Part shown: piece by piece, positions 1 to 64,000 of the stretch | Position numbering within the stretch: position 1 is the stretch's first letter | Layout of the letters: every line of letters starts with the position of its first letter | NCBI GenBank assembly: GCA_023381615.1 | Contig: JAMCQL010000066.1 | Location: 1 to 64,000, forward strand | DNA from: Bacteroidota bacterium | GTDB taxonomy: Bacteria; Bacteroidota; Ignavibacteria; Kryptoniales; JAKASW01 | Direction: 5' to 3' | Length of the DNA stretch: 64,000 nucleotides | Made by a program: the position numbers and the translations under genes | Notes under the pieces: model-generated | Database searches by the model: none | What the model was told of the DNA's origin: nothing | What the model saw: the letters and a program-made list of their open reading frames with translations, nothing else

Positions 1-2
1 TC

Positions 3-1280
3 GATTCAATAGGCGTTGTCGATACAACCCGTATGTGGTCCAGGGCATTGGCAGTTACACCGGATGGAAAAGACGTCTACATGGGCAGCCTGTGGCAGCA
101 TGTCGTTCAACATTACCACAGCAGCGACGGGGTCACCTACACGCTCGTGGATACTCTTCCAGGTCCGATTGAGGGCGATACCCCCGGGCTTGACTTCGAC
201 AGACAAGGTCGGCTCTGGGTTGCAGAATACCAGAGCGGGAGAGGTTGGGATAAATACTTCATCTACAACTTGGCAACCGGGACGCGCGATTCGCTGATAG
301 GCTACGGGAAAAACGTCATCTATAGTCCGCGCGGAGTTGCATTCAGCCCGACAGGAGATACTGCTTACGTTACAAGTTACGACGGCGGTGTCATACAAAC
401 GTGGGTACGTTCTGGGCCACTGCCGAGTCTCTTCTGCAACTTCGACGATGGAAGTAACAATACAAACTGGGGCACCCGATGGTCGACCTTCAGTGATGGC
501 GCCGCAGGCACATTTGTACAGCCGGCTCCAGGGGACAGTGTTGCAACGCCAGGCGGAGCGAACGGGTCTCCCTACTGCGGCTACATCAAGGGCGCCTACG
601 CAAGTTGGGGAATTGGGTTGTATGCAGACGTCAGTCCAGACATGGCCCCAAGGAACCTCGCACAATTCAAAGCGATTACGTTCTACGCCCAGGGTGAAGC
701 CAAGCCGGTGCGACTGGTCATCCGCGAGAATAAGAGGTTCGTCGACGGTACATACGATTTTTACAACTATGTATTCACGCCAACCTGGAACTGGCAAAAA
801 TACACTGTCCTGTTCCCGGATTCACTGACGCAGATGTGGCCAGATCCAGGAAGCATGGAACCATTTACACTCGAGGACATTACGGGGATTGACTTCCGAC
901 CATTCCGTTCTAACGACACGATTGAGGTGTATGTTGACGATATCAATTTCATTTCGGTAACCACCGGAATCGAACAGCCACGCAATCCCAGAACCGTTCC
1001 CGCAACATTTATCCTGCGGCAGAACTATCCCAATCCATTCAATCCCACGACGACAATCCAGTACGCACTGCCAAGCAATGCGCACGTGACGCTTGAGATC
1101 TTCAACGTGCTTGGTCAGCGTGTGCGTGTTCTGGTTGACAGACAGCAATCTGCCGGAGAACGTAATGTTGTTTGGGATGGACGAGATGCTTCGGGCATGA
1201 ACGTGACAAGCGGTGTCTATTTCTACAGACTAAGAACCGGAACGGCAGTTGAAACTAAGAAAATGATGCTAATTAAATAA
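3..1280 (+). CDS. T9SS-sorted propeller/CBM protein, 5' end missing
   Basis: The frame is open from base 3, so the true start lies before the window. The visible part (about 425 residues) begins in a beta-propeller-like stretch (LAVTPDGKDVYMGS, then LWVAEYQ and GVAFSPTGDTAYV) that resembles the propeller of the minus-strand protein at 50970-52289. The middle (roughly residues 145-315) looks like a carbohydrate-binding jelly roll of the CBM11/CIA30 kind, ending in VYVDDINFI. The last 90 residues are a type IX sorting domain: QNYPNPFNPTTTIQYALP, VLGQRVRVLV, SGVYFYRLRTG and a basic end. I infer a secreted, cell-surface sugar-binding or lyase-like protein. The enzyme activity, if any, cannot be named. 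Confidence 0.8.
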   Translation, partial: DSIGVVDTTRMWSRALAVTPDGKDVYMGSLWQHVVQHYHSSDGVTYTLVDTLPGPIEGDTPGLDFDRQGRLWVAEYQSGRGWDKYFIYNLATGTRDSLIGYGKNVIYSPRGVAFSPTGDTAYVTSYDGGVIQTWVRSGPLPSLFCNFDDGSNNTNWGTRWSTFSDGAAGTFVQPAPGDSVATPGGANGSPYCGYIKGAYASWGIGLYADVSPDMAPRNLAQFKAITFYAQGEAKPVRLVIRENKRFVDGTYDFYNYVFTPTWNWQKYTVLFPDSLTQMWPDPGSMEPFTLEDITGIDFRPFRSNDTIEVYVDDINFISVTTGIEQPRNPRTVPATFILRQNYPNPFNPTTTIQYALPSNAHVTLEIFNVLGQRVRVLVDRQQSAGERNVVWDGRDASGMNVTSGVYFYRLRTGTAVETKKMMLIK

Positions 1281-1290
1281 TGGACCCCTT

Positions 1291-1352
1291 TGTGCGACTC
1301 ACTTACCGGATTTTGCAAAATCCTTGGATGTTGTAGTTTAGTGAGTCGCACA
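1291..1352. repeat. Inverted repeat, copy 1 (shared with 39415-39475)
   Basis: Arms tgtgcgactcact (1291-1303) and agtgagtcgcaca (1340-1352) are perfect inverted copies around a 36-base loop, 10 bases after a stop codon. The same arm sequence occurs again at 39415-39475 with a different loop. It could work as a transcript-end hairpin or be a small mobile palindrome. No T-run follows. Confidence 0.7.
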
Positions 1353-1470
1353 TGAGTAAGTTCTCTTGCCAAGGTTGTTTTTTAAGTAGATACATATAGT
1401 GACACCGCAAGTGCCGTCATATCATCTTGCTATGTCTGTGTACAACGTTCAAAATCTAAAAGGACATCTA

Positions 1471-2424
1471 ATGGAAATCTCAATCACTCCGATAACTAAC
1501 CGCGACATAGAAGGCGTGCTAAAATTGTGGAATAAAGTACTCCCTTTGGATGCAGTAACTCTTGATAGTTTAGAAGCGCGCGTTCTCCTCGATGAGAATT
1601 TCGATGAGAATACTTTTGTCATCGCAAAAGAAGGCGACCTCATCGTCGGATTTGTCGTGGGAACTTATGCTCGCCGCGTTCCGCTTGGCGATCACGATCC
1701 TAAAGGCGATCGCTGCTGGATTACTGCCTTGGGAGTAGAGCCAGAGCGTCAAAAGCAGGGGATAGCCTCAAGAATGCTTTCTTCCCTCTTCGAGAAATTC
1801 AAAACATTGGGAAAGCGGGAGTGCTACATAGCCACCTATGCTCCCGGCTACTTTGTTCCAGGTATTGACATCAAAGAGTACTCCGATGCCATATCATTCT
1901 TGAAGAAATCCGGTTTCGAGGAAACCTATCGTCCGCTAAGCATGGACACGCAGTTACCGCTTTTCAAAGTCACTCGCGAAGCCGAGGAGAAAGAAAAGCG
2001 TTTGCAGGAAAACGGAATTCTGATCAGACCATACATGCGCAATGATCTACTTTCATTCTTGAAATTCCTGGAGGCTAGCATGCCTTCCGACTGGGTGCGT
2101 GTCTCGCGTGCGAACTTGAGAGACTTAACACGAGGTATCTTCCAGACAGACCAGATCTTTATTGCCGTATCCGATAGAGACAACGATGTAATTGGCTACT
2201 GCCAGTTTGAAGGTGCACACTTCGGACCTTTTGGTGTGGCGGACAAGTATCAAGGCAAGGGTATCGGTACCGTTCTCCTGGGCCGCACGTTGGAACGCAT
2301 GCGCGCAAAAGGATATCACAACGCTTATGTGCTGTGGACAGACGATGTTGCCGCAAAGGTTTATTCGAAATTCGGCTTCAAAGAGACGAGGCGCTTTGTA
2401 GTAATGAGAAAGTCAATTGTGTAG
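1471..2424 (+). CDS. Tandem-GNAT N-acetyltransferase (copy 1)
   Basis: Protein of 317 residues with two GNAT folds in series. The N-terminal half carries the acetyl-CoA loop as GVEPERQKQGIASRML and the C-terminal half as GVADKYQGKGIGTVLL. ATG 1471 is preferred over an in-frame start at 1399 because AAAAGGA lies 7 bases upstream. The protein at 5752-6723 is a clear paralogue sharing VLLDENFD and YFVPGIDI/VDI. Tandem GNATs include mycothiol synthase (MshD), but no other mycothiol genes are seen. Its position beside a deacetylase and a membrane acetyltransferase suggests acylation of an amino-sugar or similar amine; the substrate is unknown. Confidence 0.85.
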   Translation: MEISITPITNRDIEGVLKLWNKVLPLDAVTLDSLEARVLLDENFDENTFVIAKEGDLIVGFVVGTYARRVPLGDHDPKGDRCWITALGVEPERQKQGIASRMLSSLFEKFKTLGKRECYIATYAPGYFVPGIDIKEYSDAISFLKKSGFEETYRPLSMDTQLPLFKVTREAEEKEKRLQENGILIRPYMRNDLLSFLKFLEASMPSDWVRVSRANLRDLTRGIFQTDQIFIAVSDRDNDVIGYCQFEGAHFGPFGVADKYQGKGIGTVLLGRTLERMRAKGYHNAYVLWTDDVAAKVYSKFGFKETRRFVVMRKSIV

Positions 2425-2464
2425 CCTTGACGAGTTTAACAATTTTGACTACGATCTGCCCCGA

Positions 2465-2480
2465 TCCCGACAATGTCGGA
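2465..2480. repeat. Short palindrome of the tcccgac/gtcggga type
   Basis: tcccgac-aat-gtcgga is an imperfect copy of the palindromes at 23645-23662 and 28424-28440. Here it lies between two genes, just before the lipoprotein gene that starts near 2523. Confidence 0.5.
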
Positions 2481-2522
2481 CTCGGAATCGAAGGCAACAC
2501 CGGACCTAGCTCGACTTATGAG

Positions 2523-3788
2523 ATGAGCCTACTAAGATCATCACAAATCAACAACCCACCGAAGCATATCAGTCCTTCAAGCTCAAATAATGTACATGCC
2601 CCTGAAGTTCTATCTTGCCTCCTCATAATGGCGGCGATGTCTTTGATATCATCATGCAGGCAGCCTACACAGCCCTCATCCGGAATGCTTAGCTCTATCC
2701 GCGTTACCCCGCAGAACACAGTTATCAGTGCAGAAGCCACGTTGCAGTTCACTGCTAAGGGTTTTGACCAGACTGGACATGAGGTCGCAATAAAACCAAG
2801 ATGGAGTGTGAGCGGCGGCGGGACGATAAGCGACTCCGGACTCTTTGCAGCTGGGAAAGCGAACGGAACATTTTGGGTAACCGCCCAACAGAATGAAATA
2901 ACAGGAACTGCCTCTATCTTCGTCGGATGGAATTCACCTTATGTTGCAGGCTTTCGGGCGTCTCGTATTCTTTCAAACTACCCGAACCACCAATTCCCAG
3001 GTCCCGACTATTGGGTCGGAGTCGGCGACTCGATGGCAAAGAAATTCAACGACGCAACACCTGCCGCAATCTGGATCGTAAGCCTGTACATGGGAAGTGG
3101 TATTACACAGGTTGATTTTCCCTCACCTGGCGGAAGCTACAGCAACATAGTTTTTTCAGATTCTGACTACAGCCAATCATTCCTAACGAGGTTTGATAAA
3201 GAAGGGTTTAAAGTCTGGCTGCAGGTCGAACCTGGCGCCGCGAGCGTAGATACATTAATAAGTCTCGTCCTCTCTCGTTACCGCAGCCACCCGTGCGTGG
3301 TAGGGTTTGGAGTCGATGTCGAATGGTACGATGCTAACTTGTACCAATGGGGGGAGAAGGTTACTGATGCGGATGCTCAACGATGGGAACAGGAGGTTCA
3401 GTCGTACAATCCGCAATATACACTCTTCCTCAAACATTTTGCCCGGTCATGGATGCCTCCTACGTACCGCGGGAACATTATCTTCGTTGACGACAGCCAG
3501 CAGTTCGCTTCGCTCTCAGATATGGTGTATGAATACAAGGCGTGGGGAAGGACTTTCTATCCAAGCAGAGTCTCTTTTCAAATTGGCTATCCAGCCGATA
3601 AAAGTTGGTGGGGACAGTACAGCGATCCTCCAAGAACAATCGGGACTGCACTTATGTCTGCGATCCCAAACGCTTATGGTGTGTTCTGGGTAGATTTTAC
3701 TGTTACCCAAGTTTTTCCACCGACCATCATTGCTAGCCCACAACAAAACCAAGAGAAAGGAAAACCACATGAGTTCTACAGAGGTTGA
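2523..3788 (+). CDS. Lipoprotein with Ig-like domain and TIM-barrel-like domain
   Basis: Start uncertain: ATG 2523 is used, giving 421 residues, but ATG 2628 or 2637 are possible and none has a clear ribosome site. A hydrophobic run ends in SLISSC, a good lipobox. Next comes a bacterial Ig-like domain (SIRVTPQNTVISAEATLQFT to about FWVTAQ), then about 260 residues with GFGVDVEWYDAN and the repeated aromatic/acidic pattern of a TIM-barrel glycosidase-like fold. I do not recognise a named family. The protein at 37412-38632 shares the general style (one acidic strand per repeat, short final domain) but has a T9SS tail that this one lacks. The 3' end overlaps the next gene by 17 bases. Confidence 0.65.
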   Translation: MSLLRSSQINNPPKHISPSSSNNVHAPEVLSCLLIMAAMSLISSCRQPTQPSSGMLSSIRVTPQNTVISAEATLQFTAKGFDQTGHEVAIKPRWSVSGGGTISDSGLFAAGKANGTFWVTAQQNEITGTASIFVGWNSPYVAGFRASRILSNYPNHQFPGPDYWVGVGDSMAKKFNDATPAAIWIVSLYMGSGITQVDFPSPGGSYSNIVFSDSDYSQSFLTRFDKEGFKVWLQVEPGAASVDTLISLVLSRYRSHPCVVGFGVDVEWYDANLYQWGEKVTDADAQRWEQEVQSYNPQYTLFLKHFARSWMPPTYRGNIIFVDDSQQFASLSDMVYEYKAWGRTFYPSRVSFQIGYPADKSWWGQYSDPPRTIGTALMSAIPNAYGVFWVDFTVTQVFPPTIIASPQQNQEKGKPHEFYRG

Positions 3789-4917
3789 AATCACTTCCCC
3801 TCCCGTTAGTTCCGGCTCCGGACGGTTGATTTCGCTCGACGTCTTCAGAGGAATTACAATTGCAGGAATGATACTCGTTAACAACGCTGGTGACTGGTCA
3901 CACGTTTACCCGGCGCTCGCTCATGCGCAATGGGACGGATGGACCCCCACCGATTTAGTATTCCCATTCTTTCTATTCATAATCGGAGTGGCAATGCCGT
4001 TTTCGTTCTCCAAACGCACAGCACGCGGCGAAAGCAAAGGGAAATTGCTGAGGCACGTCGTCATCCGTTCACTGATTCTTTTCGCCCTCGGCATGCTCCT
4101 GTCCGGCATTCCGAACTTCAACTATTCACACAGACTGATACTAAACGTGCTCCAGAGAATTGGCGTCGTTTACTTGATATCCGGTGCAATCTATCTCTAC
4201 ACAGATGTTGTTGGACAGGCTGTGGTGGCAGTGCTCGGCATCGTTGTCTATTGGCTCCTGATGATGCTCGTCCCTGTACCAGGTTACGGTGCCGGCGTAC
4301 TTGCCCCAATCGGTAACCTGTGGTGGTACGTCGACAAAATTTTGCTGCAAGGCTGGCACTATCACGCTGAAGGAATCCTCAGCATCATACCGTCAATCTC
4401 CACAGTCCTTCTTGGATCCCTGACGGGGCACTACCTGAGGTCGCAGCGAAGCAGCATCGAGAAGGCTTCCGGAATGTTGGTATTCGGGAATTTCGGATTA
4501 GTGATAGGCGTGATTATGTCGATTTGGTTTCCAATTAACAAACTCCTTTGGAGCAGCTCTTACGTTGTGTTCACAGCCGGTTTTGCTCTCGAGATGCTCG
4601 GCGTCTGCTATTGGCTCATCGACATCAAGGGAATCAAGAGTTGGTCGCAGCCGTTCCTGGTCTTTGGAGCAAATGCGATTACCTCCTTTTTTCTCTCCAC
4701 GCTAGTGGCACTTATTCTTGATTTAGTGACTGTTTCCCAAATGTCACCCGCCGGTGAGGCCGTAAGAGTGAGCTTGAAAGACTATATTTATCATGGAGTT
4801 TTCTCTCCCCTTGCGAGCAGCTACAATGCTTCCATGATCTATTCAATAGTCTACGTTCTCTTATGGTATGGAGTAATGTATGTCTTTTACAAACGAAAAA
4901 TATTCATCAAGATCTAA
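3772..4917 (+). CDS. HGSNAT/NagX-like membrane acyltransferase (DUF5009)
   Basis: Polytopic protein of 381 residues with about ten membrane segments. The start RLISLDVFRGITIAGMILVN followed by WTPTDLVFPFFLFIIGVAMP is typical of the family that includes human heparan-alpha-glucosaminide N-acetyltransferase and bacterial NagX-like proteins, which move acetyl groups across the membrane onto terminal glucosamine. ATG 3772 has GAGAAAGGA 9 bases upstream and overlaps the preceding gene. The link to the PIG-L deacetylase directly downstream suggests amino-sugar acetyl chemistry. The family is well supported; the substrate is inferred. Confidence 0.85.
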   Translation, partial: SSTEVEITSPPVSSGSGRLISLDVFRGITIAGMILVNNAGDWSHVYPALAHAQWDGWTPTDLVFPFFLFIIGVAMPFSFSKRTARGESKGKLLRHVVIRSLILFALGMLLSGIPNFNYSHRLILNVLQRIGVVYLISGAIYLYTDVVGQAVVAVLGIVVYWLLMMLVPVPGYGAGVLAPIGNLWWYVDKILLQGWHYHAEGILSIIPSISTVLLGSLTGHYLRSQRSSIEKASGMLVFGNFGLVIGVIMSIWFPINKLLWSSSYVVFTAGFALEMLGVCYWLIDIKGIKSWSQPFLVFGANAITSFFLSTLVALILDLVTVSQMSPAGEAVRVSLKDYIYHGVFSPLASSYNASMIYSIVYVLLWYGVMYVFYKRKIFIKI

Positions 4918-5020
4918 TATGAAAAAGGAACTGTATACTTATGCATTTGCATTTTCGTTCTTACTTTTGCCAAACAATTGGCTCTTCCACAAAACTACTC
5001 AGGAAAGGAGAGACGATAAG

Positions 5021-5752
5021 ATGAACGAAACGAGAACAACTATACTCGCTGTCGGAGCTCATGCAGGCGATATGGAAATCTCTTGCGGCGCTGTTTTAGC
5101 AAAGCAGGCAAAGCTTGGCGACCGCGTTGTCTTTCTCCATCTGACACTTGGAGAAGGAGGAAACCCAAGAATTTCTGCCAAGGAATACGGCGAGCAGAAG
5201 AGACGAGAGGCACTTGAGGTTGACAGCCTCCTGGGTGCCGAGACAATCTTTGGCCCTTTTAAAGACGGCCAGCTTCCCAATGATGAGACAGCCAGACGTT
5301 ATGTCGCCAATGTCATCAGGATGGTGAAACCGACAATCATAATTACACATTGGAAGAACAGCATTCACCCGGATCATGTAAATGCCCACGCGATAACCGT
5401 CGACGCCGTCCTCCTGGCAAGTCTGCCCTCGGTCGAGACTGTGACCCCTTATTCTCCAACTGAATATCCTGCATGGCGCGGCGTGAAGAGAATTCTCTAC
5501 ACCGAAAACTGGGAAGACATGGAAGGATTTCAGCCATACATTTATGTAGATGTTACTGATGCGTTCGATAGCTGGGAAAGTGCCGTCGCCAAATACGAAT
5601 TCATAGGTGGAAAAATATCTAGCTTCCCTTATCTCAATTATTACAAAGCCCTAGCGGTGGTCAGAGGAGCAGAAAGCGGTTTCCGCTACGCCGTGGCATT
5701 TGACATTGATCGATTCGATAAGAAACTTATATGGAGGTCATTAGAGCCCTGA
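5021..5752 (+). CDS. PIG-L family deacetylase with altered AHPDD motif
   Basis: Protein of 243 residues of the LmbE/PIG-L (GlcNAc-PI, MshB, BshB) family of zinc de-N-acetylases. The usual AHPDDxE signature reads AHAGDME (His14, Gly16, Asp17, Glu19), so the first Asp, the catalytic base in MshB, is Gly. The second signature HPDH is present at 116-119. ATG 5021 is chosen because AGGAAAGGAG stands just upstream; an upstream in-frame ATG at 4919 would add a hydrophobic segment (FAFSFLLL) without a good ribosome site. The stop overlaps the ATG of the second tandem GNAT (tgATG), suggesting coupled translation. Confidence 0.85.
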   Translation: MNETRTTILAVGAHAGDMEISCGAVLAKQAKLGDRVVFLHLTLGEGGNPRISAKEYGEQKRREALEVDSLLGAETIFGPFKDGQLPNDETARRYVANVIRMVKPTIIITHWKNSIHPDHVNAHAITVDAVLLASLPSVETVTPYSPTEYPAWRGVKRILYTENWEDMEGFQPYIYVDVTDAFDSWESAVAKYEFIGGKISSFPYLNYYKALAVVRGAESGFRYAVAFDIDRFDKKLIWRSLEP

Positions 5753-6723
5753 TGACAACTTCTGCTGCGGCAAAAAAGGATGAAGTGGCAAGATCCACGG
5801 TAGTTCGCCCTTACTTAGGTGATGATGAAGGAAGCGTCGTAAACCTTTGGAACAAGTGCCTTCTGAGAGATCCGATAACCACAGAGACGTTCAGACGAAA
5901 AGTTCTCTTAGATGAGAACTTCGACCCCAACGGATGTACCGTTGCTGTCTCTGCAAGCGAAATCGTCGGCTTTTCTCTGGCAATAAGACGGCGGTACCCT
6001 TACTATGGTGCGGGCCTGGAACAAGGAAAAGGTTGGATCACAGCATTCTTTGTCCACCCGGATTTCAGAGGAGAAGGCATCGCAACAAAACTGATAAAGT
6101 CGTCAGAAGATTTTCTGGGAGCCTGTGGAGTCACGGAAGTGTACGTCTCGTCATACACTCCGAACTATTTTGTTCCCGGCGTGGACATCGATGCTTATGC
6201 TGAAGCATACACTCTCTTAAAGAAACTCGGCTACAAGAAGCATGAGAGAGCATACAGCATGGGACGCTCCCTTCTGGATTTCGATTGCTCAAGTGACAAG
6301 GACAACCTTTGCAATTCGCTTCTTTCACAGGGTATAGACATCCGTATATTCGAGCCCAAATACATTACAGGATTACTGGAATTTCTCAGTACGCACTATC
6401 CAGGTGAACTTCTAAGGGTTGCTCTGGACCAACTGAGGAAGAACCCCAGCACAGACCAGATATTTGTGGCGGTCAAAAACGGTTGCGTGATCGGTTTCAG
6501 CCACTATGAAGATGAACACTTTGGCCCATTTGCAATCAATCCGGCTTTCACAGGAAGAGGAATCGGAACCTGCCTCTACTACAAGACCGCTTTGCTGATG
6601 AAAGAGAAAGGGAAACGAAATCTCTGGTTGGCATGGACAACCGGACATGCGAAAGACTTTTACTATCGACGCGGTTTGAGAGTAACGAGAAGGCACGAGG
6701 TCATGAAGAAGGCACTAAAGTAA
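5752..6723 (+). CDS. Tandem-GNAT N-acetyltransferase (copy 2)
   Basis: Protein of 323 residues, paralogous to the product of 1471-2424 over its full length. Each half carries its own acetyl-CoA loop: FFVHPDFRGEGIATKL and AINPAFTGRGIGTCLY. Both paralogues share LWNK, VLLDENFD and YFVPGVDIDAYA, so the duplication is old but constrained. ATG 5752 overlaps the stop of the deacetylase gene; GGAGG lies 14 bases upstream. I infer that it re-acylates the amine exposed by the deacetylase or a related sugar; this is not shown by the sequence. Confidence 0.85.
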   Translation: MTTSAAAKKDEVARSTVVRPYLGDDEGSVVNLWNKCLLRDPITTETFRRKVLLDENFDPNGCTVAVSASEIVGFSLAIRRRYPYYGAGLEQGKGWITAFFVHPDFRGEGIATKLIKSSEDFLGACGVTEVYVSSYTPNYFVPGVDIDAYAEAYTLLKKLGYKKHERAYSMGRSLLDFDCSSDKDNLCNSLLSQGIDIRIFEPKYITGLLEFLSTHYPGELLRVALDQLRKNPSTDQIFVAVKNGCVIGFSHYEDEHFGPFAINPAFTGRGIGTCLYYKTALLMKEKGKRNLWLAWTTGHAKDFYYRRGLRVTRRHEVMKKALK

Positions 6724-6771
6724 CCACGAAAACAAAACCACCACAAAGAAGAAAGGTTTGGAAACATCGCT

Positions 6772-8292
6772 ATGAACTTTCACTTGATTGACTGGCTCAT
6801 CCTGATCGTCTACCTCACAGGCACGGTATATGTCGGATTGAGAGCTCGAAAGTATGTTGAAAACATGGAGGGATATTACGTCGCCGGAAGGAAGGTGAAG
6901 GTCGCACTCGGTTCGGCTACTCTCATCGCAACAGAGATTGGAGTGGTGACTTTCATGTACTTTGCACAACTTGGCTTCCTCACTGGTTTCTCTTGCTTCA
7001 TACTTGGAGTGATCGGTTTTTTTGGCTACATGGTTATTGGGAAAACAGGATTCATCGTCTCCGGACTGAGACGCCTTAAGGTAATCACGATCCCTGAATT
7101 CTACGAACTGCGCTATAACAAGTCCGTTCGATGGCTTGGCGGCGTTCTGCTTTTCCTGGGAGGTGTCCTCAACATGGGGATATTCCTCCGCTTTGACGGG
7201 ATATTTCTATCGGAAGCCATAGGCTTAGGTGAGCAGGCAAAAGCAATCGTGATGGTAATAATGCTCATTATTGTGATAAGTTATACAGTGCTGGGAGGCA
7301 TGTTCTCGGTGGTTATCACGGATTTCATTCAATTCGTAATACTCACCTTCGGAATGTTTATCTCGACAGTTTTCGTCTTGGCAAAGGTTAACTTCCACAC
7401 CATTGCGTCTACAGTCGTGCAACAGTACGGGACATCGGGATTAAATCCAATCACCAATCCACAGTTTGGATGGACATTCTTAATTTGGATGCTGATTGGA
7501 AGCATTGCTATTTCAGCACTGAACCAACCTGCTGTTTCAAAATCATTTGCATCCGAGTCTCCTGAGGTAGGAAGGAAGGTGTTCTTGTACGCCGGACTTA
7601 CATTAGGAGGCAGGTATATGATCCCAATGCTTTGGGGCGTAGCCGCGCTTGCCGTTTTTGGGTCTCATATTAACTCGCTTGTTGCGATGCCCCGCTTGCT
7701 GGGTTCGGCGGTGCCATCAGGTTTGTTAGGACTGATGGTCGCAGGAATGTTGGCAGCATCCATGTCAACGTACAGCGCGTATCTACTTGCATGGAGCACC
7801 GTAGCGACGAGGGACGTGGTCGCTCCATTGCTCAAATCTCGGCTCTCAGATGATCAGAATGTGACGATGACGAGAATTATTGCCGCGCTAATCGGAATCT
7901 TCATGCTCGTGTTCGGTTTGTTTTACAAAATTCCTTCCACCGCATTCCAATACTTGGCAATCACTGGTGCAATGTATGCTGCCGGTGCATTTGCCTGTGT
8001 GGTTGCAGGCCTGTACTGGAAGAGGGCAAACGTGATTGGCGCATATTCCGGACTGGCACTCGGAGCTGCAGCACCTGTCTCTTTCCTCCTCCTTTCTCTG
8101 TTCAAAGAGAGTTTGCCGAAAAGCCTTCTTTTCCTCGTCGATGTGAATGTTTCAGGCCTTCTAAGTTTTGTCTTGGCTGGTGCAGGCATGGTGATCGGTT
8201 CACTCGCGACTCAAAGGAGCCATCCACCCGTTATCATATCAGAACCATCTCACGGAGAAAAATTAGAAGGAGGCTTACATGTCAGCAGGTAG
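6772..8292 (+). CDS. Sodium:solute symporter (SSS family)
   Basis: Protein of 506 residues with about 13 hydrophobic segments. It begins LIDWLILIVYLTGTVYVGLRARK and has GYYVAGRKV, the SSS hallmark in helix 1-2, and IPEFYELRYN. This family couples sodium entry to uptake of sugars, sialic acids, amino acids or vitamins. Surrounded by amino-sugar enzymes and a NamZ muramidase, it probably imports an amino sugar or muramyl saccharide; the substrate is inference. The 3' end overlaps the small membrane protein gene by 14 bases. Confidence 0.88.
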   Translation: MNFHLIDWLILIVYLTGTVYVGLRARKYVENMEGYYVAGRKVKVALGSATLIATEIGVVTFMYFAQLGFLTGFSCFILGVIGFFGYMVIGKTGFIVSGLRRLKVITIPEFYELRYNKSVRWLGGVLLFLGGVLNMGIFLRFDGIFLSEAIGLGEQAKAIVMVIMLIIVISYTVLGGMFSVVITDFIQFVILTFGMFISTVFVLAKVNFHTIASTVVQQYGTSGLNPITNPQFGWTFLIWMLIGSIAISALNQPAVSKSFASESPEVGRKVFLYAGLTLGGRYMIPMLWGVAALAVFGSHINSLVAMPRLLGSAVPSGLLGLMVAGMLAASMSTYSAYLLAWSTVATRDVVAPLLKSRLSDDQNVTMTRIIAALIGIFMLVFGLFYKIPSTAFQYLAITGAMYAAGAFACVVAGLYWKRANVIGAYSGLALGAAAPVSFLLLSLFKESLPKSLLFLVDVNVSGLLSFVLAGAGMVIGSLATQRSHPPVIISEPSHGEKLEGGLHVSR

Positions 8293-8479
8293 TCTATTCT
8301 GGTTGATCCTCTACGGTGTTGCGACATTAACCTTCTTTTCGGTCGCTTCAGTAATAACGTTTTTCGGGATACAAGACCTACGGTCTCTACTCTCGAAGGC
8401 CAATAGAGGAGACCTCAAAAAAAAGAATGATGACAGCTCGAATTCAGACCGAGCTGATTCACGGAGGGAAATGCAATGA
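8279..8479 (+). CDS. Small single-span membrane protein, likely symporter partner
   Basis: Protein of 66 residues with one membrane helix (LFWLILYGVATLTFFSVASV) and a charged tail rich in Lys, Asp and Ser. GAAGGAGG stands just before the ATG, and the gene overlaps both neighbours. Short accessory proteins of this shape accompany several sodium symporters. Its place directly behind the SSS gene makes the same role likely. Confidence 0.75.
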   Translation: MSAGSLFWLILYGVATLTFFSVASVITFFGIQDLRSLLSKANRGDLKKKNDDSSNSDRADSRREMQ

Positions 8480-10329
8480 AAAAATCAACTTATGCGTTCT
8501 TCGTGGTGTTAACGGTTCTACTACTCACACTCAATTCGTATTCTCAAACAGTAAAAGTGAGCATAAACGCTGGAAAACATATCTTCAACATTAACCCCTA
8601 TCTTTACGGGCTTAACGTTGCGAGATGGGACGAAGACCTTTTTCCAGGACCTGCACGGGACATGCTCCTGGATTGTGACCGGGATGCAATAAGGAAAGTC
8701 AAAGAAGCAGGATTCACCGTCTTAAAGTACCCAGGCGGGAACGACGCAGATCATTATATATGGAATAGTCCCGAGAACAGCGCCGGTGAAATGAACACGG
8801 ATGAGTACGCCGCTTTCCTGAATGCTGTTGGAGCTCAAGGATTCATAACTATAAATTTCAACGAGTCGCCGGAACTCGCTGCCGACTGGGTCAGGTATTG
8901 TAACAAAGTGAAAGGCTATGACATAAAATACTGGGAAGTGGGCGACGAACAATGGGGAACCTGGGCAGCAGGACATACGACGCCGGAAAAGTACGCCGAG
9001 CGCTTCATCCAGTTCGCAAAAGCCATGAAGGCGGTTGATCCTACGATCAAAATTGCTGCCGATGTCAAACCTTCAGACGACCCAAACGATTGGACATGTC
9101 GAGTCTTGAAAGCGGCCGGCAATTACATAGACATGGTTACCTTTTCTTACTACCCGCTTACAAACAAAAATGAAAATGCAGATTCGCTCTTCGCCAGTAT
9201 CAGTAGTTACCGCCGCGATTACGAGACGATCCGCCATGCGCTTGAGGAAACACTGCCGATCGTAGATCCCGTAAATGGGAAGGAAAAAGCGGACTCAATG
9301 TGGATCATCAATGTGGGTTACAATTCCATCAACGGTCGTCCGGGCCCAATTACATTATCGATCTCGAACGCTTTGTGGGTCGCAGATATGGTCGGGACAA
9401 TGGCTGAACTAGGTGAGCAGATGTCTTGCTATTGGGCGCTGCACAACTCATATCCTCCAAGGGGCGGCGACTATGGAATTCTGTCGGAAGACGGAAAAAA
9501 CACGCCGAGCTATAATTATTATGTCTTTCCGATCTACACCCATCTTTTCGGCCGGGAGCTGGTCGAGAGTTCTTCATCTGATTCGTCCTTGTCTGTCTAT
9601 TCAAGCATGTTTGGAAAAGACACGTTGTCAATTATCCTTATCAACAAAAACAAACAAAGTTCAAAGCATGTTGCATTTCAAGTGAACGGGTTTGAGCCGC
9701 AGGGCTCGGCAAGTGTGTGGATACTTAGTGCCAAACACAAACTCGATAGACTCGCTGATCTCCGGAATGTCGGCTCGTCCTTCGGTGCGCAAGTCCCACC
9801 ATATTCTCTGGTTGTTCTGCAACTATTGAGGAAAGGCGTCGTTCTGCCTCCGCCGAACTTAGCTTTGCATGAGCGTGTATCCGCATCATCAACGGCAAAG
9901 AACGGTCCCAACTTTGGCCCTTCGAGCGCAGTAGATGGAAAGCTGTACACGCGCTGGGCATCAGCGGCACTGTGGGGTGAGAAAAAAGGTCTCGATAAGC
10001 AGTGGTTCCAAGTTGATCTTGGAATGCCCCGCCAATTTGACAACATCGTGATCCACTGGGCAATGGGATACGGGATAAATTACAAGATATTGGCATCGAC
10101 TAATGCAAAAAAATGGACGACGATTTTTCATGAAACCGATGGCCATGGCGGCGTCGAGAAGATAGACTTCAAACCTATAAAAGCTCGCTATGTCAGACTC
10201 GTTGGGATTCAAGGTGCACGCGCAATTTCAACCTATTCCATTTATGAATTTGAAGTCTACAATTCTCCGAAGGATTCCGACCCAGTCGGGACAAGAATCA
10301 CTAATAATTTAATGTGCAATTTAGAATGA
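8476..10329 (+). CDS. Secreted GH51-like glycosidase with F5/8C (CBM32-like) domain
   Basis: Protein of 617 residues with a signal peptide (1-24, ending NSYSQ), a TIM-barrel domain (about 30-370) and a discoidin-like domain (about 455-595; SASSTAKNGPNFGPSSAVDGK to YSIYEFEVY). YWEVGDEQWGTW matches the acid/base motif of GH51/39-type retaining enzymes (Glu158). Where relatives have the nucleophile in T-E-Y-N-S, this protein reads INVGYNS (Gly281), so the nucleophile appears lost. The C-terminal domain probably binds sugar. It could be an altered or inactive enzyme. The stop overlaps the ATG of the next gene (ATGA). Confidence 0.75.
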   Translation: MKKSTYAFFVVLTVLLLTLNSYSQTVKVSINAGKHIFNINPYLYGLNVARWDEDLFPGPARDMLLDCDRDAIRKVKEAGFTVLKYPGGNDADHYIWNSPENSAGEMNTDEYAAFLNAVGAQGFITINFNESPELAADWVRYCNKVKGYDIKYWEVGDEQWGTWAAGHTTPEKYAERFIQFAKAMKAVDPTIKIAADVKPSDDPNDWTCRVLKAAGNYIDMVTFSYYPLTNKNENADSLFASISSYRRDYETIRHALEETLPIVDPVNGKEKADSMWIINVGYNSINGRPGPITLSISNALWVADMVGTMAELGEQMSCYWALHNSYPPRGGDYGILSEDGKNTPSYNYYVFPIYTHLFGRELVESSSSDSSLSVYSSMFGKDTLSIILINKNKQSSKHVAFQVNGFEPQGSASVWILSAKHKLDRLADLRNVGSSFGAQVPPYSLVVLQLLRKGVVLPPPNLALHERVSASSTAKNGPNFGPSSAVDGKLYTRWASAALWGEKKGLDKQWFQVDLGMPRQFDNIVIHWAMGYGINYKILASTNAKKWTTIFHETDGHGGVEKIDFKPIKARYVRLVGIQGARAISTYSIYEFEVYNSPKDSDPVGTRITNNLMCNLE

Positions 10330-11573
10330 CAAAAAAATTACCTGACAACAAACTTAATCTAAGTTCGGACAGAAGAAGCATTTCACCGATAGCACATAGA
10401 GTCAAACTTGGGTGCGAGCGCCTTCTTGAATCGGAAATGAAACTCATAAGAGGCAAGCGAATCGGTATTGTTACCAATCATAGCGGCGTCCTGCCATCAG
10501 GGATACACATAGTCGATGCCTTGAGGGCTGATTCAGATACTACAGTTGTCGCGCTGTTTTCTCCTGAGCACGGCATAAGGGGTGATGTTCCAGCAGGAAA
10601 ACACGTTGGTCATGGGATCGATAAGGCGAGCGGGCTGCCAATCTACTCGCTGTACGGCGAGCACAAGAAACCTGAAAAATGGATGCTCGAAAATGTTGAC
10701 TTGCTTGTTTACGATATTCAAGATCTGGCAACGCGCTTTTATACCTATGTGAGCACCCTAAATCTGGCAATGGAGGCAGCCGCCGAAAACGATATCCCAT
10801 TCATCGTTCTGGACCGACCTTGCCTAATCTCAGGAAATTTAATCGATGGACCTTTGCTGAAAGATGGTTTCAAGTCATTCATTGGGATGCAGCGAGTTCC
10901 GATCCTTTACAGCATGACTCCCGGCGAAATGGCATTCATGTTAAATGAGGAGAATATGCTGTCGCATGGAATAAAAGCAGAACTTCACGTTGTAAAATTA
11001 GAAAACTATTTCCGGTCAATGTGGTATGACGAAACTGGGCTCGACTGGGTAAATCCCTCGCCGAACATCACATCAATAGAGACAGCGGTCATGTATCCTG
11101 GCACAGCGCTCTTTGAAGGCACAAATGTCACTGAAGGACGAGGAACCAAACAGCCATTCAGATACGTTGGAGCGCCTTTTATTAAGAACACGCAATTAAC
11201 GGATTATCTGAATTCACTGGAGCTTAAAGGAGTAGAGTTCGTTCCTGTCAACTTCGTTCCTCGAAGCGGCAAGGGGGGATCAAATCCAAAGTACAAAAAC
11301 CAGAAATGCGGTGGTGTCGAGGTGCGGGTTGTGTATCGGGACAATGTGAAACCCGTAGAGGTTGGAATTGCAATGATCTGTGCAGCGAGGGAATTATATC
11401 CTGATCTGGTGAAATTTCGTGAAGATGGAGCTTTTGATCGACTAACCGGAGACGACAATATTCGAGAAATGATAGAACAAGGAAAAGACTATAAAGAGAT
11501 TTCGTCTTACTGGAAACATGAACTAAGGGAGTTCAGTAAAGTTAGGAAGAAATACTTTCTTTACGAAGATTAG
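10326..11573 (+). CDS. namZ: NamZ-type exo-beta-N-acetylmuramidase (DUF1343)
   Basis: Protein of 415 residues. Family motifs are GIVTNHSGVLPSG, LFSPEHGIRG (Glu81), LLVYDIQDLATRFYTY (Asp130/133) and FEGTNVTEGRGTKQPF. Known members remove terminal N-acetylmuramic acid from peptidoglycan fragments. ATG 10326 overlaps the stop of the preceding gene (ATGA). Unlike many members, no signal peptide is visible, so it may act in the cytoplasm on an imported disaccharide; that is inference. An anhydromuramic acid kinase gene (36147-37367) is elsewhere in the window. Confidence 0.85.
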   Translation: MTKKLPDNKLNLSSDRRSISPIAHRVKLGCERLLESEMKLIRGKRIGIVTNHSGVLPSGIHIVDALRADSDTTVVALFSPEHGIRGDVPAGKHVGHGIDKASGLPIYSLYGEHKKPEKWMLENVDLLVYDIQDLATRFYTYVSTLNLAMEAAAENDIPFIVLDRPCLISGNLIDGPLLKDGFKSFIGMQRVPILYSMTPGEMAFMLNEENMLSHGIKAELHVVKLENYFRSMWYDETGLDWVNPSPNITSIETAVMYPGTALFEGTNVTEGRGTKQPFRYVGAPFIKNTQLTDYLNSLELKGVEFVPVNFVPRSGKGGSNPKYKNQKCGGVEVRVVYRDNVKPVEVGIAMICAARELYPDLVKFREDGAFDRLTGDDNIREMIEQGKDYKEISSYWKHELREFSKVRKKYFLYED

Positions 11574-11780
11574 GTTACAGAATCAATGTTATGTTACTTT
11601 GGATGGAGAGGTGTTTTTGTGATTGCATCCTAATTTCCCCGCACATCGCAAAATTTCCTTTCCCCTGCCAAGCATAGCTAACTTCTCTAGAAGTTAAACC
11701 GGCTGTTTCTGTCATCCAGAAAATAACTCGGTGTAAGCGTGTTGCGCTTGTTTTGCTGGATGAACAGGATTATATTTGAA
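11574..11780. other. Intergenic region with hairpins before the riboswitch
   Basis: No gene is seen. A small dyad taacttct/agaagtta lies at 11679-11696. A larger fold pairs tcatccag (11712-11719) with ctggatga (11756-11763), and inside it aagcg-tgttg-cgctt (11735-11749) is followed by gtttt. It could end the upstream operon. The promoter of the thiamin operon must also lie here; I could not place it with confidence. Confidence 0.4.
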
Positions 11781-11874
11781 TGTCCGTTAGGGGTGCCTGT
11801 CCCGCCCAATGTGGGACGGCTGAGAAACACCCTACGAACCTGATCTGGATAATACCAGCGTAGGAAAATGGACA
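11781..11874 (+). promoter_or_regulatory. TPP riboswitch (THI element)
   Basis: All conserved parts are present: outer stem tgtcc (11781-11785) with ggaca (11870-11874), the core aggggtgcc, the variable stem gtcccgcc/gtgggac, ctgagaaacaccct, then gaacctgatctggata and ataccagcgtaggaa. Thiamin pyrophosphate binding should turn off the downstream receptor, pyrophosphokinase and symporter genes, all of which fit thiamin uptake. Confidence 0.95.
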
Positions 11875-11948
11875 AGCTTCTCAATAAACCGTTTTCACTT
11901 ACTGGTGTTCCAGCAGGCGGAAACGGTTTAACTATTTATGGAGAAGCT
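11875..11948 (+). promoter_or_regulatory. Riboswitch expression platform: hairpin hiding the ribosome site
   Basis: Right after the aptamer, agcttctc (11875-11882) pairs perfectly with gagaagct (11941-11948), and taaaccgttt (11885-11894) with aaacggttta (11921-11930). The outer stem covers the GGAG ribosome site and ends one base before the ATG at 11949. This predicts control at translation initiation rather than a terminator. The ttctc of the left arm could pair alternatively with gagaa of the aptamer core (11822-11826), giving a possible switch; that pairing is inference. Confidence 0.7.
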
Positions 11949-14456
11949 ATGAACACAGTGAGACTTACCTTATTGCTGCTACTGGGATTTGTTGTGGCAG
12001 CACAAGCGCAACAAGAATTTACGGTACATGGATCGGTTATAGATTCCGCTAATAACCTCGGCATCGCACAAGCTCAAATCAAAATATTGGCATTAGAGCA
12101 CGTTACCAAAACAGACGCCCAAGGTGAATTTAACTTCCAGGGACTTTCAAGAGGAAATTTTAATGTCGAAATATCGGCGCCCGGATACGATTCAAAGACG
12201 ACGGAAATCAGTGTCCCGAGCAAAGATTTAGTTGTTTACCTGACAAGGAAAACTTATAAGCTCCAGCCAATTCTAGTCACAGCACAGATCGCCAAGGAGC
12301 GGGAAACGCCTGTTACTTTCAGCAACCTACCGGGAAAAACAATCCACGAACAATACACAGTTCAGGATATACCGGTGTTGCTGTCACAACTTCCTTCCAT
12401 CACTCAATATTCCGAGAACGGCGAAGGCATTGGCTATTCTTACATAACGATGCGCGGTTTCGACCAGCGAAGAATCTCGGTCATGATTAACGGCATTCCT
12501 CAGAATGATCCGGAAGACCATAATGTGTACTGGATAGATGTCCCGGACCTGCAGGCAAGCACACAGATAATCCAAGTGCAGCGCGGTGCCGGAAGTGAAT
12601 TCTATGGACCGCCTGCAATCGGAGGATCGATCAACATTGAAACATCAAATTTTGCCAATGAAAGGAAATTGAATTTCTCATTTGGCAGCGGATCAACCGG
12701 TTCCAATGGACTTGTTCAAAGGTATTCAGCTACTGTCAGTTCCGGATTAATTGGAAACCAATATTCTATTTATGCACATCTTGCAAAAATCATGACCGAC
12801 GGGTTCAGACAAAATTCCTGGGTCAATTTGAATAGTTACTTTCTTAATGCTACACGATACGACGACAACGTAACTACCGAAATTAATATTTATGGTGGAC
12901 CAATTTCGGACGGACTCGCATATCTCGGCCTGCCAAAATTTGCCGCGCTCGACAAAAATTTACGCACAGCCAATTGGGATGATTGGAATTCCGACAGCAA
13001 CATGGTCAACTACTCGCCGCATATGACACGTTTCATTTCGAGCAATGGCCTTGACACGGTTTATGCCGTGCCAAGAAGGAGCTCCGAGATCGAAAACTTT
13101 TCGCAGCCTCATTTCGAGCTGCTAAACGAGTGGAAAATATCTCCGACGTTAACTCTGAATAATTCGTTCTTCGCAGTCTACGGGTCGGGCTTTTTCGATT
13201 ACGACGGTTCATGGGCAGATACCAATTACTTTCGCATAACATCGCAGTATGGTTATCATCCGACGGGAAACCCGAGCGACGCTTTGATACACGCATACGT
13301 GAGCCTCAAACAATTCGGATGGCTTCCCCGCGTTACGATTCAACATTCGGATGGGACACTAGTGCTAGGATCAGAACTGGACCGCAATTACTCCGACCAT
13401 TGGGCGAGTATAAGATGGGCAAACAATCTACCTCTTGGCTTATCTGCCGATTACCATTACAACGAGTGGCGCGCACTAACGGATGTTGCGACAGTCTATG
13501 GACACGAATTATATGACATCAACCAAAGCACCACTTTAATGCTCGACCTCGAATATGCATTCAAGCAATACAAATTTTACGATGAGAAATTTGTCGGAAA
13601 CAAATTCACGGTTCCCTACCGCTTTCTTAATCCAAGAATAGGAATTAACTACAACATTTCAACAACATCTAATATCTACTTCAATGTCAGCCAGACTTCG
13701 CGTGAACCGCAGTTAGCGAGCATCTATAACGCGGACGAATCAAGCGGTGGAGAGACACCGCATTTTGCACTTAATCCGGACAGCACTTACAATTTCGGCG
13801 AACCTTTGATTAAGCCAGAAACTCTGAACGACTTTGAGCTTGGTTATCATTTCAGCAACGAAAAATTGAGACTTGGTTTGACGGCATACTGGATGGAATT
13901 TTACAACGAACTCGTTTCAAACGGACTACTCGATCAATATGGACAACCAATAACCGGCAATGCGAAACGAACCAGACACATCGGACTCGAATTAGAAGCT
14001 AACGCAATTTTAACAAAAGAGTTTGCCCTCTATGGCAATGTCTCATTAAGCAGAAATAGGCTGATAAACTATACAAGCTATACTGACACATTGGGCAATC
14101 CCATCGCAAGCGGCATTTCACTCGATGGAAATAGGATCTCCGGATTTCCGGAGCTCTTGGGAAACATTCGTGCGTCGTATGTGGACAACGGCTTTTCCAT
14201 TGCCATACTTGGCCAGTATGTTGGTTCACAATACACGGATAACTTCCAGCTCGCTTCAAGAAAAGTGGATCCGTATTTTATTGTGAACGGCTGGCTCTCT
14301 TACAGGATAAACAACTTCTTGTCGCTTTCTTCAATTGAATTAAAACTCTATGTGAACAACCTGCTGAACCGTATCTATATTGCACACGGCGAGGGTGATT
14401 ACTTCTTCCCTGCCGCTGCCAGGAATTTCTTCTTGAATTGTTCAGTTAGTCTGTAG
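11949..14456 (+). CDS. TonB-dependent outer-membrane receptor, probably for thiamin
   Basis: Protein of 835 residues with signal peptide MNTVRLTLLLLLGFVVAAQA, a carboxypeptidase-regulatory-like domain (about 22-115, FTVHGSVIDSANNLGIAQA), a plug (about 140-270; ITMRGFDQRRISVMING) and a beta-barrel ending FFLNCSVSL. ATG 11949 has GGAG upstream; a longer frame from 11868 would start inside the riboswitch and is rejected. Control by a TPP riboswitch and co-transcription with thiamin pyrophosphokinase indicate uptake of thiamin or its phosphates, as for the OMR1-type receptors known in Bacteroidota. Confidence 0.9.
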   Translation: MNTVRLTLLLLLGFVVAAQAQQEFTVHGSVIDSANNLGIAQAQIKILALEHVTKTDAQGEFNFQGLSRGNFNVEISAPGYDSKTTEISVPSKDLVVYLTRKTYKLQPILVTAQIAKERETPVTFSNLPGKTIHEQYTVQDIPVLLSQLPSITQYSENGEGIGYSYITMRGFDQRRISVMINGIPQNDPEDHNVYWIDVPDLQASTQIIQVQRGAGSEFYGPPAIGGSINIETSNFANERKLNFSFGSGSTGSNGLVQRYSATVSSGLIGNQYSIYAHLAKIMTDGFRQNSWVNLNSYFLNATRYDDNVTTEINIYGGPISDGLAYLGLPKFAALDKNLRTANWDDWNSDSNMVNYSPHMTRFISSNGLDTVYAVPRRSSEIENFSQPHFELLNEWKISPTLTLNNSFFAVYGSGFFDYDGSWADTNYFRITSQYGYHPTGNPSDALIHAYVSLKQFGWLPRVTIQHSDGTLVLGSELDRNYSDHWASIRWANNLPLGLSADYHYNEWRALTDVATVYGHELYDINQSTTLMLDLEYAFKQYKFYDEKFVGNKFTVPYRFLNPRIGINYNISTTSNIYFNVSQTSREPQLASIYNADESSGGETPHFALNPDSTYNFGEPLIKPETLNDFELGYHFSNEKLRLGLTAYWMEFYNELVSNGLLDQYGQPITGNAKRTRHIGLELEANAILTKEFALYGNVSLSRNRLINYTSYTDTLGNPIASGISLDGNRISGFPELLGNIRASYVDNGFSIAILGQYVGSQYTDNFQLASRKVDPYFIVNGWLSYRINNFLSLSSIELKLYVNNLLNRIYIAHGEGDYFFPAAARNFFLNCSVSL

Positions 14457-14461
14457 AGAAA

Positions 14462-15088
14462 ATGAATTTTGACAACTTTGTTTTGCTCTTTTGTAACGGC
14501 GATCCTCCGTCTCGCGAACGACTGCGAAAAGTCGCGCCGCATCCTGCTTTGATTGCGTGTGCTGATGGTGGAGCGCAAAAAGCAATTGCGACCGGATATA
14601 AGCCTAACCTCATCGTCGGCGATCTAGATTCGTTTGTTCGATCTGACGCCGACCTCAAAAACACAGAGATCGTAAAAATATCTTCTCAAGACAATAACGA
14701 TTTTGAGAAGACTCTCGATTTCATGCTTCAAAAAGGGTGGAACAATTTTCTCATTGCGGCTTTCGCTGGCGGAAGAATAGACCAGACAATGGCAAACATG
14801 CAGATAGCCTACGAATACTCAAAGAAATGCACAATAGCCCTCGTAGATGACGAGTACGTGATTGTGCCGGTGACTCAAAACTTGGTTGAAAAAGTCCCAT
14901 CCGGAACTCTCATATCTATAATTCCAATGAAAGATGACACAATCGTCAGCACAGAAGGATTAGTCTACGAGCTAAGTCACGACAAAATCAGAAAAGGCGG
15001 CCAAGGGATCAGCAATCGTGCTGTTAAAGATAAAATAGTAATTTCGATCCACAAGGGCGGAGTTCTGGTTTTCATAAAGGAAGTATGA
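14462..15088 (+). CDS. thiN: Thiamin pyrophosphokinase
   Basis: Protein of 208 residues. It transfers pyrophosphate from ATP to thiamin in the cytoplasm. Motifs match the family: ACADGGA (32-38), VGDLDS (52-57), DNNDFEKTLD (77-86) and AGGRIDQTMANM (102-113). The C-terminal half ends in the usual small beta domain (ISNRAVKDKIVISIHKGG). It starts five bases after the receptor gene and overlaps the symporter gene (ATGA), so it traps imported thiamin as the cofactor. Confidence 0.9.
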   Translation: MNFDNFVLLFCNGDPPSRERLRKVAPHPALIACADGGAQKAIATGYKPNLIVGDLDSFVRSDADLKNTEIVKISSQDNNDFEKTLDFMLQKGWNNFLIAAFAGGRIDQTMANMQIAYEYSKKCTIALVDDEYVIVPVTQNLVEKVPSGTLISIIPMKDDTIVSTEGLVYELSHDKIRKGGQGISNRAVKDKIVISIHKGGVLVFIKEV

Positions 15089-16527
15089 CAGTCAAGCTCT
15101 CAATTGCCGATTGGCTGGTCATAATTTTGTATTTTGCCGCCGTAGTGTTCGTCGGATTTCGCGCGGCAAGAAAAGTACGCAACCACATAGACGAGTATTT
15201 AGTGGCGGGCAGAAGTCTCACTTTGCCGATTTTTGTGGCAACTCTGGTCTCAACCTGGTACGGTGGAATATTAGGCGTGGGCGAATTTTCCTACCGATAT
15301 GGAATTTCAAATTGGTTCGTATTCGGAGTGCCTTACTATTTCTTCGCGATCCTGTTTGCAATATTTTTGGCTCCTCGCGTTCATAAAGCGAAACTCCACA
15401 CAATACCTGATAAGTTACGCCAAACTTATGGCGACCCCACCGCGAACATGGGTTCGTTTCTGACTCTGTTCATAGTGACGCCAGCGCCGTATGTTCTAAT
15501 GGTCGGGATAATTGTCGAAATGCTTTTTGGATGGAGTTTGACCGCTTCGGTCATATTCGCAACAGTAGTTTCGGTAGCTTATCTATATTCAGGCGGATTG
15601 CATTCTGATGTGAGAACGAATACCGTCGAATTTATCTTGATGTTCATTGGTTTCGGTGTAATTCTTCCATATTGTTATTCACATTACGGAGGGTTTTCCT
15701 TCATAAAGTCTCATGTTCCACCTGGCCATTTAACGCTGACCGGAGGAAATCCATGGCAATATATCATCGCGTGGTTTTTCATAGCGAGTTGGACATTGAT
15801 TGATCCGGCATTTCATCAAAGATGCTACGCGGCAAAATCGGGGTCGGTTGCGCGGTACGGCATTTTAGTCTCAATCATATTTTGGCTTTTTTTCGATTTC
15901 ATGACATCAACTGCCGGTCTTTATGCAAGAGCAATCGTTCCAAATCTTACTCAGCCAGCAATGTCATATCCTGCACTCGCAGAAGTCGTCTTGCCAAGCT
16001 TCATGAAAGGACTCTTCTATGTAGGAATTCTTGCAACTATCATGTCAAGCCTTGAGAGCCTGACTTTCATTTCCGCGGTGACGATTGGCAAAGACATCCT
16101 CTATCGGCATTTGGGCAAGCGCAGAAACACAGAAGATGCAAGCCCAAAGATATTGACTTACTCCCAGATTGGAATTTTTTTGACAGCTTTAATTTCAATC
16201 GCTATTTCCCTTCTATTGCCTTCAGTTATAGAGATATGGTACGACTTAGGAACTGTGTTTGTGCCCGGGCTTTTGATCCCTTTGGTAACAAGCTATTTCC
16301 CGAGGCTCCAGATTCACCGAAGATTTATTTTTCTATCCATGACTTTCGGCTGGTCGACTTCCCTTTTCTGGCTTGTGTTAGGATTTCTGCGGGGCAGCCC
16401 AACTGATCCAAGTTATCTCTTTAACATTCAGCCGATGTACCCTGGGCTTGTTCTTTCTGCGATGTTCTACTTCATTGGCTTCGCAAGAAAGACGAAGGAG
16501 ATTTCTCCTGTTTACAATGTTGAATGA
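15085..16527 (+). CDS. SSS-family symporter, probable thiamin transporter
   Basis: Protein of 480 residues with about 13 membrane segments. It opens with LSIADWLVIILYFAAVVFVGF and has DEYLVAGRSL and STWYGG, standard for sodium:solute symporters. It is the last gene of the TPP-riboswitch operon and overlaps thiN by four bases. In many Bacteroidota the inner-membrane thiamin carrier of such operons is PnuT; none is present here, so this protein probably fills that step. It is only distantly similar to the symporter at 6772-8292. Substrate is inferred from context. Confidence 0.85.
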   Translation: MTVKLSIADWLVIILYFAAVVFVGFRAARKVRNHIDEYLVAGRSLTLPIFVATLVSTWYGGILGVGEFSYRYGISNWFVFGVPYYFFAILFAIFLAPRVHKAKLHTIPDKLRQTYGDPTANMGSFLTLFIVTPAPYVLMVGIIVEMLFGWSLTASVIFATVVSVAYLYSGGLHSDVRTNTVEFILMFIGFGVILPYCYSHYGGFSFIKSHVPPGHLTLTGGNPWQYIIAWFFIASWTLIDPAFHQRCYAAKSGSVARYGILVSIIFWLFFDFMTSTAGLYARAIVPNLTQPAMSYPALAEVVLPSFMKGLFYVGILATIMSSLESLTFISAVTIGKDILYRHLGKRRNTEDASPKILTYSQIGIFLTALISIAISLLLPSVIEIWYDLGTVFVPGLLIPLVTSYFPRLQIHRRFIFLSMTFGWSTSLFWLVLGFLRGSPTDPSYLFNIQPMYPGLVLSAMFYFIGFARKTKEISPVYNVE

Positions 16528-16967
16528 TAGCAGCTTAAAATAATTTTACCGGTATTGTTTTGATCCATAGAGACGTGGCCGAAAAGTCCCACTGTCCGAA
16601 GGATCCTTTGGACAAGACCCGATAAAGAAAAGAATAGCACGCGTGAGCGCTTTGCGCCATCCCGCATACAAAATTTATAAAGGGCATCTCTAAAAACTAA
16701 TTTGTTTCACCGCGGAGACGCAAAGACGCTGAGAAAAAATTATAAAAAAGATACTCTGCGACTTCGCGCCTTTGCGGTGAAAAATATTTTGGGGTTTTTC
16801 GAGATACCCTAAAATAATTGAGCGGGAGATGACACACCTGTGTAACAAAAGAGCTATTTCACAGAGAAACACCGAGTGGCGCCCCCGCAAGCGGGATCTT
16901 CGACTTGCGCCATCACGCATTCCACTCGGCCGGGCATCTAGATCATTCTTTATAAACCCCGTTGGAT
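16528..16967. repeat. Gene-free region filled with palindromic repeats
   Basis: No gene is seen. It contains: a 24-base sequence (16568-16591, core gacgtggccgaaaag) that recurs at 33747-33770; an almost perfect palindrome tgtccgaa-ggatcc-tttggaca (16593-16614); an inverted repeat of about 28-base imperfect arms beginning ttcaccgcggagacgc (16706-16781); and arms ccgagtgg/ccactcgg (16872-16879, 16922-16929) around cccgcaagcggg. These look like intergenic repeat families piled up between two convergent genes. Confidence 0.7.
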
Positions 16968-17624
16968 TCAAAACTTCAGTCGGAATGCTATTGCCACCGT
17001 CGCGCCATTCAAAGGAGTGGAGGTAAGATTTGGTGAAACGTCAAATCCAGACAGTTCTGCATCGACGTAAGCATCGAGCATCGAAAGCAGATAGGCTCCA
17101 GCGATATACCATGCATACGAGTCCCGCTGGTCTCTGTATCCATCACGCGTTCCTTGCAGAGCGGAGAGATTATATTGTCGTTGGTAACTTGACAAATTGT
17201 ATGGTGGACCAGCAGCAAGAGAGTCGGCAAACTGCGACCGGTATGACTGATACAGCTTATTATTTGAAATCCATTGTGATACAAAAAAAGCTTGCACACC
17301 AATAATAATCGGCACCTTCCAATAGCTTCCGTTATATACTTGTCCTCCACCGGGAATTACCATAGACAACAAAACCGCAGCCAGAGGAGACCTTTGGTCA
17401 GACTTAATGCCTGAACTATCAGTCACCTCACCATGATTAGCGGCAGATGAATCAATTGCATAGCTCTGTAAACCTAGTTCTCTTTCAAGTTGAAGCGACC
17501 GGTTTGAAATTGAATTACCGAAAAGGGTTTGTGCATTCAACCCGAACGGACACGAGATAAAAAAAGAAAATATCGCGCAAAGAAATAGAACTAGGTTCTT
17601 GGACCTATTTGCTGGCAATGACAT
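16968..17624 (-). CDS. DUF5683-type membrane/envelope protein
   Basis: Protein of 218 residues with a signal-like N-terminus (LVLFLCAIFSFFISCPFGLNAQ). The core SPLAAVLLSMVIPGGGQVYNGSYWKVPIIIG is the pattern of DUF5683, found beside parAB in many Bacteroidota. Two further hydrophobic helices follow (about 115-135 and 180-200). ATG 17624 is preferred over TTG 17633. It overlaps the end of the RidA gene by 20 bases. Function is unknown; the link to chromosome-partition genes is conserved in the phylum. Confidence 0.75.
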   Translation of the reverse strand: MSLPANRSKNLVLFLCAIFSFFISCPFGLNAQTLFGNSISNRSLQLERELGLQSYAIDSSAANHGEVTDSSGIKSDQRSPLAAVLLSMVIPGGGQVYNGSYWKVPIIIGVQAFFVSQWISNNKLYQSYRSQFADSLAAGPPYNLSSYQRQYNLSALQGTRDGYRDQRDSYAWYIAGAYLLSMLDAYVDAELSGFDVSPNLTSTPLNGATVAIAFRLKF

Positions 17625-17976
17625 CAATCTCAATCAGTGCATTCCTCGGGAGAGCAGAAACTTCCACTGCTGTTCGGGCTGGTGGATTATCTTTGAAGTA
17701 TTCAGAGTATGTTTGGTTGAACTGCGCAAAGTCGTTCATGTTCCGCAAGTAAACAGTGGACTTAATAACATTAGAGAGACTGCATCCCTCCGATTCCAAA
17801 AGCGCGGAAACATTTTTCAGAACCTGATGAGTCTGCTGAACAAGCCCTTCAACCATTTCACCTGTGTCCGGCTTCAACCCAATCTGACCGGAAAGAAAAA
17901 TGAACCCGCTTATCTCAATTCCTTGCGAGTATGGACCGATTGGCTGCGGGGCTTGGGATGTTTTTAAGATTTTCAT
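17605..17976 (-). CDS. RidA family enamine/imine deaminase
   Basis: Protein of 123 residues. APQPIGPYSQGIEISGFIFLSGQIG and the C-terminal RTAVEVSALPRNALIEIDVIA are the YjgF/RidA signature, including the conserved Arg that binds the carboxylate. The family hydrolyses reactive enamines formed by PLP enzymes. ATG 17976 is chosen because AAAGGA lies 7 bases upstream and overlaps the parB stop; a longer start at 18000 would run into parB. Confidence 0.88.
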   Translation of the reverse strand: MKILKTSQAPQPIGPYSQGIEISGFIFLSGQIGLKPDTGEMVEGLVQQTHQVLKNVSALLESEGCSLSNVIKSTVYLRNMNDFAQFNQTYSEYFKDNPPARTAVEVSALPRNALIEIDVIASK

Positions 17977-17980
17977 TGTC

Positions 17981-18916
17981 TTATTCCTTTTGATCTCCAA
18001 GAATTAATTCAATCACTCTGCCAAGATCATCATCACTATAAAACTCAATCCTAATCTCTCCGGCATTGGAATTACTATAATTTATCTTAACCTGAGTGCC
18101 TAAGTGCCTTCTTAGTTTATCTATTATATCTGCTATTATAGGCTTATTATCGGTGTTTATGCTTATGGATTTAGAAACAGTTGTGCCGAGAGGACGAGAC
18201 TTTGAGCCATCTTTTCCGAGTAGTTGTTTGACTTCTTTCTCAACTTGACGGACACTCAAATCGCTCCGGGCAATTTTGTTAAACAAACGAAACAGCACGG
18301 TCTGATCCTCCAACGGCAACAAAGCCCTGGCATGCCCAGCGGATATTTCACCGCCAGCGAGACTCTTCTGAATCTGAGCCGGTAACTTAAGGAGCCTAAG
18401 GAAGTTTGCAACGGTAGTTCTGTCCTTTCCCACTCTCTCAGCAACCTGCTCCTGCGTGAGGCTGCATTCGTCTATGAGACGTTGATAGCCGCTGGCAATT
18501 TCAATAGGGTTCAGATCCTCTCGCTGCAGATTTTCGGTAAGCGCAAGCTCAAGCATTTTCGTGTCGGAGTCGATCTGCAAAACGTACGCTGGAATTTCAT
18601 CATGTCCGAGTTCCGTTACAGCCCTCAGTCGCCTCTCCCCCGATATTAATTCGAATAGCCCATTCTCCACTTGCCGAACCGTTATTGGCTGCACAAGCCC
18701 ATTCTCACGAATCGAATTCTTCAACTCATCAAGACTCTCCCTGCGGAATTCTTTCCTCGGCTGAAATCTATTTACCCGAATTTTCTTAAGTGGTATTTTG
18801 GAAACAGAATCATTAGAAAAGTCACCCTGAGTTTCTCGAGTAGGTTTTTCAGAAGGAACGGATTCCTTCCTTATTAACGCATCTAAACCTCTGCCGAGCC
18901 GTATATTAGACTTCAT
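17981..18916 (-). CDS. parB: Chromosome partitioning protein ParB
   Basis: Protein of 311 residues. The N-terminal nuclease-like/CTP-binding domain holds KIRVNRFQPRKEF, and GERRLRAVTELGHDEIPAYV is box II. A helix-turn-helix follows (LTQEQVAERVGKDRTTVANFLRLL), then a C-terminal dimerisation region. ParB spreads from parS sites near the origin and works with ParA. It overlaps parA by four bases. I did not find an obvious parS sequence in the window. Confidence 0.95.
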   Translation of the reverse strand: MKSNIRLGRGLDALIRKESVPSEKPTRETQGDFSNDSVSKIPLKKIRVNRFQPRKEFRRESLDELKNSIRENGLVQPITVRQVENGLFELISGERRLRAVTELGHDEIPAYVLQIDSDTKMLELALTENLQREDLNPIEIASGYQRLIDECSLTQEQVAERVGKDRTTVANFLRLLKLPAQIQKSLAGGEISAGHARALLPLEDQTVLFRLFNKIARSDLSVRQVEKEVKQLLGKDGSKSRPLGTTVSKSISINTDNKPIIADIIDKLRRHLGTQVKINYSNSNAGEIRIEFYSDDDLGRVIELILGDQKE

Positions 18917-19755
18917 GCGTTTGTTTCTTTTCTATCCCTAATAGTAACATCAACTACGGACTTATTTTCAGATATTGGCTCCTTGGTTTTGGCAGTGTTC
19001 CGTTCCAAGAATTCCTTTGCCAATTCCATGTAGTGTCTTGCACCAAGTGACGCGGCATCGTAAAGAATTATTGGTTTTCCAAAACTCTGTGCTTCGCTTA
19101 ACCTGACATTCCTGCCAATTACAGTGCGAAAAACTCTCTGATCAAAGTAACGCCGAACTTCATCTACGACCTGATTCGAAAGTCTCAACCGAGAGTCATA
19201 CATCGTCAGGAGTACGCCTTCAAGCTCAAGATTTGCGTTCAGACTACGTTTAACCATCGCTATAGTGTTCAGCAATTGCCCCAGCCCCTCAAGCGCGAAA
19301 TACTCCGTTTGCACCGGGACAAGGACGCTGTCAGCGGCAACGAGCGCATTTACTGTAAGAAGTCCAAGCGAGGGCGGACAATCAACAAACACAAACTCAA
19401 AGCTTTCTTTTGCCTGCGCCAAAGCAGTTTTAAGAAGAGATTCCCTGTTTTCCACTTCGACTAGCTCTATTTCGGCTCCAACCAAGTTGATATCTGAAGG
19501 CATGAGCTTGAGATAACTGAGCGATGTCTCTCGGATGGCAGCTTCCGAAGGTGAAGAACCTATTAAGATATCGTATGTGCTTGTGTGGGGCTCATTCTTG
19601 TCAAAGCCGAGTGCGCTCGTTGCATTTGACTGAGGATCAATGTCCACCAACAACACCTTATGCTCCAGAGCAGCTAAGCAAGCAGAAATGTTAACGGTAG
19701 TAGTTGTTTTGCCAACCCCACCCTTCTGATTTGCCACAGTAATTATCTTTCCCAT
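18913..19755 (-). CDS. parA: Chromosome partitioning ATPase ParA (Soj)
   Basis: Protein of 280 residues. Deviant Walker A KGGVGKTTTT (residues 10-19), VLLVDIDPQSNATSALG and FVFVDCPPSLGLLTVNAL identify a chromosomal ParA/Soj. The C-terminus has about 20 extra polar residues. It heads the parA-parB-ridA-DUF5683 gene string on the minus strand. About 130 gene-free bases separate it from the SDR gene and must hold its promoter. Confidence 0.95.
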   Translation of the reverse strand: MGKIITVANQKGGVGKTTTTVNISACLAALEHKVLLVDIDPQSNATSALGFDKNEPHTSTYDILIGSSPSEAAIRETSLSYLKLMPSDINLVGAEIELVEVENRESLLKTALAQAKESFEFVFVDCPPSLGLLTVNALVAADSVLVPVQTEYFALEGLGQLLNTIAMVKRSLNANLELEGVLLTMYDSRLRLSNQVVDEVRRYFDQRVFRTVIGRNVRLSEAQSFGKPIILYDAASLGARHYMELAKEFLERNTAKTKEPISENKSVVDVTIRDRKETNA

Positions 19756-19884
19756 TTTGCTGCCTGCCGACTATATTTCATCGTTTCATTCACTTGCACA
19801 AAATATAAATTTAGTTACACAAACTTTCAATCTCTACCGGGTTTGATTCCCCGCCGCTTGCAGCGAGGTAATTCATTTGATTGG

Positions 19885-20589
19885 TTACCGAATTTGAATG
19901 CGTGTGCCTGTAATCAATCTGGCTTCATCAGAGGCAAGGAAAACAAATGCTTCTGTTACATCTTCGGGCGGTTTAAAAGTCGATGGATCAATTTCAGGAT
20001 AAGCCGCGTGGATCATATCGCTGCGGGTTCGGCCCGGATCAACCATATTCACTCTTATACCGGTCTGTTTCAATTCTTCGGAAAGCATTAAAGTGAAACC
20101 TTCAACTGCAAATTTTGACGGAAGGTATGCGCCCCATTTGGGATGAGGACGCGGCACGATGCCAGAGGTAACGTTGATTATCGAACCAGATCTTTGCTTT
20201 ATCATTTCCAAAACTGCAAGCTTGGACATAACAAATACAGCATGGACGTTTGTTTCGAAGACATTTTTCCAATCATCCAAATCCACTAAAATGCATTCAA
20301 CTCTCTTCCCCAAAACCCCCGCGTTGTTTACGAGAACATCAAGCCTGCCGTACATTTTCAAGACATTCGTGACGATTCTCCGGCAGTCGGCCTCAGATGT
20401 AACGTCCGCCGTAATCTGCGAACAAACCAATCCTTTTGAAGTGACTTCTTTTACCAAAGAATCAAGGAGAGTTTTGTTCTTTGCAACAGCCACAACTTTC
20501 GCGCCTTCTTCAGCGAACTTAAAAGCCACTGCCCTACCGATACCACGAGAAGCACCCGTAACAACTGCAACTTTTCCGCTTAATTTCAT
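19885..20589 (-). CDS. Short-chain dehydrogenase/reductase
   Basis: Protein of 234 residues with the classical SDR layout: TGASRGIG cofactor loop (11-18), NNAG (88-91) and catalytic Ser142, Tyr155 and Lys159 (AYLPSK). The C-terminus is short (GTRIQIR). It resembles 3-oxoacyl-ACP reductases but the substrate cannot be assigned. It is divergent from the Fe-S oxidoreductase gene, with 85 bases between the starts. Confidence 0.88.
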   Translation of the reverse strand: MKLSGKVAVVTGASRGIGRAVAFKFAEEGAKVVAVAKNKTLLDSLVKEVTSKGLVCSQITADVTSEADCRRIVTNVLKMYGRLDVLVNNAGVLGKRVECILVDLDDWKNVFETNVHAVFVMSKLAVLEMIKQRSGSIINVTSGIVPRPHPKWGAYLPSKFAVEGFTLMLSEELKQTGIRVNMVDPGRTRSDMIHAAYPEIDPSTFKPPEDVTEAFVFLASDEARLITGTRIQIR

Positions 20590-20674
20590 GCTTTAAGATA
20601 ATTCTATGTTTCAAACTCTTCAATTGATTGTGAGGGTTTGCCAGGATATATTTTTAAAAAATCAGGTGGCAAAC

Positions 20675-22693
20675 ATGAAAATAATCGTTTTTCTCCTAAT
20701 CCTTGTAGCGGCAATCACATTTTTCAGCTTGAACGTGAGAAGATTGATCAGCTATTTGAAAGTTGGAAAGGATGAGAAACGATTTGATCAACCATGGGAA
20801 CGGTTTAAGAATGTCCTCTCTATAGCTTTTGGCCAAAAGAAACTTCTGCGCGAGCCGCTCGCCGGGTGGATGCATTTCTTCATCTTTTGGGGATTTGTGA
20901 TTTTACTGACTGCCATATTGGAAAGTCTTTCGCAGGGCTTCGGACAAAATATTTCATTTGCGTTTCTCGGCGTGCTATACGGTCCACTTGTATTCTTGCA
21001 AGACTCGCTAGGCCTTTTGGTAATTATCTCTGTGCTTATCGCCCTGTATCGAAGGAATATTGCTCACGTCAAGCGACTTCACTTTTCAAAGCACTCACAG
21101 TTCGACGCGAATCTCATTCTCTTTTTGATTCTTTTGATAATGGTGTCGATGTTTCTACAGAACGCCGCGCACATTGCACTTGAGGCATCTGTTTCGGGAA
21201 ATTCCGATACGTTAGATTCGGGTGCGCGATTTTTCTCCTCGACGATTGCGTCGCTCTTTATACCTTATTCACTTCACACAAAAGAAATAATATTCCAAAT
21301 ATTCTGGTGGGTTCACGTTTTGCTTGTGTTAGGATTTTTGAATTACTTGCCGTATTCGAAACATCTTCACATCGGCTCGTCGTTCTTCAATGTGTACTTT
21401 TCAAACTTAAAACCGCGCGGTGAGTTAAAGCCTCTTAACCTTGAAGCCGAAGACATAACACGGTTTGGCGCCGGAGACATCGAAGACTTGACATGGAAGC
21501 AGCTTCTCGACGGTTATACCTGCACAGAATGTGGAAGATGTGATTCGGTCTGCCCAGCTAATTTAACCGGCAAGCCTCTCTCTCCGCGAAAAGTAATCAC
21601 CGACATTCGTCACCGCACGATGGAAAAAGCTCCTGCGCTCGCCGCCAAACAAGCAGTGGATGAAAAACACCTTGTCGACAGTTACATCACCGAAGACGAG
21701 CTGTGGGCTTGCACAACATGTCGCGCTTGCATGGAAGAGTGTCCCGTAATGATTGAGCACGTCAATTCGATCGTTGATATGCGCCGGTATCTTGTCCTCA
21801 ACGAATCGCGTTTCCCCGCTGAACTTGCCGCCGCCTATCGAAATCTTGAGAATAATTACTCTGTTTGGGCGTTCAATTGGCGAGATCGCGCAAAGTGGGC
21901 AGAGGGCTACAATGTCCCGATTGCCGCGAGCGTTAACGACGACTTCGATGTTCTCTACTGGGTCGGATGCGCCGGAAGTTATGACTTGCGATACCAGAAA
22001 GCGGCGCGCGCATTTTCACAGTTGATGAATATAGCTGGAATAAAGTTTGCGATTCTTGGGAATGAGGAAAAGTGCTCTGGCGATCCCGCGAGACGAAGCG
22101 GAAACGAATATCTTGCTCAGAGCCTCATAAAAGAAAATGTCAATACTCTAAATAAGCACAAAGTGAAAAAAATTGTCGCAACATGTCCGCATTGTTTTAA
22201 TACACTAAAAAATGAATATCCGGACTTCGGTGGAAACTACGAGGTCGTTCACCACACACAATTCATTCAGGAGCTAATTGGTTCCGGTAAGTTAAAATTG
22301 ACCGCCACGCAAAAGGCGCGCATAACATACCACGATTCCTGTTATATCGGAAGATACAACGGAATTTATGATGCGCCACGAAAGACAATCAGCGGCATAG
22401 ATGGCGTTGAGCTTGTTGAAATGAGACGTTCCAAAGATAAAGGATTCTGCTGCGGTGCGGGCGGCGCAAGGATGTGGATGGAAGAAAGAACAGGCAAGCG
22501 AGTGAACATAGAGAGAACCGAAGAGGCGCTTGCCACTAATCCGAACGTCATAGCATCCGCTTGCCCATTCTGCATGACGATGCTGACTGACGGTGTGAAA
22601 GCAAAAGAAGTTGAAAACGTTCAGGTAAAAGACGTTGCCGAGCTTGTTCTCGAAGCTTTGAACGGAGCTGAATTGGGAGCATCGGTTAATTAG
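20675..22693 (+). CDS. Membrane-bound Fe-S oxidoreductase (HdrD/GlpC-like)
   Basis: Protein of 672 residues joining an N-terminal membrane part (about five or six helices, 1-225, similar to nitrate reductase gamma subunits) to a ferredoxin-like domain with [12 protein letters not shown] (from about 283) and [12 protein letters not shown] (from about 346), then two CCG domains ([10 protein letters not shown] and [25 protein letters not shown] and CPFCMTML). Such fusions pass electrons between a soluble flavoprotein such as ETF and the quinone pool. ATG 20675 has AGGTGG upstream; the ATG at 20606 has none. No ETF genes are next to it. Confidence 0.85.
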
Positions 22694-22724
22694 TCGATCA
22701 AACAAAAATAAAAATGGAGGTAAA

Positions 22725-23546
22725 TTGAAATCACGTATAGTCGTCTTCGCTACTGCGTTATTAATAAGTGCCAGCGCGTTCGCTCAGTACAAGCTCGAGT
22801 ACAAAGCTTCGGGTTCTGCTCCACTTCATTATAAAGCACACACCACTCTTGAAACGACTCAGTCCATGATGGGTCAAGAAGCAAAGGTCTCAGTTGTTTC
22901 AGACCAGACAATTTCGATGACGAGCACGAAGTCCGACGGTGAATTGGTCTACAATATCACCATTGACTCAAGTGAAAACGTTGCCATACTTCCGAGCGGC
23001 GACACAAACAGGACTTCTTCCCCTGCACTTGGCAAGGTGAAGGAAACACGCGTTCATCCGAACGGAGAAGAAATCTCATCAAAATGGCTCGACACAACTT
23101 TTGCCCACACCCAAGCCGGACAGATGAAGGATTTTGGAAGTTTCTTCTTCAAGTTACCGACAGGAGAAGTAAAAATTGGAGCAACATGGAATCAAGACAA
23201 GGTTGACACTGTCGCAACTGCCGGAGGACAAGGAAAAATTCTCGTCAACACGAACACGAATTATAAACTGGTCGGCAGCGAGAAAGTTGACGGCGTGCCG
23301 TGCGCAAAGATTGAGTTCACAGGAAAAGTTTCTTTGAAAGGTTCCGCAACGATCCAAGGGATGGAGTTGGCAATCGACGGCAATGGGACCATTTCAGGGT
23401 CCGCGCTTTTTGATTACACCAATGGAAGAGTCGTGAAAATTAACGGCTCGTCAAGCCAAGACCTTGTGATGGCGTCATCCGGAGAAAACGCGATGACGAT
23501 TCCAATGAGTCAGAAAACGAACTATGAGCTTTCCTTGGTTAAGTAA
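22725..23546 (+). CDS. Secreted protein of unknown function, TTG start
   Basis: Protein of 273 residues with a signal peptide (MKSRIVVFATALLISASAFAQ). The rest is polar and beta-rich, with repeats of the type ISSKWLDTTFAH and GKILVNTNTNYKLVG, compatible with the DUF6263-like secreted family, which I name only tentatively. The start is TTG at 22725, five bases after GGAGG. Its 3' end overlaps the convergent DUF4340 gene by 25 bases. Confidence 0.75.
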   Translation: MKSRIVVFATALLISASAFAQYKLEYKASGSAPLHYKAHTTLETTQSMMGQEAKVSVVSDQTISMTSTKSDGELVYNITIDSSENVAILPSGDTNRTSSPALGKVKETRVHPNGEEISSKWLDTTFAHTQAGQMKDFGSFFFKLPTGEVKIGATWNQDKVDTVATAGGQGKILVNTNTNYKLVGSEKVDGVPCAKIEFTGKVSLKGSATIQGMELAIDGNGTISGSALFDYTNGRVVKINGSSSQDLVMASSGENAMTIPMSQKTNYELSLVK

Positions 23547-24454
23547 TCCTTTCGGATTTCTATAAGCTTTTGTTTCAGGTCATCAGGAAGCATCGAGCTA
23601 ATGACGTATATCTGATTATTGGCTGAGCTGGAAAGGTAAACCTGTCCCGACCAGGGTCGGGATCCTTCGGACTCAGCCAATTCAAAAATCTTCCCAGCGA
23701 AATGCTCGCCGTTTGAAAGTGAAATTCCGTATTCGAGCAATGACTTCGGATGGCTGACAGCGCTGTCGACAAAATCAAGCGCCATCGAACCGATTAGACT
23801 CTCCGCAATATCCCTTGCATCCATTTCCGGCACAGTCACACCGTTGACCTGCCACACTGTGTCGCGATGGAAAAAGTGGTACAGAGTGTCTTCAACAGCA
23901 AAGTCGATTGTTTGAACGTCTTGCAAATTAAAATCAAAGACCTTCTTGTCGCGCCAGTTAGTTAAGGTTTGCCCGGCAAGAGTTCTGATATTCGTCGACA
24001 ATTCCAGCACCTTGTTTTCACCAGCAAGTTGAATGTAACAGCCGTTGAAATCTGGAGTCAAATTTCCAATCCGCAACGAGAGAGTCTTATTATCGCTTTG
24101 TTGAAAACTGACGAGTGGCGCGGAAGCTCCGAGCCCGTATGCTGTGCTGTCCGACAGATTGTCTGCTACCACTGATGCGGATGGATTTGATGCAATCCGT
24201 GAAAGGAGTAGGCTGACCTGACCTTGATCCGCCGAAAAATTTATCGGAGAGATTATTCTCCATCGGCTTTCTTGTTTGCCAAGGACTATCTTTTTGCCGA
24301 AATCGACCGAGATTTGCTGAATCTTCGCGGTGTCCAACGAAGAAAAAGGCTTCGACTTTTCCATAGTGGAAGTTGTTGAGGTTAACCGTTGTATAACGTA
24401 GACCACGCCCAAAATTATCAGCGCGCCGACAAGAATTTTAGTTGACTTGCTCAT
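23522..24454 (-). CDS. DUF4340 domain protein of Gld-like ABC operon
   Basis: Protein of 310 residues with an N-terminal membrane anchor (KILVGALIILGVVYVIQRL) and a periplasmic remainder typical of DUF4340 (ISVDFGKKIVLGKQESRWRIISP). It closes an operon with GldG-, permease- and ATPase-like genes and overlaps the GldG gene by 17 bases. A perfect palindrome (23645-23662) lies inside the frame and encodes GSRPWSG, suggesting a small repeat inserted in the gene. Role unknown; probably part of the same envelope ABC complex. Confidence 0.8.
   Translation of the reverse strand: MSKSTKILVGALIILGVVYVIQRLTSTTSTMEKSKPFSSLDTAKIQQISVDFGKKIVLGKQESRWRIISPINFSADQGQVSLLLSRIASNPSASVVADNLSDSTAYGLGASAPLVSFQQSDNKTLSLRIGNLTPDFNGCYIQLAGENKVLELSTNIRTLAGQTLTNWRDKKVFDFNLQDVQTIDFAVEDTLYHFFHRDTVWQVNGVTVPEMDARDIAESLIGSMALDFVDSAVSHPKSLLEYGISLSNGEHFAGKIFELAESEGSRPWSGQVYLSSSANNQIYVISSMLPDDLKQKLIEIRKDYLTKESS
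23645..23662. repeat. Palindromic repeat inside a coding region
   Basis: tcccgacc-ag-ggtcggga is a perfect dyad inside the DUF4340 gene. A near-identical dyad lies inside the anti-sigma gene (28424-28440), and an imperfect one at 2465-2480. Both coding copies add a Ser-Arg-Pro peptide. Confidence 0.7.
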
Positions 24455-26024
24455 TCTCAGCTTCACCTTTCTCGACCAGACTTGCACGATATGCTTTCCG
24501 GCGATTCACGGTTTTCCGCCAGTAAACCAAACCGACAGCAAGCACAAGCAATGGTGGAAGTACGACGATCAAATCTTTTGTTGTTGTGCGTGTCCCCTCC
24601 GATACCGGTTTCAGCGGAGGCGGCAAGAAAGATTTTGAACGAATTGAAACAAGCCCTAAGTCATCAGTTAAGTAATCTACGGTATTAAGAAAGATCGACA
24701 AATTTTCAGGATTACTCAGAAAGGGATCGCGAATGAAGTTGCCGTCGCCAATTACGACTATCCGTTCATTCCCTTCTGTCTTGCGGGCGGGATCAACTTT
24801 AGCATAGCGGTCGGTATCTGGGATTTCAGAATGAATCTTCCCGCTTATCGCCGCACCGAGGAGCAAGTAATGTTCTTTGAACATTTCGCTTGTGAATTGA
24901 GCCGTCGGATCGAGATTATAAAATCCTGTTTGAATTCCGCTGCGTTCACTCGATACTGCAAATGGAACAACCTTCAACTGTAAATTGTGCGCTGAAGCCG
25001 TATCTATTTCGCTCGGGAATGGCAGAATTATTTGGTGCAAATCCTGCGACACAACAAACGACCTGTCAATGTTGTTGACCACCGGGATGTACGGATTCGG
25101 TATTTCAGTCTGAATCGCCAAACCTCCTTCTCGCTGCATGACCGAGACCGAAGCGCATACGGCATCACGGACGAGATCCTTCTTGATCTCAAAACCGCAG
25201 CTCTTGAAAAGTTTGGAAAGATTAAGCGAGAGGTCGGTTGCATAAGAACTTTGAATCGTCGCGTTTACCATGCTCAAAAGAAACGCCGCCCTTCCCCGCT
25301 TCATCAGGTACTGATCTAAGTTGTACAACTGTGAGTCAGAAAATGCGGTAACCGGCTGAATCATAATCAGCGCGGAGACTGAATCGGGAATCGGTCGTGA
25401 CAAGTCGACAGGAAGCACGACATATCTTCTTGATAATGCTTGTTCTGCTTTTTGAATATCTTGGAAAGAAGGTTCGCCGTTTCCCTGTGCCAATGCTATT
25501 GTTTTCTTATACGGATTTATCAGATGATAAATTCGTGAGGCAATCTCGTACTCAAAGTTCGATAGATTCTCGATTACCGGTATAACCTGCTTTCGCGCTT
25601 GATACTCGACTACGATTCCCATAAAAGCACGTTTCACTTCAAGCTTGTCGTTATTGACCACCTGGACTTGGACCTGAGGTATTCCTTCGGATATTGCCTT
25701 GTTGACCTCGACTTCCGTCTTTGGATCTTTGATCTCGTATTCAAGTTTTCCATTGGAAAAACTTCGCAGCTCTTGAAGCATATCAACCAGAGCGCGGCGG
25801 TTATTGTTATATGGAGAAGGCAAATCGGAATTGAAATAAACTCTGACGATCATCCGGTCTTTGAGGCCTTGCAGAAGTTTTTCCGTTGCAGGTGAAAGCG
25901 TGTTTACTTTATCTTTGGTCAGATCGAGCCTGAAGAACCATCCGCTCACAACAATGTTCAGCAAGACTATCACGACAAAATATAAAATCCCCTGTAGAAC
26001 AGCGTCGCGAGTTGACTTATTCAT
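24438..26024 (-). CDS. gldG: GldG-like ABC-associated membrane protein
   Basis: Protein of 528 residues: an N-terminal membrane helix (ILYFVVIVLLNIVVSGWFF), a large periplasmic part with LDLTKDKVNTLSPATEKLL and VEYQARKQVIPVIENLSNFEYEIASRIYHL, and a C-terminal membrane helix (LIVVLPPLLVLAVGLVYW) before a basic tail. This is the Gldg-type ABC accessory fold of gliding/type IX systems and many other bacteria. ATG 26024 overlaps the permease stop (ATGA). The gene symbol is by family only; gliding is not shown. Confidence 0.82.
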   Translation of the reverse strand: MNKSTRDAVLQGILYFVVIVLLNIVVSGWFFRLDLTKDKVNTLSPATEKLLQGLKDRMIVRVYFNSDLPSPYNNNRRALVDMLQELRSFSNGKLEYEIKDPKTEVEVNKAISEGIPQVQVQVVNNDKLEVKRAFMGIVVEYQARKQVIPVIENLSNFEYEIASRIYHLINPYKKTIALAQGNGEPSFQDIQKAEQALSRRYVVLPVDLSRPIPDSVSALIMIQPVTAFSDSQLYNLDQYLMKRGRAAFLLSMVNATIQSSYATDLSLNLSKLFKSCGFEIKKDLVRDAVCASVSVMQREGGLAIQTEIPNPYIPVVNNIDRSFVVSQDLHQIILPFPSEIDTASAHNLQLKVVPFAVSSERSGIQTGFYNLDPTAQFTSEMFKEHYLLLGAAISGKIHSEIPDTDRYAKVDPARKTEGNERIVVIGDGNFIRDPFLSNPENLSIFLNTVDYLTDDLGLVSIRSKSFLPPPLKPVSEGTRTTTKDLIVVLPPLLVLAVGLVYWRKTVNRRKAYRASLVEKGEAENEQVN

Positions 26025-26740
26025 TTGAACTTCAACTCCAGCCATTTAGCCGTCAAACTTGAGAAGAAGAAAACAATTCCGCCGAAGTACACAACATCGC
26101 GGAAGTCGATCACTCCCTTGTAGAAGTTCGCAAGGTGGAAATCCGAACTTGCGTACTGTAAAACGTAAGCGACGGAACCGGTTGTCAGCGCAGTCACTTT
26201 GTCTAAGATGAAAAAGATAAAGAGTAAAAATAAAGCAATAATAAATGCCGCCACCTGGTTCTGTGTGAGACTCGATGCGAAAATACCAACTGATACATAG
26301 CCGGCGGCAAGGAACAAAAGTCCGATATATCCGGCGAACGCCGCGCCGGCATCAATGTCTCCGAGACTGGCTACGACAATGAAATAGAAAAGCGTTGGGA
26401 CAAGCGAAGCAACAACAATAATATAGCTCGACAGCAGCTTCGCGGTGATCATCTTTCCCCTGCTTATCGGATGAGTCACAATTAGCTCGATAGTCCCATT
26501 TCTAAATTCTTCGGAGAAACCCCGCATTGTAAGCGCCGGAATAAAGAATAGGAATAGGATGCTCGTCAAAGAGAAAAAGGGGCGAAGAGTAGCCACGTTT
26601 GAAAGAAACAGACTGTCCGCAAACATGTAACCGGAAATTAGTAGAAAGACAATGATTACCACGTATGCCGCAGGTGTTTTCAGCGAAATCAAAATCTCCT
26701 TTTTGAGAAGAGCCGTCCAGTTGTTACTGTCCCGTTTCAT
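26021..26740 (-). CDS. gldF: ABC-2 permease, GldF-like
   Basis: Protein of 239 residues with six hydrophobic segments. The stretch GFSEEFRNGTIELIVTHPISRGKMITAKLLSS is the hallmark of ABC-2 permeases that pair with GldG-like proteins. It sits between the ATPase gene (17-base overlap) and the GldG-like gene (4-base overlap), so a single transcript and complex are likely. Confidence 0.85.
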   Translation of the reverse strand: MKRDSNNWTALLKKEILISLKTPAAYVVIIVFLLISGYMFADSLFLSNVATLRPFFSLTSILFLFFIPALTMRGFSEEFRNGTIELIVTHPISRGKMITAKLLSSYIIVVASLVPTLFYFIVVASLGDIDAGAAFAGYIGLLFLAAGYVSVGIFASSLTQNQVAAFIIALFLLFIFFILDKVTALTTGSVAYVLQYASSDFHLANFYKGVIDFRDVVYFGGIVFFFSSLTAKWLELKFK

Positions 26741-27677
26741 CGTTTCCCACAGTTAGTTGTCTGAATACCTTTTCCAAATCCGAACCCGAGCTGTAAAGTC
26801 CTAACATTTTAAATCCGTTGGATACGCACACATCAAATATTTTCTCTCTCACATCATTACTGTCACTGTCGGCAATTGCCAATTGCAATGATATTGCGCC
26901 GCCTTCCTCCTTCAATGAAAGCCTCTTTGGTTGAAGCGCGTTTTCAAAGACGTTTTTGACCTCGTCGAGTGTACTCCGCGTCCTAACGAGCACCGAGATA
27001 TTGCCTGTACCACCATGCTGAAGTTCCTCGGAAGTTGCATCGAGCACAAGTTTGCCTTTGTTAATTATAAAAACTCTGTTGCACAGCGCTTGAACTTCCG
27101 AAAGAATGTGAGTTGAAAGAACGACAAATTTTTCTTTTGCTAATTCTGAGATTAGCGAGTGAATCTCCACAACTTGATTCGGGTCCAGTCCCGAAGTTGG
27201 CTCATCAAGAATCAGAATTTCCGGATCATGAATAATCGCCTGAGCGAGTCCAACGCGCTGCTTGTAACCTTTCGAAAGTTGGAAGATCGGTTCGTAAAGG
27301 ACTTCCTTTAGCCCGCAGCGAGCAACAACGTATTCCAGTCTTTCTTGTGTTGCCTCGGCGCTCAAGCCGGATAATTCCCCCGCAAACTTCAGGTACTCGT
27401 GAACCTCAAGTTCGGTGTAAAGAGGATTACTCTCCGGGAGATAGCCAATCTTCGAGCGAAGTTTGAAATTATCGGGACCAACCGATTCTCCATCGATCGT
27501 TATCGTACCCTTCGTCGGCGCGAGGAAACCGGTGATGATTCGCATTGTTGTGGTTTTTCCTGCCCCGTTGGGACCAAGGAATCCTACAACGCTTGGCTTA
27601 TCGATCTCAAACGACACGTTGTCGACAGCGGCAGTGGATCCGAAAAGTTTTGTAAGTTCACTTACTTTAAGACTCAT
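26724..27677 (-). CDS. gldA: ABC transporter ATPase, GldA-like
   Basis: Protein of 317 residues. Walker A GPNGAGKTTT, Q-loop GYLPESNPLYTEL, signature LSKGYKQRVGLAQA and Walker B EILILDEPTSGLDP are all intact. ATG 27677 (MSLKVSELTKLFG) is preferred; a longer frame to 27812 would run through the divergent sigma-factor start. First gene of the operon ending at 23522. The divergent start of the sigma gene is only about 50 bases away. Confidence 0.9.
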   Translation of the reverse strand: MSLKVSELTKLFGSTAAVDNVSFEIDKPSVVGFLGPNGAGKTTTMRIITGFLAPTKGTITIDGESVGPDNFKLRSKIGYLPESNPLYTELEVHEYLKFAGELSGLSAEATQERLEYVVARCGLKEVLYEPIFQLSKGYKQRVGLAQAIIHDPEILILDEPTSGLDPNQVVEIHSLISELAKEKFVVLSTHILSEVQALCNRVFIINKGKLVLDATSEELQHGGTGNISVLVRTRSTLDEVKNVFENALQPKRLSLKEEGGAISLQLAIADSDSNDVREKIFDVCVSNGFKMLGLYSSGSDLEKVFRQLTVGNDETGQ

Positions 27678-27726
27678 AACGATTGCAAATTTATCTCCAA
27701 TGAGCAAAATTATCAATATAAAAATA

Positions 27727-28371
27727 ATGACAGAGAAGTTGAACCGCAGCACGTCAGATTCGTCTATTGAATCGAAGTTAAATGATAGACGAATTAAGGA
27801 AAATGAACTCATCGACCGCGCACTTGAGCGGGATGAATCTGCCTATTCGGAGATTATCAGACTTTACAAAGGGAAAGTTGCTGCAACAGTCTATTCGATC
27901 CTCGGGAGAGATTACGTCGAGGAGATTTCGCACGAAGCATTTATCAGAGCTTTCAATTCTATCAGGAATTACAGGAGGGATTCATCATTCTATACTTACT
28001 TGATACGAATTACAGTAAACCTCTGCCGGGACGAGATAAGACGAAAGCAAATCAAACGCATCTTCAACTTTACCGAGGTCTTCAACAAAAGCGACGACAA
28101 TGATGCACAAGAACAAATACAAACCGGAACGTCGAGCGATCCCATTAACATCTACGACGCCGGAGAGACGATAAACATTGTGAGAGAAGAAATGCAAAAT
28201 CTTCCTTCCATCCTGCGGGTCGCGGTAACGCTTCGCGAGATTGACGAGTTGAGTTACAACGAAATTGCGAAACTTCTGAACATAAGCGTCGGAACTGCCA
28301 AGACGCGAGTATTTCGCGCAAGGCAGATCCTGCGCGACAAATTAACCGAAAGGCTGAGCTATGGAAAATAG
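27727..28371 (+). CDS. ECF-type RNA polymerase sigma factor
   Basis: Protein of 214 residues. Region 2 (ERDESAYSEIIRLYKGKVAATVYSIL to FIRAFNSIRNYRRDSSFYTYLIRI) and region 4 (LPSILRVAVTLREIDELSYNEIAKLLNISVGTAKTRVFRARQIL) are complete. ATG 27727 or 27700 may start it; neither has a ribosome site, and a longer frame would overlap the divergent ABC gene. The stop overlaps the anti-sigma gene by 11 bases. It probably controls its own operon, including the RND pump. Confidence 0.88.
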   Translation: MTEKLNRSTSDSSIESKLNDRRIKENELIDRALERDESAYSEIIRLYKGKVAATVYSILGRDYVEEISHEAFIRAFNSIRNYRRDSSFYTYLIRITVNLCRDEIRRKQIKRIFNFTEVFNKSDDNDAQEQIQTGTSSDPINIYDAGETINIVREEMQNLPSILRVAVTLREIDELSYNEIAKLLNISVGTAKTRVFRARQILRDKLTERLSYGK

Positions 28372-28810
28372 TTGCCATTATTCAGTTTACGTCGATAGTT
28401 TCGTTCACGGAGAACTCGAAGAATCCCGACCTTGTCGGGACTTTGAGAATCATCTTGCAACCTGCAATGAATGCAAGGAAGAAATCAAAGCTGTGAGTCA
28501 AGTGAAAGAGGCGCTGATCAATTCATATTCGATGCAGCTCGATGAGACATTTAATTATCATGTATTGAACACGCTGCGCAAAGGGAAGCATTTTGAAGAA
28601 AGAAAAGAAATACGAATTGCGGTAGAAGACATAATTATTAGTTTTGCGACACTTCTTGCAGTCGTCCTCCTTGGAATTCAATTGTTCCATAATCCAAAGG
28701 TGAGTTCCGTAGAAATGGCGGGCAGACTAACCAATATCGAAAAGAGCTCTCTGGAACAATCCAGCCTTTCAAAAGACCAGGTACTTGAACTTGTCCTAAG
28801 GAGCAAATAA
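28361..28810 (+). CDS. Zinc-finger anti-sigma factor
   Basis: Protein of 149 residues: an N-terminal zinc-binding anti-sigma domain with HLATCNEC (His31, Cys35, Cys38) and one membrane helix (DIIISFATLLAVVLLGIQLF, about 89-108), then a short periplasmic tail. It overlaps the sigma gene, as usual for such pairs. A palindrome at 28424-28440 inside the frame adds SRPCRD (22-27) just before the zinc motif. Confidence 0.85.
   Translation: MENSCHYSVYVDSFVHGELEESRPCRDFENHLATCNECKEEIKAVSQVKEALINSYSMQLDETFNYHVLNTLRKGKHFEERKEIRIAVEDIIISFATLLAVVLLGIQLFHNPKVSSVEMAGRLTNIEKSSLEQSSLSKDQVLELVLRSK
28424..28440. repeat. Palindromic repeat inside the anti-sigma gene
   Basis: tcccgac-ctt-gtcggga, a perfect dyad within codons for residues 22-27, same family as 23645-23662. 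Confidence 0.65.
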
Positions 28811-29170
28811 GTGGTTACAAGAAGAACTCTCTGGATCTCGATCATTGTTTCAATGATTGTTGGCGGAATTGTGGGTTATGCGATAGACCGCAATCAATTT
28901 CAGCACGATGATTCGCATTCCGGCAAGACAAGGTTTATAAACTTTATGACCAAGGAACTCGATTTGACGACGACACAGCAGAGACAGCTTGATTCAATAG
29001 TGAATGTCGTACATCCTAAGTTTCAATCGATCAGAAGCAGATTTAATGCTGAAATGCAAAAACAAGTTGATTCAACTCGGCAAATGATAAAGATCATTCT
29101 CACGCCTGACCAACAAAAGAAGCTTCAGGTGTTGAACAACAAAATGAAAAGTGGAACAGACAACAAATAG
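28811..29170 (+). CDS. Spy/CpxP-like periplasmic protein, GTG start
   Basis: Protein of 119 residues with an N-terminal membrane anchor (LWISIIVSMIVGGIVGYAI) and a helical rest: FMTKELDLTTTQQRQLDSIV and ILTPDQQKKLQVLNNKM resemble the LTxxQ repeats of Spy, CpxP and heavy-metal sensors. The GTG at 28811 directly follows the anti-sigma stop. Between an anti-sigma gene and an efflux pump it may sense or buffer envelope stress. Confidence 0.75.
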   Translation: MVTRRTLWISIIVSMIVGGIVGYAIDRNQFQHDDSHSGKTRFINFMTKELDLTTTQQRQLDSIVNVVHPKFQSIRSRFNAEMQKQVDSTRQMIKIILTPDQQKKLQVLNNKMKSGTDNK

Positions 29171-29178
29171 GACAATAA

Positions 29179-30291
29179 ATGAGCAGAAATAGGAAACGAG
29201 CTTATATCATTGCAGCAGGAATCGTAATACTCTTCGGATTGCTCACGTACCTGAGACTGAAGGCGAATGCGAAAGAGGCAGCGGCGGTCCAAGTTATTCC
29301 CTCAGTCAAAGTGGAAACAGCACAACGCGGTACAATTGAAAAAACTCTATCCTTCACAGGCGACATCGCTGCCATCCAACAAGCAAGCATATTCTCAAAA
29401 GTCGGCGGCAACCTTGAGCAGGAATACACCAACATCGGATCTTTCGTTCATGAAGGTCAATTGCTCGCATTAGTGGATACGACGATTTATTCGCAGAATG
29501 CGCGCCAGGCAAAAGCCTCGTTCATGCAAGCAGAAGCAACACTCTTTAACGCAAAGATGAATTACGAACGAAATAAAAGTCTTATGGAACAAAACCTGAT
29601 TGCAAAACAGGAACTCGATAATTCCGAAACGGCTTACAGAGTCGCGGTCGCCCAGCATGAAGCTGCCGGAGCCAGTTATAGAAACGCCTTGACACAATTG
29701 GGTTATTGTAAAGTGATTGCACCATTCACCGGCTATATCACTCGCCGCTTTCTTGATCCCGGCGCTTACGCCACTGCTTCATCAAACGTTTCCGGCTCTA
29801 CCCTCTTTACATTGATGGACATCGGCAAAGTGAAGACTATCGTAAATGTCCTTGAAAAACAAATACCGCTTTTAGGAAAAATTAAAGAAGCCGACATAAA
29901 GGTGGACGCGTATCCTAATCAGGTATTCAAAGGAAGAATAAGCAGAATCAGCGAACAGCTTGACCTTTCAACCAGAACGATGCCAATCGAAGTTGATGTA
30001 GACAATCCGTCTAATTTGTTAAAACCGGGAATGTTTGCGACGGTCAGTCTAATTCTGGAGAAGAAAGACAACGCACTGATACTTCCAGCGCAGGTCGTTT
30101 TGCACGACAATTTGGGCGACTATGTCTATACTCTTTCCAATGACAGTATTGTCCACAAGACTTACGTAAAAGTCGGAATAGCACAAGACAACGTTGACGA
30201 AATTGTGTCCGGAATTTCCGCTTCAGATAAGATCGTTTTCGTGGGACAAGATCTAGTCAAGGACGGACAAAAAGTAAAGGTATCGGGATAA
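29179..30291 (+). CDS. RND efflux periplasmic adaptor (membrane fusion protein)
   Basis: Protein of 370 residues: N-terminal membrane helix, lipoyl-like halves (VGGNLEQEYTNIGSFVHEGQLLALVD), a helical hairpin (about 100-160), beta-barrel (YRNALTQLGYCKVIAPFTGYITRRFLDPG) and membrane-proximal domain. It links the inner-membrane RND pump directly downstream to an outer-membrane channel. No TolC-like gene is present in the window. Confidence 0.9.
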   Translation: MSRNRKRAYIIAAGIVILFGLLTYLRLKANAKEAAAVQVIPSVKVETAQRGTIEKTLSFTGDIAAIQQASIFSKVGGNLEQEYTNIGSFVHEGQLLALVDTTIYSQNARQAKASFMQAEATLFNAKMNYERNKSLMEQNLIAKQELDNSETAYRVAVAQHEAAGASYRNALTQLGYCKVIAPFTGYITRRFLDPGAYATASSNVSGSTLFTLMDIGKVKTIVNVLEKQIPLLGKIKEADIKVDAYPNQVFKGRISRISEQLDLSTRTMPIEVDVDNPSNLLKPGMFATVSLILEKKDNALILPAQVVLHDNLGDYVYTLSNDSIVHKTYVKVGIAQDNVDEIVSGISASDKIVFVGQDLVKDGQKVKVSG

Positions 30292-30295
30292 ATCT

Positions 30296-33200
30296 ATGTG
30301 GTTAACAAGGCTCGCTCTCAAATATCCCATTTCAACATTGATGGCATCACTCGCAGTCTTCGTGCTGGGATTAGTTTCATTTCTTCAGCTTCCAATCGAT
30401 ATGCTGCCAAGTATCCAGATACCCGTCATATCTGTAATTACTTTCTACAACGGCGCAGCGCCGAGCGATATGGAACAGTCGGTAACCGTTCCGCTTGAAC
30501 GCGCCGTCAGCAGCACGAATGACATCAACTATGTCCAATCGCGGACACGAGAAGGAGTCTCTCAGATTTTCGTTTACTTCAACTGGAACGCAAACACCGA
30601 TGTGGGTTTGATTAACGTGGTCCAGCAGGTGAATCGAGTTATGAACCTGCTGCCTACCGGCGTTTCGCAGCCAATCGTTCTCCGTTTTGATCTTTCAAAT
30701 ATCCCGGTTTGTACCGTTGTGCTAAGCAGCAATATGGACCAGCGCGACCTTTACGATCTTGCCTACAACGTAATCGAACCTCAGCTTGAACATTTGCCGG
30801 GCGTCGCGTCGGCGGGAGTTGCCGGCGGAAAAATCCGCGAAATTAATGTTACTCTAGATCGGAACAAAATCGAAGCGCTCAACTTGCCACTCTCGGCAGT
30901 AACCAGCGCGGTCGCGCAATCCAACTTGATCATTCCGTCGGGTGATTTGAAGACCGGTGTTTTCGATTATTCGCTGAAGACTCAAAGCCAGTTTAATGTT
31001 GTCCCGCCCATGGAAAATATCGTGGTGAAGGTAATCAACGGAGTACCGATTCGAATAAAAGATATTGGCAAGGTGGAGGATTCATATCAAGAGCAGACCG
31101 AAATAATGAGAGTTAACGGCCAACACGGAGTCGTTCTGCGCGTTCAAAAATCCCCTAGTGCAAACACAGTCAGTGTAGTCAACGAAGTTGTCAAAGCACT
31201 TCCAAAACTGAAAGGCATTCCTCCATCAGTGAAGGCTTCCCTCGCCTTTGACCAGAGCACTTACATCCGTGCCTCAATAAGCGGTTTGGAACAGGAAGCT
31301 GCGATGGGAGCTTTACTGGCAACGATTGTGATTCTCCTCTTTTTGCGAAATTTCACAAGCGCTGTTGTGATTTTCGTTGCCATTCCCTTGTCGATACTTG
31401 TCACTTTTGTTTTCTTCAGGTTCAGCAACACAACCTTGAACATCATGACCCTTGGAGGATTAGCGCTTGGTGTCGGTCGTTTAGTTGATGACTCCATTGT
31501 AGAGCTTGAAAACATAACGCGACATTTCAATATATCGAAAGAAAACGGTGTCAGCCGGCTGCAAGCAACTCTCGACGCGGCTCTGGAAGTGGCGGGACCA
31601 ATTTTTATCTCGACTCTGACAACGGTAATCGTTTTCCTGCCGGTAATATTTATGACAGGACTGGCAAAGCTCCTCTTTCTTCCTTTGGTCTTAACGATAG
31701 CAGTTTCTCTCTTTGCATCATTCTTCGTGTCGAGAACTGTTACCCCGCTTTTGTGTTACAGAATTCTGAAACCCGAAGAGGAAGCTGATCCCAACTCGAC
31801 AAAATTCATCGATAAGCTGAAATTAAGTTCCAAGAACTTCTTTGATGGTGTAGATGAAACATATCAGCGAGCCATTGGGTTTGCTTTGAGGCACAGAAAA
31901 GAAATCATCTTTGGAATTTTTGGATTCGCGATTGTGTCTTTTTTCTTATTTAAGTTCGTCGGAACAGAATTCTTTCCCAGTACAGACGAAAGTCAATTTA
32001 GCGTAACCGTAAAACTTCCTGTCGGGACACGACTTCAGGAAACCGAAAAATATGTCACAGGAGTCGAGAAACTTATTAAACAGTATGTCCCGGAGACGAA
32101 AACAATAATTTCAGACATCGGAGTTCCATCCCAAAGAAGCGGCAACCTCTTCAGCCAGAATGCGGGAAGCTATGCTGCAAACATTCAGGTGCAGCTCGTA
32201 CAGCCGACACATAGAAAAAGATCAGAAACAGAAATTATCAACGATCTCAGACCTAAGCTCATGTCTCTTCCAGGCGCAAGGACATTTTTGGCGCCCGGCG
32301 GCTTTCTGCACTTCCTTTTGAATTTTGGCGCAGCGGCGCCGATCGACGTCGAGATACTGGGATACAACATTACTGAGTCGAATCATCTTGCCCGCGAAGT
32401 TTATGACATGGTGCGATCAGTGCCGGGCGCAACCGATGTCCAGATAAGCAGAGATCCGAATTCGCCGGAACTTCGGGTCGTTGTTGACAGAGAAAAAGCT
32501 GGCGCACTTGGAGTCAATGTGTCAGACGTGGCGAATACCGTTGCAACTGCAATCGACGGTTCGGTGGCTTCACTTTACACTGACCCAAAAACCGGAAACA
32601 ATTATAACATCCTTGTCCGTCTGAATGAAAAAGACCGAAACAGAATTGAAGATATACGGCAGTTGACAGTCAATAGTTCTCAGGGAACCCTCGTTAGACT
32701 TGGGAATATTGCAAGCGTAGAAATGGGCACGACTCCTGTTGAAATTGACAGAAAATATCAGCAGAGGATTGTGGACGTAACCGCTAACGTGTCCGGCAGA
32801 GCCCTGGGCAGCATTTCAAACGACATTCAAACAAAGCTTGACCAGCTGAATGTGCCGAGCGGCTTTCAGGTGGTTCAAAGCGGAAACATTGAGCAGCAAT
32901 CAAGCACATTCAAGGCTCTTCTGCTCGCTTTGGTGCTCGCCATCATTCTCGTTTACATGGTGATGGCATCTCAATTTCAATCCCTTGTCGACCCGTTCAT
33001 CATCATGTTCACGGTACCGCTCGGTATTGTAGGCGTCGTCTGGGCATTGTTCCTCACGAACACGACACTTTCGGTTACGTCCTTCGAAGGAATAATCGTC
33101 ATGGTAGGTATCGTTGTGTCGAACGGAATACTTCTGATCGACTACATCAACCGCTTGAGGAAAACCGGAATTGAACTCCACGAAGCAGTCATGCTAGGCG

Positions 33201-33442
33201 GAAGGACGCGACTTCGCCCGATCCTGATGACATCTCTCGCAACCATAATGGGACTAATTCCCATGGCATTAGGCATCGGCGGAGACAATTCTCAGGCTCC
33301 CCTTGCGATTGCAGTTATCGGCGGACTCACGGCATCGACATTCCTGACACTGATCTTCGTGCCAACTTTATACACGATCTTCGAAGAAAGGTTCAAGAGA
33401 AGTATTTCGACAACAGAAGAAAGTCATTCAGAAACAGCGTAG
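30296..33442 (+). CDS. RND family efflux transporter, AcrB/MdtB type
   Basis: Protein of 1048 residues with twelve membrane helices in the AcrB arrangement. It starts WLTRLALKYPISTLMASLAVFVLGL and contains GVGRLVDDSIVELENI, with the two acidic residues of TM4, and the C-terminal set GGRTRLRPILMTSLATIMGLIPMALGIG. It uses the proton gradient to expel drugs or other toxic molecules. Gene order sigma, anti-sigma, Spy-like, adaptor, pump suggests stress-induced expression. Substrate unknown. Confidence 0.92.
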   Translation: MWLTRLALKYPISTLMASLAVFVLGLVSFLQLPIDMLPSIQIPVISVITFYNGAAPSDMEQSVTVPLERAVSSTNDINYVQSRTREGVSQIFVYFNWNANTDVGLINVVQQVNRVMNLLPTGVSQPIVLRFDLSNIPVCTVVLSSNMDQRDLYDLAYNVIEPQLEHLPGVASAGVAGGKIREINVTLDRNKIEALNLPLSAVTSAVAQSNLIIPSGDLKTGVFDYSLKTQSQFNVVPPMENIVVKVINGVPIRIKDIGKVEDSYQEQTEIMRVNGQHGVVLRVQKSPSANTVSVVNEVVKALPKLKGIPPSVKASLAFDQSTYIRASISGLEQEAAMGALLATIVILLFLRNFTSAVVIFVAIPLSILVTFVFFRFSNTTLNIMTLGGLALGVGRLVDDSIVELENITRHFNISKENGVSRLQATLDAALEVAGPIFISTLTTVIVFLPVIFMTGLAKLLFLPLVLTIAVSLFASFFVSRTVTPLLCYRILKPEEEADPNSTKFIDKLKLSSKNFFDGVDETYQRAIGFALRHRKEIIFGIFGFAIVSFFLFKFVGTEFFPSTDESQFSVTVKLPVGTRLQETEKYVTGVEKLIKQYVPETKTIISDIGVPSQRSGNLFSQNAGSYAANIQVQLVQPTHRKRSETEIINDLRPKLMSLPGARTFLAPGGFLHFLLNFGAAAPIDVEILGYNITESNHLAREVYDMVRSVPGATDVQISRDPNSPELRVVVDREKAGALGVNVSDVANTVATAIDGSVASLYTDPKTGNNYNILVRLNEKDRNRIEDIRQLTVNSSQGTLVRLGNIASVEMGTTPVEIDRKYQQRIVDVTANVSGRALGSISNDIQTKLDQLNVPSGFQVVQSGNIEQQSSTFKALLLALVLAIILVYMVMASQFQSLVDPFIIMFTVPLGIVGVVWALFLTNTTLSVTSFEGIIVMVGIVVSNGILLIDYINRLRKTGIELHEAVMLGGRTRLRPILMTSLATIMGLIPMALGIGGDNSQAPLAIAVIGGLTASTFLTLIFVPTLYTIFEERFKRSISTTEESHSETA

Positions 33443-33904
33443 TCTCTATATTGAATCTTCCCTTTATGACTGTGGCCGTCCAAAAAGTAGATGTTACCTG
33501 TCTCCGCGAGCCCCGCATGTTGCGGGGTAAACTCCGCGAAGCAATCCGTATGTTTGTTTCGCTAAATGGAAGGGATTGCTTCGTCACTTCGTTCTTCGCA
33601 ACGACGATTTTTTTCTTTTTGGACAAGCTCAGTTTTTTGTCTACACACGTTCAAGAAGTTCTCTATGCAGCTTCGCCTTTCGGTAAGTGCATTCTTTTCT
33701 AAATTGATTTTTCAACTCCTACTGGCTAAAATAAATGACAATCGTCTAGAGACGTGGCCGAAAAGTCCCATGAAAAGCTGTTACACGGAGTTCCACGGAG
33801 GATGCACAGAGAGAGCCACGGAGAAAAAACATCGGTGAAGAAGGCCGGCGAAACTGTTTTCTTCCACGACGAACAATTCCTATCAAAATAATTAGGAGAA
33901 ACTC
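33443..33904. repeat. Gene-free region rich in repeats
   Basis: No gene is supported. It holds ccccgcatgttgcggggt (33512-33529 region), a stretch ending gattgcttcgtcacttcg of a type common between genes of many bacteria, the 24-base repeat shared with 16568-16591 (here 33747-33770), and acacggag/ccacggag-type runs (33780-33830). It lies between the RND pump and kbl and must contain the kbl promoter. Confidence 0.6.
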
Positions 33905-35098
33905 ATGTACGGGAAATTTCAAGAACACCTGAGCAAAGGAATAAAGTCTATTCGCGAAAGCGGACTTTACAAAGAGGAACGTATTATCGCTTCCCCGCAA
34001 GGCGCCATGATAAAGCTTACCAATGGGAAGGAAGTGCTGAACTTCTGCGCAAATAATTATCTCGGACTTTCGAGTCACCCGAAAGTCGTCGAAGCCGCCA
34101 AGCGCGGACTTGATGAGCGCGGATACGGAATGTCTTCCGTCAGGTTCATTTGCGGGACGCAGGATATACATAAAGAACTCGAACAAAAGATTTCACACTT
34201 CCTGCGAACCGAAGACACTATTTTGTACGTTGCGTGTTTCGACGCGAATGGCGGAATCTTCGAGCCGCTTTTGGGCGAAGAAGATGCGATAATCTCGGAC
34301 GAACTCAACCACGCAAGCATTATCGACGGGATACGCGGCAGCAAAGCAGCAAGGTTTAGATACAAACACGCAGACATGACAGACCTTGAGGATAAGCTGA
34401 AAGAATCAGCCAACGCGCGTTTCAAAATGATAGCAACAGACGGCGTCTTCTCAATGGATGGGGACATAGCCAAGCTTGACGCTATCTGTGACCTTGCTGA
34501 AAAATATGGCGCGCTCGTGATGGTTGACGATTCACACGCCACAGGTTTCGTCGGCAAAACAGGCAGAGGAAGTATCGAGCTGAAAAATGTGATGGGACGC
34601 GTGGATTTAGTTACCAGCACCCTGGGCAAGGCGGCAGGAGGCGCTGCAGGCGGGTTCACTAGCGGAAGGAAAGAGATCATAGAATTTTTGAGGCAGAGAT
34701 CGAGGCCTTATTTGTTTTCCAACACACTGCCGCCGCCGATAGTTAATGCTGCGATAGCCGTCTTTGACCTTCTTGAGTCGACGACAGAATTGCGGGACAA
34801 ACTCGAGCGCAACACAAAGTATTTTCGTTCCGAGATGACGAAGCGCGGATTCGAAATAAGACCCGGCGAGCACCCGATCGTTCCGATAATGCTGTACGAT
34901 GCAAAATTAGCAACGGACTTCGCCAATGGTTTGCTCAACGAAGGGATTTATGTAATAGGCTTTTCCTTCCCCGTCGTTCCAAAAGGACAGGCAAGAATTA
35001 GAGTGCAAATCTCAGCAGCTCATGAAAAGGAGCATCTTGACAAGGCTATAATTGCCTTTGAGAAGATTGGGAGAAGCTTAGGTGTATTAAAGGTTTAA
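33905..35098 (+). CDS. kbl: Glycine C-acetyltransferase (2-amino-3-ketobutyrate CoA ligase)
   Basis: Protein of 397 residues, the normal length. PLP lysine is Lys242 in [43 protein letters not shown] and FSNTLPPP are typical of the alpha-oxoamine synthase family and best match Kbl. It cleaves 2-amino-3-oxobutyrate, made from threonine, to glycine and acetyl-CoA. Threonine dehydrogenase is not adjacent. Ribosome site AGGAG stands before ATG 33905. Confidence 0.92.
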
Positions 35099-35229
35099 AG
35101 TCGAGTCTTTAAGAGGTATTACTGCGATAAGAAACACAAAGGAGAGAATAGAATATCCTCGCCGTGCCTCTTAGCCACAGGCTGATGGATGAGCCTCAGG
35201 CTCAAGTGTCTCTTATGTTTTTGTTAGGC

Positions 35230-36117
35230 CTAAATTGAGGCTTCCTCCACTAACTCTCGAAGCGTCCTGAGATTCACGATATCCATCTCGTATCCGTTCT
35301 CTCCCTTTGGTGTTTCAAGAATTTTCGGAATCTTTGAAAATCTATCGTCGTTCATTATAAATCCGAAGGCTCCTTTTCCAATTTCTCCTTTGCCGATGTG
35401 TTCGTGTCTATCGACGTGAGAATTCAGCGGCTTTTTCGCATCGTTTAAATGAACCGCGTGCAATTTTTCAAATCCAATTATTTTATCGAAATCGCTCATC
35501 GTTTTCTCGTAATCGTTGCTTGTTCTTATGTCGTAGCCTGCCGCGAAAATATGGCAGGTGTCAATGCAAACGCCAACTCTTTTCTTGTCCTTGACACCGG
35601 AAATTATTTCGGCAATTTCCTCAAAGCTGCTTCCAACTGTCGTTCCCTGTCCGGCCGTCGTTTCGATTACCGATATTATATCATCCCCCTCTGTTGCCTT
35701 ATGCGCGTAGTTCAATGAATCGGCAACTAACCTGAGCGATTCTTTTCTGCCCAGAATAGTATGAGCGCCCGGATGGAAGATCAAGTGTCTTATCTCCAGA
35801 GCATCGCATCGTTTGATTTCTTTAACAAATGCCTCCCTGGATTTCTCAAGCAGTTTGTCGTTTGCGCCGCAAAGATTAATGAGATAAGAATCGTGAGAGA
35901 CGACAATCTGCACTTTTGATTTATTCCTTCCCTCTCTGTATTTTGCTATGTCTTCAGTTGAAATAACAGGATCATTCCACTGATTGGAATTTTTTGTGAA
36001 GATTTGAATCGCCGTGCAGCCGACGCGCTCCGCTCTTTCGAAAGCGGTGTATAATCCGCCTGCCACGGACATGTGCGCACCGAGAAGTAACTCTTTATTT
36101 GTTGTCGTTTTTTTCAT
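35230..36117 (-). CDS. nfo: Deoxyribonuclease IV (endonuclease IV)
   Basis: Protein of 295 residues. GAHMSVAGGLYTAFERAE, IFHPGAHT, VCIDTCHIFAAGYD and AVHLNDAKKPLNSHVDRHEHIGKGEIG carry the zinc ligands of the AP endonuclease 2 family. It cuts at abasic sites in DNA base-excision repair. It is convergent with kbl and divergent from anmK (29 bases between starts). Confidence 0.95.
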   Translation of the reverse strand: MKKTTTNKELLLGAHMSVAGGLYTAFERAERVGCTAIQIFTKNSNQWNDPVISTEDIAKYREGRNKSKVQIVVSHDSYLINLCGANDKLLEKSREAFVKEIKRCDALEIRHLIFHPGAHTILGRKESLRLVADSLNYAHKATEGDDIISVIETTAGQGTTVGSSFEEIAEIISGVKDKKRVGVCIDTCHIFAAGYDIRTSNDYEKTMSDFDKIIGFEKLHAVHLNDAKKPLNSHVDRHEHIGKGEIGKGAFGFIMNDDRFSKIPKILETPKGENGYEMDIVNLRTLRELVEEASI

Positions 36118-36146
36118 AACGAAATTTAGTCCAATGGGAATTTAAA

Positions 36147-37367
36147 ATGAAGCAGCTTTTGGAATTGAGTCAAAAAGAGAAGAAGTTAGTCGTCGGGCTG
36201 ATGAGCGGCACGAGTGTAGACGGGATTGATGCCGAGCTTGTTGAGATTCAAGGGAATGGTATTAACACAAAAATTCATCAAGTTGATTTTGTAACAGTTC
36301 CCTTCCCCCCGCACTTCAAGGAATTTGTTTTGAGGAACTCCCAGGTCGGCACGAGCGACGTTGCAGATATTACCAGATTGAATTTTCTGATAGCACAACT
36401 CTATACAGACGCTGTAAAAGAGTTATGCAAACATGCGGGAGTAGAGCTTAGCCAAATCGATTTAATCGGTTCACATGGACAGACGATCCATCATTTGCCG
36501 GAAAACATTGAAATGTTTGGCAAGAAGGTCAGTGCAACGCTTCAGATCGGAGACCCGTCCGTCTTAGCCAAACTCACCGAAGTAATCACAATCGGCGACT
36601 TCAGGGTTGGCGACGTTGCGCTTGGCGGACAAGGGGCGCCGCTGGTTCCCTATTTCGATTATTTACTTTTTCGTTCCGACAAAGTATCGCGCGCCCTTTT
36701 GAATATTGGGGGAATCGCAAACATTACTTATTTACCCAAAGGATGCAAAGAAGGCGACGTACTGGCATTCGACACCGGTCCGGGAAACATGCTTGTCGAT
36801 CAACTCATGAAATTACTCTACAACAAAGATTACGATGAGGACGGGGAGACAGCGTTTTCGGGAACAGTACGCGAAGACTTGATGGATTACCTGATGGAAG
36901 ACGGATTTGTAAAAAGTGTTCCACCAAAATCAACAGGCCGGGAGCGTTATGGAAAACCGTACATTGCAGACATTCTTGAAAAATTTAGGAAGTACGACAA
37001 GGAAGACATCATCGCCACTGTCAGTGAATTCACGGCGAAGTCGGTCTATGACAACTATAATCGCTTCCTGTTCACAGGATCTCGCCTCAGCGAGCCTGCT
37101 GCCTCCGGAGGACACAATGGAGGCTTAGACGAGCTGTTCGTCAGCGGCGGTGGCGCGCACAATAGATACATGCTTACTTCACTCCAGCGATATTTTGCGC
37201 CAGCGAAAGTCGGAATAGCAGAGTCTTTGGGGATTTCATCCGATGCAAAGGAAGCCATCTGTTTTGCGGTACTCGCGAATGAGACGGTCTCAGGAAATTC
37301 CGCAAACATACCTCGGGTTACAGGGGCGCAAAGGCCGACGATATTGGGAAAGATTTGCCTGCCGTAA
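36147..37367 (+). CDS. anmK: Anhydro-N-acetylmuramic acid kinase
   Basis: Protein of 406 residues. VVGLMSGTSVDGIDAELVE (ATP site), GSHGQTIHHLPE, IGDFRVGDVALGGQGAPLVPYFD, LNIGGIANITY, AFDTGPGNMLVD and FVSGGGAHNRYM are the family motifs. It opens the anhydro ring and phosphorylates 1,6-anhydroMurNAc to MurNAc-6-phosphate in cell-wall recycling. It fits functionally with the NamZ cluster at the start of the window, though not linked in one operon. Confidence 0.93.
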   Translation: MKQLLELSQKEKKLVVGLMSGTSVDGIDAELVEIQGNGINTKIHQVDFVTVPFPPHFKEFVLRNSQVGTSDVADITRLNFLIAQLYTDAVKELCKHAGVELSQIDLIGSHGQTIHHLPENIEMFGKKVSATLQIGDPSVLAKLTEVITIGDFRVGDVALGGQGAPLVPYFDYLLFRSDKVSRALLNIGGIANITYLPKGCKEGDVLAFDTGPGNMLVDQLMKLLYNKDYDEDGETAFSGTVREDLMDYLMEDGFVKSVPPKSTGRERYGKPYIADILEKFRKYDKEDIIATVSEFTAKSVYDNYNRFLFTGSRLSEPAASGGHNGGLDELFVSGGGAHNRYMLTSLQRYFAPAKVGIAESLGISSDAKEAICFAVLANETVSGNSANIPRVTGAQRPTILGKICLP

Positions 37368-37411
37368 GGAAAGAATTGCTCAGGCACTATTTGCTACTAC
37401 GACAATTGTCG

Positions 37412-38632
37412 TTATTTAATCAATACCATTTTCATGATTGCAGTGTTGTTTCCGGCAATGAGTCGGTAGAAATATACACCACTCGGCAATTTGCTCGCAT
37501 CAAATGTCACGACATAACTTCCCCCATTCATCCGTTCATTCACCAACGTAGCCACTTCCCTGCCGAGGACATCGTATACCTTCAAACTCACAAACCCAAA
37601 GCTCGCAACTCGAAACTTTATTGTTGTTGTCGGATTAAACGGATTTGGATAATTTTGAGAAAGATCGAAATCGTTTGGAGTGGCGGGTGCTTGTGAAACG
37701 GGAGTCAGCGGCCATGCTGACGAGTACTCGTCCCAGACAAACGGTGAATCAATCTGAGCATACTCCCAAAGGCTGACGCCAGCGTAGTGATACATCTGCT
37801 GCGATAAGTTGCAAAAACTGCTAATGTCGCCCCGCTGTATGTTATTTCCGTAACCGAAGTATTCTCCTTGCCCAATCGGCATAATCGGTTTGTCCGCCGC
37901 ACTGTCTCCCTGGCTGACCCAGGTTTGTGTAAACGAGGCGAACTGGCCATTCATGAGACCAAGTTCATTTTGCGGGGTTGTAGGTCTTGCCGCCCAATAT
38001 GTCTGTGGCATGTTGACCTGGACGCCACTAAGAAATGTTGTCCACGGAAATGTGTTGTGCCCAATAATACGCGCCCAAGATGTAAGGCCAAGAAAACTAT
38101 TCGGATGGTAGGCTCGAATGGTGTCAAGATACGCCTGTGCCGCGGCGACACGATTCGTTAATGTGTCATATTGTATTTCGGCATCAACGAGAAGTCCATC
38201 AATGTCTTTAACGCCGAGTATCATGTTCGCGACACCCGACTCCGACGTCCCCGCAACCCCCCAATGATTTGGAACTCCATAGACGTACTGAAATGCAAAT
38301 ATTTTTATTCCATTTTTATGAAAAATGCCGACAACGCTGTCCATGCCGCCGTATGTTTGCGCCCAATTGTAAAGCGCTTTACCGGATTTGTTGTAGTAGC
38401 TGTCGCCATCACCCATTTTTACGACGACCCACGTCACGCCTGTGCTTTTTAGTTTGTCGATCACCGGATTGAGGTTGCCGTTATTTGCAGCCCACAACAT
38501 CCAAATCCACATGCCCTTTGCTTGGATTGGAAGGGAATCCTGAGCATAAACCTGCCCACCGCTTGATTGTACGAATGGAAAGGACGCCACGATCACCGTG
38601 GCGGTTAAAATGTGAAAAAATTTGTTTCTCAT
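37412..38632 (-). CDS. Secreted TIM-barrel-like protein with T9SS sorting domain
   Basis: Protein of 406 residues: signal peptide (to about 31), a domain of about 275 residues opening AKGMWIWMLWAANNGNLNPVIDKL with VVKMGDGD, IKIFAFQYVYG, IDGLLVDAEIQYD and MPQTYWA, the strand order of a TIM-barrel glycosidase-like fold, and a C-terminal sorting domain (SQNYPNPFNPTTTIKFRV to SGVYFYRLIAG). ATG 38632 has GAGGAG upstream. No named GH family is assigned. Its tail is nearly identical in DNA to that of 39483-41930. Confidence 0.78.
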   Translation of the reverse strand: MRNKFFHILTATVIVASFPFVQSSGGQVYAQDSLPIQAKGMWIWMLWAANNGNLNPVIDKLKSTGVTWVVVKMGDGDSYYNKSGKALYNWAQTYGGMDSVVGIFHKNGIKIFAFQYVYGVPNHWGVAGTSESGVANMILGVKDIDGLLVDAEIQYDTLTNRVAAAQAYLDTIRAYHPNSFLGLTSWARIIGHNTFPWTTFLSGVQVNMPQTYWAARPTTPQNELGLMNGQFASFTQTWVSQGDSAADKPIMPIGQGEYFGYGNNIQRGDISSFCNLSQQMYHYAGVSLWEYAQIDSPFVWDEYSSAWPLTPVSQAPATPNDFDLSQNYPNPFNPTTTIKFRVASFGFVSLKVYDVLGREVATLVNERMNGGSYVVTFDASKLPSGVYFYRLIAGNNTAIMKMVLIK

Positions 38633-38651
38633 CACCGCGGCTCCTCTTTGT

Positions 38652-39284
38652 TTACCTATTGATCTGGAATGAAGTTACCAGCTTGTTAAACTGCTGTACC
38701 ATGACGTTCGATGTATCCCTGAGTGATGATAGGAGCCGGGCTTTGATTTGGCCGGCGGTCAATTGTTTCCCATCAACGTGTTCTCCAGGTTTACCCGCGG
38801 TCACATTTTTTGAAAGCGAGATAATATAGTAGTTACTCGATTCACGTGCATAGCAGTTTACTACGCATTCCCAGGTTCCCATGCCCGCATAGACGGTCCA
38901 ATATTGACGGGTAAATTTCACCGGACCTGATTCAATCGTATCGATATAAACATTGTTCTTCAGTAGACGGCGAGCTCTCGGACTATCGAGGTACAGTCTT
39001 CCTCCATAGCTCCCGGGTAAATCGACAAACAGCCTGCTCGATACCGAAATCCGCGCGACCGGTGAAACGCGAGATCCCTCATTTGTGGTATTGAGTATCA
39101 TCCTGTAGCTCGAGCTGTCCACTTTTTCCACTTTGCCTATTTCCGGAAACGAAATACCGAGAACGTCATCCTTAATGACCTTACTCTGGCTCGATTTGTA
39201 CGACTCGGCTTCCTGAGAATATGTGATACAGCTTATCGCAAGGATGAAGATAAAAGAGTTAGCTAATCTGAATGTATTGCGCAT
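38652..39284 (-). CDS. Secreted protein of unknown function
   Basis: Protein of 210 residues with a signal peptide (ANSFIFILAISCITYSQ). The body contains VIKDDVLGISFPEIGKVEKVDSSSYRM and YYIISLSKNVTAGKPGEHVDG. I recognise no family. GGAGG precedes the ATG. It lies between the TIM-barrel-like T9SS protein and the GHL10 protein gene on the same strand and may belong to their operon. Confidence 0.7.
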   Translation of the reverse strand: MRNTFRLANSFIFILAISCITYSQEAESYKSSQSKVIKDDVLGISFPEIGKVEKVDSSSYRMILNTTNEGSRVSPVARISVSSRLFVDLPGSYGGRLYLDSPRARRLLKNNVYIDTIESGPVKFTRQYWTVYAGMGTWECVVNCYARESSNYYIISLSKNVTAGKPGEHVDGKQLTAGQIKARLLSSLRDTSNVMVQQFNKLVTSFQINR

Positions 39285-39414
39285 GTGATTCCTCCTTTCG
39301 ATTTTTTGGTTAATGTTAACCTAAGAACGAAATCCCGTTTCATCAAGACTGACAAGAAACAGCACTCCGCTGCTTGAGATGCCCAGTCTTTTGGAATGAA
39401 AGAAGAGTAGCTAA

Positions 39415-39475
39415 TGTGCGACTCACTTATCACGTAAACCTCGATGTTTCGGAAACCGACATAAGTGAGTCGCAC
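39415..39475. repeat. Inverted repeat, copy 2 (shared with 1291-1352)
   Basis: Arms gtgcgactcacttat (39416-39430) and ataagtgagtcgcac (39461-39475) are perfect inverted copies around a 30-base loop, eight bases after the stop of the gene at 39483-41930. The arms match those of 1291-1352; the loops differ. Both copies stand right behind a gene with a T9SS tail. Confidence 0.75.
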
Positions 39476-39482
39476 TTTGTCG

Positions 39483-41930
39483 TTATTTTACAAGTACCAT
39501 GCTCTTCGTGCTCATAAATCCATTGACTGCCAGCCTGTAGAAATACACACCACTCGGCAATTTACTTCCATCAAATGTCACGCTGTAGCTTCCTGCGTTT
39601 CGCTGCTCGTTCACTAACGTAGCCACTTCCCTGCCGAGAACATCGTATACCTTCAAACTCACAAACCCAGAGCTCGCAACTCGAAACTTTATTGTTGTTG
39701 TCGGATTAAACGGGTTCGGGTAATTTTGCAGTAGACCAAATTGCGTCGGGGTTTCACCGGTCGAGGCAACCCATGTAGGCGCAGCCGTCCTAAACCTCCA
39801 GGCACTCGACCATAAGCTGAATCCGTAAGGGTTTCCCGAGCTTACCCTCCAATTGTAAATTGTATAGGCGCTCAGAGAATCAACCATCGTGAGAGAAGTG
39901 TCGGGAGAAGCTATTGTGGTGTCAACCACGAGTGAACTGAAGTCCACCGATTTTGACAGTTGCAATCTGTACTTTGCGGTGATATTTGTCGGGTGCCATG
40001 TAAACACAGGGAGCAAAGGTGCATTCGTAAGAAGGTTAGCTGGACCAGCAAGAAGAGGGGCAATCGGGAAACCAGTTGTAAACGAGCACGCATCGGAATA
40101 ACCGCTCCTGCCGCCCGCGTTCCCTGCCGATAATCTCCAAAAATATTTTTGCCGCCCATTCATTCCTGTTACTGCAAATGAAGTATCGGTAATACCCGTC
40201 AGATTCACGAGAAGATTTTGAGAAAAAGTGGAGTCTGCAGAAACCTGCAGGGAATAAGATGCCGTGAGCGGCGGAGATTGCCACTGCAAGACGGTCGTAT
40301 CTCGAGCATTCATGAAATTGTTAGAAGGAGAAGCCAGCAAAGGAACCGACGGTGAATAGACAGGAATGACCTTGCCCCTCTGACTTTCATTCCAATTCCT
40401 GTCCAAAGCGGTAACTGTATAATAATACGGACCGCTGCCCGAAGGGATCACAGGATTGCTGCTCGCAACTCCAACTACTGACAAAATATTTTGTGCACTT
40501 TCAATGTCTGCAGAAGAGATACCCGTCGAAGATCCCGCTTGCGGGAAATGATTAAACCTGTAGACAACATAACGGGAGGCGGTGTCTCCATCCGAAGCGG
40601 TAACTGGTACATCCCAATAGAGCTGGGGAGGAGCCGAAGCAATCTGTTGGTATCGCAAGTTTTGCGGCGCATTCGGCGGAATCACATCTTTCCATCCCAT
40701 GCTTGGTACGAGTGCGGGATACCTGTAATAGTACTGCCGCAGTGAATCAGAAAAGTTTCCTAAATTACTAGTGAGACTTGTCGTGTTGAAAAAAATCGAT
40801 CCTTGGACATCAGGATTGGACCTATTTTGAATCAATTGTCTTTCCATTTCACCGCTAGTCCAGTTTGGAATCCGGTAGGCGGCCTGCCCAATATAGATAT
40901 GTCTCCCGTTCGCCGCAGCGGAATCTGCCCACCATGGCATGAGCTTAGCGTAATCCTGCCCGCCGCCGTTCGGCCAGTACAACTGCGGCGCGAGGTAATC
41001 AACTGTCTTTCGCTGGAGCCATGTCATGGCGTCGGCGTACAGGACGCTGTAGGCATCCAAACCGGATGTACCCGACGGCACGCCGCTTTTCCATATTCCG
41101 AATGGGGAGATGCCGAATTTAACCCATGGCTTCACAGCCTGAATGCTGTCGTGAACTTCTTTCACAAAAAGATTTACATTGTCCCGCCTCCAGTCACCGA
41201 TGTCGGTGAAGCCGCGATTGTAAAGCCTGAAAGCAGCTGTATCCTGTGTTGTGATTCCTTCATAAGGATAGAAGTAATCGTCAAAATGAACGCCGTCAAT
41301 ATCGTAGCGACGAACGACATCCATGATCACGGATGTAATGTAATCTCTGACTTGAGGAAGACCGGGATTGAGTATTTTCAATTTTCCAAATTTCAGAATC
41401 CAATCAGGGTGTCTGACTGTGACATGCGTTGAATCGGGCACGTCGTACACCTGAGATGTATCTCTAAGCGCTCGATAAGGATTGAACCATGCATGAAGCT
41501 CCATCCCCCGTTTGTGTGCTTCCTGAATTGCAAACTGGAGCGGATCATAAAAAGGAATGGGTGGCTGCCCTTGCTTTCCGGTAAGCCAATACGACCAGGG
41601 CTCAATGCTCGATTGGTAGAGTGCGTCGCACTCAGGACGTATCTGGAAAAACACGGCGTTGATCCCCATCGACTTTAACTGGTCGAGAATGCTTATGAGT
41701 TGTGCCTGCTGCTGAGATGATGGCAGCCCAGGTTGAGAAGGCCAGTCGATATTTACCACGGTTGCGATCCATGCACCACGCAATTCACGCTTGGGCGGAG
41801 CTAAACCGAAAATCAGATCCTGTGATGTTCGGCTTCCGAATCGTTCTGTTCGGGAATTTGAAAGCTGCGCTGAAGAAACACCTGTGAAGGAAGTTTCGAC
41901 GAAAAGCAAGACAAGTAATAAGTATCTCAT
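39483..41930 (-). CDS. GHL10-type glycosyl hydrolase-like protein with T9SS domain
   Basis: Protein of 815 residues: signal peptide (MRYLLLVLLFVETSFTGVSSAQ), a GHL10/DUF187 domain (about 45-375; ELRGAWIATVVNIDWPS, INAVFFQIRPECDALYQSS, HAWFNPYRAL, YDIDGVHFDDYFYPY), then fibronectin-like domains (about 415-715) and a sorting domain (QNYPNPFNPTTTIKFRV). ATG 41930 has GGAG upstream. This family includes lipoprotein and surface glycosidases acting on peptidoglycan or other glycans. Substrate unknown. Confidence 0.88.
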   Translation of the reverse strand: MRYLLLVLLFVETSFTGVSSAQLSNSRTERFGSRTSQDLIFGLAPPKRELRGAWIATVVNIDWPSQPGLPSSQQQAQLISILDQLKSMGINAVFFQIRPECDALYQSSIEPWSYWLTGKQGQPPIPFYDPLQFAIQEAHKRGMELHAWFNPYRALRDTSQVYDVPDSTHVTVRHPDWILKFGKLKILNPGLPQVRDYITSVIMDVVRRYDIDGVHFDDYFYPYEGITTQDTAAFRLYNRGFTDIGDWRRDNVNLFVKEVHDSIQAVKPWVKFGISPFGIWKSGVPSGTSGLDAYSVLYADAMTWLQRKTVDYLAPQLYWPNGGGQDYAKLMPWWADSAAANGRHIYIGQAAYRIPNWTSGEMERQLIQNRSNPDVQGSIFFNTTSLTSNLGNFSDSLRQYYYRYPALVPSMGWKDVIPPNAPQNLRYQQIASAPPQLYWDVPVTASDGDTASRYVVYRFNHFPQAGSSTGISSADIESAQNILSVVGVASSNPVIPSGSGPYYYTVTALDRNWNESQRGKVIPVYSPSVPLLASPSNNFMNARDTTVLQWQSPPLTASYSLQVSADSTFSQNLLVNLTGITDTSFAVTGMNGRQKYFWRLSAGNAGGRSGYSDACSFTTGFPIAPLLAGPANLLTNAPLLPVFTWHPTNITAKYRLQLSKSVDFSSLVVDTTIASPDTSLTMVDSLSAYTIYNWRVSSGNPYGFSLWSSAWRFRTAAPTWVASTGETPTQFGLLQNYPNPFNPTTTIKFRVASSGFVSLKVYDVLGREVATLVNEQRNAGSYSVTFDGSKLPSGVYFYRLAVNGFMSTKSMVLVK

Positions 41931-41982
41931 CTTTTGATCTCCATACTTCCCTCTTCTTTCATGAGTGCAAATTGCAACCGAT

Positions 41983-43197
41983 TTATTGTAACCCATAATA
42001 TGGAGCACCTTGCTTCCTTGCCACAATCTTGAGAAGCTCACCAGACAAGGTTGCGGCATAAAGATCAGTTCCAATCCAGGCGAATGATCTGCATGGCGAA
42101 TTCAAGACACCGCTCGTCACATACAATGAGTAGGGTTTCTCGACGAATCCGCCGGGGTGAACAACTATCAAATAATCTGAAGAGTCTGTGCCAGTGTACA
42201 TATTTCCGTCAGCAGAGAATGTTATTGCGTAAATGTTGCTTCCGCCGGCAGGATCGCTGGAGATATCGAAATAAACCTCCGGAGTCCCAAGTGAATCATT
42301 CACAACAGGCGCTCTAAAAACTTGGCTTGGAGCCGTTCCGACATTTGCCGCGAAATAGAGGTATCCATTGTAGTATCTGACGGATCGAACGTTTCCGGAG
42401 AAGGGAAACCCTTTGATGCTTGCACTGGGCGTTATTCTGTAAATATACTGGCTGTTTCCTCCAACCCAGAGGTTTTGGTTCGGATCAAAGTCCATGTCAA
42501 GAAACAAGCCTGAAGAAATGGTGACCCAGATTTGGGCATTACTGCCGCCGCCGGGAGCGAATCTATAGATCGCCCTATTTCCTCTGACCCCATAAAGATA
42601 TCCTCCGCTGCCGAACTTCATCCCGTTCCAGCCAATCGCTCCAGATGTTGCGGGAGCGTACTGACTTATCCCCGCGGATGTTGTCCTAAAGATCCCCCTG
42701 TCGACACCGTTTGAAGAAATCGCCGTGTATAATGCTGAATCGGGCCCTTCACAGACGGCATAAGCAACTTGAGGAGACTTGAGGTTGCCGAACTGAGAGA
42801 TGCCAGCTACAAGTTTGTATACAACAATTGGGCTGTAGAGCAAAGCGCCATTCACGGTAACTCTGACGGCTATACTGTCCCCGGGTGTCGCAGGCGCCTT
42901 TATTATAATTCTATTTGCGTTTCCGCTAACAATAGGGACAATGGTTGAATTGAAGAAAACCAGTTCCTGCTGGACATCGGAGGAGAAATTCTTACCGTAG
43001 ATCGTAACCGTATCGATTCCGGCGAGTGCGCTTCCGGAAGGAGAGAGGCTATCGACAACAGGGTTCGGCAGGTACTGCTGGCTTGGATCGTAGAGACTCG
43101 GCGTCGTCTGCGGCTTGCAGCCATTCACATTCAAGGAAATGACGGCAAACAATAAAACAGCGGACAACTCAACAGCGGTTTCAAAAATCCTTTTCAT
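41983..43197 (-). CDS. TIG-domain/propeller lipoprotein (set A)
   Basis: Protein of 404 residues with lipoprotein signal (SAVLLFAVISLNVNGC), an IPT/TIG domain (about 45-125; PVVDSLSPSGSALAGIDTVTIYGKNFS) and a six-to-seven-bladed propeller-like region with repeats such as GSGGYLYGVRGNRAIYRFAPGG and DPNQNLWVGGNSQYIYRI. It is a full-length paralogue of the product of 52451-53689. GAGGAAAG precedes ATG 43197. Both paralogues follow a TonB receptor and a large secreted protein, so they probably belong to the surface part of an uptake complex, by analogy with SusE/F. Confidence 0.8.
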   Translation of the reverse strand: MKRIFETAVELSAVLLFAVISLNVNGCKPQTTPSLYDPSQQYLPNPVVDSLSPSGSALAGIDTVTIYGKNFSSDVQQELVFFNSTIVPIVSGNANRIIIKAPATPGDSIAVRVTVNGALLYSPIVVYKLVAGISQFGNLKSPQVAYAVCEGPDSALYTAISSNGVDRGIFRTTSAGISQYAPATSGAIGWNGMKFGSGGYLYGVRGNRAIYRFAPGGGSNAQIWVTISSGLFLDMDFDPNQNLWVGGNSQYIYRITPSASIKGFPFSGNVRSVRYYNGYLYFAANVGTAPSQVFRAPVVNDSLGTPEVYFDISSDPAGGSNIYAITFSADGNMYTGTDSSDYLIVVHPGGFVEKPYSLYVTSGVLNSPCRSFAWIGTDLYAATLSGELLKIVARKQGAPYYGLQ

Positions 43198-43278
43198 GTT
43201 GCTTTCCTCAATGCATTTGGATTTGGTGCAAAGGAGATAACGGCAGTTCCTCCCGGCAACAACGGCAAAGTTGATCTA

Positions 43279-45444
43279 TCATCGAATGATTATGCATTTC
43301 TGGAACGCCGTATCACCTTTCCGGTATTTGAGCTGGCCAGTCGTCGGGTCGGTGTAATCCTGCGTCACCGTGAAATGGACTATGTACACGCCGCTCACGA
43401 CGACCTGACCTGAGGAAGTGTTTGATAGCCAGGTTTCATCTCCGCTTCCGTTGTCGTGGATAATTGTCTTGATCAAATTCCCATTCTCAGTGTAAATCCG
43501 GATGATGCAGTGGCCTGGAATGTTTAGAAACATGATCTTGTCAGATTCTCCTGGGAATTGCAGTTGCGCGGATCTGATGTTGTACGGGTTGGGTACAATC
43601 CTGATGTCCGAAAGACTTCCACCAGCCTGTCGTCGGAGATATGCGGCTATGTTGGTTTTTGTGTAGAATCTGCTGCTCAGCAACGGCCCTGTCGGGTTTG
43701 GCAGGCCAGAAGTGTTGTTGCTTCCATCGCTGAAAGCTGAGATGTAATAATAGTATGAGAAACCTCTTTGAGCCGTAACATCGTCGAACTGAGTGGTGCC
43801 TGGAGGCAGCGTGGCAATTTCATCGAATGTTGTGTCAGGCGTGCCCACCGCACGAAAAATCTTGTAGCCGCCGAACCCAGGACTGCTTTCGGAAGGGCTA
43901 TGGCCCCAGGTGAGACTGATCCGGTCGCCACCTGAGGTGACATTGAATATCGGAGGTGGTTGCGGCGGTTCCGGAATATTATACCCAAGGTCATAATTTC
44001 GTACGGCTCGGCTGAAGGTCAGCATGATAGAATCCATTCCGGTGTATACCCAAGTATCCTTGTAAACATCCTTATCTGTGGTTGTTGATCCGTCCGGCAG
44101 TGTAAATGGACCCTTGTCACTTGAATTCTTATATGCCTGCCACCATCGTTTGCCTATTTGCCAGCACATCTGCCGACTTAACCCGCTGACCCCTACGGCA
44201 ATCACGATGTTAACACTGTCGCCCGGGTTGATATCCCACGGTCCATACGCCATCCACATTCCGGTTCCGCCGCCGTCACCATGGACTTTCCATGGATCTC
44301 TGAAGCTGGAGCTATATTGCTCGTAGAACCTCGCAGTGTCGTTGCCCATGCCCTTGTACGGAATGCCGCTCAATAGAGCGTAGCAGTCAGCCTGTCGTGG
44401 GGCTGTAGACGGTGACATGTCTCCGAGGCTCGGGTACGTATCTCCGGCATGCCAGCCCAGGACACATGGCTGGTCTACATCGTCTGTCTTATCGGCGGTC
44501 GTCTTATCTGCGTGAAGAGTCACAATGCCGGCGAATTGAGGAGAACACAACCTGCCGGTTCCGGCACCCGAAAAGGCACCATCCGGCGAGCCGATGTTGT
44601 CATACGAATTTTCATCTCTCTGTCCAGTCCACTCGAAACCGGCACGGAGCCATTCAGGGATGGGACTTGACTCGGTGAGACTTGAGAGCTCGTTTGCATG
44701 TTGGGCATAGTCTTCACCGCGTCTTGTTGTCCAACTATGCTTCCCATATTCCTGGTCGTAACCCATCTTATCCGCACCCTCACGGCAGACGCTGTAACGA
44801 TTCATAAAACCGAACCGGAATCCTTTGACAGGCACATTGAGCACCTTTTGGTTTGTGGAGTTGACGAAACCCGTATTCTTGAAAGTGTATTCTATGATGA
44901 AGTAGTTATCATGGTACTGCTGGCTGAAACCAAGGACGCGCCTGGTCATCGTGATACCCATCGAGGTATTCACCACGTCTGTGACAATTCGGTCTGCTAT
45001 CTGATTCGCATCGATACTGTCAACATCTCCACTGTATGGAGCGCTGACATTAACTCCGTCCACGTAAACCGTAGGGTTGGCAAATTTTGCCGTTTCCTTC
45101 AGCTCGGTCGGGAAGACCGAAACCCCGGCATAGGCCATGTTAATAGCAGCACAGTAGTTAGGCCACTTTTGTCCGGAAGAGTCGGTGAAATCCTGAGAAC
45201 CGATCCACGTCCTTTCGATGACGGCGTTGTCCTGGTAGAGATAATCCGACGGCCAGGTCAGTCCTTCGTAGTAGACGTTGTTCCAGGCTCTCTCCGCACC
45301 AATAGCAGTGAACTTGCTCTGAAGCGAACCAACCCGGATATATCGTGTCTCAGTTCCTGTCAACTGGGCCGACAACGGATGAGCGGCGAATAGCAAACAA
45401 ACTGCAGTAACAAGAGCAACTAAGCATTTGTGTGAGCGAAGCAT
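43279..45444 (-). CDS. Large secreted protein with T9SS-like tail (set A)
   Basis: Protein of 721 residues from ATG 45444: signal peptide (CLVALVTAVCLLFAAHPLSAQ), a long unique region (VGSLQSKFTAIGAERAWNNV to about 500), a fibronectin-like domain (ISLTWGHSPSESSPGFGGYKIFRA) and a C-terminal domain with IVPNPYNIRSAQ, GNLIKTIIHDNGSGDETW and SGVYIVHFTV, a variant T9SS-type tail. It is paralogous to 55050-57671. Longer in-frame starts (to 45666) exist and would read through the repeat at 45511-45590. I infer a surface-exposed partner of the TonB receptor encoded just upstream. Confidence 0.78.
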   Translation of the reverse strand: MLRSHKCLVALVTAVCLLFAAHPLSAQLTGTETRYIRVGSLQSKFTAIGAERAWNNVYYEGLTWPSDYLYQDNAVIERTWIGSQDFTDSSGQKWPNYCAAINMAYAGVSVFPTELKETAKFANPTVYVDGVNVSAPYSGDVDSIDANQIADRIVTDVVNTSMGITMTRRVLGFSQQYHDNYFIIEYTFKNTGFVNSTNQKVLNVPVKGFRFGFMNRYSVCREGADKMGYDQEYGKHSWTTRRGEDYAQHANELSSLTESSPIPEWLRAGFEWTGQRDENSYDNIGSPDGAFSGAGTGRLCSPQFAGIVTLHADKTTADKTDDVDQPCVLGWHAGDTYPSLGDMSPSTAPRQADCYALLSGIPYKGMGNDTARFYEQYSSSFRDPWKVHGDGGGTGMWMAYGPWDINPGDSVNIVIAVGVSGLSRQMCWQIGKRWWQAYKNSSDKGPFTLPDGSTTTDKDVYKDTWVYTGMDSIMLTFSRAVRNYDLGYNIPEPPQPPPIFNVTSGGDRISLTWGHSPSESSPGFGGYKIFRAVGTPDTTFDEIATLPPGTTQFDDVTAQRGFSYYYYISAFSDGSNNTSGLPNPTGPLLSSRFYTKTNIAAYLRRQAGGSLSDIRIVPNPYNIRSAQLQFPGESDKIMFLNIPGHCIIRIYTENGNLIKTIIHDNGSGDETWLSNTSSGQVVVSGVYIVHFTVTQDYTDPTTGQLKYRKGDTAFQKCIIIR

Positions 45445-45510
45445 TATTCCCCAAAATGCAATAGACCAAAAATGTTTGGGATCATATCTATCATGATTGT
45501 CTCTAACCAG

Positions 45511-45590
45511 CTCACCCCATCCTGACCTCTCCCTACAAGAGGAAGGAATTCCCGTTCCCTCTCCTTGTAGGAGAGGGCTAGGGTGAGGTG
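45511..45590. repeat. CTCACCC-type inverted repeat
   Basis: Arms ctcaccccatcctgacctct and its imperfect inverse agagggctagggtgag enclose ctacaagagg and ctccttgtag. It belongs to a widespread intergenic repeat style (reads PPHPSPL when translated). It lies between the set A receptor and the large secreted protein. Confidence 0.7.
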
Positions 45591-45726
45591 GATCAAAAAT
45601 GCACTGTACATTGTGGGCCTTCATCATGGCTTTTGTGACTCCCTGGATCTCCTTTGCTAATACCAATTTGGAAATCCCTTATGAATTTTTCCGGATTATA
45701 AGTCTTCCTTTTATCATGGCGTAAAA

Positions 45727-48700
45727 TCAAAAAGTAGCTCTGATGCCGAAACTGAAATGGCGAGGGTTAAGAAATGTCACAGATGCGTCATTCGGCATGT
45801 TTATGTATGATTTCGTCGCCATTCTCCTGTTATTTGCGGCGGTGATCGCCGGATCGTTGGTCGGGTTGGGTTGGAGCGGATCGTATGCCACGTCCGACGG
45901 ACGGTAATCACCAATCCGATCATTCCCTTTTTGAATCCCATCTTCCCATGGGAAGCGGAGTGAAGCTAAATAATCCTGGTAATCGTACGTATCCACGAAG
46001 CCCGCCTGATTGAGATATTTGAAGTTGAATACGTTCGTGATGTCCATGTAGACCTGCAAATCCATCCCGCGAACAGGGAATGCTCGGAGATCTTTCGCCA
46101 GTCTCATATCAACATTGTAATAATCAACCCACTGAACATTGCTTGCCACTCCCGGTGTATTAGTGGGATTGTAGGTAGTATGGGCCCCCGATTGCCAAGC
46201 GGCAAGGAGGCTGAGACTCCAGCCGCCAAGCGGGTTTATGCCCATCACGTTTGGACCAAATGTCTCCGGCGTGACGAGCTCAATGTTAGCCCTGGCATAC
46301 GGCTGAGGAACAGGCTTCGACTGCTGAGGGTTTAGCATAAGATAAGCCCGCTGCTTGTTTATGTCCTGGTAGTATTGAGTCACGCCGAAGTATCCCGATG
46401 TTACTACATCGTAAGTATAATTGATGAACCCCCTTATCCAACCTCCGGTGATCTTCGATAATGTCGCTTCGAAACCACGGATGTCCGCGTAGTTGTTGCT
46501 CGCCGCTTCACGGTAGTTAACCGAAGTGTTGATGTTCTGGTAGAGAATCCAGCCGGGTTGGTCAGATACATCCTTATAGTATGCCGCTAGATGCAAGAGG
46601 AATTCGTTGAAAACATTCTGCTCATAGCCAAGCTCATACGCAATTGTTTTCTCGTAGTTCATATCCGGATTACCCATGTAGTCCACCTGACCATTGGACT
46701 CTCGCTGAATCAGGAACCTGTACGATGACGATGGCTCGGAGACGAAGTGTCCGTAATTGAAATATAGTTTTGAGTTTTCTGTGATGGGATGCGAGATACC
46801 AAGCCGTGGACTGACATAGAGATCTGGAGTGGCCTTCTGCTGCGGAGCTTTTTGCTCAAGCCGATTCCCTTGTCCGGCGCTGAAGAGTGCACTGTAAGGA
46901 TCGAGATTATAGTAATCTGTATTGGGATTGGAATAATCGAGCCTGACCCCAAGGTTTGCGATGAAACCCTGAAACTCGAGTTTGTCTTGAGCATATCCCC
47001 CGAGTCGGTAAGGCGAAATGTGGTATACCAGACTCCTTGTCCATGTGGACATCGACGGGCTGTAGGTTCCAGAATTGATATTCAGGTCATCGTAATAGAA
47101 CTGGAAACCGGACTTAACTTGATTATACTGGCCCAACTGGCTGGTAATGCTGAATATCAGAGAGGTGGTCGAGTTTACGCTCTTGTCACGACCCAAGTTC
47201 ATCCATCCTCCCATGCTCATGACACCGTCGATGGCTCCCGTGCTGTAGCCCCAGTAACCATACGGTGACTCGTCAACGAAATACCCTGGCACCGGCTGGT
47301 ATATTTTTGATGTATCGCGAGTGGCTGTCTGAAATGTGTTGTACCGGCTTTGGTTGCGCTGGATTGATATGTCGTAGAAGGTTGTGGGGCTTAACACATG
47401 CGTTAGCGAAGCGCCGATCACGTACCGATAGACCGAGCTTGGGCTATACCGGCCTGGCATATACAAAGCGTTCATCCCGTCGGTGCTACTGAGGAGGTCG
47501 GCCACTTCAGACTGACTTCTCATCAGGTAACCAGTGGGCGCTGTTGTCCACTCATACGGGGAAACAGAATTGTTCTCTCCGTAGATACCCATTATGGTGA
47601 GCTTCATGTTTGGCGTGACATCAGAATTGAGTTTTAATTCTATGTGATTATCGGTGTATGCGTCGCGGGAAAGGGGAATTACGAACATATCCCTTTCAGC
47701 GAAATAGGAGAGGTAAAAGCGGAGATTGCCTAGTTGTTGTCCGACCAAAGGAACAGGTCCCCCGAAACCTGCATCGATAGTGTAATCTGGCTTGGTGATA
47801 TCGCCTGCCCGGCGTCGCTGCCACTCCCATAGCTTCTGAGCCTCTGTCGGGGTGAGATCATTCGCAGGATTATTGTCCTGGAGTGTCTTCTGGGCAATGG
47901 CATTCCAGCCCTGGAATGCGGGATAACTCTCCTGTGTGTATAGATCCCACGCCCCATTATTTGTACCGGTCCAGCAAACAGCGGGGTCGGTGAACGGGCG
48001 GTTATAATATGAATTCGGATCATAGGGGGATAGACCGAAATGCTTTTGCTGCGGTGGCCCATAACTGACATTTACTGTGGCGCCATAACGATTCCGATCT
48101 CCATCCTTTGTTATGACGTTTACAATACCGGAGCGAACGTTACCGTATTCAGCGCTGAAACCACCTGTCTGAACTTGAATCTCCCGCGCCGAGGACAAGC
48201 TGACTGCGGCATAAGGAATGTTCGACCGTTCATCGTTAAGTCTGAAGCCATCAACCACGTAGATAGTTTGGTTCGCACCTCCGCCACGCACGAGGATGCC
48301 GCTGCTTCCTTGTTGAATCCCGGCCTGCAAATCAAGAACAGCTGCTATGGTCTGAACCGGCATTGTCTCGACATTCTTTGTCTGAATATTAAATACACTG
48401 TTTGAGACATCTTTTGCCACCACCGGGCGCTGTGCAGTAATGACAATTTCTCCCGTGATCAGAGCCGTTGGACGCAGCTGTACGTTGATCGTGGAGGTCA
48501 GATCTATTTCAACTCTTGCACCTTCGACAATGGTCTTCTCATAACCCATCATGCTGAACCTGACCTTATATGTGCCTGGTGGGACGTTCAGAATTGCGTA
48601 TGAGCCATCGATACCCGTAGATGCTCCAATCGATGTCCCTTCGACCATGACGGTCACCCCAGGCAGCGGTTGGCCGCTCTCTGCATCGGTTACTTTACCC

Positions 48701-48783
48701 GCAATCTTTCCCGTTGTTCCCGCGAAGACGAGAGCAGAGAAGCCAGACATTATCATAATTAATAAAACTGGCACATTCTTCAT
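45727..48783 (-). CDS. TonB-dependent receptor (set A)
   Basis: Protein of 1018 residues: signal peptide (VPVLLIMIMSGFSALVFA), carboxypeptidase-regulatory-like domain (about 22-105; GKIAGKVTDAESGQPLPGVTV), plug (VRGGGANQTIYVVDGFRLND, SGIVNVITKDG) and barrel ending FLNPRHFSFGIRATF. ATG 48783 has GGAGAGGAG upstream. Paralogous to 57686-60730. Followed by the large secreted protein and TIG lipoprotein rather than SusD, so it is a SusC-like but SusD-less transporter. Substrate unknown. Confidence 0.9.
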   Translation of the reverse strand: MKNVPVLLIMIMSGFSALVFAGTTGKIAGKVTDAESGQPLPGVTVMVEGTSIGASTGIDGSYAILNVPPGTYKVRFSMMGYEKTIVEGARVEIDLTSTINVQLRPTALITGEIVITAQRPVVAKDVSNSVFNIQTKNVETMPVQTIAAVLDLQAGIQQGSSGILVRGGGANQTIYVVDGFRLNDERSNIPYAAVSLSSAREIQVQTGGFSAEYGNVRSGIVNVITKDGDRNRYGATVNVSYGPPQQKHFGLSPYDPNSYYNRPFTDPAVCWTGTNNGAWDLYTQESYPAFQGWNAIAQKTLQDNNPANDLTPTEAQKLWEWQRRRAGDITKPDYTIDAGFGGPVPLVGQQLGNLRFYLSYFAERDMFVIPLSRDAYTDNHIELKLNSDVTPNMKLTIMGIYGENNSVSPYEWTTAPTGYLMRSQSEVADLLSSTDGMNALYMPGRYSPSSVYRYVIGASLTHVLSPTTFYDISIQRNQSRYNTFQTATRDTSKIYQPVPGYFVDESPYGYWGYSTGAIDGVMSMGGWMNLGRDKSVNSTTSLIFSITSQLGQYNQVKSGFQFYYDDLNINSGTYSPSMSTWTRSLVYHISPYRLGGYAQDKLEFQGFIANLGVRLDYSNPNTDYYNLDPYSALFSAGQGNRLEQKAPQQKATPDLYVSPRLGISHPITENSKLYFNYGHFVSEPSSSYRFLIQRESNGQVDYMGNPDMNYEKTIAYELGYEQNVFNEFLLHLAAYYKDVSDQPGWILYQNINTSVNYREAASNNYADIRGFEATLSKITGGWIRGFINYTYDVVTSGYFGVTQYYQDINKQRAYLMLNPQQSKPVPQPYARANIELVTPETFGPNVMGINPLGGWSLSLLAAWQSGAHTTYNPTNTPGVASNVQWVDYYNVDMRLAKDLRAFPVRGMDLQVYMDITNVFNFKYLNQAGFVDTYDYQDYLASLRFPWEDGIQKGNDRIGDYRPSDVAYDPLQPNPTNDPAITAANNRRMATKSYINMPNDASVTFLNPRHFSFGIRATF

Positions 48784-48805
48784 TCTTAAACTCCTCTCCT
48801 TGCAT

Positions 48806-48876
48806 AGCTTCATGCCGCGGAGTAGTTATTACTTTCAAACATCCTACACCGCAGTCCGAGATTGGGATACTATTGC
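48806..48876. repeat. Direct repeat copy 1, beside the set A receptor
   Basis: About 71 bases lying 23 bases upstream of the receptor ATG; contains gtagttattact, catccta and attgggatacta. It matches 49512-49586 at roughly four bases in five, in the same orientation. The transposase element sits between the two copies. Confidence 0.7.
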
Positions 48877-48896
48877 CCTTTTCGGGATAAAATGAA

Positions 48897-49448
48897 ATGC
48901 CGAAGGCATGATATTACTGTAGAACCTATCATCACAATAACCTCCAAACCCCGATGGGGTGATATTATTATTCAATCCACTCAAATAAATATTTCTCATT
49001 GTATTCCACTTCAAATTTCTTTAAAAAAGCGATATACTCCTCTCGAAATGTTTTCTTCTTATGATGTCTCTCCTGAGTCGAAATATAGTTGAAGACGGTT
49101 TCAACTTGAGAACGTGAATACGAAAATGCGCCATATCCATCTTGCCAAGAAAATTTTCCTTGCACGAATTCATTTTCATTTACAAAATTTGTTGAGTTGT
49201 TTTTTATATCTCTAACTAAATCGGAGATCGCCATTGATGGACGCAAACCAATGAATGCGTGAATATGATCAGGCATTCCGTTCACAATAATAGACTTTTG
49301 TTCTTTGCCTTTGATGATGCCTGCAATATACTTGTTTAATTCTTCTTTCCATTGTTTACAAATAAGGTTTCCTCTTCCCTTAACTGCAAATACGACCTGA
49401 ATGTAAATTTGTGAAAACGTTCCTGCCATAATATCACCCTTTCAGGGT
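48897..49448. mobile_element. IS200-type (RAYT-like) element with REP hairpins
   Basis: The transposase gene (48968-49429) is framed by hairpins that end in gatatta pointing inward. On the left are atgccgaaggcat-gatatta (48897-48916) and accccgatggggt-gatatta (48948-48967), the latter reaching the stop codon. On the right, inverted, is accctttcagggt (49436-49448) with taatatc (49429-49435) touching the start codon. Left and right hairpins share design, not stem sequence. Confidence 0.75.
48968..49429 (-). CDS. Tyrosine transposase, IS200/IS605 or RAYT type
   Basis: Protein of 153 residues, the normal TnpA length. GMPDHIHAFIGL holds the HUH pair (His-Ile-His) and YSRSQVETVFNYISTQERHH the catalytic Tyr region. 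It moves single-stranded DNA bounded by hairpins. The flanking hairpin-gatatta units look like REPs, which favours a RAYT (REP-associated) role. The frame is intact, so it may still be active. Only one copy is in the window. Confidence 0.88.
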   Translation of the reverse strand: MAGTFSQIYIQVVFAVKGRGNLICKQWKEELNKYIAGIIKGKEQKSIIVNGMPDHIHAFIGLRPSMAISDLVRDIKNNSTNFVNENEFVQGKFSWQDGYGAFSYSRSQVETVFNYISTQERHHKKKTFREEYIAFLKKFEVEYNEKYLFEWIE

Positions 49449-49511
49449 TCAAACTTTAATGGATTTTATTTTCTACAATCATTTCAGTCCTTCGGACTTT
49501 TCCTTTTATAT

Positions 49512-49586
49512 AACTTCACGCCGCGAAGTAGTTATTACTTCTAAAACATCCTACTATACCGCACCATGGGATTGGGATACTGTTGC
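49512..49586. repeat. Direct repeat copy 2, behind the transposase
   Basis: About 75 bases matching 48806-48876 (gtagttattact, aacatccta, attgggatact). It may be a duplicated receptor leader separated by insertion of the IS200-type element. Confidence 0.65.
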
Positions 49587-49629
49587 ATAGCATTTAAATA
49601 AAAATACTTATCTATTGTAAGAGGACAAA

Positions 49630-50700
49630 TCATAACGAAAACCTCACTGAAAGTCTATGAACGTTGTTCAAGATTTTATGAGGCGTGAAGGAATAGTCGA
49701 ACGCAAAGCCGAACTTATGCACGCCGACGCCGACTGTGAGTCCATAGTCATCTTGGTTGGTGACGTACCCTGCACGCAGAGCCAGCGTGTTCATGAAAAC
49801 ATACTCGCCGCCAATGTTGAGAAACTCAGAATATGAACGCGGGTGAACCGCGTCGATGGAAACAACAAATGAGTTATTGTCCTCCATGTCAGGGACGAGA
49901 TCCATTAGGTTCATGGAGATCCCGAATCTAAATGTGAGGGGAAGCTGGAAGCTCTCACGCTCATACGCGATCTCCCTCGAGAAGTTGCTGATGGACATTC
50001 CGAAAGCTAGGCTTTTCAGCCCTGTTTTATAGATTGTCCCGAAATCAAACGCCAGAACATTGAGAGAATAGTCTTTGATTGCGTAGGTTGTGTCCGTCGT
50101 CAAAACGGAATCTACTATCACCTGATTGTATACAGGAACCAGGCTGTAACCGAGGTTTTGATTTGCAAATTTAACCTCTCCGCCGACAGAGAACTGTTCC
50201 GACAACTCTTTCCCGTAGGCGAGGCCGACAGCATAAGCGTACGGCTCCGGATATCCTTGGATGTCCACATAGCCCTGCTCGTTGTTCGCGACACTAGTAA
50301 ACTTGAACTCTCCGTAGTTGACATTGACAAAGCTTAGTCCTAACACGCCGTATCTTCCTCCGCCAGGGGCAAATGCAACGGAGCCGGAGAAATACTTGAT
50401 ATCAGCAATCCAATTCATCTGGTTCGCACCTAGGTCCACAAAGGATCGAATAGTGGCAATCCCGGCAGGGTTGTAAAATATTGCTTCCGATGATCCGCTG
50501 ATTGTTGTAAACGCTTCACCCATTCCTGTTGCCCTGGCATTTGTGCCGACATCTAGAAACTCAAATCCGGTCTGCGCCAGCTTCACCTGCGAGTGAGCGG
50601 CTGGAATAAACAGACCAAGAACAACAGTTGCCGTCAGCAGCATAAACAAAAGTCGTTTCATTAATAATCTCATCGAGTAACTTCTAAGGATTTGAAGCAC
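49630..50700 (-). CDS. PorV/PorQ-like outer-membrane protein (copy A)
   Basis: Protein of 356 residues: signal peptide (LLFMLLTATVVLGLFIPAAHSQ), then KLAQTGFEFLDVGTNARATGMGEAFTTISGSSEAIFYNPAG, the typical start of PorV/UPF0164 barrels, and a beta-barrel ending RLSVRFSL. The start is GTG 50700 with AAAGGAG just upstream; ATG 50661 is an alternative. PorV is the outer-membrane shuttle of type IX secretion substrates. It is paralogous to 53749-55044. Its place among T9SS-sorted genes suggests a dedicated shuttle. Confidence 0.85.
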   Translation of the reverse strand: MLQILRSYSMRLLMKRLLFMLLTATVVLGLFIPAAHSQVKLAQTGFEFLDVGTNARATGMGEAFTTISGSSEAIFYNPAGIATIRSFVDLGANQMNWIADIKYFSGSVAFAPGGGRYGVLGLSFVNVNYGEFKFTSVANNEQGYVDIQGYPEPYAYAVGLAYGKELSEQFSVGGEVKFANQNLGYSLVPVYNQVIVDSVLTTDTTYAIKDYSLNVLAFDFGTIYKTGLKSLAFGMSISNFSREIAYERESFQLPLTFRFGISMNLMDLVPDMEDNNSFVVSIDAVHPRSYSEFLNIGGEYVFMNTLALRAGYVTNQDDYGLTVGVGVHKFGFAFDYSFTPHKILNNVHRLSVRFSL

Positions 50701-50900
50701 GACTTCTCCTTTCAGTTATGCTACACGATATTACAGCGAAGTAATGTTAGCCGGGTCTTTCCCTACTGCACGGCTAAAACAAAAGACCTGTAAAAACTAC
50801 TCGATCTTCCGTCTCACATTATTTTGCACAATTAATATACCTGACGCGTCTTCTTCCCGCTATCTGGTAAACTTTGACGCAATTGAACTCTCCCCCTTTG

Positions 50901-50952
50901 TCCCCCTCTCTATTTCATAGAGAGGGGGAATTGTCCGAAGGACTCCTTCGGA
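50901..50952 (-). terminator. Hairpins after the T9SS propeller gene, possible transcript end
   Basis: Two hairpins stand downstream of the gene at 50970-52289. One is a perfect dyad tccgaagga-c-tccttcgga (50934-50952). The other has 13-base arms tccccctctctat and atagagaggggga (50901-50929). No T-run follows, so they may be repeats rather than a classical terminator. The about 270-base gap to the next gene holds nothing else recognisable. Confidence 0.5.
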
Positions 50953-50969
50953 GAAGGAGGTGAGTAAAA

Positions 50970-52289
50970 TTATTTCATCAAGATCATTTTCTTGACGAGT
51001 CGTGATCCATCAGGTGTTGTCAAGGAATAAATGTAAACACCAGACGGCAGGTTGTTCGCGTTGAATGTGACCGAATGCTGTCCAGCGGATTGCACACCGT
51101 TGACCAGTGTTGTGACTTCCCTTCCGAGAACGTCATACACGATGATAGAAACCTTTCCGGTTTCTTTCAGAGCATAGTCTATCTTCGTGGATGGGTTGAA
51201 CGGGTTCGGATAGTTCTGCGAGAGTGAATACTGCATTGGCACGTTGTGCGGCGGTTCCACCACAGGCGTCCCTGTTCTTACAAACATCTGGAGGAACCCC
51301 TTGCTGACGTTGAAAGCCCCGACGTAAACAGTGTCACCAGTCGGACTGAACGCGATGCCCCTGGGCCTTGGATCGGCGGAAACAGACCCATTCCAAAGCA
51401 CGCTGTCCTTCAATACAGGTTTATCAGGGTTTGTCATGTCGAATCCGTACCACGCGTATCCCGAGTACGGTGCGCCAGGCATACCGCTCACAACGTTTCC
51501 CGAACTCACCCAGAGCCAACCGGTTCCAGGTTGCCATGCGGCACTCTCTACGACCAGACTGTCGAATAAGGTGTCGACCAAAGCATATGGTCCTATCGTT
51601 CCATTGGCTGAATGATAATGAAAGGTCCCCCTGCCTATGTGGAAGGCATAGACATCGTTTCCATTGGGAGTAACCTGGATGTTCCTGGCATAGTTACCAT
51701 ATGTGCTTGTGTCGATCGATATCAGGACGGATGAAAAATCGGACGCAAGGGCTATGGGTCCAACGCCTGTAGTCGGCACGACGGGCTGCAAGAAGATTTC
51801 ACCTGCCGCATCCTCTGCTGGGGTTGCACATGATTTTGAATACCCTGGGATTGGGTTTACAATCTTCGCCATCTCAGTCCCGTCTTTGTAGTTGATCCGG
51901 CGCAGGGTAAGGCTGTTCTTCAGCAGCAGAATATTGCCGTCCGGCTCAGTGATCATTCCATAACCTACGCCTGTGAGAGTGTCGGTGGTCCCGCCATAGC
52001 TGAAATACTGGTATTTGTGGTTTAGAGTACCATCTGGGTTATACACGAATAGATCACTTGTATAAACGTATTTCCCGGTACTTGAATTTAGAAGGCTGTC
52101 GATGGATCCCGCATATGGGGCAATCCAAATCTTTCCTGCTGGATCTACTGCGAGCCCATTGTTGATGCCATTGGGAAGCGTCAGGTTTGTGTCCGGGAAT
52201 ACCTTAACAAACTTCCAGCTCTGTGCGCTAGCGGAGCCGAGAAACACCGCTGTTAACAAACCGACGAGAAGTGCGAATCTCCTTAACAT
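50970..52289 (-). CDS. Secreted propeller protein with T9SS sorting domain
   Basis: Protein of 439 residues: signal peptide (MLRRFALLVGLLTAVFLGSASAQ), a propeller-like body (LAVDPAGKIWIAPY, GIAFSPTGDTVYVGAF) and a sorting domain (SQNYPNPFNPSTKIDYAL to SGVYIYSLTTPDG). AAGGAGG just before ATG 52289 fixes the start. It resembles the N-terminal part of the protein at 3-1280. It probably sits on the cell surface; binding partner unknown. Confidence 0.85.
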   Translation of the reverse strand: MLRRFALLVGLLTAVFLGSASAQSWKFVKVFPDTNLTLPNGINNGLAVDPAGKIWIAPYAGSIDSLLNSSTGKYVYTSDLFVYNPDGTLNHKYQYFSYGGTTDTLTGVGYGMITEPDGNILLLKNSLTLRRINYKDGTEMAKIVNPIPGYSKSCATPAEDAAGEIFLQPVVPTTGVGPIALASDFSSVLISIDTSTYGNYARNIQVTPNGNDVYAFHIGRGTFHYHSANGTIGPYALVDTLFDSLVVESAAWQPGTGWLWVSSGNVVSGMPGAPYSGYAWYGFDMTNPDKPVLKDSVLWNGSVSADPRPRGIAFSPTGDTVYVGAFNVSKGFLQMFVRTGTPVVEPPHNVPMQYSLSQNYPNPFNPSTKIDYALKETGKVSIIVYDVLGREVTTLVNGVQSAGQHSVTFNANNLPSGVYIYSLTTPDGSRLVKKMILMK

Positions 52290-52392
52290 TTTGTACCTCC
52301 TTAAGTAATTTGTTTGTAGTGACAAATAGGCCGGATGTTCATTTATCCGACTCGCGAAGAAACTAACATTGGATTAACACCACCTCCTCTTG

Positions 52393-52441
52393 AAATCCCG
52401 CCTGTCCCCCCTTTTTCAAAGGGGGGAACAAGGGGGGATTT
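52393..52441. repeat. aaatccc/ggggattt-type inverted repeat
   Basis: Outer arms aaatccc (52393-52399) and ggggattt (52434-52441) enclose a G/C-rich dyad with cccccct and aggggg cores. It sits between two minus-strand genes, 9 bases beyond the stop of the upstream one. Likely a repeat or transcript-end hairpin. Confidence 0.6.
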
Positions 52442-52450
52442 AATAATAGT

Positions 52451-53689
52451 TTATTGAATTCCATAATATGGAGCACTTTGTTTTCTTGCCAAAATTTTGA
52501 GAAGTTCACCAGACGACGTAGTTGCATAAAGATTAGTTCCAATCCAGGCAAATGATTTGCACGGCGAATTCAACACACCGCTATTCACGTACAGTGAATA
52601 TGGTCTCTCGACAACCCCGCCTGGGTGGACAATTATCAAGTAATCCGAAGAGTCCGTCCCCACGTACATATTTCCATTGGCGGAGAACGTTATTGCGTAA
52701 ATGTTGCTCCCGCCGGTAGGATCGCTGGAGAGATCGAAATACATTTCCGGAGTCCCAAGTGAATCATTCACAACAGGTGCTCTAAACACTTGGCTTGGAG
52801 ACGTTCCGACATTTGCTGCGAAATAGAGATATCCGTCATAGTATCGGACCGATTTAACGTTGCCGGAAAAAGGAAATCCTTTGACACTTGCGTCCGGCAT
52901 GATTCTGTAAATGTTCTGGTTATTTCCGCCAACCCACAGGTTATGGCTCGGGTCATAGTCCATATCAGAAAACGAACCCGAGGAAATGGAAGCCCAGATT
53001 TGTGCGTTGGTACCCCCGCCGGGAGCAAACCTGTATGCTGCTCTCACTCCCTTCACAGCGTAGAGATATCCGCTCGGACCAAACTTAAGCGCCGACCAAT
53101 ACACGTTTCCGGTTAATGGAGGGGCATATTGGGTCTTCGTGCCATCAGGAGTTATTTTGAATATCCCTTCATCCTTAGTGCCGGTAAGGTTGGCATTGGA
53201 AAGCGACACATATAGATTTGAGTCGGCTCCTGTGCAAATGCCGTATGCGGCCTCGCCGGAGGCCAACTTGCTGAACGGGCTGATCGCTGCCTGAAGGCTG
53301 TAAGTGACAGTCGAGCTGAAATCTACTGCTCCAATTACAAACACCCTGACTTGTATGGTGTCTCCCGAAATTGCAGGCGCCTTCACCATCAGCCTATTCG
53401 AAGAAGCGCTGATGATTGATGGGCCGTTAATAAGTATCGAATTAAAATAAACACCGTCGCTGTCCTTGTCGGCTGAAAAATTCTTTCCATAAATTGTCAC
53501 AGTATCTATGCCGGCGAGTGCACTTCCGGTGGGAGACAAACTGTCCACGACGGGTTGCGGCAGGCTCTTCCAGTTCGGGTCATAGAGAATAGGATTCTCA
53601 GCCGGCTTGCAGCCGTTCATTTGCAATGACAACGCCAGAAGAGTCGCGATCGCCATCAATGCTGTTATAGCTTTAAGAGTTTTCTTCAT
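52451..53689 (-). CDS. TIG-domain/propeller lipoprotein (set B)
   Basis: Protein of 412 residues, paralogue of 41983-43197 throughout: lipobox LSLQMNGC, IPT/TIG domain (PVVDSLSPTGSALAGIDTVTIYGKNFS) and propeller repeats (GPSGYLYAVKGVRAAYRFAPGG, NLWVGGNNQNIYRI). The 3' ends of the two genes are especially similar in DNA. Follows the set B receptor, large protein and PorV-like genes in the same direction. Confidence 0.82.
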   Translation of the reverse strand: MKKTLKAITALMAIATLLALSLQMNGCKPAENPILYDPNWKSLPQPVVDSLSPTGSALAGIDTVTIYGKNFSADKDSDGVYFNSILINGPSIISASSNRLMVKAPAISGDTIQVRVFVIGAVDFSSTVTYSLQAAISPFSKLASGEAAYGICTGADSNLYVSLSNANLTGTKDEGIFKITPDGTKTQYAPPLTGNVYWSALKFGPSGYLYAVKGVRAAYRFAPGGGTNAQIWASISSGSFSDMDYDPSHNLWVGGNNQNIYRIMPDASVKGFPFSGNVKSVRYYDGYLYFAANVGTSPSQVFRAPVVNDSLGTPEMYFDLSSDPTGGSNIYAITFSANGNMYVGTDSSDYLIIVHPGGVVERPYSLYVNSGVLNSPCKSFAWIGTNLYATTSSGELLKILARKQSAPYYGIQ

Positions 53690-53748
53690 TTTGCATTTCC
53701 CAGCGAATTTAGATTAAACGCAAAGTATGGTACCATTATTCTATTTCC

Positions 53749-55044
53749 TTAATAGGCAACATTGAATGAAAGCCTCTGCACATTCGCGAAGCCGCCTGTG
53801 AAAGGAGTCCATGAATAGTCAATGCCAAGATTGACGCCTCCGATGTTTTCATGAACACCAACTCCGCCTGCAATGCCGTACACGTTGTTGTTGAACATAT
53901 ATCCTGCGCGCAAGGATACTATTTGCATGAAAGTGTATTCTGCGCCGACGTTAACCTGCTCGGGAAAATCACGCGGATGTGTGGCATCGACCGCCACTGT
54001 CAATGACTGACTCTTACTGTCAATATTCCACATATCGAGAACGTTCATCGAAATCCCGAGGTTGAAAATGAGAGGGAGGCCGAAGGTCTCTTGTACATAT
54101 TTGAGTTCGCGAGCGAAGTTTCTCACGTCCATACCAAAAGATAGACTCTTGAATCCCGTTCTATACAGCATGCCGAAATCGAAAGAGACAACATTTAGCT
54201 CCTCGCCAGTCTTCACATAGCTTCCGTCACTATTGATGTTCGTTATGCTTGCACCAAGGTTCTGCGTGACGTAGTTAATGTTTCCACCGATAGAAAACTT
54301 GTCACTTAGAGCTTTCGCATACCCAATCCCGGCTGAGAATGCAGTTGGCGAAAATGTCCCCACATCTAGAAATCCCTGCGCATTGTTCGCGATGATTGTC
54401 TCCTCCAAATCACCATAGTTCACAGACCGAAAATTGAAACCGATAACACCGTATTCTCCGCTAAAGGGGGCAAACGCCGCGCTTGCGAAAAAGTGTTTAA
54501 TGCCCGCAATCCAATCTACTTGTCCTACGGAGATTTCCGCCGCGTTTGTGATCCTCGCCATTCCGGCAGTATTGAAGAACATCGAGTTTGAATTGCCGTC
54601 CAAAGATGTTACCGCTTCCCCCATCGCTTCAGCGCGTGGATCAGTAGTAACATTTAAGAAGTCCATACCTGCCTGAGCGAGCTTTTGCTGCGCGAATGAG
54701 GAACTCACAGAAAAGAAGGCGATGACCAAAGCGGAGACTGTAAGAGACCGTCTGAAAATAATTGAGAAAGCACCACCCTTTGTCATTCCCGCACGTCTTC
54801 CCGCTCCAATTATTTTATACAAGTGTGCGGGATCCCTTCGGGACAAGCGGGAATCTTTCCTTTGTTCGGCATGAGATTCCCGATGCCGCCTTGTGGCATG
54901 CCGCATACTCATATAGAATAATTGAGCGGCATAAAAGCATTCGGGAATGACACTGCGTACTCCTTCGAAAGCTTCGAGTAGTCTTTTTCTCGATTGAATC
55001 GTTCGAGAATGACATTTCTTGTTCATTTTAGTTTCCGTTTTCAT
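53749..55044 (-). CDS. PorV/PorQ-like outer-membrane protein (copy B) with repeat-lengthened N-terminus
   Basis: Family core: FAQQKLAQAGMDFLNVTTDPRAEAMGEAVTSLDGNSNSMFFNTAGMARI and a barrel to FANVQRLSFNVAY. From ATG 55044 (AGGTGA five bases upstream) the protein has 431 residues, with about 86 low-complexity basic residues before the signal peptide; these are encoded by the repeat at 54781-54952. Starting at ATG 54786 would give 345 residues and an ordinary signal peptide (RRSLTVSALVIAFFSVSSSFA). The upstream gene ends just before, so coupling to 55044 is plausible. True start unknown. Confidence 0.78.
   Translation of the reverse strand: MKTETKMNKKCHSRTIQSRKRLLEAFEGVRSVIPECFYAAQLFYMSMRHATRRHRESHAEQRKDSRLSRRDPAHLYKIIGAGRRAGMTKGGAFSIIFRRSLTVSALVIAFFSVSSSFAQQKLAQAGMDFLNVTTDPRAEAMGEAVTSLDGNSNSMFFNTAGMARITNAAEISVGQVDWIAGIKHFFASAAFAPFSGEYGVIGFNFRSVNYGDLEETIIANNAQGFLDVGTFSPTAFSAGIGYAKALSDKFSIGGNINYVTQNLGASITNINSDGSYVKTGEELNVVSFDFGMLYRTGFKSLSFGMDVRNFARELKYVQETFGLPLIFNLGISMNVLDMWNIDSKSQSLTVAVDATHPRDFPEQVNVGAEYTFMQIVSLRAGYMFNNNVYGIAGGVGVHENIGGVNLGIDYSWTPFTGGFANVQRLSFNVAY
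54781..54952. repeat. Inverted-terminal-repeat element within a gene start
   Basis: Ends are tgtcattcccg (54781-54791) and cgggaatgaca (54942-54952). Inside are gcgggatccc/gggacaagcggg and gattcccgatgcc/ggcat dyads. A further end-like copy cgagaatgaca lies at 55004-55014. Same family as 57534-57612. The reading frame of the PorV-like gene stays open through it. Confidence 0.7.
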
Positions 55045-55049
55045 GTGGG

Positions 55050-57671
55050 TCACCTAATGACCACGAATTTTTTAATTGCAGTCTGGCCCGTTGGGGTCTG
55101 GAACACGACGATGTACACTCCGCTGACGACGATCTGGTTGGAAGAGGTTGTAAGATTCCAATACTCGTCGCCACTTCCATTTGCATGCTGAATTGTCTTA
55201 ATTAGCTGCCCCAGCTCCGTGTATATCTTGATGGTGCAAACGGGTGGGATATTCAGGAATCCGATCTGATTCGGTTCGCCGACGTAGCGAAGCAGATTCG
55301 GGTTGGATCCGAGGTTGTAGGGGTTGGGAACGACCCTGATAACGTCGCTCAAACTGGCGCGCGTTTCCTGGTTCTGGTTGATCGAGTAGTAGAGGGTATC
55401 CGGTCCTTGTGCACTTGAAAGTACGAGCTGCCCGATACTGGGCGGGCTGGCAGTCCCCGTACACCGGATTGTTCCGGTGTAGCTGTATATGTACTTGTAG
55501 GTTGTATCTATTTCCCCACTCGGCAGCGTGTCTATTTTCGCTATTGCTTTCGTCTTAATAGAATCCAAGAACGATAGACTTGCCAACTGGACGGTAAATA
55601 TGTTGGCGCCGGAGGTATAAACCGCATAGGTCGGCAGAGTGGTTATTGATTTGCTGTGCGTTGAGTCAATCTGGAAGACAACCTTCACCGGCTGCGAAAC
55701 GCCGGGCCGCAGCAATTTTGCCGGGTCGTAAGTCTGCGTATAGTACCTGCTGCTTTCAAGTGCTACGCCTGCGGGTGTATCCCCGGCCCCGTTGTTATCC
55801 GCAGGGTCTCCAACCGAAACGATGTAGTAGTAGTAATCAAAACCGCGAATGGCAGATTGGTCGTCATAACTTGTGACGTTCGGGCCGCATTGATAAAGTA
55901 ATGTGTATGCGCTGTCAACCAATCCCTGCGCGCGGTAGATCTTGAATCCTGTCAACTTTGGACCACCGGGAGCAGGAGGAGTCCACGAAAGGGCGATCTT
56001 GTTTCCTCCTGAGGTGACCGTGAAAAGCGAAGGCGGGGCCGGAGGTTGGGGTATATCATAGCCGGAATGGTAGTTTGCAAGAGCCCTCCTGAATGTCTGG
56101 AAGAGGGAGTCCCTGCCGGTGTAGACAGAATCATCCTTCTGCGCAGCTGTTATTTTCCCCAACTTAAATTCGCGTCCGATTCTTATAGTTGCTTCACGGC
56201 TGAGTCCAGCTGCACCTTCAGCCATAACAATGTGAATCCTTTGTCCGGGAGCGAGATTGTAAGGTCCATACCCGTTCGCAACAGACAGCCCGCCAGTTGT
56301 GCCGCGGGAAGGATCGCCCCCCAAACCCGTTAGATCCGCAAGCCGCTGACCCTGCCAGGAAACTGAGCTGTTGATCCAACCCACACCGTGGCCTATTGAC
56401 ATCAGCTGATATTCCAACTGCATCTTGGTACTATTGAATTGGCTGTTCTGTGAGTTCAACGGGTCGTCTGAACTTACGTAGCAAGTCGTAGTGGGTTCGG
56501 CTGGATCATCGGTGGTATCAGTGGCAGAGTTGTCGGCGTGGAGAGTCGCAACACCTATAAACTGGGCGGCACCGAGCCTGCCAGTTGTATCAGTTGCGGG
56601 CGGTCCCGGTTGTGCAGCAGACTGCACCCAAATCGGGCCTCCGATGTTGTCACTCGGCGGCGCTCCAGCCACACTAAGACCCGGCATTCCGGTTAACGAA
56701 AAACTTCCATACGAAGGGTTGTTGAAGTTGCCCAGCCAAGAGTATTGTGCCCTGATATCATTGTCTTTGTTTGGTGGTTGGTTCGTAAGCACATCTGAGC
56801 CGAAGAAGGTAGACGAAGGATTCAATCCGTCGCCGCGTGTGTCGCAGTCAGTCCCTATTCCCCAGCCTGCGGCGTTTCTCCCGATCACATACCGAGTCTC
56901 AGCACATACCGCGTAACGGTATTGGTAGAAAATACGCAGGCTGTCAAGAGGCTGGTTCGACGTATTTATGAAAGTGTAGTCATAGATTACATAATTATCA
57001 TGGTACTGCTGACCGAATCCGAGGATTTTTCTGACCATGGTAAGGCCGATCGATGTGAGCACGCTGTCGTATATCAAACGATCCTCTTTCAGACTCGGAT
57101 TTACATTGTCGACATCGGGCGGAATATTGTATGAGGGACTCCCGTCCACAGTCACCTGGGGGAGGGGAAACCTGTCTGTGGTGGTAAATGCCAAAGGTAC
57201 AAACTCCGACGCATCGCCGTCGTATCTGGGTCCAAAGTGTACGACCTTGAATGGCCACACGGTACCCGACGCATCCTTCCAGTTCCTCACTCCAATCCAC
57301 AATCCTTTTGCTGCCTCCATGTCTTGATTGGGATAGATTGCTGGCCATCGGTCGCCATCCTGCTGTACCAAAACTCTTTGTTCTTCATATTCGCATCCTG
57401 CATTCGAATACCAGCTTTGAAAGGATCCTATATCCATCCACTTTGTCGCGTACTGAGCGAACGCGGAACTGCTTAAGAAAAGGAGCGTAAATACCATGGC
57501 ACAAAGCGATTGCCCCAAAAAACCACAACCCTTTGTCATCCCCGCATGTTCCAAGCGGGAATCTTTTCTTTCTCCAATGGAAGATTCCCGACAAGAGCAT
57601 TCGGGAATGACATTGACCACTTTTTTGACAACCACTTTTCCGCAATGACCTGTTTCGATTCTCAATTTCAT
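55050..57671 (-). CDS. Large secreted protein with T9SS-like tail (set B)
   Basis: Protein of 873 residues, paralogue of 43279-45444: KWMDIGSFQSWYSNAGCEYEEQRV at the mature start, a fibronectin-like domain (IALSWTPPAPGGPKLTGFKIYRA) and C-terminal VVPNPYNLGSNPN, GQLIKTIQHANGSGDEYW and SGVYIVVFQT. AAAGGTGAG just before ATG 57671 fixes the start, immediately after the receptor stop. About 50 residues, partly encoded by the repeat at 57534-57612, precede the signal peptide (AMVFTLLFLSSSAFAQ); a start inside the repeat would remove them. Probably a surface partner of the receptor. Confidence 0.78.
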   Translation of the reverse strand: MKLRIETGHCGKVVVKKVVNVIPECSCRESSIGERKDSRLEHAGMTKGCGFLGQSLCAMVFTLLFLSSSAFAQYATKWMDIGSFQSWYSNAGCEYEEQRVLVQQDGDRWPAIYPNQDMEAAKGLWIGVRNWKDASGTVWPFKVVHFGPRYDGDASEFVPLAFTTTDRFPLPQVTVDGSPSYNIPPDVDNVNPSLKEDRLIYDSVLTSIGLTMVRKILGFGQQYHDNYVIYDYTFINTSNQPLDSLRIFYQYRYAVCAETRYVIGRNAAGWGIGTDCDTRGDGLNPSSTFFGSDVLTNQPPNKDNDIRAQYSWLGNFNNPSYGSFSLTGMPGLSVAGAPPSDNIGGPIWVQSAAQPGPPATDTTGRLGAAQFIGVATLHADNSATDTTDDPAEPTTTCYVSSDDPLNSQNSQFNSTKMQLEYQLMSIGHGVGWINSSVSWQGQRLADLTGLGGDPSRGTTGGLSVANGYGPYNLAPGQRIHIVMAEGAAGLSREATIRIGREFKLGKITAAQKDDSVYTGRDSLFQTFRRALANYHSGYDIPQPPAPPSLFTVTSGGNKIALSWTPPAPGGPKLTGFKIYRAQGLVDSAYTLLYQCGPNVTSYDDQSAIRGFDYYYYIVSVGDPADNNGAGDTPAGVALESSRYYTQTYDPAKLLRPGVSQPVKVVFQIDSTHSKSITTLPTYAVYTSGANIFTVQLASLSFLDSIKTKAIAKIDTLPSGEIDTTYKYIYSYTGTIRCTGTASPPSIGQLVLSSAQGPDTLYYSINQNQETRASLSDVIRVVPNPYNLGSNPNLLRYVGEPNQIGFLNIPPVCTIKIYTELGQLIKTIQHANGSGDEYWNLTTSSNQIVVSGVYIVVFQTPTGQTAIKKFVVIR
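57534..57612. repeat. Short inverted-terminal-repeat element within a gene start
   Basis: Ends tgtcatccccg (57534-57544) and cgggaatgaca (57602-57612), inner dyad aagcgggaatctt/aagattcccg. Same family as 54781-54952 but 79 bases long. Both lie in the 5' coding part of their genes and are read in the same frame (translation contains IPEC and RKDSRL in each). Confidence 0.7.
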
Positions 57672-57685
57672 TTTTTGCTCACCTT

Positions 57686-60600
57686 TCACGGTATGTCATA
57701 ACTCAATTTGATGCCGTAATAAACTGTTCTCGGATTTAGAAAAGCTAATTGCCATAGATTAGGCATGTTGATGTAAGGTTTACTGGATGACTGGTAGTCT
57801 CCGGGCCTGTCGTTGCCTGGGGTATTAATATATCCGAAGATTCGGTTTGTTGAATCGCCCGCGATTGAAGCAGGCAGGTGGAGAGACATCATGTACGCAA
57901 TGAAGTCGTTGTAATCGTAAAACCCGTAGTATGGAGACATGTATTTGAAGTTGAAGACATTATAGATATCGGCGAACAAGTTCAAATCGACACCATAGAT
58001 ACTGAAGTCCCGGCTTATTCGAAGGTCGAAGTTGATATAATCTGTCCATTGAACGTTGTATTGTATACCTGGGATTTGTCCGCCGCCTGACCAGGTGAGC
58101 CACTGCCCCGCCTGCCAGTTGCCGAGGAGATTGAAATGCCAGTCTGCCAGCGGTTTGATCCCATTCCAGTTCGGACCAAACCAGTTTGGTGTGAAAAAGT
58201 CTAAGTTCAATCTTGCATACGGCTGCGGAATAGGCTTTGTCTGGTATAGATCCGTGTAGTTAGTTATGTCAAACTGTCGCTGGTCCGCCGGGCTTTGATA
58301 CTGATTGCCGAACCCGAATCGGCCATAACTATTTGCCATATATGTATAGTCCACGAAGCCCTGCAGCCAGTCGCCCCGATCCTTGGAAATGGTTATCTCG
58401 AAACCTCTGATGTCCTCATAATAGTTAGGTGTGTACAGCGTATAGTTCACTTTTGAGTCTGCACTTTGGTAAGCTGTACCGAACGATCTGCTACCGATTG
58501 CAAGTCCACTAGGGGTACCCGTCTCGTTTGAAACATCTTTGTAGTAACCTGCAATATGAATCAAGAATTGATTGAACAAGCTTTGCTCGAAACCCAGCTC
58601 GTACGCAATCGTCCTTGGTAACGGATTATTCGGGTTGGCTACTAAGCTGACGTTGTTAGTCCCCGTTAGCCTGCGAATAAGATACAGGTCATTGGGGTCA
58701 GGCATGGAATAGAAATGTCCGTAGTTGAAATATAGTTTTGAATCTACCGTTACGGGGAACGATACTCCTAATCTTGGCTCTACCATGATGATGTCTTTAG
58801 TCGGTGCCTTGGATACGGTATCAAGCCCAATCAGGTCGGACCCGGAGAAAATAAGAGAATAAGGATTGTCGATGCTGTACCAGAGACCGCCCGCGTGAGA
58901 ATAATCCATTCTAACACCGAGGTTTGCTATCATCCCTTCAAACTCCAATTTGTCCTGCAAATACAGCGCTGCGCGGACAGGAAATGTATGCCAATGCGAT
59001 TTCGATGTTCCTGTGGGAAGATACGTATCGACAGTACCGTAGTTTACATTGTTGTCTGTGTAGTTAAACTCCATGCCGGTCTTTATCTGGTTATACTGGT
59101 CAACCTGACTCGTCAAGTCGAATCTTGCATTATATACAGCGATCTTGCTGGTGTCACGTCCGGTGCTCATTCCGACACTCATCCTCATTCCGTCAATTGC
59201 ACTGGACGGGTATGGCCAGAACCCGACCGGGGCCTCGTCGGTAAAATAATAGTTTCCAAACTGGTAAATTCGGGAAGTGTCCCGGAGCGCCCCCGGATCG
59301 GTGTGGTACTGCGACCCGAACTCACGCAAGGTCACATCATAATACGTGGAGGAAGAAAGCATCTGCGATAGTCTCGCTCCCACCATATTAAAGTTGACTT
59401 TCGTGGGAGCCCAATAGTCATTGGTGAACATGCGAGCATCGATATAACTTATTTGGTGTAACACACTTGAAATGCCTGAGCTTGTTTGAAAAATTCCGGG
59501 CTGTCCGGCGTTGCTGCTGCTCGTGCCGGTCTGTTGGCCTAACATCCCTTCAAGATTCAACGTCATTCCCGGTCCGACATCGGAAGTCAATTTCAATGAG
59601 CCATTATAATTCCGATAGGCGTCGGTCGCCAGCGGAATCATATACATCGACTGTTGACTTGTATAAGACGCCCAGAACCGAAGATTGCCGAGGTCTTTGC
59701 TCAGAACCGGGAATGGCCCTCCGAGGCTTGCATCTATATTGTAATTCGGCTTCAGCACGCTAAAATCTTTTCGATGCTGCCACTCCCACAATCTTTGGGC
59801 TGCAGTAGGGCTGAGATATTTCGTTGAGTCTCCCGATATCATTGACTGCTGCGATACGTTGATCCATCCGGGGAACTGAGGATATTGCTGCTGAGTGTAA
59901 GCGTTCCAGGCACCATTATTAGTCCCGTAATACGCCACGGCAGGGTCCATGTAGGGCCTCACATAATAGAAATCCGTCGAATTGAGTGCGCCCGCAAAGT
60001 TCTGCTGCTGCGGAGGTGCAATTCGTGTAAGCAAGCTTATTGTGTAGTGACTGGCACTCCCGTCTCTCGTGACAACGTTGACTACACCTGAACGGATATC
60101 ACCATATTCTGCATTGAAACCACCAGTTTGGATCTGGATGTCCTTGACGGATGTGTAGCTTATTGTGGTGTACGGAGCATTGTTTCGCTCATCACGAAGG
60201 GTGAATCCGTCGACCATGAACGCGGTCTGGTCGTTTCCGCCGCCGCGAATGACGAGTCCGCCTTGGACGCCTGCTTGCAACCCAATCACCGCGGTGACGT
60301 TGACGGCAGGTATCGACTGAATTTGAGACGAACTCAGGTTTGTTGTACTTGCAGACACATCTTTCTCAATGACGGGTCTCGTGGCGACCACGGTCACTTC
60401 GTGAGTAGTTATGGCGGCTTCGGACAGACTCAGATTCAGAGTTGTGGTCTCGTCGATGTTGACGCGGACGTCTTCAACGGCGGTAGTTGCGTAACCGACC
60501 ATCGAAGCCTTCACCCTGTAGTTACCCGGCGGGACATTCAGAACTACGAAATAACCATTGAGGTCCGTCGATGCGCCGAGCTTCGTTCCTTCAATCACCA

Positions 60601-60730
60601 CCGTGACGCCGACAAGCTTTTCGCCTGTCTTCGCATCTGTAACGGTTCCAGAAATCTTACCTGTCGTCCCGGCAAAACTTATCGCCGCCACCGTCAAAAT
60701 GAAAAAGCAACATACGACAAGCTTACTCAT
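57686..60730 (-). CDS. TonB-dependent receptor (set B)
   Basis: Protein of 1014 residues: signal peptide (MSKLVVCCFFILTVAAISFAG), carboxypeptidase-regulatory-like domain (GKISGTVTDAKTGEKLVGVTVVIEG), plug (VIRGGGNDQTAFMVDGFTLRDE, SGVVNVVTRDG) and barrel ending FLNPRTVYYGIKLSYDIP. AAGGAG stands seven bases before ATG 60730. It is paralogous to the set A receptor. The ROK regulator gene ends about 200 bases upstream on the same strand. No SusD gene follows. Confidence 0.9.
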   Translation of the reverse strand: MSKLVVCCFFILTVAAISFAGTTGKISGTVTDAKTGEKLVGVTVVIEGTKLGASTDLNGYFVVLNVPPGNYRVKASMVGYATTAVEDVRVNIDETTTLNLSLSEAAITTHEVTVVATRPVIEKDVSASTTNLSSSQIQSIPAVNVTAVIGLQAGVQGGLVIRGGGNDQTAFMVDGFTLRDERNNAPYTTISYTSVKDIQIQTGGFNAEYGDIRSGVVNVVTRDGSASHYTISLLTRIAPPQQQNFAGALNSTDFYYVRPYMDPAVAYYGTNNGAWNAYTQQQYPQFPGWINVSQQSMISGDSTKYLSPTAAQRLWEWQHRKDFSVLKPNYNIDASLGGPFPVLSKDLGNLRFWASYTSQQSMYMIPLATDAYRNYNGSLKLTSDVGPGMTLNLEGMLGQQTGTSSSNAGQPGIFQTSSGISSVLHQISYIDARMFTNDYWAPTKVNFNMVGARLSQMLSSSTYYDVTLREFGSQYHTDPGALRDTSRIYQFGNYYFTDEAPVGFWPYPSSAIDGMRMSVGMSTGRDTSKIAVYNARFDLTSQVDQYNQIKTGMEFNYTDNNVNYGTVDTYLPTGTSKSHWHTFPVRAALYLQDKLEFEGMIANLGVRMDYSHAGGLWYSIDNPYSLIFSGSDLIGLDTVSKAPTKDIIMVEPRLGVSFPVTVDSKLYFNYGHFYSMPDPNDLYLIRRLTGTNNVSLVANPNNPLPRTIAYELGFEQSLFNQFLIHIAGYYKDVSNETGTPSGLAIGSRSFGTAYQSADSKVNYTLYTPNYYEDIRGFEITISKDRGDWLQGFVDYTYMANSYGRFGFGNQYQSPADQRQFDITNYTDLYQTKPIPQPYARLNLDFFTPNWFGPNWNGIKPLADWHFNLLGNWQAGQWLTWSGGGQIPGIQYNVQWTDYINFDLRISRDFSIYGVDLNLFADIYNVFNFKYMSPYYGFYDYNDFIAYMMSLHLPASIAGDSTNRIFGYINTPGNDRPGDYQSSSKPYINMPNLWQLAFLNPRTVYYGIKLSYDIP

Positions 60731-60932
60731 TAATCACACTCCTTATCTAATGTTCAGTAGTGCTTTTCTGATTATACTGGGCTGTGGATTTTTCTTTGGG
60801 AAGAAGATAACCAGTAATCAATGTTCGATATTTTCTCCTAAATTAGGAAAGTTGAATGTCGAATATTCCAATAGGTTTACAACAGATTTCTTGCAATAAT
60901 GACATATTTGTAACGAAAGAATCATGAAAGAA

Positions 60933-62126
60933 TCAGTCAGTTATTTTATAGCCGTCGAATATCTGTTCTATTGCAAGTGCCGCAGCTCCCATCAACCGGG
61001 GAGAATTCTTCATCGAAGTAGGCAATATTTTTATGTTCTTTTTTGTTCCAAAGTAAGCCCGTTGCATAACAACAGCCATGATTTCTGGGTAAATGATATC
61101 CCATGCTTGAGTCGTTCGTCCATCTACGATTATCGCATGCGGATCGACAGCCTTTATGATGTTTGCGATCCCAAGTCCAAGATAATACCCTGTCTGCTTA
61201 AGAACTTCGACCGCAAGGTCATCCCCACTCTTGGCCAGGCTGATTATATCCTGGATCATGAAGTCAATAGTGTGGTCTATCGTTCCATGTTTCTTCTGCA
61301 TGTATCGACTCACAGTTGCACGGTCAGAGGCGTAAGCTTCCCAACATCCATTGCCACCGCACCTACAGGGCGCGCCACCTTCGTAGATAATCATGTGGCC
61401 AAATTCGCCTGAGGCTTGATATTCACCGGTCATCAATTTGCCATCAACCACTATGCCCGATCCTATCCCCGGACCAATCGATAGGAAGACGAAATTATTC
61501 AAATCTATCTCGTGATTGCCGAACCATAATTCTGCCAAGGCGGAAGACTTAGCGTCGTTTCCCACCGCAATATTCTCAACTTGCGGCAGAGCTGTTCTGA
61601 TCACTTCTCCAATGTTGAAGTCCTCCCAGTCCAGATTCGGAGCAAAGTTCACCATCATATTCTTCGAATCAACAATGCCCGCAACACTTACGCCAAGTGC
61701 TTCCAAGCGGCCAACATTCAGAGTCTCGCCTAGCCGCATCAATTCATGGATGCAACTGTTCACAAATTCCACGGCATTCTCAGGCTCGGTGTCGATCGAC
61801 GAAGTACCCTTTACACTTCCGTCAATGTCAGCCACCACAAAGCGAGTTACAGAGGAGTCAATGTTTATGCCTCCGACGTAGTGTTTGTTCAATTTCAGGT
61901 AGAGATTTAAGGGGGTACGCCCAACCGATTGCCCATCACTCACCCGCTCAGAGATTAGGTCTGAATTCAACAATTCGAAAATGATGCTTGAGACGGTACT
62001 CTTATTAAGGCCTGTCAATTTTGCAATGCCCGTCCTTGAGATCGGCTCCATCTCGCGTATGATATTCAGGATCATTCCCCGGTTAATACTGCGGAGAACC
62101 TTGGAGTTACCAGTTATGATATCCAT
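60933..62126 (-). CDS. ROK family transcriptional regulator
   Basis: Protein of 397 residues. An N-terminal winged helix-turn-helix (ISRTGIAKLTGLNKSTVSSIIFELLNSDLI, about 19-48) precedes a ROK sugar-kinase-like domain with GINIDSSVTRFVVADIDG and a complete zinc motif GGAPCRCGGNGCWEAYAS plus GEFGHMI. Members such as XylR and NagC/Mlc respond to sugars. Lying directly upstream of the set B receptor, it is the best candidate regulator of the whole locus. Confidence 0.88.
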   Translation of the reverse strand: MDIITGNSKVLRSINRGMILNIIREMEPISRTGIAKLTGLNKSTVSSIIFELLNSDLISERVSDGQSVGRTPLNLYLKLNKHYVGGINIDSSVTRFVVADIDGSVKGTSSIDTEPENAVEFVNSCIHELMRLGETLNVGRLEALGVSVAGIVDSKNMMVNFAPNLDWEDFNIGEVIRTALPQVENIAVGNDAKSSALAELWFGNHEIDLNNFVFLSIGPGIGSGIVVDGKLMTGEYQASGEFGHMIIYEGGAPCRCGGNGCWEAYASDRATVSRYMQKKHGTIDHTIDFMIQDIISLAKSGDDLAVEVLKQTGYYLGLGIANIIKAVDPHAIIVDGRTTQAWDIIYPEIMAVVMQRAYFGTKKNIKILPTSMKNSPRLMGAAALAIEQIFDGYKITD

Positions 62127-62209
62127 TTTCTCTGGACTGTACAGCCTCTCTGCAACTGCAATACAATCACCTCACTAAATTTTAGTTGGTTGCTCGAACA
62201 AATCAATTA

Positions 62210-62238
62210 ATGTTAGAGAAAATAAATTTCATTGTCAA
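62210..62238 (-). promoter_or_regulatory. Probable promoter of the ROK regulator gene
   Basis: On the minus strand, TTGACA (62238-62233) is followed after 17 bases by TAACAT (62215-62210), about 85 bases before the ROK start codon. It is a sigma-70-like match (6/6 and 4/6), not the Bacteroidia -33/-7 type. Assigned from sequence only. Confidence 0.5.
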
Positions 62239-62470
62239 GTTTTTTTGCTTCTTCTTTAAAATATTTTTCCTAACTGTCAGTGAAATTCTTGGAACAAGCA
62301 GTCGCCTGCAGCAAACATCGTTTGTTTGATCGCACATACTAACCCCTTAAGAAGATAGAAGCCACGTGAGAGAATGTACTACGTATCCATTTTCTGTCGC
62401 AATGCAAGTGACCTTAAAAGCGTACGAGCACAACTACAACTCTCGCGATCATGCGATGAGGAGCCTCACA

Positions 62471-62508
62471 AAATAAAAAAGCCGCAGAGATTAAAATCCC
62501 TGCGGCTT
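62471..62508 (-). terminator. Rho-independent terminator
   Basis: On the minus strand, stem gccgcag/ctgcggc (62506-62500 and 62487-62481) closes a loop and is followed by ttttttattt (62480-62471). It lies 31 bases after the stop of the partial gene at 62539. Confidence 0.85.
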
Positions 62509-62538
62509 ATCAGACCTACCTTGTGTTCGTTTTCTACT

Positions 62539-64000
62539 TTATTTAAGCAAAGCCATCTTTTTCGTCATCTTATACCCGCCAAATTCCAGCGAATACAAAT
62601 AGACGCCGCTTGCTACGCTCGTGCCGTGATCATCTCTTCCATCCCATACAACAAAGTGGTTTCCTTTACTCGTCATCTTGTTGTCAACAAGGTTCCTGAC
62701 TTCTTTGCCAAGAACATCATAGATTTTCACAGACACCATGTTTGCAACTGGAAGTGAATAGGAAATCGTTGTCGTCGGGTTAAACGGATTGGGATAATTC
62801 TGATTCAGCTTGTAATCGGTTGGTGTAATCACTGTCCACGGTTTCCAAATCCCGGTGGCGGTTTCCTCTAACACCCTCAGCACCTTAACATTTCCTGATG
62901 CTTTGTTAGCACTGTCCGACACGCCAACGTACGACAGGACTAATTCTTTTTTCCCGTCTCCACGAAGGTCGGCATACTGCATACCGGTAACGCCGCTTCC
63001 TATGACGGAATCTCCTGGTTCAGAGTATATTTGTCGTGTAGTGTAATTCGAAGCAACCATGGGATCACCGCCCTTGTAATCAACCTCGAAAACCCGATAG
63101 TAAGCAGCTACAAAAAGACGCTTGTTCACACTATCTGCAACCACAGGGCCATACCAAGCACTAAATGTAGTTGTGTCCTGCGCTATCATCCTGAGGTTAT
63201 TTGTTGAATCGTAAGAGGTTGGACTGGAGATGTTTCCAAGTACCCACAAGGAGTTTGGGTTCCCGTAAGAGGGGTAAGTAGTGCTTGTCCCTGCCGCTTT
63301 CTTAAACAGAGTAAAATATACTTCCTGTTTTCCATCTCCATTAAAATCGGCGACAGCCCCGTTTTTCAGCGGATAGCTGTTATTAACTTTCAGAACAATT
63401 TGTTTTGACGTATCAGCCGAGTAGCTGTTAGGGCCTGTAGAGACAATGGGAAAGATAAATGTGTAAGGTCCTATGTAACCATTGTTGAAAGTCCAGATGA
63501 AGGTCTGGTTGCCACCCATGCTCTTTGCTGGTATAGCAACAAGAGGAGTAGAAGATCGATCGGCATAGATCGCTGTTTTGGTATAACTTTCTTGAACCGT
63601 TGACCAAAATCCCGACTCAAATGTTCCAGTAACGCTGAGTATTCTCACTCCATCTTCCCCGGGAAGAGTAAAAGTGCTTCCGTTGACGCCATAGTAAGAA
63701 TATGTTGGATCAATAATTTCTTGAGTCCCATCGCCGTCAACATCGGCAACCCAGAAATTCTCAGGTCTAAAGGAAATCTCACCTGTATCTCCGATTATCG
63801 TATAGGGACCCAGGAACTTACTTGAATCTGGAGACCATTCCCAATCTTCATATCCTCTGTAGAACTGACTCTCACCTGCAGGAAAGTTTGCCTTTAGTCT
63901 GCCTACCGGGTAAATCAGCTCAAGATTTCCATCGCCATCCAGATCCCCCCAATGCACATCACGGGGCTCATACTGGTTTGGCGCCGAATAGGTAACAGGT
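62539..64000 (-). CDS. T9SS-sorted FG-GAP/VCBS-type repeat protein, 5' end missing
   Basis: The frame stays open to the window edge, so the start is outside; about 487 residues are visible. FG-GAP/VCBS-like calcium-binding repeats are seen: WGDLDGDGNLELIYP, VADVDGDGTQEIIDP, VADFNGDGKQEVYFT and ADLRGDGKKELVLSY. These point to a propeller on the cell surface. The C-terminus is a sorting domain (NQNYPNPFNPTTTISYSLP to SGVYLYSLEFGG). A terminator follows. Confidence 0.85.
   Translation of the reverse strand, partial: PVTYSAPNQYEPRDVHWGDLDGDGNLELIYPVGRLKANFPAGESQFYRGYEDWEWSPDSSKFLGPYTIIGDTGEISFRPENFWVADVDGDGTQEIIDPTYSYYGVNGSTFTLPGEDGVRILSVTGTFESGFWSTVQESYTKTAIYADRSSTPLVAIPAKSMGGNQTFIWTFNNGYIGPYTFIFPIVSTGPNSYSADTSKQIVLKVNNSYPLKNGAVADFNGDGKQEVYFTLFKKAAGTSTTYPSYGNPNSLWVLGNISSPTSYDSTNNLRMIAQDTTTFSAWYGPVVADSVNKRLFVAAYYRVFEVDYKGGDPMVASNYTTRQIYSEPGDSVIGSGVTGMQYADLRGDGKKELVLSYVGVSDSANKASGNVKVLRVLEETATGIWKPWTVITPTDYKLNQNYPNPFNPTTTISYSLPVANMVSVKIYDVLGKEVRNLVDNKMTSKGNHFVVWDGRDDHGTSVASGVYLYSLEFGGYKMTKKMALLK

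Follow-up and report, generated by a model that had tools for sequence, protein, structure and literature searches.

In Bacteroidota, loci for polysaccharide uptake are usually recognised by a SusC–SusD pair (SusCD). In the attachment complex of the type IX secretion system (T9SS), the tail of PorZ is retained and bound to PorQ, and the tail of PorU is also retained (PMC10202324). In Rhodothermus marinus, the alginate locus tonB-hypA-hypB-hypC is annotated with a TonB receptor, a T9SS-tailed protein and a PorV/PorQ-family protein, and no interpretation of this triple is offered (PMC9530828). A xylan cluster of the same organism, Rmar_1070 to Rmar_1073, consists of a TonB receptor followed by hypothetical proteins, adjoins xylanase genes and carries T9SS tails on Rmar_1071 and Rmar_1073 (PMC6987092).

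We analysed a window of 64,000 nucleotides (contig JAMCQL010000066.1, order Kryptoniales) holding two sets, A and B, of a receptor, a large protein, a PorV/PorQ-family barrel and a lipoprotein. Every gene that the initial annotation named in these sets was found where it had been placed, although the large proteins, receptor A and barrel B had each been given a start at an internal start codon, their open reading frames (ORFs) being slightly longer. As a correction, the conserved set comprises the genes of both sets plus an NHL-like T9SS gene, and often also a gene for a GHL10 hydrolase.

60933 to 62126, minus strand: ROK-family protein whose N terminus weakly matches winged-helix domains; located upstream of receptor B and a possible regulator
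57686 to 60730, minus strand: receptor B (P0010), TonB-dependent receptor with CarboxypepD_reg and Plug domains, below the SusC/RagA cut-off
55050 to 57671, minus strand: large protein B (P0009), predicted β-supersandwich, Fn3 and PorZ-like T9SS tail; longest ORF to 57689, exact start uncertain
53749 to 55044, minus strand: PorV/PorQ-family barrel B (P0008), passing the family model
52451 to 53689, minus strand: TIG/propeller lipoprotein B (P0007), with a TIG domain and weak Reg_prop matches
50970 to 52325, minus strand: NHL-like protein, encoded by the fifth gene of the conserved set; its T9SS tail is of the ordinary type A
49630 to 50700, minus strand: PorV/PorQ-family barrel A (P0005), passing the family model
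48968 to 49429, minus strand: IS200-like (Y1_Tnp) transposase gene, separating barrel A from receptor A
45727 to 48783, minus strand: receptor A (P0004), with CarboxypepD_reg and Plug domains; longest ORF to 48813
43279 to 45444, minus strand: large protein A (P0003), similar to large protein B; longest ORF to 45666
41983 to 43197, minus strand: TIG/propeller lipoprotein A (P0002), with a TIG domain and weak Reg_prop matches
39483 to 42074, minus strand: GHL10 glycosyl-hydrolase-like protein with Fn3 and a T9SS tail; the longest-ORF start probably lies upstream of the true one
36147 to 37367, plus strand: AnmK, anhydro-N-acetylmuramic acid kinase, a neighbour whose adjacency is not conserved

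The same gene order of receptor, same-tailed large protein and PorV/PorQ-family barrel recurs in four further copies in the genome from which the window derives. Across the order, a receptor lies upstream of 42 of 44 large-protein genes and a barrel downstream of 39 of 43 (46 large-protein genes in 55 stretches, of which 15 own-genome stretches were picked by PorV, SusD and large-protein hits and 40 from relatives by a large-protein match in the stretch or in an adjoining one). A wider set of 79 loci, drawn from Ignavibacteria, Rhodothermales, KSB1, Marinimicrobia and others, contains 92 large-protein genes that encode 400 amino acids or more; among those with enough flank, the receptor is upstream in 83 of 85 and the barrel downstream in 62 of 75. 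Longest-ORF gene calling drops genes at some loci (L118, L122 and L172), which lowers the counts; the receptor and barrel profiles were made from own-genome members, and many sister large proteins were identified through their tail. In two single-contig genomes (L178 and L180) the series runs receptor, large protein, PorV, TIG, NHL and GHL10. The four-gene order proposed at the outset was thus sought in related genomes, where receptor, large protein and barrel occur together rather than apart, and a chance arrangement is excluded because the module recurs both inside the genome and elsewhere in the order, and in other phyla too. A viral origin was ruled out by a scan of viral contigs, in which no relatives were found.

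By BLASTP, the A and B copies are 43% identical for the receptors, 43% for the barrels and 66% for the lipoproteins; the large proteins align over 640 columns at 34% identity, with a further segment of 53% across the tail. The initial annotation called the locus duplicated; a local duplication was dropped because equivalent pairs with consistent partners occur in other lineages; sets A and B look like an old two-pair locus common to those lineages. Partner swaps between paralogous modules almost never occur: among 17 two-pair loci, 123 partner quartets agree, 1 disagrees and 12 are uninformative, and the comparison of receptor with barrel across modules of the order gave 227 agreements, no disagreement and 293 uninformative cases. 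Some two-pair loci have two large proteins but one barrel. The receptor and large-protein trees show a global correlation (r = 0.925), which was set aside as a sign of interaction because common descent accounts for it. Linkage alone could also produce partner fidelity.

The gene directly after the receptor encodes the large protein, not SusD, and the earlier observation that SusD is missing held: none lies near set A or B, and a weak, two-sequence profile detected SusD in none of the 79 loci. Receptors A and B both fail the SusC/RagA model TIGR04056 (77.9 and 75.4 bits; cut-off 368.25), and the genome carries two genuine SusC–SusD pairs at other loci, with SusC scores of 493 and 519. Twenty genomes of the order yielded 22 SusD matches (E ≤ 1e-3), 19 of them over the cut-off; in no case did SusD adjoin the module in these relatives, as none of the 22 is on a contig with listed large-protein matches. 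The SusD-less architecture is confirmed as real and conserved.

From these patterns we infer a physical complex, in which the large protein is tethered at the surface, and a cargo. The locus would be a SusD-free outer-membrane uptake module, a reading that we judge about evenly balanced between right and wrong. The TonB-dependent receptor would be the channel. The type IX system would export the large protein with its PorZ-like tail kept, and the PorV/PorQ-like barrel encoded alongside would hold it on the cell surface, where it may serve as the receptor's binding partner, in line with the SusD-like job that the initial annotation proposed for it. The TIG/propeller lipoprotein, the NHL/T9SS protein and the GHL10 hydrolase would bind or trim substrate outside, with peptidoglycan-derived material the likeliest cargo of this locus and other substrates taken by sister modules.

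Both barrels pass the PorV/PorQ family model NF033709 (cut-off 90), P0008 with 170.9 bits and P0005 with 190.6 bits, and both fall under the equivalog cut-offs (74 to 78 bits, versus 250 and 220 for NF033710 and NF033711). Of the two models, PorQ gives the better score for P0008 and for the barrels of four further modules in the genome, and PorV has a slight lead for P0005. The genome also encodes PorU, SprA and a canonical PorV that adjoins PorU, with a PorV score of 248.5 and a PorQ score of 69.9. This family membership, the score of P0005 and the presence of PorU beside canonical PorV and SprA, which makes sortase processing possible, fit a model in which the PorV-like protein is a substrate-specific shuttle to the sortase, so that the tail is removed and the large protein, anchored or released, still acts beside the receptor. 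We regard this shuttle as unlikely, if a serious contender: the PorZ model picks up large-protein tails and misses ordinary T9SS tails, and a separate copy for each large protein would not obviously be needed given the canonical PorV. The locus-specific PorV-like barrel of the initial annotation stands, but the shuttle role assigned to it does not fare as well, the PorZ-like tails (37 of 58 large proteins versus 0 of 34 ordinary T9SS proteins) favouring a lasting tether.

Large proteins A and B have a signal-peptide-like N terminus (by eye) and no Pfam domain over cut-off. As first annotated, P0009 is T9SS-tailed, passing TIGR04183 (26.2 bits; cut-off 23), with P0003 below it at 13.8 bits; profile comparison of large-protein with ordinary T9SS tails gave 96.4% probability (E = 1.1e-9). 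The generic tail model matches 10 of the 58 large proteins, versus all 34 ordinary T9SS proteins, and 21 of the 58 have no PorZ-model match at 1e-3. Against the PorZ model NF052228, P0009 aligns through its tail alone (20.4 bits; cut-off 260), a full-length match being absent. Because the large-protein tail resembles that of PorZ, which is retained and bound to PorQ, the barrel is plausibly a tether more than a mere shuttle. Tail likeness alone does not show retention, as 20 of the 34 ordinary tails match that of PorU, which is likewise retained.

Large protein B is predicted to comprise a β-supersandwich, Fn3 and the PorZ-like tail. The model of its N-terminal domain (pTM 0.90) gave 28 Foldseek hits at E ≤ 1e-3, which are carbohydrate-active enzymes and one aldose epimerase, at low TM-scores over the query (0.17 to 0.37). 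A SusD fold was rejected, the models being β-rich and SusD absent among the 50 Foldseek matches listed. For 13 of the 20 genomes searched in the order, matches to P0009 are confined to its C-terminal part, and such tail-only sister proteins may differ from the supersandwich modelled here.

The likeness of the modelled N-terminal fold to carbohydrate-enzyme domains would also suit a glycan-binding protein or an enzyme that works on the surface by itself, shares no more than regulation with the receptor and forms no complex with it; the operon encodes further T9SS proteins, GHL10 among them, that are probably free-standing. This we consider distinctly unlikely. GH94 and GH116 enzymes have a helical catalytic barrel after the sandwich, whereas the predicted structure has none. 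Moreover, the strict pairing of receptor and large protein, and their similar conservation (mean identity 0.515 and 0.517, versus 0.341 for the lipoprotein, in 21 of the 79 loci), suggest dependence. Exceptional tail conservation was dropped as proof of a dedicated partner, being 58% for the large-protein tail versus 52% for an ordinary T9SS tail in the same 21 loci.

For the uptake module at this locus, the neighbouring genes suggest peptidoglycan fragments as cargo. Of the 30 loci that span 20 kb or more, 15 contain GHL10, versus about 2.4% expected (a rate taken from genomes other than the loci's own and by a different detection method); at L103, L109 and L120 it is followed by NlpC/P60 and an enolase-superfamily gene. 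Amidase_3 was seen in 4 of 116 module neighbours, in a scan that covered 116 of 198 listed neighbours, same-strand genes only, with 25 of 139 families listed. AnmK was rejected as a conserved part, adjoining a module in 1 of 20 genomes as judged against large-protein matches. Sister modules adjoin GH88, UxaC, GH3-β-lactamase and GH94; those in G022 and G027 and one in G049 adjoin FG-GAP/ASPIC or TPR genes, and a glycan cargo for all modules was rejected on this account. The same FG-GAP/ASPIC and TPR neighbours could point to a surface-display or sensing device, in which the receptor has a part in signalling or in placing surface proteins instead of taking up nutrients, but this is very improbable, as other modules adjoin saccharide catabolism genes and the alginate locus carries the triple (PMC9530828).

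The module points to an overlooked uptake route for large nutrients. SusD-based searches would miss such loci, because the 20 genomes of the order hold 238 PorV-family matches (E ≤ 1e-20) and 22 SusD matches, with no SusD match in 6 of the 20; the receptor, large protein and barrel triple offers a simple marker. If the uptake reading is true, the type IX system provides fixed parts of nutrient-uptake complexes, which would explain some of the PorV-family genes, numbering 7 to 16 in each genome (6 of 13 in the own genome lie in triples or set A). More tentatively, and with considerable doubt, we propose that in FCB lineages outside classical Bacteroidia a two-barrel outer-membrane complex replaces SusCD, with a TonB receptor and a T9SS-exported supersandwich lid whose uncleaved tail is held by its own PorQ-like barrel, and that an ancestral two-pair version with lipoprotein, NHL and GHL10 proteins scavenges peptidoglycan fragments.

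A literature search, judged mostly on titles, abstract openings and passages, nowhere found the module described as a system. The initial view that the architecture is undescribed stands in that sense, but the triple has a precedent in print, being annotated in the R. marinus alginate locus (PMC9530828). That locus shares the TonB receptor, the T9SS-tailed protein and the PorV/PorQ-family protein in the same order, hypA and hypB being likened to the module proteins by annotation alone, and its figure legend names no SusD; unlike here, its enzymes are alginate lyases. The R. marinus xylan cluster likewise has a receptor followed by T9SS-tailed hypothetical proteins, but also holds a SusCD pair (PMC6987092). 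As in the PorZ–PorQ and PorU–PorV pairs of the attachment complex, a T9SS-tailed protein has its own PorV-family barrel, and many large-protein tails match the PorZ model; however, P0009 resembles PorZ in the tail only, the barrels fall under the PorQ cut-off, and the module pair is linked to a TonB receptor and present in several copies per genome. With SusC–SusD loci, the module shares a TonB receptor bearing an N-terminal carboxypeptidase-regulatory-like domain, a surface-protein gene directly after it and, near several modules, glycan enzymes. It differs in lacking SusD, in receptors far under the SusC cut-off and in a partner with a predicted β fold and a T9SS tail, accompanied by a barrel gene.

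All the genes named in the initial annotation were found in the window, and domain and family models bore out their assignments. Both receptors carry CarboxypepD_reg and Plug domains (Pfam), both barrels pass the PorV/PorQ family model and the lipoproteins have a TIG domain with weak propeller matches; the window large proteins gave no Pfam domain above cut-off. Pairwise comparison of the members of sets A and B upheld their reading as paralogues. The observed arrangement of two paralogous, SusD-less gene sets is real, and wider in extent than first stated. Two features concern individual window genes:

48968-49429, IS200-like transposase gene, between barrel A and receptor A
41983-43197 and 52451-53689, TIG lipoproteins, 66% identical, C-terminal halves nearly identical

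A PD-(D/E)XK-family gene occupies the same barrel A/receptor A junction in a relative (L061), which suggests a site prone to insertion. The TIG lipoprotein pair is far closer in sequence than the remaining A/B pairs, and gene conversion between its two members is possible.

The window's own genome (86 contigs) encodes 13 PorV-family proteins above cut-off, a canonical PorV adjoining PorU, SprA and, away from the modules, two genuine SusC–SusD pairs. In this genome, the series receptor, large protein (sharing one tail type), barrel is found at set B and at L015, L016, L018 and L021; at L025, a receptor lies with a T9SS protein and a large protein where the contig ends. Large-protein matches (E ≤ 1e-10) occur in 20 of 20 genomes of the order and are confined to the C-terminal part in 13; the tail is what identified many of these genes, and other parts may vary among module classes. 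Across 55 stretches from the order, a receptor lies within 1.8 kb upstream of 42 of the 44 large-protein genes with enough flank, and a barrel within 300 bases downstream of 39 of 43. Of the five exceptions, three belong to loci of the set A type (the window's own, L061 and L065), in which a barrel is upstream of the receptor; the remaining two departures from the receptor–large protein–barrel order are in L087 and L088. Other arrangements were also seen:

L087, 4497-14344, two large-protein genes, one on each side of a single receptor
L162, 6976-11418, two large-protein genes in tandem behind a single receptor
L019, 8317-12775, receptor and barrel with only a 23S rRNA-intervening-sequence-type gene between them, without a large protein

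Scanning the large-protein alignment against one genome per species (84,980 species) found 263 relatives, from which 79 distinct loci were retained; by record titles these span Ignavibacteria, Rhodothermales, Balneolaceae, KSB1, Calditrichaceae, Neomarinimicrobiota, Delongbacteria, WOR-3 and others. The loci hold 92 large-protein genes, 85 with enough upstream and 75 with enough downstream flank. A receptor lies within 1.5 kb upstream of 83 of the 85, and a barrel within 2.6 kb downstream of 62 of the 75. For nine of the 13 genes lacking a downstream barrel, the next recognised gene is a second receptor or a TIG lipoprotein; others are truncated, or gene calling missed them. By locus, the receptor is present in 73 of 79, the barrel in 66, the lipoprotein in 61, an NHL/T9SS gene in 43 and GHL10 in 24. 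SusD was detected in none of the 79 loci, with a profile built from two sequences. Within the phylum, the family is present at E ≤ 1e-30 in 27 of 118 sampled genomes. Both G049 and G083, each a single contig (the latter probably the same genome as locus L132, with which its coordinates coincide), have the order receptor, large protein, PorV, TIG, NHL, GHL10. G022, a single contig, and G027, in two contigs, each carry the bare triple twice, with one G022 receptor broken into two frames. Modules on one- and two-contig genomes rule out binning artefacts as the cause. In nine loci, small putative lipoproteins of about 200 residues, from at least two families, separate the large protein from the barrel; four scanned against Pfam gave no match. 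They include:

L140, 7725-8321
L154, 14976-15563
L158, 7977-8555
L161, 7576-8184
L115, 12036-12656
L128, 12040-12657

Seventeen loci, including the window, contain two receptor–large protein pairs, some truncated at contig ends. For each pair of these loci, we asked whether receptor and large protein favour the same paralogue assignment: 123 comparisons agree, one disagrees, with both values close to threshold, and 12 are uninformative. Across the order's paralogous modules, receptor and barrel agree in 227 comparisons and disagree in none (293 uninformative), and the five remaining partner comparisons give zero or one disagreement. The module genes travel as a unit; the test controls for the species tree and leaves linkage uncontrolled, and therefore does not prove receptor–large protein contact.

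AlphaFold2 modelled mature large protein B with a mean pLDDT of 82.2 and a pTM of 0.78, and its N-terminal 465 residues alone with 87.2 and 0.90. Foldseek matched this N-domain to 28 solved structures at E ≤ 1e-3 (TM-scores over the query, 0.17 to 0.37), namely cyclic glucan synthase, GH94-type phosphorylases, GH116, dextran dextrinase and one putative aldose epimerase, which have a beta-supersandwich (galactose-mutarotase-like) domain in common. The large protein B model contains no catalytic helical barrel; an Fn3 domain is supported. Because SusD is an all-helical TPR protein, the modelled fold is different from that of SusD.

The large-protein tail shares homology with the tails of ordinary T9SS proteins (96.4% probability in a profile comparison) yet is distinct. 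The PorZ model matches 37 of 58 large proteins; of 34 ordinary T9SS proteins, 32 taken from related loci and two from the window, it matches none. The generic tail model matches 10 of 58 and 34 of 34, respectively; the PorZ match was placed in the tail for the first large protein, the one member for which its position is known. According to the available text of one study, the PorU tail is retained, as is that of PorZ, where it is bound to PorQ (PMC10202324). Resemblance to a retained tail does no more than suggest retention, because 20 of the 34 ordinary T9SS proteins match PorU, whose tail stays on. For the barrels of four other modules in the window's genome, scores are 96 to 104 bits against PorQ and 68 to 91 against PorV; barrel B (P0008) scores 78.2 and 74.3, and barrel A (P0005) 76.4 and 78.3. 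We propose that the PorV-like barrel may act as a PorQ-type tether of the large protein.

In the window, set A is followed by a GHL10 gene and two more same-strand genes, of which one has no Pfam match and the other a T9SS tail. Among the 30 loci that are at least 20 kb long, 15 contain GHL10, against the 2.4% predicted by its rate in the order, 78 matches over about 70 Mb. DigH is a GHL10 member. In the accessible portions of the respective papers, Escherichia coli DigH acts on peptidoglycan (PMC12288456), Clostridium difficile Cwp19 is a lytic transglycosylase (PMC6016235) and DogH uses starch (PMC9967864), the latter two papers mentioning GHL10. At L103, L109 and L120, an NlpC/P60 protein with an SH3 domain and an enolase-superfamily gene come after GHL10. 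Such pairs serve cell-wall peptide degradation. Amidase_3 was found in 4 of 116 neighbours scanned. The window's AnmK gene is some 2 kb away from its GHL10 gene, but of 20 genomes only 1 has AnmK adjoining the module. Peptidoglycan fragments are our best single guess for the cargo at the window locus, offered tentatively. Elsewhere, triples adjoin GH88, glucuronate isomerase and DUF4861 (L070), GH3-beta-lactamase and a BcrAD/BadFG-family ATPase (L093), GH94 (L016), an M14 peptidase (L090), or FG-GAP/ASPIC or TPR genes (G022, G027 and one G049 locus). The loci of one- or two-contig genomes with the triple amid FG-GAP/ASPIC-UnbV and TPR genes are L176, L177, L179, L181 and L182. Such settings suggest another cargo or role; glycan uptake fits many modules, not every one.

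The reading that fits the locus best is a variant of TonB-dependent surface uptake that is independent of SusD, in which the large protein would be the surface partner of the TonB receptor and the PorV-like protein its putative tether. A full-text literature search, with most subscription papers and all preprints outside its scope, turned up no evident description of the module as a system. Similar loci appear in the available text of two papers on Rhodothermus marinus. In its xylan cluster, hypothetical proteins, two of them T9SS-tailed, come after a receptor (PMC6987092), and its alginate locus comprises tonB, hypA (T9SS type A sorting domain), hypB (PorV/PorQ family) and hypC, with hypA and hypB annotated there and assigned no role (PMC9530828).
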